Origin: Schaalia radingae
GTDB lineage: Bacteria; Actinomycetota; Actinomycetes; Actinomycetales; Actinomycetaceae
Length of the DNA: 64,000 nucleotides
Assembly: GCF_900106055.1 (NCBI RefSeq)
Contig: NZ_LT629792.1
Coordinates: forward strand, 1,674,001-1,738,000
Direction: 5' to 3'
This document shows, piece by piece, positions 1 through 64,000 of this stretch. Numbering within the stretch: the stretch's first letter is position 1; every line of letters begins with the position of its first letter. The notes under the pieces were generated by a model that was given only the letters and a program-made list of their open reading frames with translations, was not told the DNA's origin and did no database searches. Made by a program: the position numbers and the translations under genes.

Positions 1-920
1 ACCACTCGCGCACAAATGCGGGACCAGATCAGTGCGCCGCCGGCGATCACGTCTTCGCGTCCTTTCGGCATGAAGCCGAGGGCGGCTTTCACGTCGACAG
101 GCTGATCGATCATGAAGCGGATGGCGCGTTCCCCCTCGTCCATCGTGAACACGGCACCGTGGATGCGTTCAGGCATGTAGCGATCCAAGCCCAGCGCCTG
201 CGCGGCAATAGTCGTCACCGTGCCGGCGACGCCCACCAATGTTCCCACTGCGCCAAAATCAATGACCGAGGCAGCACGATCCAGCTGCTCGTCGATCCAC
301 CGGGTGGCCTCGGCTTCGGCCTGCGGATCAATCCCCTGCTCAGAGTCACAGTGCGCGAAGAAACGTTCCGTCACTCGCACAGACCCCATGTTGAGCGAGA
401 TCGCCTGTTCGACGCCTGTTGTGCCGATGACCAGCTCAGTGGAGCCACCACCAATGTCCACCACCAGTGCCGGACGCCTCGCCTGAGAATCCAACGCGCT
501 CATCGCTCCAGCAAAGGACAAAGCGGCCTCTTCCTCGCCGGGCACCACTTCAGGCTCCACGTTGAGCAGTTCACGCACCCCGTCGACAAAAACATCGCGG
601 TTCTGCGCATCTCGGCTAGCCGAAGTCGCCACAAAACGCACGGAATCCACATTGTGACGCTTAATAAGCTCCGCGTATTCTCGCACCGCTTCCAGCGTGC
701 GTTCAATTGCGTCGGGGTCGAGACGCCCTGTCTTATCAACGTTGTAGCCCAGACGAACGATCCGCATCAGGCGCGTGATGTCCCGCATCCGCACAGATCC
801 CGTATCGTCTCGCTCAACGTCTGCGATCAGGAGCCTGATTGAGTTGGTCCCGCAGTCGATGGCTGCCACACGCCGAGGGTGGCGCAGCTGTTCTGGTTCA
901 GTCATAGTCACGGCGCTCAT
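1..920 (-). CDS. ppx: Ppx/GppA-family exopolyphosphatase (3' end cut by window edge)
   Basis: Translating the minus strand from the ATG at 918-920 gives about 306 codons that run off the window, so the C-terminus is missing. The family hydrolyses polyphosphate from its ends or converts pppGpp to ppGpp. Visible actin-like ATPase motifs are AAIDCGTNSIRLL near residue 20 and DIGGGSTELVIG near residue 150, as in Ppx/GppA proteins. The acidic PGEEEAALSFAGA stretch before the second motif is also typical. A second in-frame ATG lies at 903-905; neither start has a strong Shine-Dalgarno sequence. The gene follows DUF501 after about 60 bases, the usual actinobacterial order eno-ftsB-DUF501-ppx. Whether polyphosphate or pppGpp is the main substrate cannot be told from sequence. 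Confidence 0.9.
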   Translation of the reverse strand, partial: MSAVTMTEPEQLRHPRRVAAIDCGTNSIRLLIADVERDDTGSVRMRDITRLMRIVRLGYNVDKTGRLDPDAIERTLEAVREYAELIKRHNVDSVRFVATSASRDAQNRDVFVDGVRELLNVEPEVVPGEEEAALSFAGAMSALDSQARRPALVVDIGGGSTELVIGTTGVEQAISLNMGSVRVTERFFAHCDSEQGIDPQAEAEATRWIDEQLDRAASVIDFGAVGTLVGVAGTVTTIAAQALGLDRYMPERIHGAVFTMDEGERAIRFMIDQPVDVKAALGFMPKGREDVIAGGALIWSRICARV

Positions 921-982
921 TGTGTCACGTTTGAAGGCGGCGTGGATGCCTCGCTGCAGGCCATCGTATTGTCGCGACTCGT

Positions 983-1522
983 CTAGCACATGCAGCGGTC
1001 AGACTGCCACAGATTGCGCTCGGCAAGGATTTCGAGTGCTTTGTCGCCCACCGGGTTGCCTCCGGGGCCTGCGACGAGGGAGTGCGCGACAAGCGCGTGC
1101 AGACATTTCACGCGAGTTGGCATGCCACCGGCAGATACGCCGTCGATCTCCGGCACTTCACCCAGCGTCCGACGAAAAGCGATATAGGAGTTGTGAGCAT
1201 CGCGGTAGTGCCTGGCTGCGTCCTCGTCAATCCTGATCCACTCATTGAGGTCTTCCATCACATGCTCTGCTTCCAGCGTGGAGCATCCACGCACGATCGG
1301 TGGGCACGTAAGGTAGAAAGTCGTCGGGAAAGGCGTACCGTCATCCAGGCGCGGGCGAGTCACGACAACGGTGGGCCGTCCGCACACACATCTGGCGCCG
1401 ATAGAATCCACTCCACGCGGCAAGCGTCCGAGCTGCTCGCGCACCACTTCCAGGTCCTTTTCGGTGGCCGGCGACAGCTCCGGCAACTGCCTTGCGTCAG
1501 TGTCGCTGCCGTGGATGTTCAT
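983..1522 (-). CDS. DUF501 family protein
   Basis: This is a 179-residue soluble protein of the DUF501 family, whose function is unknown. Recognisable features are the conserved cysteines in GARCVCGRPTVV and YLTCPP, and a C-terminal block beginning GMPTRVKCLHALVAH that contains the family's conserved His and Cys. The ATG overlaps the ftsB stop codon (ATGA overlap at 1519-1522) and has an AGGAGAC ribosome site, so it should be translationally coupled to ftsB. DUF501 genes are normally found between ftsB and ppx in actinobacteria, which suggests a link to the cell envelope or division, but no activity should be inferred. Confidence 0.88.
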   Translation of the reverse strand: MNIHGSDTDARQLPELSPATEKDLEVVREQLGRLPRGVDSIGARCVCGRPTVVVTRPRLDDGTPFPTTFYLTCPPIVRGCSTLEAEHVMEDLNEWIRIDEDAARHYRDAHNSYIAFRRTLGEVPEIDGVSAGGMPTRVKCLHALVAHSLVAGPGGNPVGDKALEILAERNLWQSDRCMC

Positions 1523-2424
1523 TTCTCGTCTCCTGATTGACTGAAGTTCAGTGGAGTCTGGTCTTTGGCGTCGTGGGTTGCTTCTTCAGGGTTGTCCGCA
1601 TCGATGACCGATTGGGCAAGAATCTGAATCCACGGCTTATCCGGGCCTCGTTTGTCGTTTTCCTGCGAGGAGGCATCCTCGTATCCTGGCCCTGGGTCCT
1701 TGACCGTGTACTGGGTTTCTCCCGGCTGGACATATCCGAGGCGTGAGCGGGCCTGCGATGCCACGTACGTCGGGTCCTTCCATAAGTCGAGCTGTTCGTG
1801 AAGCTCGGCGTTGCGTTCCCTGGCCTGTTCGACACGCACCTGCATATCTTTCAGGTCCTGGCTCTGCCTGAACCATTGGTACGCGGAGGGAATGAGTAGG
1901 ACAGCAAGCAGCGCAGCCATGATGCTGATTGCGAGGAATCGGACCGAAATTGTCAGTCCGCCGAAAGAGATGTTGCGCGACGAAGCGTCACTGCGTGCTG
2001 TCTTTGCGCCCCGTCCGCCACTACGTTCCTTCGTCTTCGTCGCCGCGTCCGGTTGACGGTTCCGGCGAAAACGTGATGCGACAGATGCTGAGCGTGAAGA
2101 GTCCGAGCTTCCTGTTTTCAGGCGGGGTCCCGCCAGGCCAATGCGGCGCAGGCGATCCGAATGGAAGCGGCCCTTCGGCGAATCCTGACTCGCTTCGGCG
2201 CCCGACTCACGCGATTCATCTGCCCTGTCGTTTACTGCGCCGAGAGAGGGCCGAGTAGATATCTGGCTGTCGCTATGTGAATCCGTTTGATCTCCATGGG
2301 ATCGCCGGATTGGGCGAGAGCGACGCTGCTGGCTGGCTGGCGTCGACGAGGGGCGTGACGCACCAGAAGTGCGTCGACGAGGCGCGTGAGGGCGCCTCGG
2401 ATCATGATGCGACGAATCAGCCAT
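1519..2424 (-). CDS. ftsB: FtsB/DivIC-like septum formation initiator
   Basis: About 301 residues. A long basic, Ser/Arg-rich cytoplasmic N-terminus (about 160 residues) is followed by one membrane helix (LAISIMAALLAVLLIPSAY), a coiled coil (VRVEQARERNAELHEQLDLW) and the FtsB/DivIC signature DPTYVASQARSRLGYVQPGE. An acidic tail ends the protein. FtsB-type proteins bridge FtsL and FtsQ in the divisome. The ORF stays open upstream to 2535, but that start lies inside a palindromic repeat. The ATG at 2422-2424 (preceded by AAGG) or the one at 2473-2475 is more likely. The large basic N-terminal extension is common in actinobacterial versions. The 3' end overlaps DUF501. Confidence 0.85.
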   Translation of the reverse strand: MADSSHHDPRRPHAPRRRTSGASRPSSTPASQQRRSRPIRRSHGDQTDSHSDSQISTRPSLGAVNDRADESRESGAEASQDSPKGRFHSDRLRRIGLAGPRLKTGSSDSSRSASVASRFRRNRQPDAATKTKERSGGRGAKTARSDASSRNISFGGLTISVRFLAISIMAALLAVLLIPSAYQWFRQSQDLKDMQVRVEQARERNAELHEQLDLWKDPTYVASQARSRLGYVQPGETQYTVKDPGPGYEDASSQENDKRGPDKPWIQILAQSVIDADNPEEATHDAKDQTPLNFSQSGDEK

Positions 2425-2512
2425 GTTCTCATCGTGCCTTAAAACACTTCGAGCCGGGCGATCTGCTTGCGGCATGTCACAGTCGTTCTGGTCATACTCC
2501 CGTGAAACAGCT

Positions 2513-2552
2513 GTGCGCCGAGTGGTCGCATGCAAGCGACCACTCGGCGCAC
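2513..2552. repeat. Palindromic repeat, copy 1 (CGAGTGGTCGC family)
   Basis: A near-perfect inverted repeat with 17-base arms GTGCGCCGAGTGGTCGC around a six-base ATGCAA centre. It lies between eno and ftsB, just beyond the eno terminator. The same element recurs at 4788, 17988, 22492 and 40930, with degenerate copies inside two coding regions. Confidence 0.95.
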
Positions 2553-2554
2553 AT

Positions 2555-2579
2555 TAAAAAAACTAAGCCGTCAGGGCTT
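2555..2579 (-). terminator. Intrinsic terminator of eno
   Basis: On the minus strand, right after the eno stop, AAGCC pairs with GGCTT and is followed by a run of seven T (read as U in RNA). This is a standard intrinsic terminator and suggests that ftsB has its own promoter. Confidence 0.7.
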
Positions 2580-2587
2580 CAGTGTTC

Positions 2588-4054
<1,467 letters not shown>

Positions 4055-4068
4055 TCACGTTTTAAATT

Positions 4069-4665
4069 TTAGTGGGTATGGCCGCTTTGGCTGTCTGTGT
4101 CAGTCGATGCATCCCCGTCGCTCTTCGGCGCCTTGACATCTGCGGGTGTCACGATGTCGGCAAGCGTGCTGGCCTGCTTTGTGTTCGCCTGGGCGGTGTA
4201 GTACCGCGGGTTAATGTCGATTTTTTCCTTCGTGTAGTACTGTTCCAGTTCCTGCTGGATCGTCTGGAGATCATTGCCGTCGACCTGCAGCTGCTGCAGG
4301 ACCATCTCTCCTCTGAAGACGTCGAGGACGCTGGCGGGTACATTTTCCGGGGCTTCAAGACCACGAGATGCAGCTACTTGCTTCATGAGGTCAAGAACCT
4401 GGTCGTCAGTAAACGTCACGTCTTTGTCGTGTCCCATGCGATTCTGGAAATAGCTGGTCGTCAGGAGCCTGAGCGCATCCACGCGACTGACTCGCTGTGC
4501 CACAACATCGGGAAGTGCAGTGGCAACTTCCGTGACGGTTTCTTCGCTGATGTTGTGGTCTCCGATTCGCGCCGCCGCGCCTGGGTGAGCTGAACATCCC
4601 GTAATGACGAGCGCCAGCCCGGCAAGAGTTGCAACGAAGCCAGCTATACCCCGTTTTTGTGCCAC
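4069..4665 (-). CDS. SurA N-terminal-domain-like lipoprotein
   Basis: 198-residue secreted lipoprotein. It has a basic N-terminus, a hydrophobic stretch and a lipobox VITGC, with the lipidated Cys near residue 24. The mature part, beginning HPGAAARIGDHNISEETV, resembles the N-terminal domain of SurA/PrsA foldases, but no complete PPIase (parvulin) domain follows. The tail is rich in Asp, Ser and His. The start is a GTG at 4663-4665 with a strong AGGAGG site. It lies between eno and mfd, a common actinobacterial position for such a protein. A chaperone or envelope role is inference; catalytic foldase activity is unlikely without the parvulin domain. Confidence 0.75.
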   Translation of the reverse strand: MAQKRGIAGFVATLAGLALVITGCSAHPGAAARIGDHNISEETVTEVATALPDVVAQRVSRVDALRLLTTSYFQNRMGHDKDVTFTDDQVLDLMKQVAASRGLEAPENVPASVLDVFRGEMVLQQLQVDGNDLQTIQQELEQYYTKEKIDINPRYYTAQANTKQASTLADIVTPADVKAPKSDGDASTDTDSQSGHTH

Positions 4666-4787
4666 CGAGATCCTCCTTAGGTCTTGTGCGTGTCTATTCT
4701 ACGTCACGTTGACCGATGTGCCGCACCAGGGGGTGAGAAGTCCCGCTCCCCTCGCTTATGAACGAGGACGACTCACCCAGGTACTTG

Positions 4788-4821
4788 CGCCGAGTGGTCG
4801 CATGCACGCGACCACTCGGCG
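4788..4821. repeat. Palindromic repeat, copy 2
   Basis: Arms CGCCGAGTGGTCGC and GCGACCACTCGGCG around an ATGCAC centre. It lies between the end of mfd and the start of the lipoprotein gene, both on the minus strand. There is no U-run on either side. Confidence 0.93.
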
Positions 4822-4858
4822 TTTCAAGGTGTCGGGCTTCTATGTTCGCGGGGAGTGA

Positions 4859-7800
4859 TCACCGGTCTTTAACGCCGGGGGCGCCGCCTTCTGATGAGGC
4901 GGCGAAAGGCACGATGATCGTGTCAACGACATTCAGCGTCCACTCGATGAGGGCGCTGTCTGCCAAGGGGTGCCCACCGATGTGGGCGGTCATTGGGATG
5001 GGAACCAGGATCTGACGCACCGCAGTCTTAATGACTGCGCCAGCGTGCAGCCGCTTCAGGCGCATCATCTGTGAATCAGCAAGTTCGACGGGTGCGAACT
5101 TGATGTACCGTCCCTGAGTGGCGACCTCTTCGACACCGACCTGGCGCAGGCGCTCACGCAGTCGCGCAATGTCGAACAGCAAATCCACCTGAGGAGGAAT
5201 TGGGCCGTATCGGTCGGCCAGCTCATCGCGCACATCGCTTTCCTGTTCAGGCGTGCTCACGCCTGCAATCCTGGCGTATACCTCGAGCCGCAGGCGCTCG
5301 CTCGTCACATATTCGGCAGGAATATGCGCATCCACGGCCAGATCCACTCGCACGTCCACCTGTTCGGCGGGGCGCTCCCCTTTAAATGTTGCCACTGCGT
5401 CAGCCACCATACGCACGTACAGATCGAACCCCACGCCCTCGATATGACCTGATTGCGCGCCACCCAGCAGGTTGCCGGCACCGCGGATTTCGAGGTCTTT
5501 TTGCGCAACGTGCAGCCCGGCGCCCAGATCCGTGAACTGGGCGATTGTCCGCAACCGTTCATGGGCCGTTTCGGTAAGAGTGCGGTCAGCTGGGTAAAAG
5601 AAGTAAGCGTAAGCGCGTTCGCGCCCTCGTCCCACTCGGCCACGCAGCTGGTGCAGCTGTGACAGACCGAACGCGTCAGCCCTGTCCACAATCAGGGTGT
5701 TTGCATTGGAAATATCCAGGCCGGTTTCCACGATTGTCGTGCACACCAGCACGTCGAAGTCGTGGTTCCAGAAATCAACGATGACGCGTTCAAGTTCGTG
5801 TTCGGACAGTTTGCCGTGAGCGACACGGATGCGCGCTTCGGGTACCAGTTCGCTGAGGTGAGCAGCCACCGTGTTGATGGATTCGACACGGTTATGGACG
5901 TAGAACACCTGCCCGTCACGCAGCAGCTCGCGCCGGACTGCAGCGATAACCTGCGCATCCGTGTATGCGCCCACAAATGTCAGAACCGGCTGACGCTCTT
6001 CTGGCGGTGTCTGCAGGATCGACATTTCACGGATACCGGAAATCGCCATTTCCAGTGTTCGAGGGATAGGTGTTGCCGACATGGACAGCACGTCCACATC
6101 AGTGCGCAGCGCTTTGAGTGTCTCCTTATGCTCGACACCGAAACGCTGCTCCTCGTCAATGACGACTAGACCCAGATCCTTGAAGCGGACCGTGCCCGTC
6201 AGCAGGGCGTGTGTGCCGATCACCAGGTCAATACCACCGGACGCAAGTGCCTCCTTGACCTCTTCAGCTTCTTTCGGCGTGGAAAAACGTGACAGTGTCC
6301 CAATTGTGACGGGGAAACCGGCATAGCGAGCGCTGAAGGTGTCATAGTGCTGCTGGACCAGCAAGGTGGTGGGAACCAGCACAGCAACCTGCTTGCCGTC
6401 CTGGATGGCTTTGAACGCCGCGCGCACAGCGATCTCGGTTTTGCCGTATCCCACGTCTCCTGTCAGGAGCCGGTCCATCGGCATGGGCTTTTCCATATCA
6501 GCTTTGACTTCATCGATTGTCACGAGCTGATCAGGGGTTTCCACATATGGGAACGCATCTTCAAGTTCGCGCTGCCAGGGGGTGTCAGCGCTGAACGCGT
6601 GCCCTTTTGTTGCCTGGCGCGCGGCGTACAGGCGGATCAGCTCAGCGGCGATTTCCTTGACGGCTTTACGAGCTTTGGCTTTGGTCTTCGCCCAGTCAGC
6701 CCCACCCATCCGGGTCAGTGTCGGCTGATCCGATCCCGTGTATTTGGAGACCTGATCCAGCGAGTTCGTCGGCACGAACAGACGGTCCCCAGGTTGTCCC
6801 CTGCGCGAGGGAGCGTACTCAATGACAAGGTAGTCGCGCGTGACGGCGGACGCTCCCCTGCCCACAGTGCGTGAGACCAGTTCGAGGAAGCGTCCGATCC
6901 CGTGCTGTTCGTGAACAACCAGGTCGCCGGCGTGCAGTGTCAGCGGATCGACGCCCTTCCTGCGCCGCGACGGCATCTTCCTCATATCGCGAGTGGTCGC
7001 TCCCACGCGACCAGTCAGGTCCTGTTCAGTAAGGACTGCCAGGTGCTGATCGGCCATTACAAACCCGGCGCCGGCTTGCGCGGTCGTCACGTGCACGACA
7101 CTTTCTTCAGGCGCGCGCGTCAACTCCTCTACCACTCGCGCCGGCACGTGCGCATCGTTCAGTATCGAGGCGATTCGTCGCCCGGGCCCAGGGCCTTGAG
7201 TGGTCACCACCATGTTCCACCCGGCGTGTGACAGCTCAGCCAAATCGGCGCACGCTCGATCAAAGTCACCGCGATATGGGCGTACTTCTCGAGCACCGAC
7301 TGCCATCAGTGTCGGTGAGACCACCACGGCGTGCGCCTCGTGGGTCTGCAAAGCACCCGGCTCGTCGTCCGTATCCACACCTCGGTCATCCTCGACAGCG
7401 ATCAGCGCATCGGCCAGTTCTGCCGGCGCCAGTGAGGAGACCTCCCACCGCGCAAGTCCGGAAGCCTGCCACACTTCGTCCAGGTCACGGAACGAAGCGT
7501 CGCGCGCTTCCAGTGGAACAGTGCCACCATCGGCCGCTGCGGTCCATGCTGCCTGGAGGAATTCCTCGGTGGTTGACACAAGGTCGGCTGCGCGGGCACG
7601 CACCCGCTCCGGCTCATCCATGATGAGCACGCTGCTCTCGGGAGCGATGTCAAGGACGGTGTCCATGCGCTCCACCAAAGCAGGGGCCAGAGACTCCAGG
7701 CCTGCGCTGTAGATCCCTTCACTGGCCAGTTCCAGAATCTGCGCCGCGCCCGGCAGGGTGTCAGCAGCATGGCGTGCCTTTTCACGGACCTCGTCGGTTA

Positions 7801-8536
7801 GCAAGAGTTCTCGACACGCCACCGCCCACAGGCCGTCGGTAGCTGCGCCGAGGGTGCGCTGGTCAGCCATGGAGAACCAGCGAATCTCGTCAACCTCATC
7901 GCCCCACAGTTCGACGCGTAAAGGGTGTGCTTCCTGAGGTGGGAAAACGTCGAGGATGCCGCCTCGGACGCTGACCTGTCCGCGTGCCTCCACCATATCC
8001 ACGCGTTCGTATCCCAGTTGTGTCAGACGGTCAACCATGCTGGGCAGATCCACCATGTCCCCTACTTTGACGCGCACCGGCTCCAGGTCGGCCAGCCCGT
8101 GGATGACAGGTTGGAGGAATGCGCGGACCGGCATGACAACAATGGACAGTGGCGCGGTCGCCGGGTCGGTTGGATCCGGGTGTGTCAGCCGGCGCAAGAT
8201 GGCGATACGTTGGGCCATCGTGTCCACCTGGGGTGACAGTCGCTCATGCGGCAGGGTTTCCCACGAGGGGAACATGCCCACATTCGGCACCCATGCAGAC
8301 AATGCGTCAGTCAGCCTTTCGGCTTCTCGCCCCGATGCCGTGATGATGATCAGAGGTCCAACGGTGGACGGGTCCGCCTCGTCAATGAGCCTTTCGCGCG
8401 ATGCGAGGGCGTACATGCCGGGTCGAATGCCTTGCGGGGCGACGATGGTGCCGCTCAGGGACCGTGACAGTGAAGTGGCGAATTGTTGAACTGCCTGGTC
8501 GGCTCCGATCAGGTCCATCAAGCCGTTCAATTTCAT
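4859..8536 (-). CDS. mfd: Transcription-repair coupling factor Mfd
   Basis: About 1225 residues, full length. Mfd removes RNA polymerase stalled at DNA lesions and recruits UvrA. In order: UvrB-homology region (ITASGREAERLTDAL, RGGILDVFPP), RNA-polymerase-interaction domain (DLVVHEQHGIGRFLEL), the superfamily 2 translocase with Walker A GDVGYGKTE, DEEQ box VIDEEQRFGV, motif III SATPIPRTLEM and motif VI QLHQLRGRVGRG, and a C-terminal regulatory domain. The best start is the ATG at 8534-8536 behind GAGGAAG; an upstream ATG at 8557 lacks such a site. A degenerate copy of the window's palindromic repeat lies within the coding region at about 6989-7016. Confidence 0.97.
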   Translation of the reverse strand: MKLNGLMDLIGADQAVQQFATSLSRSLSGTIVAPQGIRPGMYALASRERLIDEADPSTVGPLIIITASGREAERLTDALSAWVPNVGMFPSWETLPHERLSPQVDTMAQRIAILRRLTHPDPTDPATAPLSIVVMPVRAFLQPVIHGLADLEPVRVKVGDMVDLPSMVDRLTQLGYERVDMVEARGQVSVRGGILDVFPPQEAHPLRVELWGDEVDEIRWFSMADQRTLGAATDGLWAVACRELLLTDEVREKARHAADTLPGAAQILELASEGIYSAGLESLAPALVERMDTVLDIAPESSVLIMDEPERVRARAADLVSTTEEFLQAAWTAAADGGTVPLEARDASFRDLDEVWQASGLARWEVSSLAPAELADALIAVEDDRGVDTDDEPGALQTHEAHAVVVSPTLMAVGAREVRPYRGDFDRACADLAELSHAGWNMVVTTQGPGPGRRIASILNDAHVPARVVEELTRAPEESVVHVTTAQAGAGFVMADQHLAVLTEQDLTGRVGATTRDMRKMPSRRRKGVDPLTLHAGDLVVHEQHGIGRFLELVSRTVGRGASAVTRDYLVIEYAPSRRGQPGDRLFVPTNSLDQVSKYTGSDQPTLTRMGGADWAKTKAKARKAVKEIAAELIRLYAARQATKGHAFSADTPWQRELEDAFPYVETPDQLVTIDEVKADMEKPMPMDRLLTGDVGYGKTEIAVRAAFKAIQDGKQVAVLVPTTLLVQQHYDTFSARYAGFPVTIGTLSRFSTPKEAEEVKEALASGGIDLVIGTHALLTGTVRFKDLGLVVIDEEQRFGVEHKETLKALRTDVDVLSMSATPIPRTLEMAISGIREMSILQTPPEERQPVLTFVGAYTDAQVIAAVRRELLRDGQVFYVHNRVESINTVAAHLSELVPEARIRVAHGKLSEHELERVIVDFWNHDFDVLVCTTIVETGLDISNANTLIVDRADAFGLSQLHQLRGRVGRGRERAYAYFFYPADRTLTETAHERLRTIAQFTDLGAGLHVAQKDLEIRGAGNLLGGAQSGHIEGVGFDLYVRMVADAVATFKGERPAEQVDVRVDLAVDAHIPAEYVTSERLRLEVYARIAGVSTPEQESDVRDELADRYGPIPPQVDLLFDIARLRERLRQVGVEEVATQGRYIKFAPVELADSQMMRLKRLHAGAVIKTAVRQILVPIPMTAHIGGHPLADSALIEWTLNVVDTIIVPFAASSEGGAPGVKDR

Positions 8537-8630
8537 GACATCTTCCTCATGTTTCACTGGGATGGGTACATGTGGCGAGGGCGCTCAGTGGGCGGGCGGA
8601 ATCACTGCGATGGCGCAAACACAAAGGATT

Positions 8631-9242
8631 TTACTGCGGCGAGCTATGCGAATGCAGGCGCTGTTGGGCCTCCGGGAAACCGTTTAGTGCCACGTCTTCA
8701 ATCACGTCAGCGGCCTTTTCCACTGTCACGTCCCACTCAGTGCGGTCGCGCGCTGAAAGCTGTGCCAAAACGTAGTCTGCAGGGTCCTGCCTGCCCGGAG
8801 GCCTGCCGATTCCGACACGCAACCGGTGGTAAGCCCGCGTCCCCAGACACTGACTGAGCGATTTCAGGCCATTGTGGCCGCCTTCTCCCCCGTCAAATTT
8901 CAGACGCAGGTCGTGTTCGGGCAGGTCGAGGTCATCGTGAATGACGAGGATACGGTCGGGCGCTATGTGTGCGAAGCGAGCCAACGCACTGATCGAGCGA
9001 CCCGACGTATTCATGTATGAATCGGATGTGGCCACGAGAACTTGCGGTCCTGGCGCGCCCCCTGGTCTGATGCCCAGGCGGATACTCGCCATGTGCGTCC
9101 CGCTCTTGTGTGCGGTCAGGGTCGCACTGCATCGTCCCGCCAGAGCATCGATCACCATGTGACCGACATTGTGACGGGTGCGCGAATACTGGGCGCCGGG
9201 ATTTCCCAGCCCCACAATCAGCCATGGGGTTTCATCACTCAT
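8631..9242 (-). CDS. pth: Peptidyl-tRNA hydrolase
   Basis: 203 residues from MSDETPWLIVGLGNPG. Cleaves peptidyl-tRNA released from stalled ribosomes. Family motifs are visible: GLGNPG (Asn), TRHNVGHMV with the catalytic His, the Asp-containing VIHDDLDLPEHDLRLK, and GGHNGLKSL with the substrate-binding Asn. The ATG at 9240-9242 fits the family length; the open frame continues upstream to 9347 without resemblance to the family. It lies upstream of mfd on the same strand with a gap of about 95 bases, a pairing often seen in bacteria. Confidence 0.96.
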   Translation of the reverse strand: MSDETPWLIVGLGNPGAQYSRTRHNVGHMVIDALAGRCSATLTAHKSGTHMASIRLGIRPGGAPGPQVLVATSDSYMNTSGRSISALARFAHIAPDRILVIHDDLDLPEHDLRLKFDGGEGGHNGLKSLSQCLGTRAYHRLRVGIGRPPGRQDPADYVLAQLSARDRTEWDVTVEKAADVIEDVALNGFPEAQQRLHSHSSPQ

Positions 9243-9383
9243 AGATCTGATTGTGCCATTGTGGGAGTTTTCAGCTGCCACGGCTGGTCGAATGTCACAT
9301 CTGTCGACGATTCGCCACCACAAGGGCCGCCGCGGTATTTCAGCCACTGATCGAGGTACTGACGACCCCTGTGACGCGCCACG

Positions 9384-10685
9384 TTACTCAGCGACTTTTC
9401 CTGCAGGTTCTTCAGGCGTAGCGATCAGGAACTGCGGCGCTTCGAAGCCGTGCTCAGCAAAGGCATCAGCGACAGCCCGGGCCACGTCTCGCGCAGCAGA
9501 CTCATCGACGAGGGCGATCGCCGAGCCGCCGAAACCGCCACCTGTCATGCGTGCGCCATGTGCTCCACTGGCTCGCGCCGCATCGACGGCCACATCCAGT
9601 TCCGGACAGGTCACCTCATAGTCATCACGCAGCGAGTCATGGGACGCGTCCAAGAGCGCGGCGCAGCGATCCAGCCGCTCACCGACGAGCGAGCCGGAAG
9701 CCAGCTCGTCAATGAACGTGCGTGTGCGATCAATCTCCGTCAGAACGTGACGCACGCGAGCGCGCATCACCTCGCCAGGCAGCTGATCCAATGCCGCTTG
9801 TTCATCGTCGATGTCGGCCAGCAGATCGACACCAAGGATGCCTGCGGCCTCTTCGCAGGCCTGTCGGCGCTGGGCGTATTCGCCGGTTACATGCGAATGC
9901 ACGGCGCGCGTGTCGATCACCAGGAGTGCCAGGTGGTCGTGAGCCAGGTCAAATGGGATCGACCGCACGGACATATCGCGGCAGTCAAGCTCCAGTGCGT
10001 GTCCCTTCGTGCAGCGCATCGATGCAGACTGATCCAGCCCGCCTGTATTGGCGCCCGCAATGTCGTTTTCAGCGCGCCGTGCGGCATCCACCAGGAGTGC
10101 GCGGCCCGCATCATCATCGTCACCACCGAGCAGGTTGAGGTCTTCCATGTCGTTGATCGCCACGGCCATCGCGCATTCCAAAGCGGCAGAAGACGACAGT
10201 CCTGCACCCAGAGGCACACAGGAATGCAGCGCCGCATCGAAGCCGCGCAGCGGCCCAAAGCCGGCCTGCTCCAGGGCCCATGCCACGCCCACAAGGTACG
10301 CAGCCCAGCCGGATACTTCGCCGTCAGTCCCGCGCCGGTCAACGGTGTCGAGGTCGAACTCGTCGATATGGTCGCGCGTCTGCGGAGACACGAGGCGTAC
10401 GTGGCGGTCAGATCGCGGTGTGGCAGCGATAAATGCACGGTGTGGCAGCGCGATCGGCAGACAGATGCCACCGTTGTAATCCACGTGCTCACCGATGATG
10501 TTGACACGGCCAGGTGCGTGCCACACGCCATCCGCATCTGCGTTGAATGTTTCGCGGAACAGGGTGCGCGCGGCGAGGGCCCCCTCGTCAAATGTCAAGG
10601 GGTCGTTGAACGTGAGGTCCTCTGTCTTGGCTGAGCCGCCCTCGTGCATGGAGTCAGCCTGCTCGGGTGTGTGTGGGGTGGTCAT
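9384..10685 (-). CDS. galK: Galactokinase
   Basis: 433 residues. Phosphorylates galactose to galactose-1-phosphate in the Leloir pathway. It carries the galactokinase signature GRVNIIGEHVDYNGGICLP, the GHMP ATP-binding loop PLGAGLSSSAALE and the C-terminal GHMP motif ARMTGGGFGGSAIALV. The ATG at 10683-10685 comes one base after the galT stop, and the end of galT supplies its AAGGAGG ribosome site, so the two are translationally coupled. No galE is present in the window. The ORF extends upstream into galT but that part is not galactokinase-like. Confidence 0.96.
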   Translation of the reverse strand: MTTPHTPEQADSMHEGGSAKTEDLTFNDPLTFDEGALAARTLFRETFNADADGVWHAPGRVNIIGEHVDYNGGICLPIALPHRAFIAATPRSDRHVRLVSPQTRDHIDEFDLDTVDRRGTDGEVSGWAAYLVGVAWALEQAGFGPLRGFDAALHSCVPLGAGLSSSAALECAMAVAINDMEDLNLLGGDDDDAGRALLVDAARRAENDIAGANTGGLDQSASMRCTKGHALELDCRDMSVRSIPFDLAHDHLALLVIDTRAVHSHVTGEYAQRRQACEEAAGILGVDLLADIDDEQAALDQLPGEVMRARVRHVLTEIDRTRTFIDELASGSLVGERLDRCAALLDASHDSLRDDYEVTCPELDVAVDAARASGAHGARMTGGGFGGSAIALVDESAARDVARAVADAFAEHGFEAPQFLIATPEEPAGKVAE

Positions 10686-10686
10686 A

Positions 10687-11895
10687 TCACCACACCTCCT
10701 TGAAACGGTCAGCGATCTTTTCGGGAGACGTGTCGGAAATCCACGCACCCATACCTGATTCCGAACCAGCCAGGTACTTCAGTTTGCCCGGCGCGCGCAG
10801 GAATGAGAAGAACTCCAGGTGCAGGCGCAGTTCGTCGCCTTCAGGTCCGATTGGCGCCTGATGCCAGGCCGCGATGTACGGCAGCTCGATGGCCGAACCG
10901 TCCGGGTTGACGAAGAAGCGATTACCTGCCTGTAGCAAATGCAGGTAGAGGTCAGCCAGTTCTTCACGTTCTTCCTCGGTCAGATGCGCAATGTCGCGTA
11001 CGTGGCGACGTGGGACGAGGTGAGCTTCGACGGGCCAGCGCGCGGCTCCGGGGGTGAACAGCACCCAGTGTTCGCTTTGATCGAGGATACGGCGTGCACT
11101 GCGCAGCTCGGTGTCCACGATATCGTCGAACAGGTTGCGACCAGTCGCTTCGCGGTGGGCCTGAGCCTGAGTCAGCATTTGGCGGGTGCGGGGCGTCAGA
11201 TAGGGGTAGGCGTAGATCTGGCCGTGTGGGTGCGAGAGTGTGACGCCAATTTCCTTGCCGTGGTTTTCAAAGCAGAAAACCTGTTTGATGCCGGGCATTG
11301 CTGACAGTTCGCGGGTACGGTCCGCCCACGCTTCGATCACGGTGCGCATGCGCTCATGGGAGACGGTGGCCAGTGAGTCTTCAAGGTTCGGGGTGAAGCA
11401 AATGACTTCGCATCGTCCCGCGGCTGGCGCCCTGCGGTACAGGTCATCACCGTCGAGACCGTTCACGGGGATCACACCGTCAGCTGCTGCGATTTCCTGC
11501 GCCTGTTCTGGGGTTGCCATGAGGGAGGGGAAGCGGTTTTCGAAGACGACGACGTCGTAGTCTGTGTCGGGTATCTCCCCGTCGGAGTATTCGGCGCCCG
11601 GTCGTGCCGGCGCCAGCGGGTTCGCGTCTGCTGGCGGAAGGAATGTACGGTTCATGCGGTGGGTCGCCATCGGGATCCAGTCCCCGGTCAGCGGGTCTTT
11701 GCGCATCTGAGGTCCGGTCACGGGATGAACGGTCCCGTCCTCCCCTTCAATCGGTGCGAAACGATCCGGCAAGGGCCGCGGGTCATCGAGGCGACGAGTG
11801 CGCTGTCCTGATACATATTCGGGGGAATCGTCGAAATAAAAGAGGTCTCGCCCATCGGCAAGTTTGGTGGCAGTTTTGCGCACCTGAGCACTCAT
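10687..11895 (-). CDS. galT: Galactose-1-phosphate uridylyltransferase
   Basis: 402 residues. Exchanges UMP between UDP-glucose and galactose-1-phosphate. The active-site HPHGQIYAYPY (His-Pro-His) is intact, preceded by VFCFENHGKEIGVTLS. Other family blocks are KDPLTGDWIPMATHR near the N-terminus and WPVEAHLVPRRHVRDI. The ATG at 11893-11895 has GGAAGGA upstream; a GTG 18 bases earlier is possible but has no ribosome site. First gene of a galT-galK operon, transcribed divergently from the 2H phosphoesterase gene. A TGACCTAGGTCA palindrome about 140 bases upstream may be its operator (inference). Confidence 0.96.
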   Translation of the reverse strand: MSAQVRKTATKLADGRDLFYFDDSPEYVSGQRTRRLDDPRPLPDRFAPIEGEDGTVHPVTGPQMRKDPLTGDWIPMATHRMNRTFLPPADANPLAPARPGAEYSDGEIPDTDYDVVVFENRFPSLMATPEQAQEIAAADGVIPVNGLDGDDLYRRAPAAGRCEVICFTPNLEDSLATVSHERMRTVIEAWADRTRELSAMPGIKQVFCFENHGKEIGVTLSHPHGQIYAYPYLTPRTRQMLTQAQAHREATGRNLFDDIVDTELRSARRILDQSEHWVLFTPGAARWPVEAHLVPRRHVRDIAHLTEEEREELADLYLHLLQAGNRFFVNPDGSAIELPYIAAWHQAPIGPEGDELRLHLEFFSFLRAPGKLKYLAGSESGMGAWISDTSPEKIADRFKEVW

Positions 11896-12034
11896 CGCTG
11901 TGTGTCCTTCCACGTTGTCAACGAAGTTCTTGAGAGACGTTCATTTCTCGGTGCCCCGTCCGTGTCCCCACAGGCAGGCCACGTCATAAGTTTACGTTGC
12001 CATAGAGGTTTGTCACCACCACGGGGACGGCTCG

Positions 12035-12046
12035 TGACCTAGGTCA
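12035..12046. promoter_or_regulatory. Perfect palindrome TGACCTAGGTCA in the galT divergent region
   Basis: A 12-base perfect palindrome lies between galT (minus) and the phosphoesterase gene (plus). Its form and position suit a dimeric regulator. No regulator gene is adjacent and the binding protein is unknown. A 22-base direct repeat (ACCTTCACCTCACAGCCGC and ACCTTCATCTCACAGCCGC) follows at 12067-12110. Confidence 0.35.
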
Positions 12047-12199
12047 TGGCATCTACCTGCGTTGCGACCTTCACCTCACAGCCGCACCACCTTCATCTCA
12101 CAGCCGCGCCATCCCATGTACTCTTAAAAGGTCAGTCGCGCAGCGGCACCCTGGTCGCTTCGCCACGCAGCTACCTCATTGCAGAAATGGCGGTGATCC

Positions 12200-12742
12200 A
12201 TGTTCCTGCCTCCGCGCCTTGACGGCCAGGAATGGATGGGAGCAGTCATCGCCATTCCGGAGCCTTGGGTCAGCGAACTGACAGAGTTGCGTCTCGGGCT
12301 GGGTGACGTCAACGGCTCTCGTGTCCCCGCCCACATCACCGTCATGCCACCGATTGCCGTGCCGGTGGAAGATCGCACCCGAATCATTCGCCACCTCCGC
12401 TCCGTCGCGCAACGCCGCCAGCCGTTCCGCATCACCATTAAAGGTACTGACACGTTCCGCCCTCTGTCCCAGGTGGCGTTCCTGACTGTGACGCAAGGCA
12501 TGGATGAGTGCCGCAGCCTTGCAGACGATGTGCGCACCGGCCCACTTGACTACACCCTTCGATTCCCCTACCACCCTCACGTCACACTAGCTCAGGATGT
12601 TGATGACCCAGCCATTGACCTGGCTCTCGACGTCGCCGCAGATTTCGAGGCCTCTTGGATGGTTCCAGGATTTCGCCTGGACCGCGTGGACCCCACTGGC
12701 ATGTATTCCTCGCTCGCCCTTTTCGATTTCGAAACGAAGTAG
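12200..12742 (+). CDS. 2H phosphoesterase / 2'-5' RNA ligase-like protein
   Basis: Up to 180 residues. It has two His-x-Thr motifs (PAHITVMPP and YHPHVTLAQ) about 85 residues apart, the hallmark of the LigT/cyclic phosphodiesterase (2H) superfamily, which acts on cyclic phosphates or 2'-5' linkages in RNA. The real substrate is unknown. An internal ATG at 12236 (MGAVIAIPEPW) matches the usual family N-terminus, has AGGA upstream and may be the true start, giving 168 residues. A CCCTCGTC/GACGAGGG hairpin follows the stop. It sits alone between galT (divergent) and the YihY-family gene. Confidence 0.85.
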   Translation: MFLPPRLDGQEWMGAVIAIPEPWVSELTELRLGLGDVNGSRVPAHITVMPPIAVPVEDRTRIIRHLRSVAQRRQPFRITIKGTDTFRPLSQVAFLTVTQGMDECRSLADDVRTGPLDYTLRFPYHPHVTLAQDVDDPAIDLALDVAADFEASWMVPGFRLDRVDPTGMYSSLALFDFETK

Positions 12743-12760
12743 GAACGCGGATGCGGCAGC

Positions 12761-12794
12761 CTCCCTCGTCAATTTTCGTGATCGACGAGGGGAG
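12761..12794 (+). terminator. Hairpin after the 2H phosphoesterase gene
   Basis: CTCCCTCGTC pairs with GACGAGGGGAG (one bulge) across a 13-base loop, shortly after the stop codon. There is no U-run. Similar CCCTCGTC stems occur at 40987, 47316 and 52594. Confidence 0.5.
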
Positions 12795-12863
12795 ACGGCC
12801 GTCCCCTGTTGAGCAAATTCTGCCTATGCATAGCGAGCGCGCGCCGCGTCAACACCGTAGATT

Positions 12864-14594
12864 ATGAATATGACGGCAAGCACGAACGATACTCAACACG
12901 ATTTGTCGGCTACCAACGTGGGATCCACCGTTGCGCCGCCGAGCCCGCGCTCAGTACCCGGAACGTTCACGGACACCGTGCGCGAATCGGATCTGACCTA
13001 TCGTGATGAGCCATCTCCGAATGCTCCCGGTTATCATTCAGCCGAACTGGCCGGCACATATTCCGACGAAACCAAGCGCGCCTCGCATCTGCGCGGCCCG
13101 GGATTGCGCGAGACCCTCGCTACTCCGGGTCTGGTCGACAAGATCAAGGCACTGATTCAGTGGTGGAACCGGACGCGCCTGGCACGAGCATTGGCGCGAT
13201 ACAGTAAGCGTTCCGGTGGCTTGTTGTCAGGCGGTATGGCGCTGACAACGCTCCTGTCGCTGTCCGCAGCACTGGTCGTTGGCTGGACCATCTTCATGGC
13301 GGTGCTGGGAAATAACGCGGAGCTCAAAGAGGCTGTCATCAACGGTGTCAACAATGCGATGCCGGGCGTCATCGATGACGGCACGAACGGCGGGCTGGTC
13401 AACCCCGACAGTCTGCAGGTCTCCACCGCAATGTCAATCACGTCGATCGTTGCCTTCGTCGGCTTGGTGTGGTCCGCTCTGTCGGTTGTGGGGTCGCTGG
13501 GCATGGCGATTCGTTCGATGTTTGGGCTGGTGAGTGCCCCGGTTCCCATCTACAAGTCGATGCCGCGTAACCTGCTCGGCGCTCTCTGCCTGGGCGTGGG
13601 AGTGCTGGTGAGCGCCGTTTCCTCCGTAGCTCTGCGAGTGTTCGGCGATTGGATTTTCTCGACTCTGGGAATCGACGCCGGTTTCGGTAAAATTGCATTG
13701 AACATTGCGAGCCTGCTGGTCGGTTTTGCGGTTGATTTCGGCGTGTTCATTGTTCTGATTCGAATCGTGGCGCTCGTTCATCCACCTCGACGCGACCTCA
13801 TGTGGGGTGCCGCATTGGCTGCCCTCGCCGCCGGGGTGCTGCGCTTCTTGGGAACGTCCGCTGTTGGCGCCGTGTCGGGCGCAGTGTTGACCACTGCGAC
13901 GACGCTGGTCACGCTCATTTTGTGGATTAACCTGCAGATGCGTGTCATTTTGCAGATCAGTGCGTGGGTTGCGAATCCGCCTGCAATCCCGCCGACCGAT
14001 AAGTCCTCTCTGATTCACTTCAATGAGACGCCGAACTATGTCACGCTGGGTGTCCCTCGTACTTTGGAGTGGCCACACCACGCTGTGACCGGAGAGGTCG
14101 AACCGACCCCCGATCCCCCCAAGCTTTCCGATGCTCCGCTAGCCATTGACGCCTCATACCACCCCTCATTCAGCGAGGGCGAATTGGCGGCTCTAGCCAG
14201 CATGTCGCCGGAAGAAATTTCTGAACACCGTAAGGAGAAGCAGGCTCGTATGAACTTCCATCAGGCAATGAAACGTGGAGAGAATCTGGCTGACGAACGT
14301 GAAGCTCGCGGTGAAAAAACTCCGTGGAACGTCGAGGACGCCAAGCGCGAAAAAGAGGAGAAGCGTCGTCAGGCCGATGCGCGCGAACAAGTTGACGCAC
14401 TGAAAGACGATGCGGATAAGCGTCACGAGGATGAGAATCGGCGTGATGCTCTGGCTCTGGGCGAACGGCTGCTCCAGGAGCGCGAGGCTGCCGGCACTGC
14501 TCCTGACAATGCTGAGAGCACGTCAAGCAAGGATTCCGCTCAGAACACCGACATGTCAGGTACGTCCGAGGTTATCGACCGCGCCGACAAGTAG
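12864..14594 (+). CDS. YihY/BrkB-family inner membrane protein
   Basis: 576 residues. A cytoplasmic N-terminus of about 100 residues is followed by six or so membrane helices between about residues 125 and 390, and then by a long, highly charged Lys/Arg/Glu/Asp tail of about 170 residues likely to form coiled coil. The helical core, including a GGMALTTLLSLSAALVVGWT first helix, resembles the YihY/virulence-factor BrkB family, whose function is not firmly established. The start is uncertain: ATGs occur at 12864 and 12870 and neither has a clear Shine-Dalgarno site, so leaderless translation is possible. The charged tail is longer than usual for the family. Confidence 0.8.
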   Translation: MNMTASTNDTQHDLSATNVGSTVAPPSPRSVPGTFTDTVRESDLTYRDEPSPNAPGYHSAELAGTYSDETKRASHLRGPGLRETLATPGLVDKIKALIQWWNRTRLARALARYSKRSGGLLSGGMALTTLLSLSAALVVGWTIFMAVLGNNAELKEAVINGVNNAMPGVIDDGTNGGLVNPDSLQVSTAMSITSIVAFVGLVWSALSVVGSLGMAIRSMFGLVSAPVPIYKSMPRNLLGALCLGVGVLVSAVSSVALRVFGDWIFSTLGIDAGFGKIALNIASLLVGFAVDFGVFIVLIRIVALVHPPRRDLMWGAALAALAAGVLRFLGTSAVGAVSGAVLTTATTLVTLILWINLQMRVILQISAWVANPPAIPPTDKSSLIHFNETPNYVTLGVPRTLEWPHHAVTGEVEPTPDPPKLSDAPLAIDASYHPSFSEGELAALASMSPEEISEHRKEKQARMNFHQAMKRGENLADEREARGEKTPWNVEDAKREKEEKRRQADAREQVDALKDDADKRHEDENRRDALALGERLLQEREAAGTAPDNAESTSSKDSAQNTDMSGTSEVIDRADK

Positions 14595-14840
14595 CAGTAG
14601 TTTCAAGCCCCGCGCGGGGATGTCCCTGCTGCACGTTGAGCTTGGAGCCTGAGCCGGTCGTTCAAGCCCCGCGCGTGGGGAATGCCCGCTCTCCTCGTGC
14701 CTTGTGTTGTCGTGGCTGAAGACTGGCCCTCGTGTCACCGTGCGTGGGGGGTAGGTGTCCTCCCCCTCTTGTAACGCCTTTCGCGGAGGCATGAGTGCCT
14801 CGCTCTTTGTCTCGAGTGCGAGATGAGAGATACGCCTTTC
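14595..14840. other. Intergenic stretch before the cassette repeat
   Basis: About 245 bases between the YihY-family gene and the duplicated cassette. It contains two direct copies of TTCAAGCCCCGCGCG (14601 and 14662 regions). Overlapping minus-strand frames of up to 200 codons continue into the repeat but have low-complexity Pro/His/Thr-rich products and are not called as genes. Confidence 0.6.
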
Positions 14841-15795
14841 CTCTTTTCGTCCCCGAGGTTCGATTTGGCGTGGTGGTGGGTTCGTTGTATGGCTGTGGGT
14901 GGTGCGTGTGGTTGGGTGGGTGGGCTTGTGACCTGTGGGAATGCTTGGCCAGTGGGGTCAGTGCGGGTCCTTTGGGCTGTGGATGTGTGTCGAGTTCGAA
15001 CCTGGGGGAACATGCCCGGGGCCTCGTGTGATCGTCGCTCGTGTGATTGTCGAGGGTAGACAGGGGTCGTGCTTTGCGGGGATGGCTCAAGCTTGCGCTT
15101 TCTTGTGGGCTGAAGGGTTTCGTGTGGGGGTGCGCGTGCGCATACAGCGTCTTCCCACATTGTGGGAATTCTTGTTCCCGCATGCTTGTCCTCCCCTCTT
15201 TCCCCGTCTGTCGATCTGAAGAGGGTTCTGCTGCTAACCGCTTACACGGACGAGGCGTTTGCACTGGTCAGGAGTAACCTCACGGGAGGTAGAGCCGTGA
15301 TGAATCCAGTGAGAGGCTTCCAGATCGACAGGTGGGTGCAGAAAGAGTTTGGTCCACAATTATGAATTGGGGCTGTACGGGCAGCAGTACTGTTCCGTAG
15401 TGTGGTGCACATGACACGACGATCACGACGCGGCACGCTGCTGGTTCCAGTATTGGCTGGCTTGCTCACTCTGGCTGCATGCAACCACGGGGAAGGCGGG
15501 AACCAGAGTGGCAGCGCTCAAAGCCCTCAATCCCACAGCGGGTCACACGAAGCGGCGCAAAGCATACCCATGTCCGGTGAGTACCCGATTTTACCCAACG
15601 GGAAGCTCGGCAGGCCCGTGGACTGGGTGGAACCACACGAACCACAACTACCCAGTGCTGCCACCAACATGGACGCGTTCGGGGCACGCTACTTCGCCGA
15701 GTACTACCTCAACCTCCTCGCATACTCCATCAACACCGGCAACACCACCACCCTCAAAAAAGTCAGCAGCCCAGAATGCAAAGTCTGCCAATCAT
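14841..15795 (+). repeat. Cassette block A, copy 1 (leader plus lipoprotein N-terminal half)
   Basis: Near-identical in inverted orientation to 50940-51884. It covers about 560 bases of G/T-rich non-coding leader, the lipoprotein start and the lipoprotein domain up to KVCQSY. Differences include a 15-base indel near 15033, scattered substitutions, a 9-base indel in the signal peptide and a diverged linker after the lipobox (about 15485-15565). Confidence 0.93.
15300..15365 (+). CDS. Possible 21-residue leader peptide upstream of the lipoprotein
   Basis: A short frame beginning MNPVRGFQIDRW and ending EFGPQL lies 45 bases before the lipoprotein ATG, with GGGAGG about ten bases upstream. The same frame is intact in copy 2 (51377-51442). 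Because the whole region is nearly identical between copies, this conservation is weak evidence for translation. It could also be read as the end of a 67-codon frame starting at 15162. Confidence 0.25.
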   Translation: MNPVRGFQIDRWVQKEFGPQL

Positions 15796-16067
15796 ATGTC
15801 AGAAAGATCGAAAACTTAGATAGCAATACCGACTGGGTCGACAGTATGAGATTCAAAATCGATTCATTCAATTCAGTGGAGCTGTATCCAGAAGAGTCGG
15901 ATCTATATCTCGTCGAATTTCTGGCAACTTCCGCTCCCTATGTCGTGTACTTAGATGGAGAACTGACTTCGTTTGAAGAGGAAAGAGTGCTCATCCAACT
16001 TGACCTCCGTCAGGCCAATTCTGAGTTCACTGTAAATAGGTTCTTTGCGAAAGAAAGAGAGGACTAA
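15411..16067 (+). CDS. DUF6318-family lipoprotein, cassette copy 1
   Basis: About 218 residues from the ATG at 15411 (GTG codons lie just upstream). The basic N-terminus MTRRSRRG, a hydrophobic helix and the lipobox LAAC predict a lipid-anchored surface protein. A Ser/Gly/Gln-rich linker follows. The core, from IPMSGEYP through GARYFAEYYLNLLAYSINTGN to VSSPECKVCQSY, matches the DUF6318 lipoproteins of Actinomycetaceae; function unknown. The C-terminal third is A/T-richer than its surroundings and unrelated to the same region of copy 2 (50642-51331). The stop lies 4 bases before the next ATG, so the two genes are coupled. Confidence 0.8.
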   Translation: MTRRSRRGTLLVPVLAGLLTLAACNHGEGGNQSGSAQSPQSHSGSHEAAQSIPMSGEYPILPNGKLGRPVDWVEPHEPQLPSAATNMDAFGARYFAEYYLNLLAYSINTGNTTTLKKVSSPECKVCQSYVRKIENLDSNTDWVDSMRFKIDSFNSVELYPEESDLYLVEFLATSAPYVVYLDGELTSFEEERVLIQLDLRQANSEFTVNRFFAKERED

Positions 16068-16071
16068 AAAT

Positions 16072-16920
16072 ATGCGTTTTGCGGCAATCTCTTTACTTTG
16101 TTTATCTCTCGCTTTGAGCCTCCCATCGGAATTCGCAGGCGACCCGGACGAAGGAAACTTCAGCACCGCCGCAACTAGTGCTTCAGAAGGCGAGCTACAA
16201 GTTGAGGTTTCCATCAAACAGACTGTCTCAACATCGGGATCCGAAGGCACTGCATACAACCTTGGAACTTCTAGTGTTAGCCAAGGTGGTGTGGTTGAGG
16301 TTGTTGAGGGGCCGGTTGGTGGGTTTCGTGTACCGGGCTGGCAGGTGCGCTGCAAGATCGGCACCGGCACAGCCGGCGCCACACCAGCAGACAAATGCAC
16401 CCCACCACCAACAGAAAAACCTGAAGGAAAAGAACCAGACCAGCCCGCCACTCCGTCAACCGACACCATCGTGCGCACAGCCCTAAACACCATCACCCTA
16501 CGCGGCGCAGGCCTGACCATCCAACCACACCAACACGCCTTCACCGAAGTGCCCTCCAACATCTACGCCGCCACCCCCACCCAAACCCACACCCTCACCG
16601 TCTTCAACCACACCGTCACCCTCACCCTTCACGCCTCCACCTACACATTCGACTTCAACGACCACACCCCACCACTGGTCACCACCACCCCAGGAAACCC
16701 CTACCCCAACATGGTGCACACACACTCATGGCAAAACGAATCACCCCACCAAACCGTCACACTGACCACCACGTGGGACGTCACACTAACCAACCCGTTC
16801 ACCGGCACCACGCACACCATCCCTAGCATTACAAGCACAAGAGAAACCAGCGCCCCATTCCTGTTAACCAAACCCCACCAAGTCCTCACCGACCACGCCG
16901 AAAAAACCCACGGACACTAA
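16072..16920 (+). CDS. Secreted protein of unknown function, cassette copy 1
   Basis: 282 residues with a signal peptide (MRFAAISLLCLSLALSLPSEFAG) and an AGAGAGGA ribosome site. Residues 24 to about 72 are unique to this copy. From VVEVVEGPVGGFRVPGW to the end it is virtually identical to the protein at 49800-50645. That region has two Cys (VRCKIG, ADKCTPPP) likely to form a disulfide, a Pro/Glu-rich linker, and a Thr/His-rich, probably beta-rich domain (THTLTVFNHTVTLTLHAS). No known enzyme motif was recognised. Codons in the shared part end almost always in C. Always paired with a DUF6318 lipoprotein here, so a joint surface role is inferred. Confidence 0.75.
   Translation: MRFAAISLLCLSLALSLPSEFAGDPDEGNFSTAATSASEGELQVEVSIKQTVSTSGSEGTAYNLGTSSVSQGGVVEVVEGPVGGFRVPGWQVRCKIGTGTAGATPADKCTPPPTEKPEGKEPDQPATPSTDTIVRTALNTITLRGAGLTIQPHQHAFTEVPSNIYAATPTQTHTLTVFNHTVTLTLHASTYTFDFNDHTPPLVTTTPGNPYPNMVHTHSWQNESPHQTVTLTTTWDVTLTNPFTGTTHTIPSITSTRETSAPFLLTKPHQVLTDHAEKTHGH
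16286..16920 (+). repeat. Cassette block B, copy 1
   Basis: About 635 bases nearly identical to the reverse complement of 49800-50435; I saw essentially one difference (Val versus Ala in the TPSTDTI-V/A-RTALN segment). The similarity stops exactly at the stop codon of both genes. Confidence 0.95.
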
Positions 16921-17140
16921 ACAGGAAGAACAGTCGCAAACGAACAGCACAAGCAACGCAACACTATTCAGCAAAACTAGCAACGCACCACACGTGAACG
17001 TTTGAAACTCAGCAGTATCGTGCGGGCGATCCAGGGTCATGAGGTAGAAGACTGGCGAGCGTCGTCAGATCGGAAAGAGCCTATTTTTTCAGGAGATCTG
17101 GCTCGCACACACTGCTGTTCTTCAACGGGTGTGATTGCAA
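16921..17140. other. Intergenic region between cassette copy 1 and exoA
   Basis: 220 bases between converging genes. No gene is visible. A weak GAGCC/GGCTC inverted repeat around 17082-17104 with a T-run in its loop might be a terminator for either side. Confidence 0.5.
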
Positions 17141-17962
17141 TTAATCGAACTCATACGACACGGTCAAAGCGGCATGGTCTGACATGCGCGCATCGTAAGA
17201 GGCGGCGCGATCAATCGAAAAGGACCGTGCCTTTTGCGCCAGATCCGGCGTCACAAACTGATAATCAATGCGCCACCCGGCGTCATTATCGAATGCTTTG
17301 CCTCGCCACGACCACCACGTGTATGGGCCTTGGACATCCCCCGCAAGCTCGCGGACGGTGTCGCACCAGCCACCCTCGGCCCATGACGACACAAAGGCAA
17401 TTTCCTCGTCGAGCACTCCGGCACGCTTGTTGTGGTTCGGCTTCCAGTTCTTGATGTCCAATTCGGAGCGAACGATGTTGAAATCTCCCGCAACGAGAGC
17501 TTGACGCCCCTTCGCCGAATTCGCAGCTTTCAACAGTTCGCTCATGCGCGCTGACACCCTCGGCAGGTGCGCCATCTTGGCATCCTGCTTCGGTGTATCC
17601 TTCTCGCCCGAATGGAAATACGCCGACACAAGCGTCAGTGGAGTGGCAAATTCAAGGTCTACTTCCAGCCAGCGACCCGAATCCACATCACTTTCCTGGT
17701 CGTCCAGCGTTGTCCGCACGTCTCCGATCAGCGCCTCGTTCTCAATCGGGACAGCGACTGCTACGCCCGCACGCCCTTTCGCCCGCGATGGCACGGCCAC
17801 AACATGCCACTGCGACCCCAGAATCTCACGCGTCACTTCTTCCGGCGCGCGCACCTCCTGCATCAGGAGGACGTCGGGGTGCTGGCGGTTCAACCAGTCG
17901 TTCAGTCCTCGTTTAGCGGCAGCGCGGATCCCGTTGAGGTTGACAGTCGTGACGTTCAGCAT
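17141..17962 (-). CDS. Exodeoxyribonuclease III / AP endonuclease
   Basis: 273 residues of the Xth/ExoA family. It nicks DNA at abasic sites and degrades 3' ends in base-excision repair. All signature pieces are present: NLNGIRAA, LLMQEVRAPEE with the metal-binding Glu, ALVAGDFNIVRSELDIKN with catalytic Asp and Asn, GWRIDYQFVTP, and the C-terminal SDHAALTVSY Asp-His pair. The ATG at 17960-17962 follows AGAGG. A palindromic repeat lies about 26 bases upstream, between this gene and the divergent metal exporter. Confidence 0.95.
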   Translation of the reverse strand: MLNVTTVNLNGIRAAAKRGLNDWLNRQHPDVLLMQEVRAPEEVTREILGSQWHVVAVPSRAKGRAGVAVAVPIENEALIGDVRTTLDDQESDVDSGRWLEVDLEFATPLTLVSAYFHSGEKDTPKQDAKMAHLPRVSARMSELLKAANSAKGRQALVAGDFNIVRSELDIKNWKPNHNKRAGVLDEEIAFVSSWAEGGWCDTVRELAGDVQGPYTWWSWRGKAFDNDAGWRIDYQFVTPDLAQKARSFSIDRAASYDARMSDHAALTVSYEFD

Positions 17963-17987
17963 GCCTCTATTGTGCCCGAAACTTCAC

Positions 17988-18015
17988 CGAGTGGTCGCTT
18001 GCAAGCGACCACTCG
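17988..18015. repeat. Palindromic repeat, copy 3
   Basis: A perfect 28-base palindrome: CGAGTGGTCGC, then TTGCAA, then GCGACCACTCG. Here it lies between divergent genes (exoA and the CDF exporter), a position where a transcription terminator would make no sense. Confidence 0.95.
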
Positions 18016-18069
18016 ACATCACGGACTTGGCAAGGCAGCGAGAAATGGCTACTCTATAGCCAACCAAGG

Positions 18070-18086
18070 ATACCCCCTTGGGGTAT
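18070..18086. promoter_or_regulatory. CsoR-family-type operator upstream of the CDF exporter
   Basis: ATACCCCCTTGGGGTAT is an inverted repeat of ATACCCC around CTT. It closely resembles operators of CsoR-family repressors (TACCCC/GGGGTA), which sense Cu(I) and, in relatives, other metals or sulfur species. It lies 32 bases before the exporter ATG and just after a TATAGC hexamer that could be the -10. No csoR-like gene is in the window. Confidence 0.65.
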
Positions 18087-18118
18087 TGATTTTCGTTGTC
18101 ACCTAGCGAAAGGACGCC

Positions 18119-19126
18119 ATGTCGCCCGATGTCGAGCATCGCGATTGCTGCGAGGAGTCGGAGCAATCATCACCCCACAGCAGGCCCACATCCGCCGAGA
18201 AGTCGCTTGCAAGCGACCACTCGCATTCACATTCGCACTCGCATGCTGCTAGTTCCCGAGGGCGTCTGATTGCAGCCTTGTCCATTACGGCAACTGTCCT
18301 CCTCATCGAGACAATCGGCGGCGCACTTTCAGGATCACTCGCACTTTTTGCAGATGCCGGCCACATGGCGGTGGACTCCATCGGGCTGGTGATCGCGCTG
18401 ATTGCGGCTCACCTGTCACTGCGCCCGCGCACCGACAGATTCACGTGGGGCCTGGCACGATCCGAAGTGGTCGCAGCGGCACTGCAGGCAGGTATGCTCG
18501 TCGTGATCTGCGTGATAATCGCATATGAAGCCATCGGACGCTTCATGAACCCCGAGCAACTCGACACCCGCATCATGCTGATCGTCGGTATCCTCGGCCT
18601 GGCTGCAAACGTCGCTTCCCTACTCGTGCTGATGGGGGGCCGCAGTGCCTCGCTGAACATGCGCGCAGCATTCCTCGAGGTTGCCACCGACGCGTTAGGG
18701 TCGGTCGCGGTCATCATCGGCGCGGTCGTCGCCCATTTCAGCGGATGGCTCCAAGCGGATGCCCTTGCTTCACTGCTCATCGCGTGCATGATGGCTCCGA
18801 GGGCGATCACGCTTTTACGCCGCTCGGTGGCGATCCTGATGGAGGAAACACCACCCGGCCTGGAACTGACAACGGTGCGTGAGCATATGCTCCATGTTCA
18901 AGGAGTCGAAGACGTGCATGACCTGCATGCCTCGACCATTGCGACAGGAGTGATAGCCCTGACGGCTCACGTCACCGTCCAACCCGAGTTGAACGAGCAC
19001 GAGCGATCCGACATTTTGCACACACTCGCCAGCTGCGTACAGGAACACTTTCCCGTCACGATCACGCATTCCACGTTCCAGTTGGAAAGTCCCCAGCACC
19101 GCGAACATGAACAGTTAAGGCACTAA
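18119..19126 (+). CDS. Cation diffusion facilitator (CDF) metal exporter
   Basis: 335 residues. CDF proteins export divalent metals such as Zn by proton antiport. A His-rich N-terminus (DHSHSHSHSH) precedes six membrane helices and a cytoplasmic C-terminal domain of about 90 residues (MLHVQGVEDVHDLHAS). Helix 2 has the metal site DAGHMAVD (H-x3-D). Helix 5 reads EVATDALGS, with Glu where Zn-type CDFs such as CzcD usually have His. The ATG at 18119 follows GAAAGGA. A CsoR-type operator just upstream suggests metal control. A degenerate copy of the palindromic repeat is embedded in the N-terminal codons (about 18195-18223). Substrate unknown; Zn is the default guess. Confidence 0.9.
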   Translation: MSPDVEHRDCCEESEQSSPHSRPTSAEKSLASDHSHSHSHSHAASSRGRLIAALSITATVLLIETIGGALSGSLALFADAGHMAVDSIGLVIALIAAHLSLRPRTDRFTWGLARSEVVAAALQAGMLVVICVIIAYEAIGRFMNPEQLDTRIMLIVGILGLAANVASLLVLMGGRSASLNMRAAFLEVATDALGSVAVIIGAVVAHFSGWLQADALASLLIACMMAPRAITLLRRSVAILMEETPPGLELTTVREHMLHVQGVEDVHDLHASTIATGVIALTAHVTVQPELNEHERSDILHTLASCVQEHFPVTITHSTFQLESPQHREHEQLRH

Positions 19127-19142
19127 GCTCACACCTGCGCAT

Positions 19143-20054
19143 TTACACCTGAGCGGAGAATCCCGCCTTTCGCTCAGCCATTTCGACCACGTTCGCCAAC
19201 AGGAGGGCACGGGTCATCGGCCCGACGCCACCGGGATTCGGTGACAGCCATGCCGCAACACGATCAACTCCGTCGGCCACATCGCCATGCAGCCGCGCAC
19301 GGCCATCAGCTTCCGTCACGCGCGAAACGCCCACATCCAGCACCGCCGCACCTTCACGCACCATGTCAGCGGTGATCAGTCCCGGCGAGCCAGCCGCAGC
19401 CACAACCACGTCAGCATTGCGTACCTGTTCAGCGAGGTTGAGCGTGCCCGTATGGCACAGCGTCACGGTCGCGTTGATGTTCTTACGCGTCAGCAGCAAT
19501 CCGATCGAACGGCCGACGGTCACTCCCCTGCCAACTACGCACACATCCGCGCCGTTGAGTTCCACGCCGTAGCGTTCCAACAGCTCAATGACGGCGCGCG
19601 GCGTACACGGAAGGGGCGAGGTGATGTCACCCGCCGCGCGCAGTACCAGGCGGCCCAGGTTCATCGGATGCAGGCCGTCAGCGTCCTTATCCGGATCGAT
19701 GCGCTCCAACACGGCCTGGGAATCGACCCCGGCGGGTAGCGGAAGCTGCACAATGAAACCCGTGCAGGCAGGATCAGCGTTGAGCTGGTCGACAGCCTGC
19801 TCGATATCAGCCTGAGAGGCCGACTCGGGCAAGTCAATGCGAATCGACTCGAGGCCAACCTCCGCACAGTCACGGTGTTTGCCGGCAACATAGGTCACTG
19901 ACCCGGGATCTTCACCCACCAGGATTGTTCCCAGTCCTGCATGAACACCGGCTTCACGCAGACGTGAGATGCGCTCAGCAAGCTCGCCCTTTATAGCAGC
20001 AGCGGTGGCTTTCCCATCCAGTACCTGTGCGGCACCTTCCCACGGCGCTCTCAC
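19143..20054 (-). CDS. folD: Methylenetetrahydrofolate dehydrogenase / cyclohydrolase FolD
   Basis: 303 residues. Interconverts 5,10-methylene-, methenyl- and 10-formyl-tetrahydrofolate. Family motifs: [24 protein letters not shown] with the catalytic Lys, [60 protein letters not shown] and the C-terminal [14 protein letters not shown]. The only good start is the GTG at 20052-20054, which overlaps the glyA stop (GTGA), so it is translationally coupled to glyA. Confidence 0.97.
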
Positions 20055-21343
20055 TGCTGCAGCCCGTCGTACAACGGGAAGGCATCAGTCAGTGCACGCA
20101 CGCGCGCCTGCAGACCCTCCATATCCACTGTCTCCTTGGAGGCCGCCTGAACCAGTGCGGTCGCGATGATGTCGGCAACTTCGGTGAACTCCTCATCACC
20201 AAAACCGCGCGTAGCCAGCGCCGGCGTTCCGATACGCAGACCGGATGTGACTGCCGGTGGGCGCGGGTCAAACGGCACAGCATTGCGATTGACCGTGATG
20301 CCGACTTCGTGCAGCAGATCCTCAGCCTGCTTGCCGTCAAGAGTTGAATCAACCAGGTCAACGAGCACCAGGTGCACATCGGTGCCGCCGGTGACCAGCT
20401 TGATGCCGACCTTCTTCGCATCGTCGCGTCCCAGACGCTCTGCAAGTTTCTGCGCGCCAGCAAGAGTTCTGACCTGGCGGTCCTTGAACTCCGGGGTCTG
20501 AGCCACTTTCATTGCTACGGCCTTGGCAGCCACCACATGCATCAGCGGGCCACCCTGCTGACCTGGGAACACAGCAGAATTCAGCTTCTTGCCCCACTGC
20601 TCGCCGCGCGCGGACAGGATCATGCCGGAGCGGGGACCCCCCAGTGTCTTGTGGACCGTCGTGGTCACCACGTCGGCGTGGGGCAGTGGGCTTGGGTGCA
20701 GTCCGGCTGCAACGAGGCCGGCAAAGTGCGCCATGTCAACCCACAGCGCAGCGCCAACCTCGTCGGCAATGCTGCGGAAAGCAGCAAAGTCAAGGTGACG
20801 AGGATAGGCCGACCAGCCGGCAATGATCACACGGGGACGCTCACGCAGCGCCACTTCACGCACCTGGTCAGGCTCGATACGCATTGTTGTGCGGTCAACT
20901 TCGTATGCGGTGGCGTGGTACATCTTGCCGGAAAAGTTGATGCGCATTCCGTGTGTCAGGTGGCCGCCGTGAGCCAAGGACAGACCCAAAATCGTGTCCC
21001 CCGGTTTTGCCATCGCCATGAGCGCGGCGGCATTGGCCTGCGCGCCTGAGTGTGGCTGCACGTTGACGAAATCGGCACCGAACACTTTCTTGGCGCGTTC
21101 AATTGCGAGACTTTCAGCAACGTCCACTGCCTCGCACCCGCCGTAGTAGCGGCGTCCCGGGTATCCTTCGGCGTACTTGTTGGTCAGAACTGATCCCTGA
21201 GCCTGCAGGACTGCACGCGGGACAAAGTTTTCCGACGCGATCATTTCAAGGGTGGCGCGTTGACGGTTCAGCTCATCATCCAGCACCTTTGCGATGTCAG
21301 GATCGAGTTCGGCCAACGTATGGGAGTTGAGAGAATCACTCAT
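20051..21343 (-). CDS. glyA: Serine hydroxymethyltransferase
   Basis: 430 residues from [10 protein letters not shown], with GGAG five bases before the ATG at 21341-21343. A PLP enzyme that converts serine and tetrahydrofolate to glycine and 5,10-methylene-THF. Motifs: [54 protein letters not shown], and [18 protein letters not shown] with the PLP-binding Lys. Forms an operon with folD. The frame stays open for another 43 codons upstream without family resemblance. The 200 bases before it hold no riboswitch I could recognise. Confidence 0.98.
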
Positions 21344-21545
21344 TGCTGCTCCAGTTTTCAATTCGCTTGTCTGGCTTTCACTATTGGCGAGGATGGCCCC
21401 AGCCGTTCCTCGCTCGGTTGCGTGGCCCAGGCGGGCGACCGCGACAACCCTATTTCGCTCCCCGGTGGTCATCCCACCTGTTCGCCAGTTGCGACAGATT
21501 CATCTTATCAACTGTGTTCCGCTGCGGAAACCGCCAGTGCGGACA

Positions 21546-22424
21546 CTAGCGGGAGAATACGACGGTTCGGTTGCCGTTCATCAGGACACGGCGTTCAGCA
21601 TGCCAACGCACTGCCTGCGCGAGGACTCGGCGTTCAACATCCTGCCCCAGCTCCACCATGTCGCGGGTGGAATCGGCGTGCGTGACTCGCGTGACGTCCT
21701 GCTCGATGATCGGCCCTTCGTCCAGGTCGGCTGTAACGTAGTGCGCGGTTGCGCCGATGAGTTTGACGCCGCGTTCGTGAGCCTGGGCGTATGGGCGCGC
21801 GCCTTTGAACGAAGGCAGGAATGAGTGGTGAATATTGATGACGCGTCCGGCCATTTCACGGCATACCGAATCAGACAGGATCTGCATATAGCGGGCCAGG
21901 ACGACCAATTCAACCTGCTCGGACTTGATGAGGTCAAGAAGTTCTGCCTCGGCGCGCACTTTTGAATCCTTGGTGACCGGAATACTGAGAAAGGGGACGC
22001 CGTAGAACTGTGCGACCGGCGCGAGGTCAGGGTGGTTACCGACAACTGCAACCACTTCGATAGGCAGACCTTGAGAGCGCTGCCGATAGAGCAGGTCCGT
22101 GAGACAGTGCCCTTCGCGCGAAACCATAATGACGGTGCGAAGCGGTCGCCCCAACTGGTCGACGCGCCAGGTGGCGTTGAACTTGTCGGCGATTCGTGTC
22201 AGGCCTTCTTCGACAGGACCTCGACCGACAGGTGATTCAGCTTCCATTCGCATGAAGAACAGGCCGGTATCCGGGTCACCGAATTGCTGCGACTGAATGA
22301 TGTTGCCACCGATGTCGCTCATGATGCCGGAGGCCGCGTGAACAATTCCTGGCTGGTCCGGGCAGGAAAGAGTAATGACAAGCTTGTCGATTGTCGAGGG
22401 GGGCACTGTCGAATCATGTTCCAT
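21546..22424 (-). CDS. purU: Formyltetrahydrofolate deformylase
   Basis: 292 residues. Hydrolyses 10-formyl-THF to formate and THF, balancing the one-carbon pool. An N-terminal ACT domain (LVITLSCPDQPGIVHAASGIM) precedes the formyltransferase-like domain, with VSREGHCLTDLLYR, VGNHPDLAPVA, INIHHSFLPSFKGARPY and ATAHYVTADLDEGPIIEQ. The Asn/His/Asp catalytic triad residues lie within these motifs. It is upstream of glyA-folD on the same strand, making a folate C1 group; the 200-base gap suggests a separate promoter for glyA. Confidence 0.96.
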   Translation of the reverse strand: MEHDSTVPPSTIDKLVITLSCPDQPGIVHAASGIMSDIGGNIIQSQQFGDPDTGLFFMRMEAESPVGRGPVEEGLTRIADKFNATWRVDQLGRPLRTVIMVSREGHCLTDLLYRQRSQGLPIEVVAVVGNHPDLAPVAQFYGVPFLSIPVTKDSKVRAEAELLDLIKSEQVELVVLARYMQILSDSVCREMAGRVINIHHSFLPSFKGARPYAQAHERGVKLIGATAHYVTADLDEGPIIEQDVTRVTHADSTRDMVELGQDVERRVLAQAVRWHAERRVLMNGNRTVVFSR

Positions 22425-22491
22425 AGTCCTAAGGGTAATGATTCACAGGCACTCCGGCCTAATCCAGTCCACCGCTTCTGATACGTGGTGT

Positions 22492-22527
22492 GCGCCGAGT
22501 GGTCGCATGCATGCGACCACTCGGCGC
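22492..22527. repeat. Palindromic repeat, copy 4
   Basis: A perfect 36-base palindrome with half-site GCGCCGAGTGGTCGCATG. It lies between the amidohydrolase stop and the purU start, both on the minus strand. Confidence 0.95.
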
Positions 22528-22546
22528 CATAACGATGTGAACTCGG

Positions 22547-23875
22547 TCAGTGTGCGGCTGGCATTTCCGCGATGGCGGCTGCGCTGATGACGCGCACTCC
22601 TTTGGGCAGGACAGCTTCATCCACCGTGAACTCGACGGAGTGCAGGCCGCCCTTCGACGGAGTGAAGATCAGCAGCAATGAGGCCTTTCCGCCGTTGTCC
22701 TGGACTCGCTTCATCATGAATGCGTAGTCTTCGGAAGCGGTCATTTCCACCCACTTCGGGTCATTGGCGCGTACGCCCACCAACTCGCCAGCTTCAGCGA
22801 TTCGGTCCATCAGGTCCGGATCGGAATCCAGGGAGATGGCCTCTCCCATGCGCACGATCTCGTAGTCGCACTCATACATCTGTGCAGCCGCTTCGATCAC
22901 GGTGCGGGCTCGGTGCTCCATGTACTCGTTGATCTCGGTCGTTGAACCGCGAACTTCCATCTCAAAGTGTGTATGATCTGCGACAATATTGCGGGTATCG
23001 CCGGCAACGATCTTGCCGACACTCACGCGGGTCGCCCCTTCTGAGTGGCGCGAAATCGCATACAGGTTCAACACTGCGGTGCACGCGGCGAGAATGGTGT
23101 TCTTGCCTTTTTGCGGCGCGCCTGAAGCGTGAGCTGCCAGTCCTTTCAGATTCACGTCGTACTTCGTGGTGGCCAGAGCCCCGCCGGATCCGGGCGCGTA
23201 GTCGGATTCTTCGAAGTCGTGTGGCCACACGTGTTGCGCGAACATGACGTCGACGTCATCGACATGGCCGGCGGCCACCATCGATTTCGCTCCGCGAACG
23301 CCTTCTTCAGCGGGCTGGAACAAAATCTTCAGCGTTCCTGACCAGGAGTCCTTCATCTGTGCCATTGTGCGGGCAACACCCAGCCCCATCGTGATGTGAG
23401 CGTCGTGTCCACACGCATGCATGATGGAGGCGTGAATGGAGTTAAAACCCTCATCCGCCGGGTAGTACCCCTTTTCTGAAGATTCCTGCAGCGGCAGCGC
23501 GTCAATGTCGAAGCGCATGCCGACAGTGGGGCCGTCCCCATTGCGGAGAATTGCCACAGTACCCGTGTGTCCTCCGGCAATCGAGTGAACAAAGTCGGCG
23601 TCGGCACCCTCGTCAATCGCGCGGGCGATTGCGGCCTCATCTTCTTCGGAGCTGGGCAGTCCCATTCGCTCCTCAGACAGGCACGCGTCCTTTCCCTGCA
23701 GGACCTCATAGCCCCACTCGCGCAGATGCTGGACGATGATCGACGTGGTGCGGTACTCGAGGAATCCGAGTTCAGGATGTGCGTGGAAGTCGCGGCGCCA
23801 CTGGACCAGGTCATCGGTCATGGCGTCGACATTCGATGTGAGTGTTTCAGCGATCTGCATTGGTAAAAGTGCCAT
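22547..23875 (-). CDS. M20D-family amidohydrolase (AbgA/AbgB-like)
   Basis: 442 residues. Metal-dependent amidohydrolase of the M20D group, which removes acyl or aminoacyl groups from amino acids, peptides or p-aminobenzoyl-glutamate. Metal-binding motifs: FDIDALPLQE, MHACGHDAHITMGLG, FQPAEEGVRGAK and AQHVWP. The C-terminal catalytic domain ends with ASEDYAFMMKRVQ and GGLHSVEFTVDE. It resembles AbgA/AbgB p-aminobenzoyl-glutamate hydrolase subunits in length and layout, but the substrate is not fixed by sequence. AAGGAGG precedes the ATG. The DcuC-family transporter gene ends 9 bases upstream, so transporter and hydrolase form one operon. Confidence 0.85.
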   Translation of the reverse strand: MALLPMQIAETLTSNVDAMTDDLVQWRRDFHAHPELGFLEYRTTSIIVQHLREWGYEVLQGKDACLSEERMGLPSSEEDEAAIARAIDEGADADFVHSIAGGHTGTVAILRNGDGPTVGMRFDIDALPLQESSEKGYYPADEGFNSIHASIMHACGHDAHITMGLGVARTMAQMKDSWSGTLKILFQPAEEGVRGAKSMVAAGHVDDVDVMFAQHVWPHDFEESDYAPGSGGALATTKYDVNLKGLAAHASGAPQKGKNTILAACTAVLNLYAISRHSEGATRVSVGKIVAGDTRNIVADHTHFEMEVRGSTTEINEYMEHRARTVIEAAAQMYECDYEIVRMGEAISLDSDPDLMDRIAEAGELVGVRANDPKWVEMTASEDYAFMMKRVQDNGGKASLLLIFTPSKGGLHSVEFTVDEAVLPKGVRVISAAAIAEMPAAH

Positions 23876-23884
23876 GTTTCCTCC

Positions 23885-25384
23885 TTAAATGAGGGCTCGA
23901 AGCAGGTAATCCCACACGATCGACGAGGTGACCATGATCACGTAAGCGGGGATCATGACGGGGATTGTTCGTTTGACGAGGTCGACCGGGCTGACATCAC
24001 CAAGTCCGGCAACTGCAATCACGACGCCTGCGATAGGCGACATGGAGCGACCGATGCCTGATGCCAGTTCCATTGGCTGAGCCAGGAACACGGTGTCAAC
24101 GCCCAGGGGTTTGGCAATGTCGGGGATAAGTTCTGAGAACGCGAACCACGGTGCGTTGCCGGAGCCCATCAGGACCGCTGACAGGAAGATCACCAACGTC
24201 ATGATGATGGTGATCGGAATTGCCCCCATATTGAATCGCTCGGCGCCATCAATAATGAACGAAATAAACCCGAGCTGGGTTAAACCGGCAGCAAACATCT
24301 GGCCGCCGACAATGAGTGTCACGATGTTGACGAATTGGCGACCCATGCCCTCGAAGAAAACGGAGAAAGCGTCCGCGCCGCGTTGGAATGAACGGTAGCG
24401 AATCATTTCGCAAATAACGGCGAGCATTCCGGAAATAATCATGGCAGTTGCCACGTTCATTTTGATGCTGGTAATCACGAAAGGCGAGAAAACAATGAGC
24501 AGGACCAGTGGCGTAAATGGAAGGAGCGCGTATGCCTTCGGGGTCGGCTTGTCGACACGTTCAGCTTCCTTGGTGTCCGCCTTGGTCTTGGCGGCGGTGT
24601 CGGACCCACCATTTGCAGCGCGTTGTGCCAGGGCCGACTTTCCGCCCGAGGACCTTTTAATACCTGCGAGCTCAGCCTTGATTTCATCCCAGTCTGCTTT
24701 GTCGGGAGTAGTTCCGGCCTTGCGGTCGAAGTACTGCTGGACGAAGTAATGGAGGATGAACACCGATGCGACGACCACCAGTGCGACGGGCAGCTGGTAC
24801 TGAATAAAATATTCCTGGACGGTCATGCCGGACGTCTGGGCCGCCATATTGGCGTTTGAGGAAGCAGGGCCAAGGTCCAGACAGCTGCCGGTCGCGATAA
24901 CGCCCGTGGCAGACAGTTTCGAGATTCCCAGGGATCGCAGGAGCGGATAGACGGTCACCATCAGCAGCATCGCCAGGCCAGCTGCCGATGGAATGATCAA
25001 GCACAGTGTCTGAGCCAGGATGTAGGTGGAGGCAAGAACAACGTAGGGCTTGTTGATCTTCTGGAGCGGTTTGGTTGCGATGGCGACCAGTGCTGATGAT
25101 GCACCGACTCGGTCCATGACCAGCGAGAAACCGCCGACCGCCATGATGATCAGACCGAGCTTGGCACCTAGATTCCCGAACGTCTGAGTGATCTGGTCGA
25201 AGACATCCAGGAACGCCGAGCCAGTGGTCTGGTCTTCATCCATCAATGGTTTCATTGACAGTGGAATAGCGCAAAGCAGCATAAATAGACCGGAAAAAAT
25301 CAGGACGGTCTGCGGATGATAACGGTGAAAAATCAGATACGCCACAACCACGGTCGTGGCAGTCGCTATGAGGAACCCAATCAT
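23885..25384 (-). CDS. DcuC-family transporter
   Basis: 499 residues from MIGFLIATATTVVVAYL, with AAAGGA before the ATG at 25382-25384. About twelve membrane helices are interrupted by a charged cytoplasmic loop of about 70 residues (around 240-310) rich in Lys, Ala and Asp. It follows E. coli DcuC block by block (GLIIMAVGGFSLVMDRVGAS, SSAAGLAMLLMVTVYPLL, GSGNAPWFAFSELIPDIA, GRSMSPIAGVVIAVAG). DcuC exports succinate under fermentation, but the family also transports other dicarboxylates. Its operon partner is an amidohydrolase, as with abgT-abgB, so it more likely imports that enzyme's acyl-amino-acid substrate (inference). Confidence 0.85.
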   Translation of the reverse strand: MIGFLIATATTVVVAYLIFHRYHPQTVLIFSGLFMLLCAIPLSMKPLMDEDQTTGSAFLDVFDQITQTFGNLGAKLGLIIMAVGGFSLVMDRVGASSALVAIATKPLQKINKPYVVLASTYILAQTLCLIIPSAAGLAMLLMVTVYPLLRSLGISKLSATGVIATGSCLDLGPASSNANMAAQTSGMTVQEYFIQYQLPVALVVVASVFILHYFVQQYFDRKAGTTPDKADWDEIKAELAGIKRSSGGKSALAQRAANGGSDTAAKTKADTKEAERVDKPTPKAYALLPFTPLVLLIVFSPFVITSIKMNVATAMIISGMLAVICEMIRYRSFQRGADAFSVFFEGMGRQFVNIVTLIVGGQMFAAGLTQLGFISFIIDGAERFNMGAIPITIIMTLVIFLSAVLMGSGNAPWFAFSELIPDIAKPLGVDTVFLAQPMELASGIGRSMSPIAGVVIAVAGLGDVSPVDLVKRTIPVMIPAYVIMVTSSIVWDYLLRALI

Positions 25385-25496
25385 TTGAATCCTTTCGATA
25401 TTGTTTCCACACTGCATCGTTGAAGTGATAACAAACTCTATCTCTGAAAACAGGGATGGCGCACCCATATTCAAGTATGCCAGTCACAGCACAAAA

Positions 25497-25562
25497 AGAA
25501 CGCTGGATGCGCCTCCTGATTATTGCTCGTGGAGCAAGTCAGGGAGGGCGTTCCAGCGTTCT
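25497..25562 (-). terminator. Long compound hairpin terminating mdh
   Basis: The outer stem AGAACGCTGGA/TCCAGCGTTCT (11 bp) encloses a second stem (GCCTCCTGA/TCAGGGAGGG) and an apical TTGCTC/GAGCAA hairpin, about 66 bases in all. On the minus strand it follows the mdh stop and is followed by TTTTTG. Confidence 0.8.
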
Positions 25563-25586
25563 TCTGGACTGTCCTGCTGGCGAGAA

Positions 25587-26654
<1,068 letters not shown>

Positions 26655-26794
26655 TCATGACAAGCCTACGGCGCAATTTTGTCCTTTACTAGGGAAAGCA
26701 GTCCCAAGTTTGCGACGACTCTGTGCAAAACGGTCGATCTTTTCCGCGTTTACAGGCGTTTCTAAGGTGTAAAAGAGTCGCCCTCGTCACTAAA

Positions 26795-27952
26795 ATGTCA
26801 CCCATGGGTTCGAAGAAGAAAAAGAAGCGCGCCGACCGAGCAGATGCCGTGCCTACACGTGCCTCGACGATGGATTCTTCCCGGCAGCGAGGCTGGACAA
26901 CTGATCCGCGCAAACTGCTTGCCGTTCACGGAGAGCTGGATTTGGCAACCATTTACCGTGACAAGACTCCCGGCTGGGACGAGGGTAAGAAGGACGGCCA
27001 GAAAGCTATGGAAGATCAGGCAACTGATCTGGCCGAGCTGCAGGAACGACTCTTTGCGCAGGCTCACAGCGATAACGGCAGCTCTGAAGCAGTGTTGATC
27101 GTCCTCCAAGGGCTTGATACCGCCGGTAAGGGCGGCATTGTGCGGCATGTGATGGGGTTGGTGGACCCGCAGGGCGTGTCTCTGGCGGCGTTCAAAGCCC
27201 CCACGAAAGAAGAACTCAAGCACCATTTTCTGTGGCGCATTCGCCGCGAGCTTCCCGAACCTGGAATGATTGGCGTGTTTGACCGCTCCCACTATGAGGA
27301 TGTCTTGGTGCCGACGGCGCAAAAACTGGTGGGTCACGATGATGAGCATGGGCGCTCATGGGTCGTCGACGACAAGACCCTTCGAGATCGCTACCGCGCC
27401 ATCAGGCGTTTCGAAAAGCGCACCCTGGAAAAGGGTATTCATATCATCAAGATTTTCCTTGCGATTTCTTTTGAAGAGCAGGGGGAGCGGCTGCGTGAGC
27501 GCCTCGACCGTCGTGACAAGCACTGGAAGTTCTCGACTGGCGACTTGGTGGTGCGCAATGAGTGGTCGCAATATCAGCAGGCGTATCAGGAAGTGATTTC
27601 GCGGACCTCCACTGATGACGCACCGTGGTATGTTGTCCCCGCTGATCGCAAGTGGTATGCGCGATTGGCGGTTTCAGAGATTCTGCGCCGCACGCTTATC
27701 GACATCAATCCGTCGTGGCCTCAGGCCGACTTCGATGTTGACCAGGCGCTTGTTGATTTGGAGAAGACGACGTCGCCGGAGGCTTTGGCTCGCTTTGCGT
27801 TCGAGTGTTCAGATTCGCATGAAGAGTTCCTCGACGCCCTCGCCGTAATGGACGAGGACGACGAGGGTGACTCTGATGACTCACAGTCTGCTGGTTCAGG
27901 TGATGATGCGGATGAGATTCGCCTGTCAACCGACGCGTTCCGATACAACTAA
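26795..27952 (+). CDS. ppk2: Polyphosphate kinase 2 family protein
   Basis: About 385 residues from the ATG at 26795 (a second in-frame ATG lies at 26804). PPK2 enzymes phosphorylate nucleotides using polyphosphate, or the reverse. Motifs: Walker A-like VLQGLDTAGKGGIVRHV, DPQGVSLAAFKAPTKEEL, the lid HHFLWRIRRELPEPGMIGVFDRSHYEDVLV containing the Walker B Asp-Arg, and RLDRRDKHWKFSTGDL. A basic N-terminal tail (GSKKKKKRADRAD) and an acidic C-terminal tail flank the domain. Together with ppx and the alkaline phosphatase it forms the phosphate theme of the window. ADP versus GDP/AMP preference cannot be read reliably. Confidence 0.93.
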   Translation: MSPMGSKKKKKRADRADAVPTRASTMDSSRQRGWTTDPRKLLAVHGELDLATIYRDKTPGWDEGKKDGQKAMEDQATDLAELQERLFAQAHSDNGSSEAVLIVLQGLDTAGKGGIVRHVMGLVDPQGVSLAAFKAPTKEELKHHFLWRIRRELPEPGMIGVFDRSHYEDVLVPTAQKLVGHDDEHGRSWVVDDKTLRDRYRAIRRFEKRTLEKGIHIIKIFLAISFEEQGERLRERLDRRDKHWKFSTGDLVVRNEWSQYQQAYQEVISRTSTDDAPWYVVPADRKWYARLAVSEILRRTLIDINPSWPQADFDVDQALVDLEKTTSPEALARFAFECSDSHEEFLDALAVMDEDDEGDSDDSQSAGSGDDADEIRLSTDAFRYN

Positions 27953-28145
27953 CTGTCGGAGCACGTAGCTGCCGGAACACGGTGAGCGCGGTAGATGCAC
28001 GGGCGTGCTCACGGTGATTCGTACAGCATGCCCGCGCCGCGGGGCTTGGGCCGTCAGGCGCTCCGCAGTTTGAGCCATCGGAGAAGGCATCCGCCCCTTC
28101 CGGGGCGGCCACACGTTTACTGGCGGGAAGTACCCTTCGCGTCGT

Positions 28146-28424
28146 TTACAGGCGGCGGATAAACTCCACTGCAACTTCAAGCGGGACAGGATCTTGCTTG
28201 ATGAGGGCCCGCGTTGCCCTGATTTCGCCGCGTTTATCGGTGTCGCGGATGAGGCGCAGTGAGTCTTTATCAACGGGAGATTCTCTTAACATGCGGTCGA
28301 TTGAACCGCCGTACTTGGCGGTGAAGTAGTCGGTCCGGTTGCTCGGCATTTTTCGCCGCGCAACCACCGCTGCGGCGGCGATCAGAAGGATTAGAACTAC
28401 AGCCACAATAAACCCGACAATCAT
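28146..28424 (-). CDS. Small single-pass membrane protein
   Basis: 92 residues from the ATG at 28422-28424 (GGAG six bases before it); an upstream ATG at 28436 is less well placed. One N-terminal membrane helix (MIVGFIVAVVLILLIAAAAVVARRK) is followed by about 65 soluble residues (DYFTAKYGGSIDRMLRESPVDKDSLRLIRD is the central part, described by its residues rather than a motif). Family not recognised. The soluble part, ending IKQDPVPLEVAVEFIRRL, is amphipathic and may bind a partner. It stands alone between ppk2 (converging) and pgi. Confidence 0.65.
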   Translation of the reverse strand: MIVGFIVAVVLILLIAAAAVVARRKMPSNRTDYFTAKYGGSIDRMLRESPVDKDSLRLIRDTDKRGEIRATRALIKQDPVPLEVAVEFIRRL

Positions 28425-28436
28425 CACGGACTCCAT

Positions 28437-28709
28437 CCCTCGACGTTTGCCTCCATTTCGGCTTTCTTGAGATTCCCCCTCTAGGATGTCAGAACTCGGG
28501 GAACATCCTTGGCCTACTGCCGTGTTGTTGAGATTTTATCTGCACCGACTTATGTGCCGGTGTGTATGTTTTTCTTACCATGTCGTCCACAGAGTTTCTA
28601 CCTCTCTTATAAATGCCGACCGCGACCGAATGTCGGCACTTAGAATCTTCGTACTGAAGCGCCCGAGTCCTACCATGAGCTACACCGTCGTTAGCTCACC
28701 GCACACAAA
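28437..28709. other. Intergenic region upstream of the small membrane protein
   Basis: About 270 bases with no convincing gene. A 95-codon plus-strand frame here runs through the pgi terminator and has no coding character. A minor TGCCGAC/GTCGGCA hairpin is present near 28614-28638. Confidence 0.5.
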
Positions 28710-28746
28710 AGTGGCTGCAGGAACTATCTCAGTTCCTGCAGCCACT
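28710..28746 (-). terminator. Intrinsic terminator of pgi
   Basis: A perfect 16-bp stem AGTGGCTGCAGGAACT with a 5-base loop, followed on the minus strand by TTTTGTG. It lies about 56 bases after the pgi stop. Confidence 0.85.
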
Positions 28747-28802
28747 GGCAAGCATTCAGATATACGGCGCTGAGTCACCCCGTCGGCTTACCCATCGGTT
28801 GC

Positions 28803-30545
28803 TTAGTCCCGCCGGTAGGCGCGGTAGTACTCGATCAGCGCGCGAGTCGAAGAGTCCACCGACGCCAAGACGTCCTCATCGCCGGTAATGGCAGGCATCA
28901 GGCCGCGGGCGAGCACTTTACCAAGCTCCACACCCCACTGATCGAAGGAGTCAATCCCCCAGATCGCGCCCTGGACAAAGGTGATGTGCTCGTACAGAGC
29001 TATCAACTGCCCCAGAACTGACGGTGTCAGGCTGGGTGCCATGATCGACGTGGTCGGACGGTTTCCACCGAAGATGCGTGCCGGCACGATTTCCTCGGGA
29101 GTGCCTTCCGCGCGTACCTCCTCAGCAGTCTTGCCAAACGCCAGTGCCTGAGTTTGAGCGAAGAAGTTCGACAGGAACAATTCATGCATATCGGCACCAT
29201 TCTCACCGGCACATTCGTCGCGCAGATTCCACGTCGGGTTGGCGAATGCGATGAAGTCGCTCGGCACCATGCGGGTCCCCTGATGAATCAACTGGTAGAA
29301 AGCATGCTGACCATTCGTGCCAGGCTCACCCCAGAAGATTTCACCCGTGTCGTAGTCCACCCGAGCCCCGTCATAGCGCACTGATTTGCCGTTGGACTCC
29401 ATCGTGAGCTGCTGCAGGTAAGCAGGGAAACGGTGCAGATACTGTGAATATGGCAAAACCGCGTGAGTGTCAGCACCCAGGAAGTTGCCGTACCACACGT
29501 TGAGCAGACCCATCAGCAGGGGTACGTTGTCTTCAGGTTTGGCGGTCGCGAAGTGCTGGTCAACCGTGCGCATACCGGTGAGGAATTCCTCGAAGCGTTC
29601 CGGACCAATTGCCACCACAAGGGACGTACCAACCGCGGAGTCCACCGAATAGCGCCCGCCGACCCAGTTCCAGAATCCAAACGCGTTGGCAGGATCGATG
29701 CCGAATTCTTCGACCTTGTCCAGAGCAGTCGACACCGCAACGAAGTGGCGCGAGATCGCTTCTCTTTCACTCACCGTTCCGGCGCTCAACTCACCAGCGG
29801 CGCCCGCCGATTCGGCAGAGCCACCCTCGGCAATGATGCCGCGTTCGCGCAACCCGGACAGCAGCCATTGACGCACGACCTTGGCGTTCGTGATTGTCTC
29901 AAGGGTTGTGAATGTCTTCGAGGCCACGATGATCAGCGTGGTCTCAGGGTCAAGGTCCTTCGTTGTTTCTCCCGCATCGGTCGGGTCGATGTTGGAGATG
30001 AAGCGGCATTCGATGCCATCCTGGACGTACGGCTTGAGCGCCTCGTATGCCATGACGGGACCGAGATCGGATCCGCCGATGCCGACGTTGACAATTGTCG
30101 TCAACGGTTTTCCGCTGGCGCCCAACCACTTTCCTGCACGAACCTTGTCCGCGAAGGCGTAGATCTTCTTGAGTTCTGCGCGCACATCCTTGACCACGTT
30201 GACACCGTCAACTTCCAAAACGTCATCGGGTGCGCGGCGCAGGGCGGTGTGCAGCACTGCGCGGTCCTCGGTGACGTTGATGTGCTCGCCGCGCAGCATG
30301 GCGTCGCGCCGCTCCCCCACGTTGCACTGCTGCGCCAGCTCAAGGAGGCGCTCCAGAACGTCGGAGGTGATGAGGTTCTTCGACAGATCCACGTGCAGGT
30401 CACCCACGCGTCGCGTCCACTGCTGGGCACGGTTCGGCTCGCTCTCGAACCATCCGCGCAAGTCAGGAACAAAGACTTCTGCCAACTCGTCGAGTTGTCC
30501 CCAAGCTGAGGTTGTTGTCGGATTAACGGGAGCTTCCATCCCCAT
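28803..30545 (-). CDS. pgi: Glucose-6-phosphate isomerase
   Basis: 580 residues. Interconverts glucose-6-phosphate and fructose-6-phosphate. Family signatures: [42 protein letters not shown] (sugar-phosphate loop), [43 protein letters not shown] with the catalytic Glu, [12 protein letters not shown] with catalytic His, and a C-terminal [11 protein letters not shown]. The ATG at 30543-30545 follows AAGGAGGA; an earlier ATG at 30560 has no site. About 48 bases downstream of pfk on the same strand, so pfk-pgi is probably one transcription unit ending at the strong hairpin at 28710. Confidence 0.97.
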
Positions 30546-30593
30546 TGCGTCCTCCTTCATAGAGCGTATGTCTGGGTCACAGTGCCGCAGCGC

Positions 30594-32954
30594 TCACTCG
30601 CCATCAGCTGGAACAGGCTCAGCCAGCGAGATCGACACGTCGGCCAGTGGTGTATCTGAATGCTCCAAGGATACGGCAGACAGCACGGGCAGCAGTTCGA
30701 GCCACCATTGTTCAATTGGCCTGCGGTTCTCAGAGTCCAAATCAGCTGACATTGATTCTACCGGCCGCGCCTCAATGTCGTTTTCAATCATCCCGATATA
30801 GACCGCGCGGTGGTCATCAGCATCAAACTGTTCAGCCAGGTGCTTCAATGCGTAATACACGAGCCTTGTGGCGAGCAGTCGGTCAAAGGGAGTCGGTGCT
30901 CCTCCCTGCTGCAGATGGCCGAGGGCGGAGTCACGCACGTCGAAAAGCCCTTGACCTTCAGCTTCGAACACTGAGGCGAGGAATTCTCGGTCATAATGCG
31001 CGGACACTTCTTCATTGACAACCACCAGGAACAGGCGCCGACCTTCTTCGAACGCTCTGCGCATGCGCTTGGCGTCCTTGTCCAGATCGGCCAAGTCGAA
31101 ATTGCGCTCATGGATGTAGGCGTATTCGGCGCCGGTCGCCATCGCGGCCATGAGGGTGAGGTAGCCGCAACGCCTGCCCATCGTCTCGGCAACAAAGCAG
31201 CGCCTCGACGCGGCAGCCGATTCCTTGATACGGTCCAGCGCCCACACAGCATTGTTCAGCGCGGTGTCAGCACCAATAGACAGCTCCGCGCCGGGAAGAT
31301 TGTTGTCAATTGAGGCCGGCACCAGGATCATCGGAATCTTGAACGCTGGGTATCGTACCCGCTCAGCAGTCATATGTTGGACTGCCAGGTACGCGTTCAG
31401 TCCTCCGATAATGACGAGGGCGTCGATGCGGTTGCGTTCGATTGCACGGCCAATCTCATAGAACTGTTCCACTGTCGGAATCGCGCGGCGAGTGCCCAGC
31501 TCCGCTCCACCGTGGAAGGCCCAGCCTTCTACGTCAGACCACGTGAGATCGCGGACTCTCCCATCCATCAGGCCTGACCATGATCCGTCAACGCCCAGCA
31601 TCCGCCAGCCTCGTGCGATACCCAGACGAACCGCTGCGCGAGCTGCAGTGTTCATACCAGGTGCCAGTCCGCCGACATGCAGGATCGCGACTCGTTTCGC
31701 GTCGTCTGCAATCGTGATGTCAACCGGAGGCGCTGACAGTATCTCATTGACTTCCAGCATGGTTGAGAACGAGGAACCTCGCGCCTGCTGCGCTGCCGTG
31801 TAGTCGCCAGCCGCGATCATCGCTTTGACGGAGCGTGTGCGTTTAATTGCTCTGGTGAGCGGAATACGAGTGACGCGATTGTGGCGCACGCCCAGCACAC
31901 ATGGGGAAAAATCGTCGCCTGCTTTCACAAGTTCCTGGACGGCTGCGTATCCGAGCAGTGTCGACATCCAACGGTCGTATGCCGAGGGTGATCCGCCTCG
32001 CTGAGTGTGGCCCGGGATTGTGATGCGGGGGTCTTCGCCTGTTCCTTCACGTAACGCGTCGGCCACGTTTTGCGTGGTGATTGGTTCGCCGTCTTGGTCG
32101 GTGGCTCCTTCTGCGACGAGGATCATCGATTCGCGTCGTCCGGCTGCACGTCCTGCGAGGAGCTTGGAGCACATGTCTTCCTGCCAGCCGGGGCCTGCCG
32201 GGTTTTCCGGCGTGAATACATAATCCGCGCCGCCTGCCACTGCCGACATGAGCGGGAGGTACCCGCAATGCCTGCCCATTACTTCGATGATGAAGGTACG
32301 TTGGTGCGATGCCGCGGTGGAGGATATGTGATCGATGGCGTCGATGATGCGGTGCAGCGCGGTGTCCGCACCGATCGTCATATCTGTGCCGACCAGGTCG
32401 TTGTCGATGGATCCAACCAGGCCGACCACCCGAAGGTACTCATGGCGGCGGGCGTCCTCATCGCTGATTTCCCCCTCGTCGCGAAGCTCACGGATGTGTT
32501 GGGGCCACTCGTCCTGAAATTCTTCTGAGCCTGACAGGGAGCCGTCGCCGCCGATGGTGACGAGCCGGTCGATTCCGTTCCTGACAAGGTTCAGGACTGC
32601 GCGGTGGCGCCCCTCGTACTCGCGGAATTCGTCGCACCGTGCTGTGCCGATGATGGTTCCGCCTTCAGCGAGGATGCCTGACGCGTCTGACCATCCCATT
32701 TCCTTGATGGCGTCTCCGCCGCTGACAGCACCTGCCCACCCTTCCATAATGGCGTAGGGGTGCGCCCCGCGGGCCAGGCAGCTGCGAACAACGGCGCGCA
32801 CGGCTCCGTTCATTCCTGGAGCGTCACCACCAGACGTGAGGACGCCGATTCGCGGAGCATCAGGATCTGTGTCGACCTGCGGCGTATTGGGATCATGCGT
32901 ATTCGACGAATTATCGAGGGTCATTGCCTCGGTGCTGGTTGGCTCAGTCGACAT
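30594..32954 (-). CDS. Fused tandem 6-phosphofructokinase (eukaryote-like type)
   Basis: 786 residues, twice the usual bacterial length, from two tandem PFK domains. N-half: GVLTSGGDAPGMNGAVRAVV, GGDGS (135-139) with Gly rather than the Asp of PPi-dependent enzymes, SIDND (182-186) with the catalytic Asp, EVMGRHCGYLPLM. C-half: HVGGLAPGMNTAARAAVR, then GGLNA (517-521) instead of GGDGS and SIDNN (548-552) instead of SIDND, so it looks catalytically dead and regulatory. Both halves strongly recall animal and fungal ATP-PFKs, whose C-half is allosteric. The ATG at 32952-32954 follows GGAGG. Phosphorylates fructose-6-phosphate in glycolysis; ATP as donor is inferred from GGDGS. Operon with pgi. 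Confidence 0.93.
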   Translation of the reverse strand: MSTEPTSTEAMTLDNSSNTHDPNTPQVDTDPDAPRIGVLTSGGDAPGMNGAVRAVVRSCLARGAHPYAIMEGWAGAVSGGDAIKEMGWSDASGILAEGGTIIGTARCDEFREYEGRHRAVLNLVRNGIDRLVTIGGDGSLSGSEEFQDEWPQHIRELRDEGEISDEDARRHEYLRVVGLVGSIDNDLVGTDMTIGADTALHRIIDAIDHISSTAASHQRTFIIEVMGRHCGYLPLMSAVAGGADYVFTPENPAGPGWQEDMCSKLLAGRAAGRRESMILVAEGATDQDGEPITTQNVADALREGTGEDPRITIPGHTQRGGSPSAYDRWMSTLLGYAAVQELVKAGDDFSPCVLGVRHNRVTRIPLTRAIKRTRSVKAMIAAGDYTAAQQARGSSFSTMLEVNEILSAPPVDITIADDAKRVAILHVGGLAPGMNTAARAAVRLGIARGWRMLGVDGSWSGLMDGRVRDLTWSDVEGWAFHGGAELGTRRAIPTVEQFYEIGRAIERNRIDALVIIGGLNAYLAVQHMTAERVRYPAFKIPMILVPASIDNNLPGAELSIGADTALNNAVWALDRIKESAAASRRCFVAETMGRRCGYLTLMAAMATGAEYAYIHERNFDLADLDKDAKRMRRAFEEGRRLFLVVVNEEVSAHYDREFLASVFEAEGQGLFDVRDSALGHLQQGGAPTPFDRLLATRLVYYALKHLAEQFDADDHRAVYIGMIENDIEARPVESMSADLDSENRRPIEQWWLELLPVLSAVSLEHSDTPLADVSISLAEPVPADGE

Positions 32955-33139
32955 GAAGTTCCTCCAAAATCGTACCGGTGCATCTGCGTTGCTGGCCTCG
33001 CAGGTCACGAAGTTCAGCATGCCCGTAACTAGACTACCGTCAATTGGCCCGATGGGGCATCTCGCAATTGCCCGCTCATCGTGTCAGTGACGGCCAACGC
33101 GGCGCCAGTGAATTCTCGCTTCACCATTGCGACACGCGT

Positions 33140-33280
33140 TCCTCCCTTCGCCCGTTTCTTTCCCCCTCACTTTCCCCCCCTCGCCCCTCTTCATTCCCCT
33201 GCCCCCTCACGCCGTTGCCCTTTTCACCCCTCTCCTTCTCTTTGCCCTCTTCGCCCCCTTCGCCCCCTTCGCCCCCTTCT
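33140..33280. repeat. Homopyrimidine tract with G-quadruplex potential on the minus strand
   Basis: About 140 bases are almost all C and T on the plus strand. At 33245-33276 the unit CCCCCTTCG repeats every 9 bases, giving four G-runs on the minus strand separated by short CGAA spacers, a textbook quadruplex pattern. It lies about 190-330 bases upstream of the pfk start. Confidence 0.85.
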
Positions 33281-33380
33281 GTCGATCAGGACGAGGTACG
33301 AGGGTGACCTGATCAGCTTTCATCACCATCGATGCAGTTCAGAGCGGTTCGCCTGAAAAAGAGTTACCAGTTCAGCCGCC

Positions 33381-33505
33381 CAGATCGACAGTTGTGTAAG
33401 TGGAGGGGATGGGTGGAATGGTCTCGCATCAGATCGACAGTTGTGTAAGTGACGGGGATGGGAGGAGTGGTCTCGCATCAGATCGACAGGTGAGTATATG
33501 GGAGG
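33381..33505. repeat. 49-base tandem repeat (about 2.5 copies)
   Basis: Units start at 33381, 33430 and 33479, each beginning CAGATCGACAG; the first two continue TTGTGTAAGTG and end TGGTCTCGCAT. The third is partial and diverges after AGATCGACAGGTGAG. The CAGATCGACAG word also occurs in the cassette leader near 15322 and its complement near 15206. Confidence 0.9.
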
Positions 33506-33546
33506 GCGCCAACAATGCGTAGTAGACGAGGACTGCGCGCGAGTGC

Positions 33547-33620
33547 ACCGACTATGCACACCAGCACAGGACACCGACTATGCACACCAGCACAGGACAC
33601 CGACTATGCACACCTACACG
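33547..33620. repeat. 26-base tandem repeat (about 2.8 copies)
   Basis: Units starting ACCGACTATGCACACC at 33547, 33573 and 33599 with CAGCACAGGAC as the second half. No flanking gene explains it, and the whole 32955-33655 gap holds no coding sequence. Confidence 0.9.
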
Positions 33621-33655
33621 ACAGGCCGCCGCTTACATCGACACACCGCATGAAA

Positions 33656-33692
33656 GAGCGGCGCAGCATCTGCCGTGGACACTGCGCCGCTC
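33656..33692 (-). terminator. Intrinsic terminator of icd
   Basis: An 11-bp stem GAGCGGCGCAG/CTGCGCCGCTC with a 15-base loop, followed by TTTCAT on the minus strand, about 20 bases after the icd stop. Confidence 0.75.
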
Positions 33693-33712
33693 CTTCAGGT
33701 AACAGCTACGAG

Positions 33713-34930
33713 CTACTTCAATCGCGCCTGCAAGTTTTCGTCCAGAGCTGTCAGGAACTCTTCCGTTGTCAACCACTGCTGATCCGGTCCGATCAGTCGT
33801 GCCAGATCCTTCGTCATTTGGCCGCCCTCGACAGTCTTGATGACGACGTCTTCAAGGGTCTGCGCAAACTCGGTCACTTCCGGCGTTGAGTCCAGCTTGC
33901 CGCGGTGTGCCAGGCCTCGGGTCCACGCGAAAATCGAGGCAATCGGGTTGGTGGAAGTCGGCTTGCCAGCCTGATGCTGACGGTAGTGGCGCGTGACTGT
34001 TCCGTGAGCGGCCTCGGCCTCCATCGTCTTGCCATCTGGGGTGAGCAGAACTGACGTCATGAGGCCCAGGGAGCCGAATCCCTGTGCAACGGTGTCGGAT
34101 TGGACGTCTCCGTCATAGTTCTTACACGCCCAGATGTATCCGCCTTCCCATTTCAGTGACGAGGCGACCATGTCGTCGATCAGACGGTGCTCGTACGTCA
34201 GTCCTGCTTTTTCAAACTCGGCCTTGAATTCGTGGTCGAAAATGTCCTGGAAGATGTCTTTGAATGCCCCATCGTAGGCCTTCAAAATGGTGTTCTTCGT
34301 TGACAGGTAGACGGGGTATCCGCGCTGCAGTCCGTATGCGAATGAGGCGCGCGCAAAGTCGGCAATCGATTCGTTGAAGTTGTACATGCCCATGGCAACG
34401 CCGCCACCCTCGGGCACCTTGACGACCTCATGTTCGATGGGCTCAGATCCGTCTTCAGGGGTAAAGGTAATCGTGACCGTGCCGGCCGAGGGGATCTTGA
34501 AGTCTGTTGCGCGGTACTGATCGCCAAATGCGTGACGTCCCACAACGATTGGCTTGGTCCATCCAGGAACAAGGCGCGGAACGTTCGAGATGATGATGGG
34601 TTCGCGGAAAATGACGCCACCGAGGATGTTGCGAATCGTGCCGTTGGGAGAACGCCACATCTTCTTCAAACCGAATTCTTCGACACGCGCCTCGTCAGGA
34701 GTGATGGTGGCGCATTTGACGCCGACACCGTGTTCCTGGATAGCGTGCGCTGCATCGATCGTCACCTGGTCGTCGGTGGCATCGCGGTTCTGGATCGACA
34801 GGTCGTAGTAGCGCAAGTCGACGTCCAAGTACGGGTGGATGAGGCGATCTTTGATGAATTGCCAGATGATCCGTGTCATTTCATCGCCGTCAAGTTCGAC
34901 GATTGGTCCTTGTACCTTAATGGTTGACAT
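33713..34930 (-). CDS. icd: NADP-dependent isocitrate dehydrogenase (homodimeric, eukaryote-like type)
   Basis: 405 residues. Oxidises isocitrate to 2-oxoglutarate in the TCA cycle. Sequence features match the dimeric NADP-IDH class: [108 protein letters not shown] and [21 protein letters not shown] lies before the ATG with about 10 bases spacing. Downstream hairpin at 33656. Upstream, a CTCGATATCGAG palindrome at 35023-35034 could be an operator. Confidence 0.97.
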
Positions 34931-35022
34931 TGTCGGACTGCTCCTTACGGTCTTCAGATCTTCGCAATCAGCACGCCATCTGCAGCGCGCGCGGTGATGT
35001 GGTTCACCTAAAAAGAAGATTA

Positions 35023-35038
35023 CTCGATATCGAGATAT
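35023..35038. promoter_or_regulatory. Overlapping palindromes CTCGATATCGAG / TATCGAGATA upstream of icd
   Basis: Two overlapping AT-rich inverted repeats about 95 bases before the icd start. The form (CTCGATATCGAG plus a further GATATC) is similar to PadR-type operators as I remember them. No regulator gene is next to it. Confidence 0.35.
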
Positions 35039-35110
35039 CTTTCAGCACTCTGGCAGATTTTTGCTCTCGATGGCCGGCTTCGCGCGTGGCACCCGGGCTG
35101 GTGTGATTTC

Positions 35111-35218
35111 TGGCGAGGGATGCAGGGCTTTGACAAGCGAAGATTGTGACGATGAGTGCAGGGCCTGGGCAGGCAAAGATTTTGCCGAGGGATGCTGGGC
35201 CTGAGCTGGAGACAGTTG
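35111..35218. repeat. 36-base degenerate tandem repeat (3 copies)
   Basis: Units at 35111, 35147 and 35183 of the form G-CGAgGGATGCaGGGC-TGagC-aGc-AAGATT. They lie between icd and the DUF3017 gene. A related CTAGCTGGC-A-GG-CGCAG motif is duplicated further on (35251 and 35319 regions). Confidence 0.7.
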
Positions 35219-35317
35219 CAGAAGTGAGCCGACGGGGCACATCAAATCTAGCTGGCCAGGGCTGCAGAACCCGAGCTTTCAGTGGCGAAGGAATCCGACT
35301 GGCGGAGCTCGCCACAC

Positions 35318-35638
35318 CTAGCTGGCGACGGTCGCAGTAAAGGGCGAGAGGAACCAGATGGCGCTCGCCAAACCGGCGTACAACGCGACGTCGAAGAAGC
35401 GGCGACGCGAGCCGAACCACACAGGAGTCGGCCATATCGCCCGCGTTACAGCAAAGGCATACAACATCACAATCAGCACAACCACCGCCCGATGCGGATG
35501 GTCGAACAGCGTGAAGACCACCATCGTCACCACGCCGAGGCACGTCAAAATAATCGTCGCGGTTCGCAGTATCGCGTTCGCGCGACGATCAAGCGGATGC
35601 GTCCGACCGTGCTCGGAGCCGGCTTCAGATGTATTCAT
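35318..35638 (-). CDS. DUF3017-family membrane protein
   Basis: 106 residues with three probable membrane helices (ILRTATIILTCLGVVTMVVF, VVVLIVMLYAFAVTRAIW, VALYAGLASAIWFLSPF) and a short polar N-terminus. The pattern, including GSRRRFFDVALYA, matches the small actinobacterial DUF3017 family, whose function is unknown. AAAGG lies just before the ATG. It is divergent from pta and upstream of icd; in relatives it is often near TCA or folate genes. Confidence 0.65.
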   Translation of the reverse strand: MNTSEAGSEHGRTHPLDRRANAILRTATIILTCLGVVTMVVFTLFDHPHRAVVVLIVMLYAFAVTRAIWPTPVWFGSRRRFFDVALYAGLASAIWFLSPFTATVAS

Positions 35639-35941
35639 TGCCTTTACTGTATCGGCTCTGCCTCGTCACACCTACTGCGCCACATCAAGTGACAGAGTCG
35701 GCACCGTGCACGCCACCTGAACAAGGCAGCACACACGAACAATCCATGCGTCGCGCACACATCCATCACAAAGACCTCAAAAGGAGACGCACACCACTGA
35801 AGTGCCCCAAACGTGGGCACATCCACAACGTTTTGCCCCAAGATTACGGCATGGGTCACGCTCGCGGCGATACCATGAAACCAGTGTCCCGTCGTCGCGA
35901 ATCCGGTGAGGGACTTCCTCGTAGTAGAGCTAGGAGAGACA
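35639..35941. other. Divergent promoter region DUF3017 / pta
   Basis: About 300 bases with no convincing gene on either strand. A 71-codon minus-strand frame (35644-35859) and plus-strand frames here lack ribosome sites and family resemblance. Confidence 0.5.
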
Positions 35942-37444
35942 GTGACCGACCGCTACCTCGTCATTCAACCCGAACCTACCGTCAACGCTACACAGATATG
36001 CGATGACCTCGTATCTGCACTGGAAAAGGACCACTCAGTGACCCGTGCAGACACCCTCCTGGACACTTCCATCACAGAGGTTGCGCAGGACTCCGCTTCA
36101 GCTTTCGCTCACGTCATCAACGCCGTTCGCGCCGATTCATCCGACGTAACCCTGCTCGAACATGCAGACTTTTCCGCAGTGCCCACTTTCGATTCAATCG
36201 GATGGAGCCTTGACGTCGCAGCCTCCGTAGGTGCGCGCGTCATCCTCGTCCTCGATGCCGAGGGCGTCCCTGCTGACCTCGTGAGCGTGCAGGCCCAGGC
36301 GGCATGCGCTCGCGCCAGAGCCCACCACGCACAAGTCGTGGCACTGATCGTACCGGGTGTGCGCGCCGAATCCGTTTCATGCGAGCAGATCCCCGTCATT
36401 TCGGACCGCCTCGACCAGAACACCGTGGAGCAGATTACCTCGGCAAAACTGGCAGGTGTCGTGACCCCCGTGTCATTCCAGGCTGACCTCATTGATCGTG
36501 CCCGCGCGGATCGCCAGCGCATCGTCCTTCCTGAGCCTGATGACGATCGCGTCCTGCAGGCGGCTGCTGAGGTGCTCGAACTGGGCATTGCCGACATTAT
36601 TCTGCTGGGCGATGAAGCTGCCATCCGCGAGCGCGCACAGCAGCTCAACCTTGATATCGCAGCCGCGCGAGTAGTGGCACTCGACGATGCTGAACTGGTG
36701 GAAAAGTACGCCGAAGAATTTGCTCGCCTGCGCGCTAAGAAGGGCATCACCATTGAGCAGGCCCGCGAGAAAATCCGCGACGTGTCCTACTTCGGCACGA
36801 TGATGGTGCACATGGGCGATGCTGACGGCATGGTGTCCGGTGCAGCTCACACCACGGCTCACACAATTGTGCCCTCCTTCCAAATCATCAAGACGGCACC
36901 GGGCGTGTCGATCGTTTCCTCCGTGTTCCTCATGCTGATGAAGGATCGCGTGTGGGTCTTTGGCGACTGCGCTGTCAACCCGAACCCCACGCCAGAACAG
37001 ATCGCTGACATCGCGATTTCATCGGCTAAGACTGCCGAGCAATTCGGCGTGGAACCGCGCGTCGCAATGCTGTCCTACTCGACGGGCACGTCCGGCTCCG
37101 GCCCCGATATCGACGCAACTGTGGAGGCCACGCGTCTTGCCCGAGAAAAGGCCCCCGAGCTGGCCATCGAAGGCCCGATTCAGTTCGATGCTGCGGTGGA
37201 TCCGGCGGTTGCCGCCAAGAAGGCGCCCGATTCTGATGTTGCCGGCAAGGCGAACGTGTTCATCTTCCCGTCACTGAATGCCGGCAATATCGGCTACAAG
37301 GCCGTCCAGCGCTCGTCTGGCGCCGTGGCTGTCGGCCCGGTGCTGCAGGGCCTGAACAAGCCCGTCAACGATTTGTCTCGAGGAGCTTTGGTGGAAGACA
37401 TCGTCAACACCATCGCTCTGACCGCTGTCCAGGCACAAGGCTGA
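35942..37444 (+). CDS. pta: Phosphate acetyltransferase (with degenerate N-terminal domain)
   Basis: 500 residues from the GTG at 35942, behind TAGGAGA. Converts acetyl-CoA and phosphate to acetyl phosphate. The C-terminal 325 residues are a complete PTA_PTB domain: RQRIVLPEPDDDRVLQAA, MMVHMGDADGMVSGAAHTT, SYSTGTSGSG, VFIFPSLNAGNIGYKAVQR and GPVLQGLNKPVNDLSRGA. The N-terminal 175 residues correspond to the P-loop domain of long-type Pta proteins but are shortened, and the Walker A Gly-Lys-Ser is missing (LVIQPEPTVNATQICDDL). This is intermediate between short (about 330) and long (about 700) forms. Operon with ackA. Confidence 0.95.
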   Translation: MTDRYLVIQPEPTVNATQICDDLVSALEKDHSVTRADTLLDTSITEVAQDSASAFAHVINAVRADSSDVTLLEHADFSAVPTFDSIGWSLDVAASVGARVILVLDAEGVPADLVSVQAQAACARARAHHAQVVALIVPGVRAESVSCEQIPVISDRLDQNTVEQITSAKLAGVVTPVSFQADLIDRARADRQRIVLPEPDDDRVLQAAAEVLELGIADIILLGDEAAIRERAQQLNLDIAAARVVALDDAELVEKYAEEFARLRAKKGITIEQAREKIRDVSYFGTMMVHMGDADGMVSGAAHTTAHTIVPSFQIIKTAPGVSIVSSVFLMLMKDRVWVFGDCAVNPNPTPEQIADIAISSAKTAEQFGVEPRVAMLSYSTGTSGSGPDIDATVEATRLAREKAPELAIEGPIQFDAAVDPAVAAKKAPDSDVAGKANVFIFPSLNAGNIGYKAVQRSSGAVAVGPVLQGLNKPVNDLSRGALVEDIVNTIALTAVQAQG

Positions 37445-37454
37445 GCAGTAGTCA

Positions 37455-37485
37455 GGTGGTGCGCCGCCACTCCAGGCGCACCACC
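37455..37485 (+). promoter_or_regulatory. Hairpin between pta and ackA
   Basis: GGTGGTGCGCC pairs perfectly with GGCGCACCACC over a 9-base loop, 10 bases after the pta stop and 50 bases before ackA. No U-run follows, so it may stabilise mRNA or attenuate rather than end transcription. Confidence 0.6.
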
Positions 37486-37535
37486 AGATCCCATTTGTCA
37501 CTATTTACGGAAACTTCCAACGAAAGGCCACCCGC

Positions 37536-38741
37536 GTGTCCACAGTTCTGGTCATCAACTCCGGATCGTCCTCCATTAAATATCAGCTGATCAACCCCGT
37601 GTCGGGAGACGTCCTCGCCAAAGGAATCGTCGAACGAATCGGTGAGCCGGTCGGCATCATCACGCACAAGCATGCGGGCGAGGAACTCGTTCGTAAAGAG
37701 CCGGTCCCCGATCACGGTGATGGGCTGCAGAAGGTTCTCGCCATTTTTGACGAGGTTGGCCCCACGCTTGCTGAAGCTGGGATTGTGGCCGTCGGCCACC
37801 GAATCGTGCAGGGCGGATCCTACTTCGATGGGCCCGCACTGGTGGACGATCATGTGCGCGCGTTGATTGAAAAGCTGTGCACACTGGCACCGTTGCACAA
37901 CCCTGCACACCTCAAAGGCATCGATGTTGCGCGTGAGCTGATGCCCGACGTGCCGCACGTGGCAGTCTTTGACACCGCGTTCTTCCAGCATCTGCCCGAG
38001 GCGTCGGCAATGTATGCGATTGACCGCGATGTTGCCCGCCAGTACGGTATTCGCCGCTATGGTGCTCATGGCACGTCTCACCAGTTCGTCTCCGAAGAGG
38101 TTTCCAAGATGCTGGGCCGCGATGACCTCAAGCAGATTGTGCTGCACCTGGGCAACGGCGCGTCGGCCTCGGCCGTGGACAGCGGGCGCGCGATCGACAC
38201 CTCGATGGGATTGACGCCTCTGGAGGGCCTGGTGATGGGCACTCGTTCAGGCGACATCGATCCAGCTGTTGTGTTCCACCTGCAGCGCGAAGCTGGCATG
38301 ACAGTCGATCAGGTTGACGAATTCCTCAACAAGCGCTCCGGCATGAAGGGCATGACCGGCGAAGCTGACATGCGCACCAACTGGGAGCTCATTGAAAACG
38401 GTCCTGAGGAGATTTCCAAGCGCGCACGCGCGGGCATGGATGTGTACATTCATCGCCTGGTAAAGTATGTGGGCGCGTACTGGACGGAGCTGGGCGGACT
38501 GGACGCCTTGACGTTTACCGCTGGCATTGGCGAAAACGATCCGGGCGTGCGTGAAGAGCTATGTGATGCCCTCGCACCGTTCGGTGTGAAGATCAACCAT
38601 GATCTGAACTGGGAAAACTGGCATGTCAAGGCTCCGATCGTCCTGTCACACCCTGATTCGTCAGTCACCGTTTTGTGCTACCCCACCAACGAGGAGCTGG
38701 CGATTGCACGTCAGGCTCTGAGCCTGGCTCAGCACGACTGA
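37536..38741 (+). CDS. ackA: Acetate kinase
   Basis: 401 residues from the GTG at 37536. Transfers phosphate from acetyl phosphate to ADP, yielding acetate and ATP. Signatures: VLVINSGSSSIKYQL (acetokinase signature 1), GHRIVQGG, PLHNPAHLKGI, FDTAFFQHLPEAS, YGAHGTSHQFVSEE (signature 2), VLHLGNGASASAV, DTSMGLTPLEGLVMGTRSGDIDP and FTAGIGENDPGVRE. It follows pta by about 90 bases with a hairpin between. The pair provides substrate-level ATP during fermentation. Confidence 0.98.
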   Translation: MSTVLVINSGSSSIKYQLINPVSGDVLAKGIVERIGEPVGIITHKHAGEELVRKEPVPDHGDGLQKVLAIFDEVGPTLAEAGIVAVGHRIVQGGSYFDGPALVDDHVRALIEKLCTLAPLHNPAHLKGIDVARELMPDVPHVAVFDTAFFQHLPEASAMYAIDRDVARQYGIRRYGAHGTSHQFVSEEVSKMLGRDDLKQIVLHLGNGASASAVDSGRAIDTSMGLTPLEGLVMGTRSGDIDPAVVFHLQREAGMTVDQVDEFLNKRSGMKGMTGEADMRTNWELIENGPEEISKRARAGMDVYIHRLVKYVGAYWTELGGLDALTFTAGIGENDPGVREELCDALAPFGVKINHDLNWENWHVKAPIVLSHPDSSVTVLCYPTNEELAIARQALSLAQHD

Positions 38742-38775
38742 AAGAACAGGTTTCCGGAAGCGCTCCTGAGGAGAC

Positions 38776-38931
38776 ATGTCTGAGGTATTCCTCTCGGATC
38801 TGGCTCCTCGGGGCGTGACCGGATTCCCTTCCTCTGATATTCGGAGGAGGAACGATGAACCGATGGTGCTGCGCACAGATGTGATCGCTGCCCTGCGCAT
38901 TGATACAGAAAGTACGGAGACATGGCTCTAG
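38776..38931 (+). CDS. Possible 51-residue small protein
   Basis: ATG at 38776 with GAGGAG immediately upstream (short spacing). The frame reads MSEVFLSDLAPRGVTG at its start and ends TESTETWL, overlapping the ATG of the next gene, which would allow translational coupling. Codon choice is similar to neighbours except for an AGG-AGG pair. No family recognised. Inside it, GGAGGAGGAACG followed by an ATG could instead start a nine-codon peptide. Evidence is suggestive only. Confidence 0.3.
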   Translation: MSEVFLSDLAPRGVTGFPSSDIRRRNDEPMVLRTDVIAALRIDTESTETWL

Positions 38932-39347
38932 CTGTTTTCACCATCTTCGCGTGGGTCAGCGCGGCTATTTTGCTGGCTGCCGGCGGCTACCTTATCAACC
39001 AGGCCCGGCGTATTCGACGCCCTGGCCTCCCCATGGGATCATCGTGGGGTATCCCGATTGAAGAAGCGCGCGTCAGCGAAAGCGCATGGCGTGCCGCTCA
39101 TCGTGCAGCGTGGCCACTGGTCGGTGCCGCCGGTATCATCTGTGCCGTCCACTCCATTGCAATCATCATGACGTTGTTGTTTATGGGCGACGATTTTTCT
39201 TCTTTTGTCCTGATCCTGATCTGCATGGGTCTGTTCACCGCTGCACTGGTGCAATGGTTGGCGCGTGCTGGAGCGAAGTCTGCGGCACGCGCAGCTGTGG
39301 CATCAGAATCTGACGTGGATTCTGACTCTAATTCTGACTCTGACTGA
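38922..39347 (+). CDS. SdpI-like small membrane protein
   Basis: 141 residues. Three probable membrane helices (near residues 4-26, 64-86 and 92-113). Between the first two lies SWGIPIEEARVSESAWRAAHRAAWPLVGAAG, listed by its key residues: a Gly-Ile-Pro start, Ser-Glu-Ser-Ala-Trp and two Arg-Ala pairs. This arrangement recalls the SdpI/YhfL family, some members of which give immunity to a peptide toxin. The tail is a run of Asp/Ser repeats. ACGGAG precedes the ATG at 38922. Assignment is tentative and no toxin gene is next to it. Confidence 0.55.
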   Translation: MALAVFTIFAWVSAAILLAAGGYLINQARRIRRPGLPMGSSWGIPIEEARVSESAWRAAHRAAWPLVGAAGIICAVHSIAIIMTLLFMGDDFSSFVLILICMGLFTAALVQWLARAGAKSAARAAVASESDVDSDSNSDSD

Positions 39348-39407
39348 GCCGCGCCCAGCGCTGCTGCTCACTGAGAGGCACAGGCGCTTCGCTGGAAGTG
39401 CGGCGGC

Positions 39408-40751
39408 TTAGCTCAGTCGCCCTCGTCGATCGCGAGGGGCAATGATCCACGCCGTCGCCAATGTCAATGCGCCACTGACGGCAAGCACGGCCAGCACTGC
39501 CCGCAACGAAGTAGCTTCAACAATCATGCCCATGATCGGCGGCGACAGCAGAAACGCCAAGCGCATCAACCACGTCACGATTGTCAGTCCACTACCTGTT
39601 TTCATCCTGGGAATGTTGTCTGCCGCGTTCATGGCGATTGGCACAATTGCCGAGCATCCCGCACCGGCAAGAACCATCGCGAGGATCATCGTGGCCACAT
39701 GCGGGTAGACGAAGGCAACAACACCGCCGACAAGCACCATGGCACCGCCTATGAAACTCGTCCCGCGCGCACCGATCGCGTCGATCACTTTGTCAGCAAC
39801 GATTCGGCCGATGGCCTGCGAGAAGAGCAGCACGACAAACGCGAGTCCTGCAGCTCCACCGGGGATCCCCAGATAGTCGCGCATAATCAGAGCGGACCAC
39901 GCGTTTCCGGCGTCTTCAACCAGCGTTCCTGAGATCGACAGGAATGTCAGCGTTGTGATGGCAACAAGAGTGCTGACGGCCACCGGACGTACCTGCTGCG
40001 TCTGAGTTGATTCCGCTTGGTCACTGGCGATATCGGGGCCTCCCGGTGTTGTGCGTCCCGACAATGTCATTGATTCGGCGTCGGTGATGCGTTCGATACG
40101 CTCCGGTACGTCATCGCTACCGGGAAGGGTGAAGCGGTACGCAGTGAATCCGACAATGATGAAGATCAGTGATGAGCCGGTCAGGTGCCAGCCCAGCGGA
40201 ATGTGCAGCGAGGTGGCGAGGGAGCCCATGAGGCCGCCAGCCACTGCACCGATGGACCACGCCGCGTGGAAGGAATTAATGATGGAACGCCCATAGAGTT
40301 TCTGTACACGCAGGCCGTGGGCATTTTGTCCCACGTCGGTCACGGAGTCGAACGCGCCGCCAGAGAAAAACATGACGGCGTACAGTATGTAGACGGCAGT
40401 GGCCAGTGTTGTTCCGGTTGCCTGCGCGCCAAGGGAAGCGCGCCACGTGGCGATCAGTCCGACGATTGAGAGGAATACACCGATCCCCACGGTTCCCAGG
40501 CATGCTGTGCGAGCGGATGAAAAGCGGCGGATGAACGCTCCCGCCAGTGGTCCTGCGCAGATTGCTCCCAGTGGGAACAGTGCGATGGTCAGACCGTAAA
40601 TTGAATCAGACAGCGCGAAGATGTCTTTGATTTCAGGGTACCTGGGTATCAGGTTCGAAAAAAGGGCACCGTTCGTGAAGAACAGCGCGGCGACAGCCAG
40701 GCGGGCTGCTCGTGCCTGCTGGAATGTCACTTTCTGATTCGGTGGGGGCAC
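39408..40751 (-). CDS. MFS transporter (YbjJ-like)
   Basis: 447 residues with about twelve membrane helices split by a polar central loop of about 45 residues (DVPERIERITDAESM). The N-terminal half contains FTNGALFSNLIPRYPEI and LTIALFPLGAICAGPLAGAFIRRF, with an MFS motif-A-like Gly/Arg loop. Proteins of this shape are often annotated as YbjJ-like or fucose-permease-like MFS. The GTG at 40749-40751 follows GAGGAGA. Substrate unknown. It converges with the SdpI-like gene and is downstream of fumC on the same strand, separated by a terminator and a palindromic repeat. Confidence 0.85.
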   Translation of the reverse strand: MPPPNQKVTFQQARAARLAVAALFFTNGALFSNLIPRYPEIKDIFALSDSIYGLTIALFPLGAICAGPLAGAFIRRFSSARTACLGTVGIGVFLSIVGLIATWRASLGAQATGTTLATAVYILYAVMFFSGGAFDSVTDVGQNAHGLRVQKLYGRSIINSFHAAWSIGAVAGGLMGSLATSLHIPLGWHLTGSSLIFIIVGFTAYRFTLPGSDDVPERIERITDAESMTLSGRTTPGGPDIASDQAESTQTQQVRPVAVSTLVAITTLTFLSISGTLVEDAGNAWSALIMRDYLGIPGGAAGLAFVVLLFSQAIGRIVADKVIDAIGARGTSFIGGAMVLVGGVVAFVYPHVATMILAMVLAGAGCSAIVPIAMNAADNIPRMKTGSGLTIVTWLMRLAFLLSPPIMGMIVEATSLRAVLAVLAVSGALTLATAWIIAPRDRRGRLS

Positions 40752-40929
40752 GTGTTCTCCTCAAGACCCGCACGGTAATTGACCTGTCGGTAGGACGCGT
40801 TCCATGCTAGTCCTTTCGCAGGGCAGGCGCGAGAAATCATGGCGCTTCGTCATGCTCATCGGACACAGTACCGTCTCCTGATGCTGCCGGGATAGTACCG
40901 GGATGACGCCAGATGATGCCGGGGGTTTT

Positions 40930-40961
40930 GCCGAGTGGTCGCTTGCATGCGACCACTCGGC
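40930..40961. repeat. Palindromic repeat, copy 5
   Basis: Arms GCCGAGTGGTCGC and GCGACCACTCGGC around TTGCAT. It lies between the fumC terminator and the MFS gene promoter region. Confidence 0.95.
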
Positions 40962-40986
40962 GATTCAGCTGCCACGCAGACAACAA

Positions 40987-41018
40987 AACGAGGGCGACTC
41001 AGCAGAGCCGCCCTCGTT
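40987..41018 (-). terminator. Intrinsic terminator of fumC
   Basis: A stem AACGAGGGCG/CGCCCTCGTT with an inner ACTC/GAGC-type pairing, followed on the minus strand by TTTTGTTG, about 30 bases after the fumC stop. Confidence 0.85.
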
Positions 41019-41050
41019 CCTGACTTCAGTCAGTGTGATTCACCAACGAA

Positions 41051-42439
41051 TCAGAATGAACCGGTCATTGAGTGAACATCCAGAGCCTTGTCCAGCTGTT
41101 CTTCGGTCAGCTCACCACGCTCCACGAATCCCAGGTCAAGGGCTGCCTCACGCACTGTGATGCCCTTCTTGACGGAGTGCTTCGCGATCTTGGCAGCGTT
41201 TTCGTATCCGATCAGGCGGTTCAGCGGCGTCACGATTGACGGTGAGGACTGCGCCAGCGTCAGACAGCGCTCTTCGTCCGCCACGATGCCGTCAATGCAG
41301 CGTTCGGCCAGTACTGCCGTCACGTTGCCCACGATGTTGATCGACTGCAGCAGATTGGCGGCCATCACGGGCAGCATCACCAGCAGATCGAAGTTGCCCT
41401 GCGAACCGGCAAACGTGATCGCCGCATCGTTGCCAATGACCTGAGCGGCAACCTGCACAGTTGCTTCAGGCAGAACCGGATTGACCTTGCCGGGCATGAT
41501 TGAGGAGCCTGGCTGCAAGTCGGGCAGGTGAATCTCACCAATACCGGCGCGCGGGCCGGAGCCCATCCACCGCAGATCGTTGGCGATCTTCACCAGCGAC
41601 ACAGCAACCGTGCGCAGCGCACCCGACAGTTCGACCAGCGAATCCTGAGCGGCCTGAGCCTCGAAGTGGTTGTCTGCTTCGCGCAATGGCAAACCGGTGT
41701 GCTCGGCGATCAGTTCGATCACTCGAGCCGAGAAGCCCTCCGGCGTGTTGATGCCGGTGCCTACGGCCGTACCGCCCAGCGGCAATTCAGCCAGGCGGGG
41801 CAGCGCTGCTTCAATGCGATCCAGGCCGTGCGAGATCTGTGCTGCATATCCGGAGAATTCCTGGCCCAGCATGATCGGTGTGGCATCCATCAGGTGGGTG
41901 CGGCCCGACTTGACGATATTGGCAAACTCTTTCGCCTTGGCGTCCAGCGAGGCGTGCAGTTTCTTCAGTCCTGGCTGCAGCACCTCAACGACCGCCTGAT
42001 ATGCGGCGATATGGATCGAAGAGGGGAACACGTCGTTGGAGGACTGCGAGGCGTTGACGTGGTCGTTCGGGTGAATCTCCTTACCGGAGGCACGGGTTGC
42101 CAGCGTGGCGATCACCTCGTTGGTGTTCATGTTTGACGACGTGCCCGAGCCGGTCTGGAAGATGTCGATCGGGAAGTTGTCGTCGTGCTGACCGGCGATG
42201 ACCTCATCGGCGGCGGCAACGATGGCATCCGACGTTTCCTGGTCGATCACGCCGAGCTCCAGGTTGGCCAGCGCCGCTGCGCGCTTGATTTCGCCCAGAG
42301 CCGCAATGTGGTGGGAGTTCAGCCGCTCACCCGAGATCGGGAAGTTCTCCACTGCTCGCTGCGTCTGCGCGCGGTAGAGTGCGTCGGCGGGGACGCGAAC
42401 CTCACCCATCGTGTCGTGCTCGATACGGTATTCAGTCAT
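41051..42439 (-). CDS. fumC: Fumarate hydratase class II
   Basis: 462 residues. Interconverts fumarate and malate without an iron-sulfur cluster. Signatures: [90 protein letters not shown] and the superfamily motif [21 protein letters not shown] lies before the ATG at 42437-42439. Its own terminator follows, so it is probably monocistronic. Confidence 0.98.
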
Positions 42440-42599
42440 GAAAGCTCCTTGGGTGGAAAACTATGTCGTTCCTATTGTCCGTCATATTGCCCGCTTCGGC
42501 GAGGGACTTTCGTGGGACTGTCGGTGAAGCGCCTCGCACAGTCTGCCGTCGCGCGGATCGTACCTGCCCGAGCACGCTTGCTCCTCCGTCGCGCACAGG

Positions 42600-43643
42600 C
42601 TATTGACGAGGGCGGCCTTGTCCACCTGGCTCTGCCGTTGACTGGCGGACGATGAGGCGGGTTGGGACTGAACGCAGTGTCGGTGCGCCACCGTTGAGCA
42701 TCTCAATAGCAAGGTCAACAGCATTGGCTCCCACTTTGTCCCAGTCTTGAATGACTGTGGTCAGCGGCGTCGGGAACTCCACTGCCTCGTCAATATTGTC
42801 AAAACCGATCAGCGAAACGTCCTCGGGAACGCGCAGACCGCGTTCTAGCAGGGCGCGAAATGCTCCCAGCGCCATCTGGTCGTTGGCCACGAAGATGGCG
42901 GTCGGCATGTCTGTGCGCTTCTCACACACCGCGTCAAGCAACGCGCTGCACGCCTGATAGCCCGATTGTGGACTCCAGTCACCGCGCCAGATGCGTCCTG
43001 CTGGAAGTTTAGATTCGGACAGTACCGCTTCATAGATGCGGCGTCGCGCCTGCGCGGAATAGGAGTCCGTCGGTCCGCTGATATGGTCAATGCGCCGGTG
43101 TCCCAGATCAATCAGGTGATGCATGGCGTCGCTTACGCCTGACGTTTGTTCGAAGTCAACGGCGCTTGCCTCGTCCCACAGGCGTGGCCCGAGGACGACC
43201 AGCGGGATGCCCTGCGGCAGGTGGAGAGCCGCGTCATCCTGGAATTGTGACGGGATAATGGCAATGGCAGCGTCCACAGTCATCTCACCGAGTTTGGTGA
43301 ATGCGCCGTCAGTGGCGCGCCGAGTCGACGCCTGAAGCGGTATCAACGTGGTGGCGTATCCGCGCTCAGCTGCCGCCTCTGAAATGGCTTCAAGGGAACG
43401 GTAGTTCCCAACGTCGTGCAGGGAGTAGTACACCACTCCCAGGGTGTCGAACGAGCCGCGTTTCATGGCGCGTGCCGCACTGTTGGGTCTGTATCCCAGT
43501 TCTTTCATCGCTTCGAAGACTCGTTGGCGTTTGTCGTCGACAACGTAGGGTTCGCCGTTTGAGACGCGTGAAACGGTCTGCGGGGAAACACCCGCAAGTT
43601 TGGCGACATCAGCCATTGACGCGCGCTTGCGACGAACCGGCAT
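42600..43643 (-). CDS. LacI-family transcriptional regulator
   Basis: 347 residues. N-terminal helix-turn-helix MADVAKLAGVSPQTVSRVSNGEPYV with the hinge LGYRPNSAARAMKRG, then a periplasmic-binding-protein-like sensor domain (GVVYYSLHDVGNYRS, HRRIDHISGPTDSYSAQARRRIYEAV, FVANDQMALGAFRALLERGLRVPEDVSLIGFDNIDE is the family core, described here by its start and end). Such proteins repress sugar-use genes and respond to a sugar. The ligand is unknown; a galactoside-type regulator is possible. AAAGGA precedes the ATG. It is divergent from the alkaline phosphatase gene, which is not an obvious sugar-regulated target. Confidence 0.93.
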   Translation of the reverse strand: MPVRRKRASMADVAKLAGVSPQTVSRVSNGEPYVVDDKRQRVFEAMKELGYRPNSAARAMKRGSFDTLGVVYYSLHDVGNYRSLEAISEAAAERGYATTLIPLQASTRRATDGAFTKLGEMTVDAAIAIIPSQFQDDAALHLPQGIPLVVLGPRLWDEASAVDFEQTSGVSDAMHHLIDLGHRRIDHISGPTDSYSAQARRRIYEAVLSESKLPAGRIWRGDWSPQSGYQACSALLDAVCEKRTDMPTAIFVANDQMALGAFRALLERGLRVPEDVSLIGFDNIDEAVEFPTPLTTVIQDWDKVGANAVDLAIEMLNGGAPTLRSVPTRLIVRQSTAEPGGQGRPRQ

Positions 43644-43832
43644 CTCATGTCCTTTCAGTCATCTCACCCTTGACCGCGCGCACCGCATGTGATTGATCAA
43701 TCATCGTCGACGGTCGAGGGGTCCAGACCGCCACGAACAGACGGCATCTGGACGCGTGACCAGCGTTCTTTCTTGAATGATAGCGTCATCAGATTCGTCA
43801 GGCGGCACTTGGTGACCTGCATAGTTTTGAAG

Positions 43833-43873
43833 TGTTTACCTTTCTGTTACACGGTGTCACCGAACTGTTGCGT
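43833..43873 (+). promoter_or_regulatory. Pho-box-like direct repeats upstream of the alkaline phosphatase
   Basis: Four related words TGTTTACC, TGTTACAC, TGTCACCG and TGTTGCGT start at 43833, 43845, 43855 and 43866, i.e. every 10-12 bases (one DNA turn). Pho boxes bound by PhoB/PhoP response regulators consist of about 11-base direct repeats of TGTCA- or GTTCACC-like words. The last unit is about 100 bases before the phosphatase ATG. The regulator itself is not in the window. Confidence 0.45.
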
Positions 43874-43972
43874 TGGGCTGCTTTGCTACAGATAGTTCGT
43901 CGTTACGCTTCTGCCTTTCCTTGCGTGCGCAGCGAAGAACATCCAGTAACACCTCCAGATGAAGGCAGGAAG

Positions 43973-46900
43973 ATGCATTCACGTCGTAATCGGCGCGTGG
44001 GTCTGGCGTGTGGAACCGGTGCTCTGGCTCTGGTTCTGACACCCCTGTGCATGGCGGCAGGTGTCGCCGACTCCCCCACGACGCATGAGACCAACAAACC
44101 AGAACAATGCACTGCATTCGACTCCAATGGCAACGTTGTTGCTCTGCAGCCGGGCGATTGCGCGCAATACGGTGTGGAGGGTCAGGGACGCACTGACGCT
44201 CACGCAAAGAACGTTATTCTCATCATCGGCGACGGCATGGGCCAGCAGGAAATCACCGCTGCTCGTAACTACCTCGTCGGCGCTGCCGGCCGTTTCGAAG
44301 GAATCGACGAGCTGACCAGTGAGGGACTGTACACTCACCACTCGGTCAACAAGGACGGCTCGTTCAACTACGTCACCGACTCAGCTGCATCGGGTACCGC
44401 ATGGGCAACAGGCACGAAGACCTACAACAATGCGATCAGCGTTGACATCAAGGGTCAGCCCGTCGCCAACCTCATCGAAGTGGCGAAGAACAAGGGCATG
44501 CGCACCGGTAACATCACGACGTCAGAGATCCAGGACGCAACACCTGCCGTCATGGGCGCACACGTGGCGTCACGCTCGTGCTACGCCCCATCCGGCAAGA
44601 AGAAAGCGAAGTGCCCCGAAGATCAGCGCGTTAACGGCGGCCTGGGCTCCATTTCCGAGCAGCTCATCGATACCCGCGCCGACATCACCCTCGGCGGTGG
44701 CGCATCATTCTTCGACACAGAGGTCATGGCTGATTCCGGCAATACGAACCCGTTCCTGACCGGTAGCGCGAAGTACAACACTACCTGGACGAAGGGCGCA
44801 AGCGTCCTCGACAATGCCAAGAACAATGGCTACCAGGTGGTGACCACCGCTGACGAACTGAATCAGGTTACCGTAGCTAACCAAGATACCCCTGTTCTGG
44901 GCCTCTTCGCACCAAGCAACATGACGACCACCTTCGCGCCGTCACAGGCCACGATTGGCGGAGCGAAGGGCGAGGCCATCCAGTGCACGAAGCAGGACAT
45001 CGGCACTGAGCCTGAACTGGAAGCCATGACCGACAAAGCTATCGAACTCCTGAACAAGGACAACGATAAGGGCTTCTTCCTCCAGATCGAGTCTGCCTCC
45101 ATCGACAAGCGCGACCACGCGTCAGACGCATGCGGCCAGATTGGTGAAACTAAGCGTCTCGACGAAGCTACCAAGGTCGCTCTCGACTTTGCTAAGAAGG
45201 ACGGCGAGACACTGGTTCTTGTCACTGCTGATCACTCTCACACCAGCCAGATCGTGGCTGATGGTTCCGACAACGTCTCCCCGGTGACGCGCCTGCTCAC
45301 CGCTGACAATTCCACCATGAGCATCGCGTATGGTACGAATGCCAGCGGGTCGCAGCAGCACACGGGCGCTCAGTTGCGCGTCGCTGCTTTCGGTCCGGGT
45401 GAGGAAAACGTTCTGGGTCAGACCGACCAAACCGACCTGTTCTTCACCATCGCCAATGCTCTGAACATGAACCCATACCTGGACCGTGCAGGCAACGGAT
45501 CCAGCGCCCGCGCAGCCGTGCCCACAGGCACGTTGACGAAGCCTGTTCCCGCTCAGGATGCATTCACCACCTGCAGGATTGTTGAAAAGGACGGCACGGT
45601 TCACGTGCCCGCAGCCGGCGAATGTTCACAGTACGGTGCAGACGGCCCGCAGCGTTCAGGTTCTGAAGGCGAAGCCAAGAACGTCATCTTGTTCATCGGA
45701 GACGGCATGGGCGATTCGGAAATCACCTCCGCGCGCAACTACCTGTACGGTGCAAACGGACGCCTGCCCGGAGTCGACAATCTCGACTACACAGGCTCCT
45801 ACACGCACTTCGCACTCAATAAGGACGGCACAGTCAACTACGTGACCGACTCGGCTGCATCCGCAACCGGATGGTCGACCGGCACGAAGACCTACAACGG
45901 CGCGATCGGTGTGGACCTGCAGGGAAATGCTGTGTCAAACCTGATGGAGAAGGCGAAAGCGGCCGGGTACAAGACCGGTAACGTCACCACCTCTGAAATC
46001 CAGGACGCCACACCTGCCGGCGCTGCCGTTCACGCACTGAACCGCAAGTGCTACGGACCTGAATACGACAAGAACAGCAGCTCCTGCCAGGGTGATGAGT
46101 ACCTGAAGCAGTTCCGTGAAAACGGCGGACTCGGATCGATCTCCGAGCAGCTCGTTGACGTGCGCGCTGACGTGACACTGGGCGGTGGCGCAAAAGCCTT
46201 CGACCAGACAGTTCAGGTTGACGGCACATGGGGCGACACCACGAAGTGGACTGCCGGCAAGTCCGTTGTCGACAACGCCAGGGACAACGGTTTCCAGGTG
46301 GTCACCACCGCCGATGAGCTTGATGCTGTCACCAAGGCCAACCAGGATGCACCTGTTCTGGGACTGTTCTCCCCCGGCAACATGCCCCGCATGTTCAACG
46401 AGACGGTTCCGACCACGGATGGCGCTTCGCTTACGGCTCAGTCCTGTGAGTTCAACCCGGAGCGCACCGCGGAGATCCCCACACTGGCAGCAATGACTAA
46501 GAAGGCCATCAACCTGCTGCAGAACGACAAGGGCTTCTTCCTGCAGGTGGAGGCAGCCTCGATCGACAAGGCCGATCATGCTGCTGACGCATGCGGCCAG
46601 ATCGGCGAGCTCGACGACCTCGACCAGGCCATCCAGGTGGCGCAGAACTGGGTCGCCACCAGCGGCCAGCCGACCTTGATTGTGGTAACCGCTGATCACG
46701 CGCATACCAGCCAGATCACCAGCGGGGGCACCGAGACATTCGGCCGCACCACCAAGCTGCGCACAGCCGATGGCTCCGACATGGTGATCAACTACGCCAA
46801 CGCTGGAAGCAACGACGATGACGTGGCTCTCGGCGGCCAGGGACACACCGGTGCACAGCTGCGCGTCGCAGCCTCCGGCTCGGGTGCTGAGAACGTTGTG

Positions 46901-47236
46901 GGTCGCACCGACCAGTCCGACCTGTACTACACGATGATCAATGCTCTTGGCTTTGATTCCGCGCCGCTGGCTGTCGATAATCAATTCGTCGCCACGTCAG
47001 AGACCCCTGACCAAGGCAAAGGAAAGGGCACCGATCCTGCCGGCGGTAAGGGTCAGGTCAAGCCCGACACCACTGGTAAGGGCCAAGGCACCGATGCTGG
47101 CGACAAGAAGTACGCTGCCAGCCGTCCGGGAATGGCACGCACCGGCTCAACCGCAGTTCCGCTCGCGGCCGCAGCTGCTGTGCTCGTCACGCTCGGCGCT
47201 GGCGCAGGTCTGTACACGCGTCGCCGCTCACACTAA
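43973..47236 (+). CDS. Double-domain PhoA-type alkaline phosphatase, probably wall-anchored
   Basis: 1087 residues from the ATG at 43973 (AGGCAGGA upstream; the frame opens 47 codons earlier without a signal). Signal peptide (residues 1-30), two complete PhoA-type phosphatase domains, then a Lys/Gly-rich linker, MARTG near residue 1054, a hydrophobic helix and a basic RRRSH tail, which is a sortase-type sorting signal. Both domains keep IGDGMG, the nucleophile Ser (TDSAAS; Ser137 and Ser627), ASIDK-DHA-DACGQIGE metal ligands, TADHSH/TADHAH and HTGAQLRVAA, so both look active. Releases phosphate from organic esters at the cell surface. Pho-box-like repeats lie upstream. A tandem duplication with C-terminal anchoring is unusual. 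Confidence 0.93.
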   Translation: MHSRRNRRVGLACGTGALALVLTPLCMAAGVADSPTTHETNKPEQCTAFDSNGNVVALQPGDCAQYGVEGQGRTDAHAKNVILIIGDGMGQQEITAARNYLVGAAGRFEGIDELTSEGLYTHHSVNKDGSFNYVTDSAASGTAWATGTKTYNNAISVDIKGQPVANLIEVAKNKGMRTGNITTSEIQDATPAVMGAHVASRSCYAPSGKKKAKCPEDQRVNGGLGSISEQLIDTRADITLGGGASFFDTEVMADSGNTNPFLTGSAKYNTTWTKGASVLDNAKNNGYQVVTTADELNQVTVANQDTPVLGLFAPSNMTTTFAPSQATIGGAKGEAIQCTKQDIGTEPELEAMTDKAIELLNKDNDKGFFLQIESASIDKRDHASDACGQIGETKRLDEATKVALDFAKKDGETLVLVTADHSHTSQIVADGSDNVSPVTRLLTADNSTMSIAYGTNASGSQQHTGAQLRVAAFGPGEENVLGQTDQTDLFFTIANALNMNPYLDRAGNGSSARAAVPTGTLTKPVPAQDAFTTCRIVEKDGTVHVPAAGECSQYGADGPQRSGSEGEAKNVILFIGDGMGDSEITSARNYLYGANGRLPGVDNLDYTGSYTHFALNKDGTVNYVTDSAASATGWSTGTKTYNGAIGVDLQGNAVSNLMEKAKAAGYKTGNVTTSEIQDATPAGAAVHALNRKCYGPEYDKNSSSCQGDEYLKQFRENGGLGSISEQLVDVRADVTLGGGAKAFDQTVQVDGTWGDTTKWTAGKSVVDNARDNGFQVVTTADELDAVTKANQDAPVLGLFSPGNMPRMFNETVPTTDGASLTAQSCEFNPERTAEIPTLAAMTKKAINLLQNDKGFFLQVEAASIDKADHAADACGQIGELDDLDQAIQVAQNWVATSGQPTLIVVTADHAHTSQITSGGTETFGRTTKLRTADGSDMVINYANAGSNDDDVALGGQGHTGAQLRVAASGSGAENVVGRTDQSDLYYTMINALGFDSAPLAVDNQFVATSETPDQGKGKGTDPAGGKGQVKPDTTGKGQGTDAGDKKYAASRPGMARTGSTAVPLAAAAAVLVTLGAGAGLYTRRRSH

Positions 47237-47315
47237 CCCCTAAGCTCCTTCACGGAGCGCTCGCCGTGCCTCAGGGGTCTCACATGCGAGTTTTCGCCCG
47301 GCGAGCTCACGCAGT

Positions 47316-47342
47316 CACCCTCGTCAATTACTGACGAGGGTG
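47316..47342 (+). terminator. Hairpin after the alkaline phosphatase gene
   Basis: CACCCTCGTCA pairs perfectly with TGACGAGGGTG over a 5-base loop, 80 bases after the stop. An ACCCCT/AGGGGT pair at about 47238-47279 precedes it. There is no strong U-run. Confidence 0.6.
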
Positions 47343-47390
47343 ACTTGCTGTCTCGAAACGATACCTGTTGTCTGAAACAAGCAGCGGAGG

Positions 47391-47546
47391 GGTGTACGAG
47401 GCTATGCAAGGGTCGGCCTTCCGTGCGCAGGCCTTAATAACGACACGCAGGCGTTTACGAGGGGCGTAGGAGCTGGCCGCCCACTGCGCGGCGCGTGTAT
47501 CTCTTAGCGGCCCGCGGGCGCTTACGAGGGCGTATAGGGGCTGACC
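47391..47546. repeat. Degenerate repeats around the 3' end of guaB3
   Basis: The word TACGAGG(G)-GTA-GG-G-TGGCC occurs three times about 61-68 bases apart, near 47393, 47455 and 47523. The last lies in the final codons of guaB3, so the region looks like decayed duplications of the gene's 3' end. Confidence 0.5.
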
Positions 47547-48646
47547 ACAACTTCGACACGCTGCAGATCCTTGACTTCCGAAAATCCGGTCGACGCCATC
47601 GTGCGCCGCAACGCGCCTACGAAGTTCAGTGAACCGTCCGCCCTGGTGGAAGGGCCGTAGAGGATCTGTTTCATCGAGCCGACTGTGCCGACGTAGGCGC
47701 GGTGGCCTCTGGGCATGTCCGGGTGGGTGGCCTCGGAGCCCCAATGCCATCCGCGGCCCGGAGCCTCCTCAGCGCGAGCCAAAGCGGCGCCCAGCATCAC
47801 CGCATCTGCACCGCAGGCAATCGCCTTAGTCACGTCGCCTGAGCGCCCAATACCACCATCGGCGATGACATGCACATATCGGCCGCCCGACTCATCCATG
47901 TAGTCACGTCGCGCGGCCGCAACATCGGCGATCGCTGTTGCGGTGGGAGCATGAACACCCAGGGACTGGCGCGTCGAATGTGCCGCTCCCCCACCAAAGC
48001 CAACCAAAACCCCCGCTGCGCCGGTACGCATGAGGTGCAGGGCAGCGGTCGTGGTGCACACGCCGCCAACGATGACCGGCACATCCAGCTCGTAAATGAA
48101 GCGCTTGAGGTTGAGCGGCTCGTGGTGAGAGGACACGTGTTCTGCGGAAACGGTGGTTCCGCGAATGACAAAGAGATCCACGCCCGCTTCGACCACCGAG
48201 CGCCAGTAGCGCTGAGTGCGTTGGGGAGACAATTTGCCGGCGACTACCACTCCGGCCTGGCGGATTTCCTGCAGGCGCGCGGTGATGAGCTCAGGCTTGA
48301 TCGGTTCGGAGTAAATCTGCTGCAGGCGTGCAATCGAGTGTTCTTCATCCAGCTGTTCAATTTCTTCCAGGACGGCGTCTGCGTCCTCGTACCGGGTCCA
48401 CAGACCGTCGAGGTCGAGCACGCCAATTCCACCGAGTTTGCCGAACTCGATCGCGGTTTTCGGACTCATCACCGAGTCCATGGGCGCTGCCATGATCGGG
48501 ATATCCACGTGGTACGCGTCAATTTGCCAGCCGACGTTGACGTCCTCAGGATCGCGGGTGCGTCTGGCTGGGATCAGTGCGATGTCATCGAGCGAATAGG
48601 CTCGCCGGCCGCGTTTTCCTCTGCCGATTTCAACTTCATAGCTCAC
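47522..48646 (-). CDS. guaB3: GuaB3-family IMP dehydrogenase/GMP reductase-related protein
   Basis: 374 residues. A TIM-barrel of the IMPDH/GMPR superfamily without CBS domains. Features: RAYSLDDIALIPARRTRDPEDV, IPIMAAPMDSVMSPKTAIEFG, VPVIVGGVCTTTAALHLMRTGA and VIADGGIGRSGDVTKAIACGADAVMLG. The loop that carries the catalytic Cys in IMPDH (GPGSICTTR) reads GGGAAHSTRQ here, without Cys, which as I recall is normal for the actinobacterial GuaB3 subfamily. Its reaction has been debated (IMPDH-like or GMP-reductase-like), so a role in guanine nucleotide balance is all that can be said. A true guaB lies 5 kb away. Confidence 0.9.
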   Translation of the reverse strand: MSYEVEIGRGKRGRRAYSLDDIALIPARRTRDPEDVNVGWQIDAYHVDIPIMAAPMDSVMSPKTAIEFGKLGGIGVLDLDGLWTRYEDADAVLEEIEQLDEEHSIARLQQIYSEPIKPELITARLQEIRQAGVVVAGKLSPQRTQRYWRSVVEAGVDLFVIRGTTVSAEHVSSHHEPLNLKRFIYELDVPVIVGGVCTTTAALHLMRTGAAGVLVGFGGGAAHSTRQSLGVHAPTATAIADVAAARRDYMDESGGRYVHVIADGGIGRSGDVTKAIACGADAVMLGAALARAEEAPGRGWHWGSEATHPDMPRGHRAYVGTVGSMKQILYGPSTRADGSLNFVGALRRTMASTGFSEVKDLQRVEVVVSPYTPS

Positions 48647-48854
48647 ACTTCGATCCTAGCTGTCCGGGTGGATGTAGTGTTCGATTCACATGAGCGCTGT
48701 CATGATAGTGCAGCTCAGCACGGGGATAGTTCACAAATGCCCACGCTTCAGTGCACACTGGACATCGACAGGCAGCACAACTAAGCGACTGACAGATCGA
48801 CCTGTCAGCGGGTGGATCAGCTCGCCAAGGGCAGCACAACAAAAGGAGCAGAAA

Positions 48855-49562
48855 ATGACGTGGACCGATGAGCCGTGGCTTGGCTTTGACCTCGAAACAA
48901 CCGGCGTCAATGTCGATGAAGACCGACTTGTCACGGCCGCCCTCGTACGTCGCGAGCACGGTGTGATGGACGCTGGAAGAGACGAGGTGCGCACGTGGCT
49001 GGCCGATCCTGGCATCGAGATTCCCGCGAGGGCGTCGGAGGTTCACGGGATTTCGACCGCGTATGCGCGCGAGCATGGCCGCCCAATCGTCGAAGTGCTT
49101 GACGAGGTTGCCTCTGCGCTGGTCGATCACTGGTCGAACGGCTTCCCGGTTGTTGCGTTTAATGGTTCGTATGACGTGAGTTTGCTTGATGCTGAGCTGC
49201 GGCGTCATGGTGCGGGCTCGCTCGCGGAACGGTTAGGGGGCGAACCCGCGCCGTTGCTGGATCCGCTCGTGCTGGATCGGGCGCTCAATCGCTATCGAAG
49301 GGGCAAACGAACGTTGGCTATTCTCGCACCGGCATACGGGGTGCCGCTGGATGAAAACGCGCACACTGCGGAAGTTGATGTTGCCATGACCTTAGATCTG
49401 TTGGCAGCGATCGCTCGCGCGTATCCGCAGATCACCACCATGAGTGGCGCCGAGGTCCATGCCTTTGAGAAGCGTGCGCACCGTGAATGGGCGATCCATT
49501 TTGAAGAATTCCTGCGCTCGAAGGGGCGTGTGGAGCACATCAACACTGAGTGGCCGCTGTAG
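48855..49562 (+). CDS. DnaQ-like 3'-5' exonuclease
   Basis: 235 residues from MTWTDEPWLGFDLETTG, with AAAGGAG before the ATG at 48855; the longer upstream frame is not supported. The exonuclease motifs are visible: Exo I FDLETTG (Asp and Glu), Exo II FNGSYDVSLLDAELRR (Asp), and Exo III HTAEVDVAMTLDL, a DEDDh arrangement with the His before the last Asp. Possibly an epsilon-like proofreading or RNase T-like enzyme; the partner is unknown. A CTGACAG/CTGTCAG hairpin at 48789-48808 lies in its leader. Divergent from guaB3. Confidence 0.9.
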   Translation: MTWTDEPWLGFDLETTGVNVDEDRLVTAALVRREHGVMDAGRDEVRTWLADPGIEIPARASEVHGISTAYAREHGRPIVEVLDEVASALVDHWSNGFPVVAFNGSYDVSLLDAELRRHGAGSLAERLGGEPAPLLDPLVLDRALNRYRRGKRTLAILAPAYGVPLDENAHTAEVDVAMTLDLLAAIARAYPQITTMSGAEVHAFEKRAHREWAIHFEEFLRSKGRVEHINTEWPL

Positions 49563-49799
49563 CCGACGGTTTACCCGCACTGTATTCGACGTTTTCACTG
49601 TCCGTCCGTGCTGGCGTGCCGCGGTGCTGTGGCCGGCCAAGTTGCAGTCTTGTCATGTTGGCATGCTGCCGACTTAGTTGTAGATGCAGCACTAGTGCCA
49701 CCTGTCACTAAGCAGATGTGCAGACTCTCTAGTTCTCTAGTCCTCTCCTCCGCTCAGTCGCTGCTTTTCCCTGTTGGCTTGGCGTTCTCTTCTCGTGGG
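49563..49799. other. Intergenic region between exonuclease and cassette copy 2
   Basis: 237 bases between converging genes. Contains CTCTAGTTCTCTAGTCCTCTCC-type short repeats near 49727-49750 but no gene, hairpin or clear terminator. Confidence 0.5.
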
Positions 49800-50435
49800 T
49801 TAGTGTCCGTGGGTTTTTTCGGCGTGGTCGGTGAGGACTTGGTGGGGTTTGGTTAACAGGAATGGGGCGCTGGTTTCTCTTGTGCTTGTAATGCTAGGGA
49901 TGGTGTGCGTGGTGCCGGTGAACGGGTTGGTTAGTGTGACGTCCCACGTGGTGGTGAGTGTGACGGTTTGGTGGGGTGATTCGTTTTGCCATGAGTGTGT
50001 GTGCACCATGTTGGGGTAGGGGTTTCCTGGGGTGGTGGTGACCAGTGGTGGGGTGTGGTCGTTGAAGTCGAATGTGTAGGTGGAGGCGTGAAGGGTGAGG
50101 GTGACGGTGTGGTTGAAGACGGTGAGGGTGTGGGTTTGGGTGGGGGTGGCGGCGTAGATGTTGGAGGGCACTTCGGTGAAGGCGTGTTGGTGTGGTTGGA
50201 TGGTCAGGCCTGCGCCGCGTAGGGTGATGGTGTTCAGGGCTGTGCGTGCGATGGTGTCGGTTGACGGAGTGGCGGGCTGGTCTGGTTCTTTTCCTTCAGG
50301 TTTTTCTGTTGGTGGTGGGGTGCATTTGTCTGCTGGTGTGGCGCCGGCTGTGCCGGTGCCGATCTTGCAGCGCACCTGCCAGCCCGGTACACGAAACCCA
50401 CCAACCGGCCCCTCAACAACCTCAACCACACCACC
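49800..50435 (-). repeat. Cassette block B, copy 2
   Basis: The inverted near-identical partner of 16286-16920. It begins exactly at the stop codon of the secreted protein gene. Confidence 0.95.
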
Positions 50436-50645
50436 AGCACCAGCGGCGTCAACATTCTCCACGCCAGCACCCTCCACACCAGGCACCGACACCGCCTCAG
50501 TAAACGAAGATTCAACAGTCACACTGCCAGCCACGTCGCTCCTCACGGTGTCATCGAAGCTTTCTAAATCGCCCGGAGGCGCAACCATTGAAGGTGATAT
50601 GAGTGGAACGAACACTGCAACAATTCTGAGAGCCCTTTTTCTCAT
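49800..50645 (-). CDS. Secreted protein of unknown function, cassette copy 2
   Basis: 281 residues with signal peptide MRKRALRIVAVFVPLISPSM. Residues from about 21 to 71 (rich in Val, Ser, Glu, Gly and Ala) are unrelated to copy 1. From VVEVVEGPVGGFRVPGW onwards the protein is essentially identical to the product of 16072-16920, including the two Cys, the Pro-rich linker and the Thr/His-rich end domain. The ATG overlaps the lipoprotein stop (ATGA). The sharp change from variable to identical sequence suggests recombination or gene conversion between the two loci. No known function recognised. Confidence 0.75.
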   Translation of the reverse strand: MRKRALRIVAVFVPLISPSMVAPPGDLESFDDTVRSDVAGSVTVESSFTEAVSVPGVEGAGVENVDAAGAGGVVEVVEGPVGGFRVPGWQVRCKIGTGTAGATPADKCTPPPTEKPEGKEPDQPATPSTDTIARTALNTITLRGAGLTIQPHQHAFTEVPSNIYAATPTQTHTLTVFNHTVTLTLHASTYTFDFNDHTPPLVTTTPGNPYPNMVHTHSWQNESPHQTVTLTTTWDVTLTNPFTGTTHTIPSITSTRETSAPFLLTKPHQVLTDHAEKTHGH

Positions 50646-51331
50646 GATTGCGCTTTCTCACTCTCGTCTTCTGCAATGAAATCTTCGGCGTGATAGCTCT
50701 TAACCAGGAACGAAGAGTTCCGCTGTAGTATTTCTAATTCGATTATCTTCTGGCTTTCTAACGCCGGATGAAGCTCTCCCCCACGATATTCGACATAGGG
50801 AGCGTTCTTTGCGTGAATCTTTACGAAGTAGAGCCCTTTAGTCTGTGGGTGCGGAATCGGTTCGCCAATCCGCGTGATTGTATAGTTCTTGCCGTCAACC
50901 CATCCCCCATCCCCATACACCCTCCCAATTAGGTCGATGTATGATTGGCAGACTTTGCATTCGGGGCTGCTGACTTTTTTGAGGGTGGTGGTGTTGCCGG
51001 TGTTGATGGAATAGGCGAGGAGGTTGAGGTAGTACTCGGCGAAGTATCGCGCCCCGAACGCGTCCATGTTGGTGGCAGCACTGGGCAGTTGTGGTTCGTG
51101 TGGTTCCACCCAGTCCACGGGCCTGCCGAGCTTCCCGTCGGGCAAGACCGGGTACTCGCCCGACATGGGTATGCTGTGGGCTGCATCGCCTGACCCGCTT
51201 TGATTGGCAGAGGCTTCAATGTTGTTGCTTTGCCCGTCTTGTGCCTGGTTGCATGCAGCCAGCATGATCATTCCGGCCACTACTGGAACAAGGAGCCTGG
51301 CGTGCGTGCCGCGTCGTGATCGTCGTGTCAT
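50642..51331 (-). CDS. DUF6318-family lipoprotein, cassette copy 2
   Basis: About 229 residues from MTRRSRRGTHARLLVP, with lipobox LAAC. The block from SIPMSGEYP through FGARYFAEYYLNLLAYS to KVCQSY is nearly identical to copy 1 at 15411-16067. After that the C-terminal third (IDLIGRVYGDGGWVDG, NAPYVEYRGGELHP) is largely different, sharing only the APYV-Y-GEL pattern and general layout of the family. It overlaps the secreted protein gene by 4 bases. A lipid-anchored surface role is inferred; function unknown. Confidence 0.8.
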   Translation of the reverse strand: MTRRSRRGTHARLLVPVVAGMIMLAACNQAQDGQSNNIEASANQSGSGDAAHSIPMSGEYPVLPDGKLGRPVDWVEPHEPQLPSAATNMDAFGARYFAEYYLNLLAYSINTGNTTTLKKVSSPECKVCQSYIDLIGRVYGDGGWVDGKNYTITRIGEPIPHPQTKGLYFVKIHAKNAPYVEYRGGELHPALESQKIIELEILQRNSSFLVKSYHAEDFIAEDESEKAQS

Positions 51332-51884
51332 GTGCACCACACTACGGAACAGTACTGCTGCCCGTACAGCCCCAATTCATAATTGTGGACCAAACTCTTT
51401 CTGCACCCACCTGTCGATCTGGAAGCCTCTCACTGGATTCATCACGGCTCTACCTCCCGATAGGTAACTCCTGACCAGTGCAAACGCCTCGTCCGTGTAA
51501 GCGGTTAGCAGCAGAACCCTCTTCAGATCGACAGACGGGGAAAGAGGGGAGGACAAGCATGCGGGAACAAGAATTCCCACAATGTGGAAAGACGCTGTAT
51601 GCGCACGCGCACCCCCACACGAAACCCTTCAGCCCACAAGAAAGCACAAGCTTGAGCCATCCCCACAAAGCACGACCCCTGTCTACCCTCGACAATCACA
51701 CGAGGCCCCGGGCATGTTCCCCCAGGTTCGAACTCGACACACACCCACAGCCCAAAGGACCCGCACTGACCCCACTGGCCAAGCATTCCCACAGGTCACA
51801 AGCCCACCCACCCAACCACACGCACCACCCACAGCCTCACAACGAACCTACCGCCACGCCAAATCGAACCTCGGGGACGAAAAG
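50940..51884 (-). repeat. Cassette block A, copy 2
   Basis: The inverted near-identical partner of 14841-15795: G/T-rich leader, candidate 21-codon leader frame at 51377-51442, and lipoprotein N-terminal half. It lacks 15 bases present in copy 1 near 15033. Confidence 0.93.
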
Positions 51885-51912
51885 AAAAAGGGGATGCGCA
51901 TGAGATATCCGG

Positions 51913-52036
51913 CCGTGCAGGTATTGTTCGGCCCGCGCCTTTCCCGTGCAGGTATTGTCGCGCCTGCGTCCTTCCCGCGCCAGTCTTGCTCGGCCTGTGT
52001 CTATCCCGTGCCGGCCTTTTCCGGCCTGCAACGCGC
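51913..52036. repeat. 31-base degenerate tandem repeat (4 copies)
   Basis: Units start CCGTGCAGGTATTGT at 51913 and 51944, CCGCGCCAGTCTTGC at 51975 and CCGTGCCGGCCTTTT at 52006. It lies between cassette copy 2 and the cupin gene. No coding frame fits it. Confidence 0.8.
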
Positions 52037-52074
52037 CGGTCTAACCCGACCTTTATATTTCTCCCGCGCGTGCC

Positions 52075-52458
52075 TTACTCGTGGTCGTCGGTGAAAAGGA
52101 TCAGTGCAATGAACACAAGCGGCTCATCACCGGTGTTCTCGATGCCATGTCGATGATGATCAGGCACAACAGTCAGATCGCCGGCCGCGACCTCAAACGT
52201 CTCATCATCAACCGCATACGTCCCGCGCCCAGCCAGAATGTAGTAGAACTCGGACTCACCCTGATGGTCATGCACTCCGATCGACTCACCCGGCTGCAGC
52301 GTGATCTCGGAGAACATCCGGCCACGCCCAAACATCTCCTCAGGCTTCAAAATGTGAGTCAGGTGCACCGTGCCTGCGCCGTCCCGCATGTGTTCGCGCG
52401 CCTCGCGCTGCATATCAGCATTACGTCGAAGAACGAAGGTGTCGTGCGTGGTCATCAT
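52075..52458 (-). CDS. Small cupin-domain protein
   Basis: About 127 residues from MMTTHDTFVLRRNADM; two adjacent ATGs at 52456-52458 and 52453-52455 share an AAGGAG site. A single cupin barrel: the first cupin motif GESIGVHDHQGESEFYYILAGRG has the two His and the Glu metal ligands, and the second, ending VVPDHHRHGIENTGD, has the fourth-ligand His. Resembles small mannose-6-phosphate-isomerase-type or polyketide-cyclase-type cupins with unknown substrate. It lies downstream of guaB on the same strand, separated by a long hairpin. Confidence 0.85.
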   Translation of the reverse strand: MMTTHDTFVLRRNADMQREAREHMRDGAGTVHLTHILKPEEMFGRGRMFSEITLQPGESIGVHDHQGESEFYYILAGRGTYAVDDETFEVAAGDLTVVPDHHRHGIENTGDEPLVFIALILFTDDHE

Positions 52459-52593
52459 GAGCTCCTTTGGCTGATCTCTACGCGGAAAAACGCCTCTCAT
52501 AGGACGTTATACCGAGCTTACAGCCGCCCGCCCTTCTACGACCAGATATCAGCCAGCGCTGCCCATGAGCACGTACGATATAGACAAGCGAGA

Positions 52594-52636
52594 GCCACCC
52601 TCGTCGCTCATCTCATGACGAATGGACGAGGGTGGC
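52594..52636 (-). terminator. Hairpin between guaB and the cupin gene
   Basis: GCCACCCTCGTC pairs perfectly with GACGAGGGTGGC over a 19-base loop. There is no U-run. It shares its stem words with the hairpins at 47316 and 12761. Confidence 0.55.
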
Positions 52637-52732
52637 CCAGGCACTGTCGCGTCGGTGCGCGGACAGGCACCCCTTCACGCGCGCAACGCAGCACGGTACG
52701 CAATAGCTGCGTCGGTGCGCGACCAGGTAAAA

Positions 52733-54316
<1,584 letters not shown>

Positions 54317-54486
54317 TCAGCGCGGGTGTGTGCGGGTCAGCCGGGGCTGCTCTGTGCACACGTCGCAGCTCCCCGGGATCAGCTCGGGCATGCGCAGAGC
54401 AGACGCACAGGTACGAGGGGGCCGGTCGCGCCGCCAGGTCAGCAGCACAGACGAGGGAGCCGTTGCGCGTCTCCACCGCAGAACAA

Positions 54487-55848
54487 TCAGCGATCCAGCG
54501 GTGCGAGCAACCCATCCTTGATAGCCGAAGCGAACGTCGGTGTGAGAGGCAGACGCGCAAAAATCAGCATCTGAGCCACGTGATATGCATCCGGCTTCCC
54601 GGGCCATGTGCGTGTTCCGGGAGCATTGTCCGGTGTCAGCTCGTGATACCAGCGGCCGGGAGCTTCTCGCAGGTATTCATCCACGTACGCCACCCACTGC
54701 GCATACAGTTCCTGAAGGCTGCGCGTGGTAATCGTCGGAGCCGACTCATCGCGCAGGTCACCCTCACCTCGTAAATCATTTTCACTGCGCGCACCACCCT
54801 TGTCGTTACCAGCATGCGACTTGCCGGCTGGATGCTCGGACAAGAAGGGGGCAATCGCGACAGCAGCGGAAATCGCTTCGCACATCACCCAGTGCATGCG
54901 CTCACGCACAACCGGCGTACCCTCGAAATCGGTGGTGTAGACGAAGCCGGGAGCGCCGTCTACGTCCCATCCATCAGCCACGGCGCGCTCAAACAGGCGT
55001 ACTGCTCCCTCGGTCATCCACGCGATGTCGTCGCCTGGTTCGCCCTCCTGCGCCAGTGCAGCATGCGCCTGGACAAACAGGCGAGCCCACTCCAGGCCGT
55101 GACCAGGCGTCACGCCAAAGGGCCGGAAGGGGTGGGCCGGCTCATCACGGTTGTAATCCGGGATAATGCGCCAGTTCGCTGAGAAGTGCTCCGGGATTCG
55201 CCACTCGTGCTGGGAAGCCTGGTCGTAGACGAAGCGGATGATTCCGCGTGCGCGGTCAAGCCACTTGCGATCCCCTGTCGCATCCCATGCAGACAGGAAG
55301 CACTCGGTGGTATGCATATTGGCGTTGATGCCGCGGTAGTCCTCTTTTCGAGTGAACGCCAGGTCCCACGATTCGCATACGCGGCCAAATTCCGGTTCCC
55401 ACCAGTAACGCTCTTCGACCCGCAGCGCCTCATCCAAAAGTTCGTTAGCCTGCGGGATCCCCGCTGCCAGCGCGGAGGTTGCCGCCAAAACGACGAAAGC
55501 GTGCGCATAAGCTTCTTTCTTGTCGAGGGCAACTTCGTGTGTGTCAGGCGTGATCGCTGAGTACCAGCCGCCGTGCTCATCATCGTGCAGGGGGCCAAGC
55601 AACGACGCGACACCGTGCTCGACAAATTCGCGCGCACTGTCATCACCTTTGAGCGCGGCCATGGCGAACACGTGTGTCATCCGGCACGTGATCCACAGTT
55701 CAATCGGCCGGGTCGGGTCAACAACTCCGTCCGCATCCAGATAGCCGAATCCGCCATCTACGCGGCTCGCGCGTGCAAAGTCGACAATCGCGTCAAATTC
55801 TTCATCGAAACCGACCATGAGATCGGTGTTGGACCAGGGCATTTCCAT
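54487..55848 (-). CDS. AGE-family epimerase/isomerase
   Basis: 453 residues. An alpha/alpha-barrel of the N-acylglucosamine 2-epimerase family, which includes mannose isomerases and cellobiose 2-epimerases. Visible features: WITCRMTHVFAMAAL with the family Arg, GGWYSAITPDTHEVALDKKEAYAHAF, NANMHTTECFLSAWDATGD with a conserved His-x2-Glu, GVTPGHGLEWARL with catalytic-type His, and KPDAYHVAQML near the end. A charged insertion of about 30 residues (around 340-370) is unusual. The length and motifs favour a sugar isomerase of the YihS/mannose-isomerase type; the sugar is not fixed. The ATG at 55846-55848 has a weak GAAGAA site. Confidence 0.85.
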   Translation of the reverse strand: MEMPWSNTDLMVGFDEEFDAIVDFARASRVDGGFGYLDADGVVDPTRPIELWITCRMTHVFAMAALKGDDSAREFVEHGVASLLGPLHDDEHGGWYSAITPDTHEVALDKKEAYAHAFVVLAATSALAAGIPQANELLDEALRVEERYWWEPEFGRVCESWDLAFTRKEDYRGINANMHTTECFLSAWDATGDRKWLDRARGIIRFVYDQASQHEWRIPEHFSANWRIIPDYNRDEPAHPFRPFGVTPGHGLEWARLFVQAHAALAQEGEPGDDIAWMTEGAVRLFERAVADGWDVDGAPGFVYTTDFEGTPVVRERMHWVMCEAISAAVAIAPFLSEHPAGKSHAGNDKGGARSENDLRGEGDLRDESAPTITTRSLQELYAQWVAYVDEYLREAPGRWYHELTPDNAPGTRTWPGKPDAYHVAQMLIFARLPLTPTFASAIKDGLLAPLDR

Positions 55849-55957
55849 TGCGGTTCTTCTTCGAGTCGGGTGCGGTTGACTATCGGTTATGACGGTGCGG
55901 GCGTTCACCGCCCTCGGCCATAGCTACATGACAGCCTAATACGGTCGGCCGTCGAGC

Positions 55958-57055
55958 TCATGGCGTGCGGCACAATTCGCGCATCAAAGCCACCGTCTCG
56001 TCGACGCATGCGCTCAGTGTGCGCACGCGCTGAATGCGCGCATCAACAATGTGGGGGGCGCGTTCTCCCACCAGCACGATATGCAGATCGTCTATGCGCG
56101 TGAGCTGCTCTATTAGCTCCTGCGCCCCTGATCCTTTGCCCATGACGATCACGACAGAGCAGCCCAGTTCGCGCCGATGCCTCTCAAATTGCCGTACGGC
56201 GCTGGCTGCGTCCGACAATCCGGTGAGCAAAATAGAGGTTGGCAGGCCTCTCCATTGCACATCCACCCCAACCATATGCGCGGCAATGAAGTTCGCAGGA
56301 TCAGCCATAATGACCAGACGGTGATGGCACCAGGCGCTCTTCGCGTTCAAAGCGGCGGATCGGGCGGAATCATGATCGCGTGCTACAGCATCATTCGCGG
56401 CGTCGTGCATGTGAGTCTTCCCATCACGGTCACGTGGGCCGCCCTCGTCACTGTGGCAGACTTTGCCAGCATGCGGAGCAAGGGCTCGTAGCACGCGCAG
56501 CACGATCGCTGTCAACATCAGTGAGGATGCGCCGCCGGGGGTTTCGCCGGCCGGGTCGTTACGAAGCGTTTCGGTGACTGGTTCGACGAAGTCAGTGTAG
56601 GTGTGGATCAGTCCGTGCGTCGCCACTGACGCTTCGACCAGCCGGGCAACCTCCGCGAAATCATCTCGTTGCACGGCATCAAGGAGCTGGTCAGGGGACG
56701 AGGGTGGCGCCGCGGGCGCCGCCGCTGCCAGGTCTCGGGCTGAAAGCTCACGCACCGTTGCCGCTGCGTTAGATGGAGCAACTCCTGAGCGGACCAGCTC
56801 GACCATTCGGGTCAGCCGCATGATGTCATCTGCAAAATAGCGACGGTGAGCACCTGCGCGTCGGCGTGGGCCCATTCCGTAGCGGCGTTCCCATGTTCGT
56901 ACCGTCGACGGGGAGATTCCCAGACGCTCGGCGACAGCTGTCACGGTGAGCGGGACGGGGCCTATTTCGGGTGGCTGGCTCGTTGACAGTGGCAGTGCGG
57001 GTGTTGCCAGTGGGGCGTGTGAGAAGTCAAATTCGCCACCGTTCGAGACGCTCAC
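55958..57055 (-). CDS. MerR-family regulator with degenerate B12-binding-like C-terminus
   Basis: 365 residues. After a disordered 35-residue start comes a MerR-type winged helix (VTAVAERLGISPSTVRTWERRYGM, then GAHRRYFADDIMRL). A helical middle (about 120-190) resembles the B12-binding helical domain of CarH/LitR-type light sensors. The last 130 residues look like a Rossmann fold, but the cobalamin-binding Asp-x-His-x2-Gly motif is missing, and a charged, His-rich insertion (GGPRDRDGKTHMHDAAND) occurs before it. So B12 or light sensing is unlikely. Target unknown. Divergent from whiB. Confidence 0.8.
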   Translation of the reverse strand: MSVSNGGEFDFSHAPLATPALPLSTSQPPEIGPVPLTVTAVAERLGISPSTVRTWERRYGMGPRRRAGAHRRYFADDIMRLTRMVELVRSGVAPSNAAATVRELSARDLAAAAPAAPPSSPDQLLDAVQRDDFAEVARLVEASVATHGLIHTYTDFVEPVTETLRNDPAGETPGGASSLMLTAIVLRVLRALAPHAGKVCHSDEGGPRDRDGKTHMHDAANDAVARDHDSARSAALNAKSAWCHHRLVIMADPANFIAAHMVGVDVQWRGLPTSILLTGLSDAASAVRQFERHRRELGCSVVIVMGKGSGAQELIEQLTRIDDLHIVLVGERAPHIVDARIQRVRTLSACVDETVALMRELCRTP

Positions 57056-57450
57056 AGTCCCTCCTTTGGTTCTCGAGGCGCTCAGCGCACTTCGCCTCGG
57101 CCCTCAGCTCTGATTCTCGCCCCTTCCTCACCTTCCTGCCACCGGAAACTTATTCACTACTTACGCACTTTCTATTCAACGAATGGCTACGAATAGGCGC
57201 GGGTCCCTCGGATCGTTCAGCTCTTAGCGTGAACAGCTGGGAATTCGCATGGAATTTTCCAGACGGTCTTGAATAAGAGCTGCACAAAAATATAGTCTTA
57301 ACTCGTGGCGATAACGGGAACAGCTCAAGATCCGAACACTTCGCACGGACCCGACGCTATTGCCTTTCATCAAAGCCGCATCAGCGGACTCAGAAACACT
57401 CTTCCGTTTCCCCTGAGAACCTATGCGCTAAAAGTCAGTGAGGAGCTCTA
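57056..57450. other. Divergent promoter region merR / whiB
   Basis: About 395 bases with no gene visible. A/T content rises towards whiB (57270-57440), suggesting its promoter and a long leader. No operator could be recognised with confidence. Confidence 0.5.
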
Positions 57451-57741
57451 ATGACCGATGTGTCACGCCTACCAGGCCCAATGATGGACGTGTGGGAATG
57501 GCAGTACGACGGTGCGTGCCGAGACATGGACACCGAGATGTTCTTCCATCCCGAAGGTGAGCGTGGTGCTGCTAGGCGGCGTCGCGCAGCAAACGCGAAA
57601 GCAGTGTGCGCTACCTGTCCCGTCATCGAGCAGTGCCGACAGCACGCACTTGCTTCTCAGGAACCCTATGGTATTTGGGGTGGCATGACCGAAGAGGAAC
57701 GTCGCGAGATCGTCCAGCGTAAACGTCGCCGCGTGTCCTGA
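57451..57741 (+). CDS. WhiB-family iron-sulfur regulator (WhiB2-like)
   Basis: 96 residues. WhiB proteins carry a 4Fe-4S cluster and bind the principal sigma factor to control transcription; WhiB2/WhmD types act in cell division. Four Cys ligands are present: C23 (DGACRD), C53 and C56 (VCATC) and C62 (EQCRQH). FFHPEGERGAARRRR and the GIWGGMTEEER turn motif fit the WhiB2 group, followed by a basic tail. AGGAG lies before the ATG. Divergent from the MerR gene and converging with groES, with a shared terminator. Confidence 0.93.
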   Translation: MTDVSRLPGPMMDVWEWQYDGACRDMDTEMFFHPEGERGAARRRRAANAKAVCATCPVIEQCRQHALASQEPYGIWGGMTEEERREIVQRKRRRVS

Positions 57742-57868
57742 TCAGGTCGCTGGCATGCCGGTCTCTTGGAGGAAATCGGCTGCCTATCTCCCAGATAAGG
57801 TCGGTGCCTACCTGAAAGTCCCGCTTAGACACACGCCTTACAGGTCAATCTGATACATGCTTTAAAAC

Positions 57869-57909
57869 AGTGGTGGGGTCCTGCAGCTCAGCTGCAGAAC
57901 CCCACCACT
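57869..57909. terminator. Shared terminator of whiB and groES
   Basis: A long stem AGTGGTGGGGT/ACCCCACCACT with inner CTGCAG/CTGCAG pairing. It lies 128 bases after the whiB stop and 15 bases after the groES stop. AAAA flanks one side and TTACTTG the other. Confidence 0.75.
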
Positions 57910-57924
57910 TACTTGTCAGTTGGC

Positions 57925-58221
57925 TCAGTGCTCGACAATTGCCAGCACGTCACGAGCAGACAGGATCTGGTATTCCTCACCGTCGTACTTGACCTCGGTG
58001 CCACCATAGCGGCTGTAGATAACCGAGTCGCCAACCTTCACGTCCATCGGAACACGGTTGCCGTTGTCGTCAATGCGGCCCGGACCCACGGCGATCACTT
58101 CGCCTTCCTGCGGCTTTTCCTTGGCGGTGTCAGGAATAACCAGACCGGAAGCGGTGGTACGTTCCGCTTCGAGCTGACGGATCACGATACGATCCTCGAG
58201 CGGCTTAATGGAGATCGACAC
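57925..58221 (-). CDS. groES: Co-chaperonin GroES
   Basis: 98 residues from the GTG at 58219-58221 (GGGAG eight bases upstream), exactly the usual family size; the frame opens 7 codons earlier. The seven-subunit lid of the GroEL chaperonin. Signatures: [15 protein letters not shown], the mobile loop [21 protein letters not shown], and [30 protein letters not shown] split between beta strands (key residues Tyr-Gly-Gly-Thr-Glu). Controlled by a CIRCE operator and a strong promoter (see 58354-58394). No groEL follows, so groES stands alone here, as in several actinobacteria. Confidence 0.97.
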
Positions 58222-58353
58222 TTCGTTGACTCCCTTTCTCATTCGAACAGGTTCATGGTCGCCTCCTCACGCCTGCCGTCGCGGGGGCCAGGGTCTGGAG
58301 ACATTCATTGTTGCGTGAAGCTGGATAGGGATCCGAACTTCACGTATGCATCT

Positions 58354-58382
58354 ATTTTAAAGCTCAGTTGGCACTCTGACAA
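58354..58382 (-). promoter_or_regulatory. groES promoter
   Basis: On the minus strand, TTGTCA (58377-58382) and TAAAAT (58354-58359) are exactly 17 bases apart, a near-consensus housekeeping promoter. The -35 lies inside the CIRCE element. Confidence 0.8.
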
Positions 58383-58394
58383 TCCGAGTGCCAA
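58368..58394. promoter_or_regulatory. CIRCE operator (HrcA site)
   Basis: TTGGCACTC, nine bases, GAGTGCCAA: a perfect 9-9-9 inverted repeat matching the CIRCE element bound by the HrcA heat-shock repressor. It overlaps the groES -35 hexamer. Confidence 0.95.
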
Positions 58395-58730
58395 AATACC
58401 GTGTCGCATGGCCTAGCGCGTGGCCTGGGGCGCGCAGATCTCAGTGGATTGCCTCCACACCGACCAGCTCTTGCCATCCCTCCTCCCGTTACCTTGTTGA
58501 CAGGTCCTGATTGGCGGGTGTTGATTGGGATTGTCGGCCAGCCGCCCTGGCATGGTGTCTTGCCCCTGTCTATCCAATGATCCGGGGGGTGTTGCCACCA
58601 GGGTCGGTTGCCAGCATGTGATCGCTGATTAGGGGCTCGGCACCAAGGATGGATGCCTGTCGTAACGTGGATGTGAGGCGTGCTGTCTAGGCTCGGCCGA
58701 CTTATGGTGCAAACCGAGAGGACAACTGCC
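58395..58730 (+). ncRNA. Left non-coding end of the IS110 element; candidate bridge RNA region
   Basis: About 335 bases of non-coding DNA precede the IS110 transposase, while only about 48 follow it. In the IS110 group with a long left end, this region encodes the bridge RNA that pairs with donor and target DNA. Several short hairpins are visible (for example GGCCTGGGGCGCGC and the GTTGCCA-type words near 58590-58615). The exact IS end, RNA boundaries and guide loops cannot be set by eye. Confidence 0.4.
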
Positions 58731-59930
58731 ATGAGAACTGACCGACCAGACATTTTTCTAGGACTGGACGTCGGCAAGACCGACCACTGGGCCTGCGCAC
58801 TAACCGATTCCGGGCAGGTGTTATGGAATAAGACCCTGCCCAACAACGAACAAAAACTCACTGATATCTACACGAATCTGTCAGCGAAAGGCTCTGTGCT
58901 GGTGGTCGTGGATCAGCCGGCAACAATCGGCGCTCTCGCCATCGCGGTCGCCCAACATATGGGCATCGAGGTCGCCTACCTGCCGGGGCTGACCATGCGC
59001 CGGATCGCTGACCTATACCCGGGCGAGGCGAAGACTGATGAAAAGGATGCGTTCATTATCGCTGACGCAGCCCGCAGCCTTCCCCACATCCTGCGACAGC
59101 TCACCAAGACCGACCAGGACGAGGCAGGACTGGCGATGCTCACCGGTTTCGACCTTGACCTCTCACAGCAGGTCAATCAAGTCTCCAACCGGATCCGCGG
59201 GCTGTTCACCCAAATCCACCCTGAACTGGAAAGAGTTCTCGGACCACGCCTGGAACATGACGCAATCCTCGAAGTGCTCGCTACCTGGCCAACCCCGCAG
59301 GCTCTACGCAAAGCCGGGCGAGCGAGAATCGATGCGAAACTCAAAAAGCACGGAGCTCGCCGCCACACAGCATGGACCGAGGATATTCTTACCGCGCTAG
59401 CGAAGCAGTCGGTGACAGTCACCGGCACCGAAGCCGCGGGCCTTGTCATACCGCACCTGGCTCGCCAACTGTTGAGTCTGCACGCTCAACGCGCCGATGT
59501 TGCAACCGAGGTAGAGAAGATCGTGGCCACCCACCCTCTTTACCTGGTCCTGAGATCCATGCCCGGCATCGGTCTCAGGACCGCCGCCATGATCATCGCC
59601 GAGCTCTCCGGCAAGACATTTACCAGCTCCGCCGCCCTGGCCTCCTACGCTGGCCTGGCACCGACCACCCGACAGTCCGGGTCATCGATCAAGTCTGAAC
59701 GAGTCAGCCACTCAGGCAACAAACGCCTCAAACGTGCCCTGTTCCTGTCAGCTTTCGCCGTGATCCGCACCGACCCGGTCAGCCGCACCTACTACGACCG
59801 CAAACGAGCACAAGGCAAACGACACAACCAAGCCATCATCGCCCTCGCCCACCGCAGACTCACAGTCCTGTACGCCATGCTCCGAGACGGCACCCTCTAC
59901 GACGTCCCCGACACCGCCCTGGCAGCTTGA
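58731..59930 (+). mobile_element. IS110-family transposase
   Basis: 399 residues from the ATG at 58731 (GAGAGGA upstream). N-terminal DEDD RuvC-like catalytic domain: LGLDVGKTDHWA with the first Asp, VLVVVDQPA, and KTDEKDAFIIADAAR with the last two acidic residues. A coiled-coil middle, then the C-terminal Transposase_20 domain LRSMPGIGLRTAAMIIAEL through FTSSAALASYAGLAP and SGNKRLKRALFLSAF, with the catalytic Ser region. The frame is intact, so the element may be active. IS110 elements insert without terminal inverted repeats or target duplications, so ends are hard to see. It lies between groES and the nucleoside salvage operon. Confidence 0.93.
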
Positions 59931-59978
59931 CACACAACATAGGGGCACCCCCCAAAAAACCCATTTGTGGCGTCTAGC

Positions 59979-60749
59979 CTAGAGAGAGATCAAAGTGTTC
60001 AGTGACGCCTCGAGAGTTGCCTCAACCGCCTTCGCAACGATGTCGCGATCTGGTTCATAGGACGTCATTGTCTCGTCCTCATCCTTTAATGGGTTGCCAT
60101 CGATGGCGAGCACCGCACCCGCACGAACCCTGTGGATCGAGGCGGTAATGAGCAGTGCGGCCACTTCCATCTCAACGCCCATGACTCCGGCATCGCGCCA
60201 CATAGCTTGGTCATTTCCAAGGATCGGACTTGGATAAAAGTTGGCGCTTGTCAGAACGAGACCCGCGTGGGCCGTCAGCCCAGAATCCTTTGCTTTTTCC
60301 ACGAGCTTGGAGGTCACTTCCAGATCCGACACGGCTGGATAATTCATAGGCACCACGAGCTCGGAGTAGCCGTCGCAACGTACCGCGCCTGTAGCAATTA
60401 AGAGGTCGCCGTCAACCACGTTTGGCTGAACACCACCTGCGGTGCCAGCGCGAACGATGAACTTCGCCCCACCCCGGCACAGCTCCTCGAAACAACACGC
60501 AGCGCCAGCCGCACCAACCCCGTGCGACACAACGGTGACTTTCTTTCCGTTGTACGTTCCAGAGTACGAATGGTACTCACGGTTCTTGGCAATCGGCATG
60601 GCGTCATTAAGCAGACCCGCAGCTTTCTCGGCGCGCTTCGGATCACCAACAACGAGCACCCGATCGCTAAGTTCCGCAACCGGAATCTGCGTTAGGGCGA
60701 GCGTCTCGTCATGGCCCTGACGAATAGGTGTGTATACCTTCTTTGACAT
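59979..60749 (-). CDS. Uridine phosphorylase-like nucleoside phosphorylase
   Basis: 256 residues from MSKKVYTPIRQG, AGGAG before the ATG at 60747-60749. A member of the NP-I family that splits nucleosides with phosphate into base and (deoxy)ribose-1-phosphate. Motifs: VLVVGDPKRAEKAA (phosphate loop), SHGVGAAGAACCFEEL, RAGTAGGVQPNVVDGDLLIATGAV, YPAVSDLEVTSKLVEKAK and GVMGVEMEVAALL with the ribose-binding Met-Glu. The PAVSD block is uridine-phosphorylase-like, but substrate could be another nucleoside. Last gene of the salvage operon, 14 bases after the MTAP-like gene. The IS110 element sits immediately downstream. Confidence 0.85.
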   Translation of the reverse strand: MSKKVYTPIRQGHDETLALTQIPVAELSDRVLVVGDPKRAEKAAGLLNDAMPIAKNREYHSYSGTYNGKKVTVVSHGVGAAGAACCFEELCRGGAKFIVRAGTAGGVQPNVVDGDLLIATGAVRCDGYSELVVPMNYPAVSDLEVTSKLVEKAKDSGLTAHAGLVLTSANFYPSPILGNDQAMWRDAGVMGVEMEVAALLITASIHRVRAGAVLAIDGNPLKDEDETMTSYEPDRDIVAKAVEATLEASLNTLISL

Positions 60750-60763
60750 GGAAACTCCTAAAT

Positions 60764-61546
60764 CTAAATATCTGTCAATGCTTCGTGGCACTGGCAGGAA
60801 TCATCAACTTCTAACATTTCAACGAGAGTCGCGAGTGCCTTCTTGATGCGTGGCTGGCCGTCAGCGGTAGTACGCCAGACGAGTCCCGCAGTTACGGGAT
60901 CGTCCTGCATACCCTCGACGCCAGCGTCGAGGTCCGATACGAACGACAGGTTGCAGACGCACATGCCAAGCTCACGCGCGAGAGTTGTCTCTGGATGTTG
61001 TGTCATCGAGATCACAGAGAATCCCAGATTCTGGAAGACCTGCGACTCTGCACGCGTCGAGAAACGCGGCCCCTGAATAACCACCGCCGTTCCCCCGTCG
61101 TGGAACTTCTCATCAAGCGCTCCGAGAGCGGCGACGGCCGAGTCGTGCAACCGCGGGCAATACGGATCCGCAACCGATACGTGCACAACGTTTGGCCCCT
61201 CGAAGAAGGTTTGGTCACGCCCCCACGTCCTATCAAAATATTGGTCCGTGATGACGAAATCTCCGGGAGCATAGTCGGCTCTCAAGGAACCCACAACCGA
61301 TGACGTTACGAGCGTCGTCACTCCGAGATTGTCCATTGCCTTGAGGTTTGCTCGATAGTTGATGAGGTGCGGGGGGACCCCGTGGTCTTTACCGTGGCGG
61401 GTCATGAAGGCGACCTCCTTGCCGCCGATCTCACCAATCGAGACCTCCGAGGAGGGACGACCATACTCAGTGTCAACCGTTACGTGCTCTGGATCTTCTA
61501 GGAGCTCGTACAGCCCCGACCCTCCAATAATACCTACCTTTGGCAT
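60764..61546 (-). CDS. 5'-methylthioadenosine phosphorylase-like protein
   Basis: About 260 residues from MPKVGIIGGSGLYELL; in-frame starts at 61558 (ATG) and 61555 (GTG) are also possible because the gene overlaps the end of the SDR gene. PNP/MTAP (NP-II) family: phosphorolysis of MTA or a related purine nucleoside. Motifs: RHGKDHGVPPHLINYRANL, SSVVGSL, QGPRFSTRAE, SMTQHPETTLARELGM and SFVSDLDAG. The Asp-x-Asp in SDLD is the adenine-selecting pair of MTAPs, where guanine/hypoxanthine PNPs have Asn. So 6-aminopurine nucleosides (MTA, 5'-deoxyadenosine or adenosine) are the probable substrates. Operon with an aldolase and SDR. Confidence 0.85.
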   Translation of the reverse strand: MPKVGIIGGSGLYELLEDPEHVTVDTEYGRPSSEVSIGEIGGKEVAFMTRHGKDHGVPPHLINYRANLKAMDNLGVTTLVTSSVVGSLRADYAPGDFVITDQYFDRTWGRDQTFFEGPNVVHVSVADPYCPRLHDSAVAALGALDEKFHDGGTAVVIQGPRFSTRAESQVFQNLGFSVISMTQHPETTLARELGMCVCNLSFVSDLDAGVEGMQDDPVTAGLVWRTTADGQPRIKKALATLVEMLEVDDSCQCHEALTDI

Positions 61547-61551
61547 GTCAT

Positions 61552-62316
61552 TCACCATCCTGCTACAGCGGACATTCCTCCGTCTACTACGAGGTCATGT
61601 CCAGATATGAAACTGGCCGAGTCTGACGAGAGAAAGACGCAAGCTCGGCCAATGTCTTGCGGATTCGCAGTTCTTTGAAGTGGCACTCCAGCCATCCAGC
61701 TGTTGTAGCCGGCCGGCCAGCTTTCAGCGAGACTGCCGTCGCTGTCTATAAGTCCGGGTGAGACTGAGTTCGCGCGAATTCCGTATCGTCCAAGTTCGAG
61801 AGCCAGATTCCGAGTAAACATCTTGACGCCTGCCTTTGAAGCATCATAGTGCGCATGATTCATCGCCGGCACCGATGCCTCAACCGAGGCAATATTGATA
61901 ACGCTCCCGGACACCTTCTTGTCGATCATGTGCGTTGTAACAGCCTTCGAAACGATGAAAGTTCCGTTGAGGTTAACATCAACCACTTTTCTCCACTGCT
62001 CGACTGTCAAGTCTGCAAAGGAGGTGACTGGCTGGATACCCGCATTGTTGACGAGAACGTCGATCTGCCCAAAATGCTGCGCAACATCGTCAACCATGGC
62101 CTTGGCATCCGCCTCCGAGCAAACGTCGCCTGTCACCTGCCCCACAGTGGCGCCAAGTTCGCGCAAGTTCTCGGCTAGCTTGTTGCCTTGGTCATTTTCA
62201 ACAAGTGAATGGACTATGACAGTTGCGCCGGCCCTGGCAACCTCATAAGAAATCCCTGTGCCTAGCTTGCCGTCGGCACCAGTAATGAGGACGACCTTGT
62301 TCTGTAGTTCTTTCAT
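61552..62316 (-). CDS. Short-chain dehydrogenase/reductase
   Basis: 254 residues, classical SDR. Cofactor loop TGADGKLGTG (13-22), NNAG (90-93), catalytic Ser144, Tyr157 and Lys161 (YDASKAG), and the PG block NSVSPGLIDSDG. The His36 and absence of an Arg after the second strand give no firm NAD/NADP preference. Substrate unknown. It overlaps the aldolase gene (ATGA at 62313-62316) and the MTAP-like gene, so the products act together: reducing the aldehyde released by the aldolase, or oxidising a sugar intermediate, are both plausible inferences. Confidence 0.88.
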   Translation of the reverse strand: MKELQNKVVLITGADGKLGTGISYEVARAGATVIVHSLVENDQGNKLAENLRELGATVGQVTGDVCSEADAKAMVDDVAQHFGQIDVLVNNAGIQPVTSFADLTVEQWRKVVDVNLNGTFIVSKAVTTHMIDKKVSGSVINIASVEASVPAMNHAHYDASKAGVKMFTRNLALELGRYGIRANSVSPGLIDSDGSLAESWPAGYNSWMAGVPLQRTANPQDIGRACVFLSSDSASFISGHDLVVDGGMSAVAGW

Positions 62317-62936
62317 GCGTGAATCAGCTCCACTCCTTCTGGGAATTTGGTTTTACTATCGCCAAGCAGCATCGCTTGGAAGGTATTCCTGGCTGCCTGT
62401 TCGAGCAATGACGCGCGGCGGAACGCCATCTCGGGGTCTTCGCCCACAGTGCAGCTTCCGTGGTGCGATAAGACCACACAGTTGTGTTCTGTCATCTGGC
62501 GAGCAGACTCATCGGCGAGCTCATCTGAGCCATTTGGGTAATACGGGACAACGCCTACTGACTTCACGTAAAGCGCGTCGTCCAGTGTAAAGAATCTAAT
62601 CTTGTGTCCGAGTGCGCTCAGCAGGACGGTATTTTGCGGATGTAAATGAAATACCGAGTTCACGTCGTCGCGCGCTTCGTAGATCCTGTCGTGTAGCTTC
62701 CATTCACTCGAAGGTCGGGTCTCGAACGGGCCAGTGTCACCAACAGTCATTTTCGCAAATGAGTCCCGCGTCAGTTCACCGAGCCATGTACCCGACTTCG
62801 TAATGAAGTACTCGTTCGATCCAGGTAACCGGGCCGAGATATTTCCCCCCGAGCCCAGCACTAGTCCAGACGACACAGCAGAGCAGGCATGAATAATTAA
62901 CCGATCTATCAGCCCCTCAGGTGTCTTATGTATCAT
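62313..62936 (-). CDS. Class II aldolase/adducin-family protein
   Basis: 207 residues. The family includes fuculose-1-phosphate aldolase, ribulose-5-phosphate epimerase, MTRu-1-P dehydratase (MtnB) and Ald2 of the DHAP shunt. Phosphate-binding LGSGGNISARLPG (28-38) and ITKSG; acid/base Glu78 in SSEWKLHD; metal ligands His97 and His99 (FHLHPQN) and His159 (LSHHGSCTVG). AGGGAGAA precedes the ATG at 62934-62936. Its place beside an MTAP-like phosphorylase suggests cleavage of a 5-deoxy- or 5-methylthio-ribulose-1-phosphate (Ald2-like), but fuculose- or MtnB-like roles are not excluded. The required isomerase (mtnA) is not in the window. Confidence 0.85.
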   Translation of the reverse strand: MIHKTPEGLIDRLIIHACSAVSSGLVLGSGGNISARLPGSNEYFITKSGTWLGELTRDSFAKMTVGDTGPFETRPSSEWKLHDRIYEARDDVNSVFHLHPQNTVLLSALGHKIRFFTLDDALYVKSVGVVPYYPNGSDELADESARQMTEHNCVVLSHHGSCTVGEDPEMAFRRASLLEQAARNTFQAMLLGDSKTKFPEGVELIHA

Positions 62937-62956
62937 TTCTCCCTCTTTTCATTGGT

Positions 62957-63730
62957 TCAATTCCGAACCCTCATCATCGAAAACTGGAACCTTCCCTCGC
63001 GAAAGAATGACCGCGCGTACAGGATAGGAAGGTGAGTTCTATCAAAATGCAACTGATGAAGCCCCAAGAAAGACTCATCACGGGCCTCCATCGAGAGTCC
63101 AAAGTCGCTTCCAACCACAGCGTGCACGTCCGTCGATGCGTATTTGATCGAATGACCCACGAGGTCGCAAAGGGTGAAAATCGACCCATGCATTTCCTCG
63201 ACATCGAACTCTGCAGGAAAGATTCCGGCTCGAATAACCTCGAAAGAAACCGCGACCATTGCTCCGTCAGCTTCGACCTCACGTCGAGTCTCAATAACTC
63301 TTTCCCCGTCGCCAAGCCGGAGAACGTCTCTCTCATCTTCGGTGGGCGTCCGAACGCATTTGTCCGTGTAGCGTATTGTGGGATCCATCCCGGCGTTAGC
63401 GATTGTTTGCGACATCGATGTCAACTCCGACAGGTTTGAAGCCATAACAGCCTGGGCATCCGTCACGAATGTTCCCGAGCCGTGCCGACGGATCACGAGG
63501 CCCTGAGCCGCTAACTCCTGTAACGCCGACCGCAAGGTGTTCCGCGAGACGCCCAACTCAGAAGCTAGCGTCGGCTCGGACGCCAGTGCTTCCCCCGGCT
63601 CCCACTCACCCGCGTAAATGCGGTTCCTTAATTCTGCCGCGACATCTGCCGCAGCTCCGAGGTTCGGAGTTCTCATTGCCGGCGGAGTCAAAGCCGTACC
63701 CGTTTGCGAGTAAATGGGCCGCGAGTTCAT
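62957..63730 (-). CDS. GntR-family regulator, HutC/UTRA type
   Basis: 257 residues. After a 25-residue lead comes the GntR winged helix (LRNRIYAGEWEPGEALASE, LASELGVSRNTLRSALQELAAQG, IRRHGSGTFVTD), then a UTRA effector domain of about 150 residues (VIETRREVEADGAMVAVSFEVI, SFFREGRFQFSMMRVRN at the end). Such proteins bind sugar phosphates or amino-acid derivatives. Starts one base after the cupin_5 stop, with AAGGA upstream, and lies 20 bases before the aldolase gene, so it is probably the local regulator of this operon, sensing a sugar-phosphate intermediate (inference). Confidence 0.9.
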   Translation of the reverse strand: MNSRPIYSQTGTALTPPAMRTPNLGAAADVAAELRNRIYAGEWEPGEALASEPTLASELGVSRNTLRSALQELAAQGLVIRRHGSGTFVTDAQAVMASNLSELTSMSQTIANAGMDPTIRYTDKCVRTPTEDERDVLRLGDGERVIETRREVEADGAMVAVSFEVIRAGIFPAEFDVEEMHGSIFTLCDLVGHSIKYASTDVHAVVGSDFGLSMEARDESFLGLHQLHFDRTHLPILYARSFFREGRFQFSMMRVRN

Positions 63731-63731
63731 G

Positions 63732-64000
63732 TCACTGTCCTTCGTGTAGTTTGGCGTGTAATGTTTCTATTCCATGCGCGGTCAACATCTCCTCACTTGC
63801 CAGTTCAAAACCGTCCCATGTGAAACCCGGTGCCATGGTTGTACCCAGTAGTGTCCATTCGCCCAACGACATCGAGCCCTGCCAGACGCCTGCCTCCACC
63901 ACGTGCTGGGGCCTCTGGCCCGCCCTCAGATCCATGCCGAGAATTACCTCTGACCTGCGACCCAAGTCATCAATCTGGACCAGGAGTAGAGGCGCTCCCG
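63732..64000 (-). CDS. Cupin_5 (DUF985) family protein, 5' end outside window
   Basis: The minus-strand frame is open to the window edge; about 88 C-terminal residues are visible. The pattern APLLLVQIDD, GMDLRAGQRPQHVVEAGVWQGSMS and TMAPGFTWDGFELAS is typical of the DUF985/cupin_5 family (sugar-epimerase-like cupin fold, function unknown). It is the upstream member of the nucleoside salvage operon and directly abuts the GntR regulator. Whether it acts on a sugar intermediate is unknown. The N-terminus and any further operon genes lie beyond 64000. Confidence 0.8.
   Translation of the reverse strand, partial: GAPLLLVQIDDLGRRSEVILGMDLRAGQRPQHVVEAGVWQGSMSLGEWTLLGTTMAPGFTWDGFELASEEMLTAHGIETLHAKLHEGQ

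Follow-up and report, generated by a model that had tools for sequence, protein, structure and literature searches.

A two-gene DUF6318 cassette of Schaalia radingae and its relatives, with constant arms and a variable middle probably replaced by homologous recombination

Described systems closest to the cassettes

The Hop adhesin genes babA, babB and babC of Helicobacter pylori are among the closest counterparts of the two-gene cassettes analyzed here. In both systems several loci carry copies with near-identical ends and a divergent middle. In both, copies of one genome resemble each other more than copies at a shared locus of different species do, although in the cassettes this applies to the arms only and to medians. 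Chimeric alleles occur here too, five types of middle being found on both N-terminal haplotypes among protein clusters. Hence, dispersed paralogues that share their ends and exchange their middles are of a known kind. In contrast to the bab units, which consist of one gene each and undergo phase switching by CT repeats, the cassettes have a middle that spans two genes, and the three S. radingae copies show no simple-repeat switch; the proteins and the phylum are also different. The two-gene form, in which variable halves lie back to back between constant arms, appears to be undescribed. A literature search returned no publication naming DUF6318, and in titles and abstract openings nothing on such cassettes in Schaalia, Actinomyces or Pauljensenia.

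In the pilE/pilS system of Neisseria and the vls system of Borrelia, a surface protein is varied by gene conversion, with silent donors feeding one expressed copy. Unlike these, the cassettes were found as complete copies only and have no consistent G-quadruplex (G4). The WiSP proteins of Tropheryma whipplei are an actinobacterial surface family with shared segments linked to recombination (PMC2078596). WiSP is linked to inversion and deletion, whereas the cassettes show ancestral gene order and replaced middles. Adjacent variable segments that are swapped via conserved flanks and differ in GC content from them are likewise reported for Vibrio type VI effector-immunity modules (PMC5527308). 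In contrast to these, no toxin was recognized in the cassettes, the arms lie inside the exchanged genes, and there are several dispersed copies.

Cassette copies and their two proteins

The window, i.e. the whole stretch of 64,000 nucleotides analyzed, covers bases 1674001-1738000 of the one-contig 2.43-Mb genome of Schaalia radingae. An inverted-repeat search paired copy A (window positions 14835-16933, plus strand) with copy B (49787-51892, minus strand) in four arm pairs with lengths of 649, 401, 263 and 203 nt and identities of 98, 99, 93 and 96%, respectively; arms of this length exclude a chance origin of the repeats. In a BLAST of copy A (14841-16920) against the genome, copy B aligned to query positions 2-956, the 5' block, with 91% identity and to positions 1445-2080, the 3' block, with 99%. 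Both searches agree with the initial annotation, which had described inverted, near-identical two-gene cassettes about 33 kb apart with outer blocks of about 950 and 635 bases, and they reproduce its spacing and orientation. The genome-wide search for further copies that it had proposed yielded a third complete cassette, C, at genome positions 1821010-1822742, on the same strand as A and 83 kb past the window. C adjoins an rpoC-type gene and is 88% identical to A in the 5' block and 99% in the 3' block. Apart from the three complete copies, the searches of the genome gave one 27-bp match.

The outer ends of A, B and C are 88-99% identical, while a middle of about 490-505 bp, comprising the 3' end of the lipoprotein gene and the 5' start of the partner gene, is not common to the copies and has an identity near background. 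In copy A, all on the plus strand, the leader (14835-15401) consists of a G/T-rich upstream block, common to A and B only, and about 215 bp of proximal leader; the sequence of C joins that of A and B at about 215 bp before the lipoprotein start. The leader is followed by the lipoprotein gene (15402-16067; likely start ATG 15411; lipobox LAAC, read by eye). The variable middle (15797-16284) spans both genes. It is followed by the constant 3' block (16285-16933), which encodes the constant, putatively PKD-like C-terminal half of the secreted partner (16072-16920; ATG start, the reading frame being open from TTG 16045). On the 3' side the three copies are near-identical until the partner stop codon and divergent beyond. 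Copy B, on the minus strand, is composed of the constant 5' block including the leader (50940-51892), the variable middle (50436-50939) and the constant 3' block (49787-50435); its lipoprotein gene (50642-51340) overlaps the start of the partner gene (49800-50645) by 4 nt.

As the initial annotation had suggested, both copies in the window encode a DUF6318 lipoprotein. PF19843 was matched by copy A with an E-value of 3.3e-13 (50.6 bits) and by copy B with 3.5e-15 (57 bits), above the curated cut-off of 23.8, and the lipoprotein of copy C also passes the profile (59.8 bits). The partner protein had no match in Pfam at E 0.001 and none in NCBIfam at E 0.1. Weak matches to PKD (PF00801) were obtained for 5 of 14 partner members, the best at E 0.0024, and for the window's own member there was none; the C-terminal half of the partner may thus carry a PKD-like motif, for which Pfam support is weak. 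Judged from signal peptides and a lipobox read by eye, both proteins presumably lie outside the cell, where the lipoprotein would tether the partner.

The predicted model of the lipoprotein has a mean pLDDT of 61.8, with 62-90 per ten-residue block in residues 91-220, and its best PDB matches are CaMKII hub domains (E 4e-4, TM by target 0.58). Its folded part is predicted, with modest model confidence, to be NTF2-like, three helices being followed by a sheet. In this model the variable part starts in the third helix and takes in the whole sheet. The partner model is poor (mean pLDDT 49) and gave no PDB match at E 0.001; its variable half corresponds to a short stretch that follows the signal peptide and has low model confidence. 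A search for solved structures by sequence similarity gave none of use.

A profile search found DUF6318 in 27 of 34 relatives of the same genus, 22 of which have at least two copies. From 13 of the 34, picked mostly for several copies and including one single-copy relative, 40 stretches were analyzed. They yielded, together with the S. radingae genome itself, 59 lipoprotein-type and 47 partner reading frames, which formed 45 pairs in 14 genomes; two partner reading frames of the relative G002 were left unpaired because no lipoprotein reading frame was within reach. Among 57 within-genome pairs of cassettes from 13 genomes, median identities were 87, 82 and 51% in successive thirds of the lipoprotein gene, and 40, 80, 90 and 94% in successive quarters of the partner gene; in the DNA around the cassettes they were 39-50%. 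A truncated partner of G002 contributes zeros to four pairs of this comparison. In 41 of the 57 pairs, and in 12 of the 13 genomes, both arms reached at least 75% identity while some part of the middle did not exceed 60%. The 16 pairs without this pattern include 9 of the 10 in G002, which has old, diverged copies, and all 6 in G020, of which 3 are identical throughout and 3 share mainly the 3' arm. Hence, the constant-variable-constant layout is general but not universal. The median GC content is 51.6% in the middle compared to 65.3 and 61.5% in the arms, and the middle lies below both arms in 43 of 45 cassettes.

Homogenized arms and exchanged middles

Some cassettes occupy a common chromosomal site in several species. 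If the copies had evolved separately, those at the same site in different species should be closest to each other. In a sample of 19 cassettes from 6 genomes, pairs from different sites of one genome (n=22) had median identities of 85, 46 and 89% in 5' arm, middle and 3' arm; pairs occupying one site in two species gave 66, 47 and 76% (n=16), and unrelated sites 65, 47 and 76% (n=133). Thus, the arms are closest within the genome and evolve in concert. The medians were unchanged when one tandem site was merged and 5 ambiguous pairs were set aside (n=22, 19 and 125). A rank test on these pairs, which are not independent of each other, gave P values of 3e-6 and 7e-6 for the arms and 0.63 for the middle. 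The ranges overlap, the 5' arm being 55-93% identical within genomes versus 51-82% at the same site between species. Gene conversion thus homogenizes the arms within genomes.

Within the S. radingae genome, the 117 informative sites in the blocks that A, B and C have in common fall into 15 runs, compared to a mean of 62 and a minimum of 44 in 5000 shuffled sets, which indicates that the three copies are mosaics. Comparison of A with B gave a dS of 0.018 and a dN of 0 for the constant half of the partner gene, and synonymous saturation for the variable half of each gene (pS 0.76 and 0.85). A saturated middle beside ends with a dS of 0.018 does not reflect one mutational history, and the middle is older than the ends.

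The composition of the lipoproteins shows that middles also travel. A set of 30 lipoprotein sequences comprised A, B and 28 close database homologues, i.e. protein clusters rather than strain genomes, with 3 partial homologues left out. Given their near-identical N-terminal halves, these sequences presumably stem from one species. They carry 8 C-terminal types, 5 of which occur on both N-terminal haplotypes (haplotypes were scorable in 25 of the 30), and every pair among these five types passes the four-gamete test. Middles have therefore been reassorted in nature among close relatives.

Between species, a cassette of Actinomyces sp. HPA0247 (L113) and one of S. odontolytica FDAARGOS_732 (L092) have middles that are 96.0% identical over 572 nt, with flanks of 67% and 87%. 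Their surroundings do not match and the sites differ. The dS values are 0.16 and 0.10 in the middle versus 1.09 and 0.46 in the arms; the order of ages of arms and middle is thus the reverse of that seen within genomes, as block exchange predicts. At another site in these two species, alignment of the downstream DNA gave two pieces with 85-87% identity and one with 70%. Furthermore, three loci in G020 have middles that are 100% identical in unrelated surroundings. Two loci in G031 share middles at 98.6%, and since the downstream DNA is also common, a larger duplication may explain this case. At site I, the middle has diverged between G019 and G028 to the same degree as the flanks (84%), and hence exchange is not constant. 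Several species pairs have the lipoprotein half in common and the partner half not.

The exchange of sequence by gene conversion that the initial annotation had considered is thus corroborated by the homogenized arms, the mosaic structure of A, B and C, the reassorted middles and the middle shared between species. Reassorted and travelling middles together with homogenized arms argue that the middle is exchanged by homologous recombination. We consider it likely that the cassette is a recombination unit in which a middle bracketed by two constant arms is exchanged while the arms are homogenized within each genome. The leader and the N-terminal half of the DUF6318 lipoprotein form the 5' arm, and the C-terminal half of the secreted partner the 3' arm. 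The arms bracket a middle encoding the lipoprotein's C-terminal half and the N-terminal part of the partner. The comparisons show that recombination between copies and between genomes has replaced middles and that the arms have been kept alike in each genome. Because the variable halves lie back to back, one exchange would replace both. The enzyme would probably be an ordinary RecA-type recombination system, and incoming DNA would presumably be derived from siblings. No recombinase family was present among the eight neighboring genes checked. A ComEC-type gene is present in the genome, but such a gene was also seen in 10 of 14 control genomes, E. coli among them, so that it says little on competence.

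Possible role and alternative explanations

The location and variability of the two proteins suggest a role in surface antigen, phage-receptor or recognition variation, in line with the phase or antigenic variation assumed by the initial annotation. Selection by antibodies, phages or neighboring bacteria may favor rare versions. The Schaalia/Actinomyces group is human-associated, and the cassettes suggest that a widespread surface-variation system built on proteins of unknown function exists in it. Such a system would predict surface regions that differ among strains and that may be of use for strain typing and for studying the persistence of commensals.

The layout would also predict binding between the variable half of the lipoprotein and that of the partner. 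We put forward only tentatively, and with considerable doubt, that the variable sheet of the lipoprotein and the variable N-terminal segment of the partner form a matched lock-and-key pair, so that one conversion would install a new, pre-matched specificity at whichever of the several loci it occurs. If true, this would represent a modular two-protein recognition system for kin, phage or host in the Schaalia/Actinomyces group, with sister species drawing on a common pool of middles. In 43 of the 45 cassettes (2 with very long reading frames were left out), the similarity of the lipoprotein variable halves correlated with that of the partner variable halves more strongly than in any of 300 within-genome label shuffles. 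The constant half of the lipoprotein versus the variable half of the partner exceeded 299 of 300 between-genome shuffles, whereas for constant versus constant 48 of 300 such shuffles reached the observed correlation. Since the second combination is nearly as strong as the first, the link is not confined to the variable halves, and physical linkage may be its whole cause.

Among the alternatives, the cassettes could be effector-immunity modules of bacterial competition, in which the variable halves would be a toxin-like part and the part protecting against it, exchanged together. The tendency of the two neighboring variable halves to travel jointly between conserved flanks, and a GC content of the middle (51.6%) deviating from that of the arms (65.3 and 61.5%), would fit this, and flank-mediated exchange of such pairs is described for Vibrio type VI loci (PMC5527308). 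However, searches of Pfam, PHROGs and NCBIfam gave no toxin or immunity family, and both genes appear to be exported as judged by eye. The lipoprotein half corresponds to an NTF2-like sheet in a model of modest confidence, and the partner half is, in a low-confidence model, a short stretch that follows the signal peptide. We therefore regard this explanation as improbable.

The initial annotation had also proposed that recombination between the inverted cassettes can flip the 33 kb between them. In this reading, variation would be created by switching what follows each leader. Two long inverted repeats are indeed present, and WiSP genes are linked to an inversion and a 19-kb deletion in T. whipplei (PMC2078596). 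The gene order speaks against such a flip. Copy A is flanked on the left by a BrkB-family gene (12864-14594, plus strand), which lies near the Exo gene in cassette-free relatives, and on the right by this Exo/endonuclease/phosphatase-family gene (17141-17962, minus strand). Copy B lies between an RNase_T-type exonuclease gene on the left (48690-49562, plus strand) and an IMP dehydrogenase (IMPDH) gene on the right (52733-54313, minus strand), with a cupin gene (52075-52500) between copy B and the latter. The order was checked in 20 of the 34 relatives. BrkB and Exo lie within 5 kb in 11 of the 12 with any BrkB match, 10 times in convergent orientation, and the remaining genome has only a weak match (E 1.6e-4) at another place. 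RNase_T and IMPDH are convergent and within 5 kb in all 20, and none of the 20 has a DUF6318 match at the A or B position. As the genes flanking each cassette are neighbors in cassette-free relatives, A and B were added at two sites of an ancestral gene order, and the order in this genome does not support the proposed flipping, although rare inversions may occur. Furthermore, the cassettes are complete and have their own leaders, so that crossovers in the arms would merely swap their ends. Variation by inversion is thus very unlikely.

Equally hard to credit is fast antigenic variation of the pilE or vls type, with one expressed copy, silent donors and possibly a G-quadruplex in the leader as trigger. 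It would be favored by a run of G-tracts in the leaders of A and B and by a density of strict G4 motifs on the gene strand of 0.23 per kb upstream of cassettes (9 in 39.7 kb) versus 0.07 per kb in the rest of the fetched DNA (23 in 311 kb). However, each of the three genomic copies is complete, and searches with copy-A DNA, with the proteins of A and B and with the DUF6318 profile, which a donor made of an unknown middle alone would escape, found no partial donor. Strict gene-strand G4 motifs occur upstream of only 5 of the 45 cassettes, including copy B, with none upstream of A and C; the G-quadruplex trigger was therefore not adopted despite the roughly threefold upstream density.

Other elements considered were an RNA motif in the leader, of which Rfam gave no match up to E 1 in 14600-17100, and simple repeats. 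In A, B and C with 600 nt upstream, homopolymers of at least 7, dinucleotide runs of at least 5 and 3-4-nt units repeated four times were all absent. Carriage by phages was rejected, the lipoprotein being absent from 50,697 phage records and a viral-contig scan, as was carriage by plasmids, the partner being absent from 72,556 plasmid records.

Finally, a plain recent duplication followed by fast selected divergence of the middle without recombination would account for the young ends (dS 0.018 in the constant partner half of A and B) but is extremely improbable, because a saturated pS of 0.76-0.85 beside this dS in one gene is beyond mutation within one time span, and types of middle recur across haplotypes and species.

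CRISPR-like arrays, cas1 and a possible link to DUF6318 genes

Seven CRISPR-like arrays, all with near-identical repeats, were found in three same-genus relatives. These were located in G021 (contig C1, 348431-350465, 503842-504542, and 1006053-1006674), G031 (C1, 133535-136933 and 261292-265139), and G002 (C3, 33227-37571, and C5, 140734-140901); the fetched stretches L083, L084, L100, L101, and L106 cover part of them. A DUF6318 match lay within 5 kb of 6 out of 7 arrays in these genomes, which had been selected for visible arrays. Among 9 strong cas1 matches in the genus, 3 were located within 10 kb of a DUF6318 match, 3 were not, and 3 were on other draft contigs. Hence, an association between arrays and DUF6318 is possible at most.

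The two G031 arrays adjoining cassettes with near-identical middles (the variable part between the constant arms) each enclose a segment that carries an ISL3-type transposase (L083:242-1673 and L084:6529-7960); these segments are 99.7% identical to each other.

Leader and upstream region of the cassettes

Inspection by eye revealed two short overlapping reading frames upstream of the copy A lipoprotein start (window 15300-15400). The first begins with ATG at 15300, preceded by GGGAGG, and its stop overlaps the ATG at 15362 of the second, which ends with TAG at 15398. Also by eye, both frames are present in copies A and B and largely in copy C. Such an arrangement may couple translation. Directly upstream of copy B, an imperfect 31-bp unit occurs in 3.2 copies (window 51913-52011).

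Additional genes in and between cassettes

In three genomes, an additional diverged DUF6318-type gene follows the partner gene, giving a three-gene cassette form (L092:3045-3746, from S. odontolytica, L094:2704-3408, and L098:5990-6754). Between copies A and B, an open frame of 1134 aa (window 43832-47236) comprises an alkaline phosphatase domain, a separate metalloenzyme-superfamily match, and an internal repeat (158 nt, 74%).
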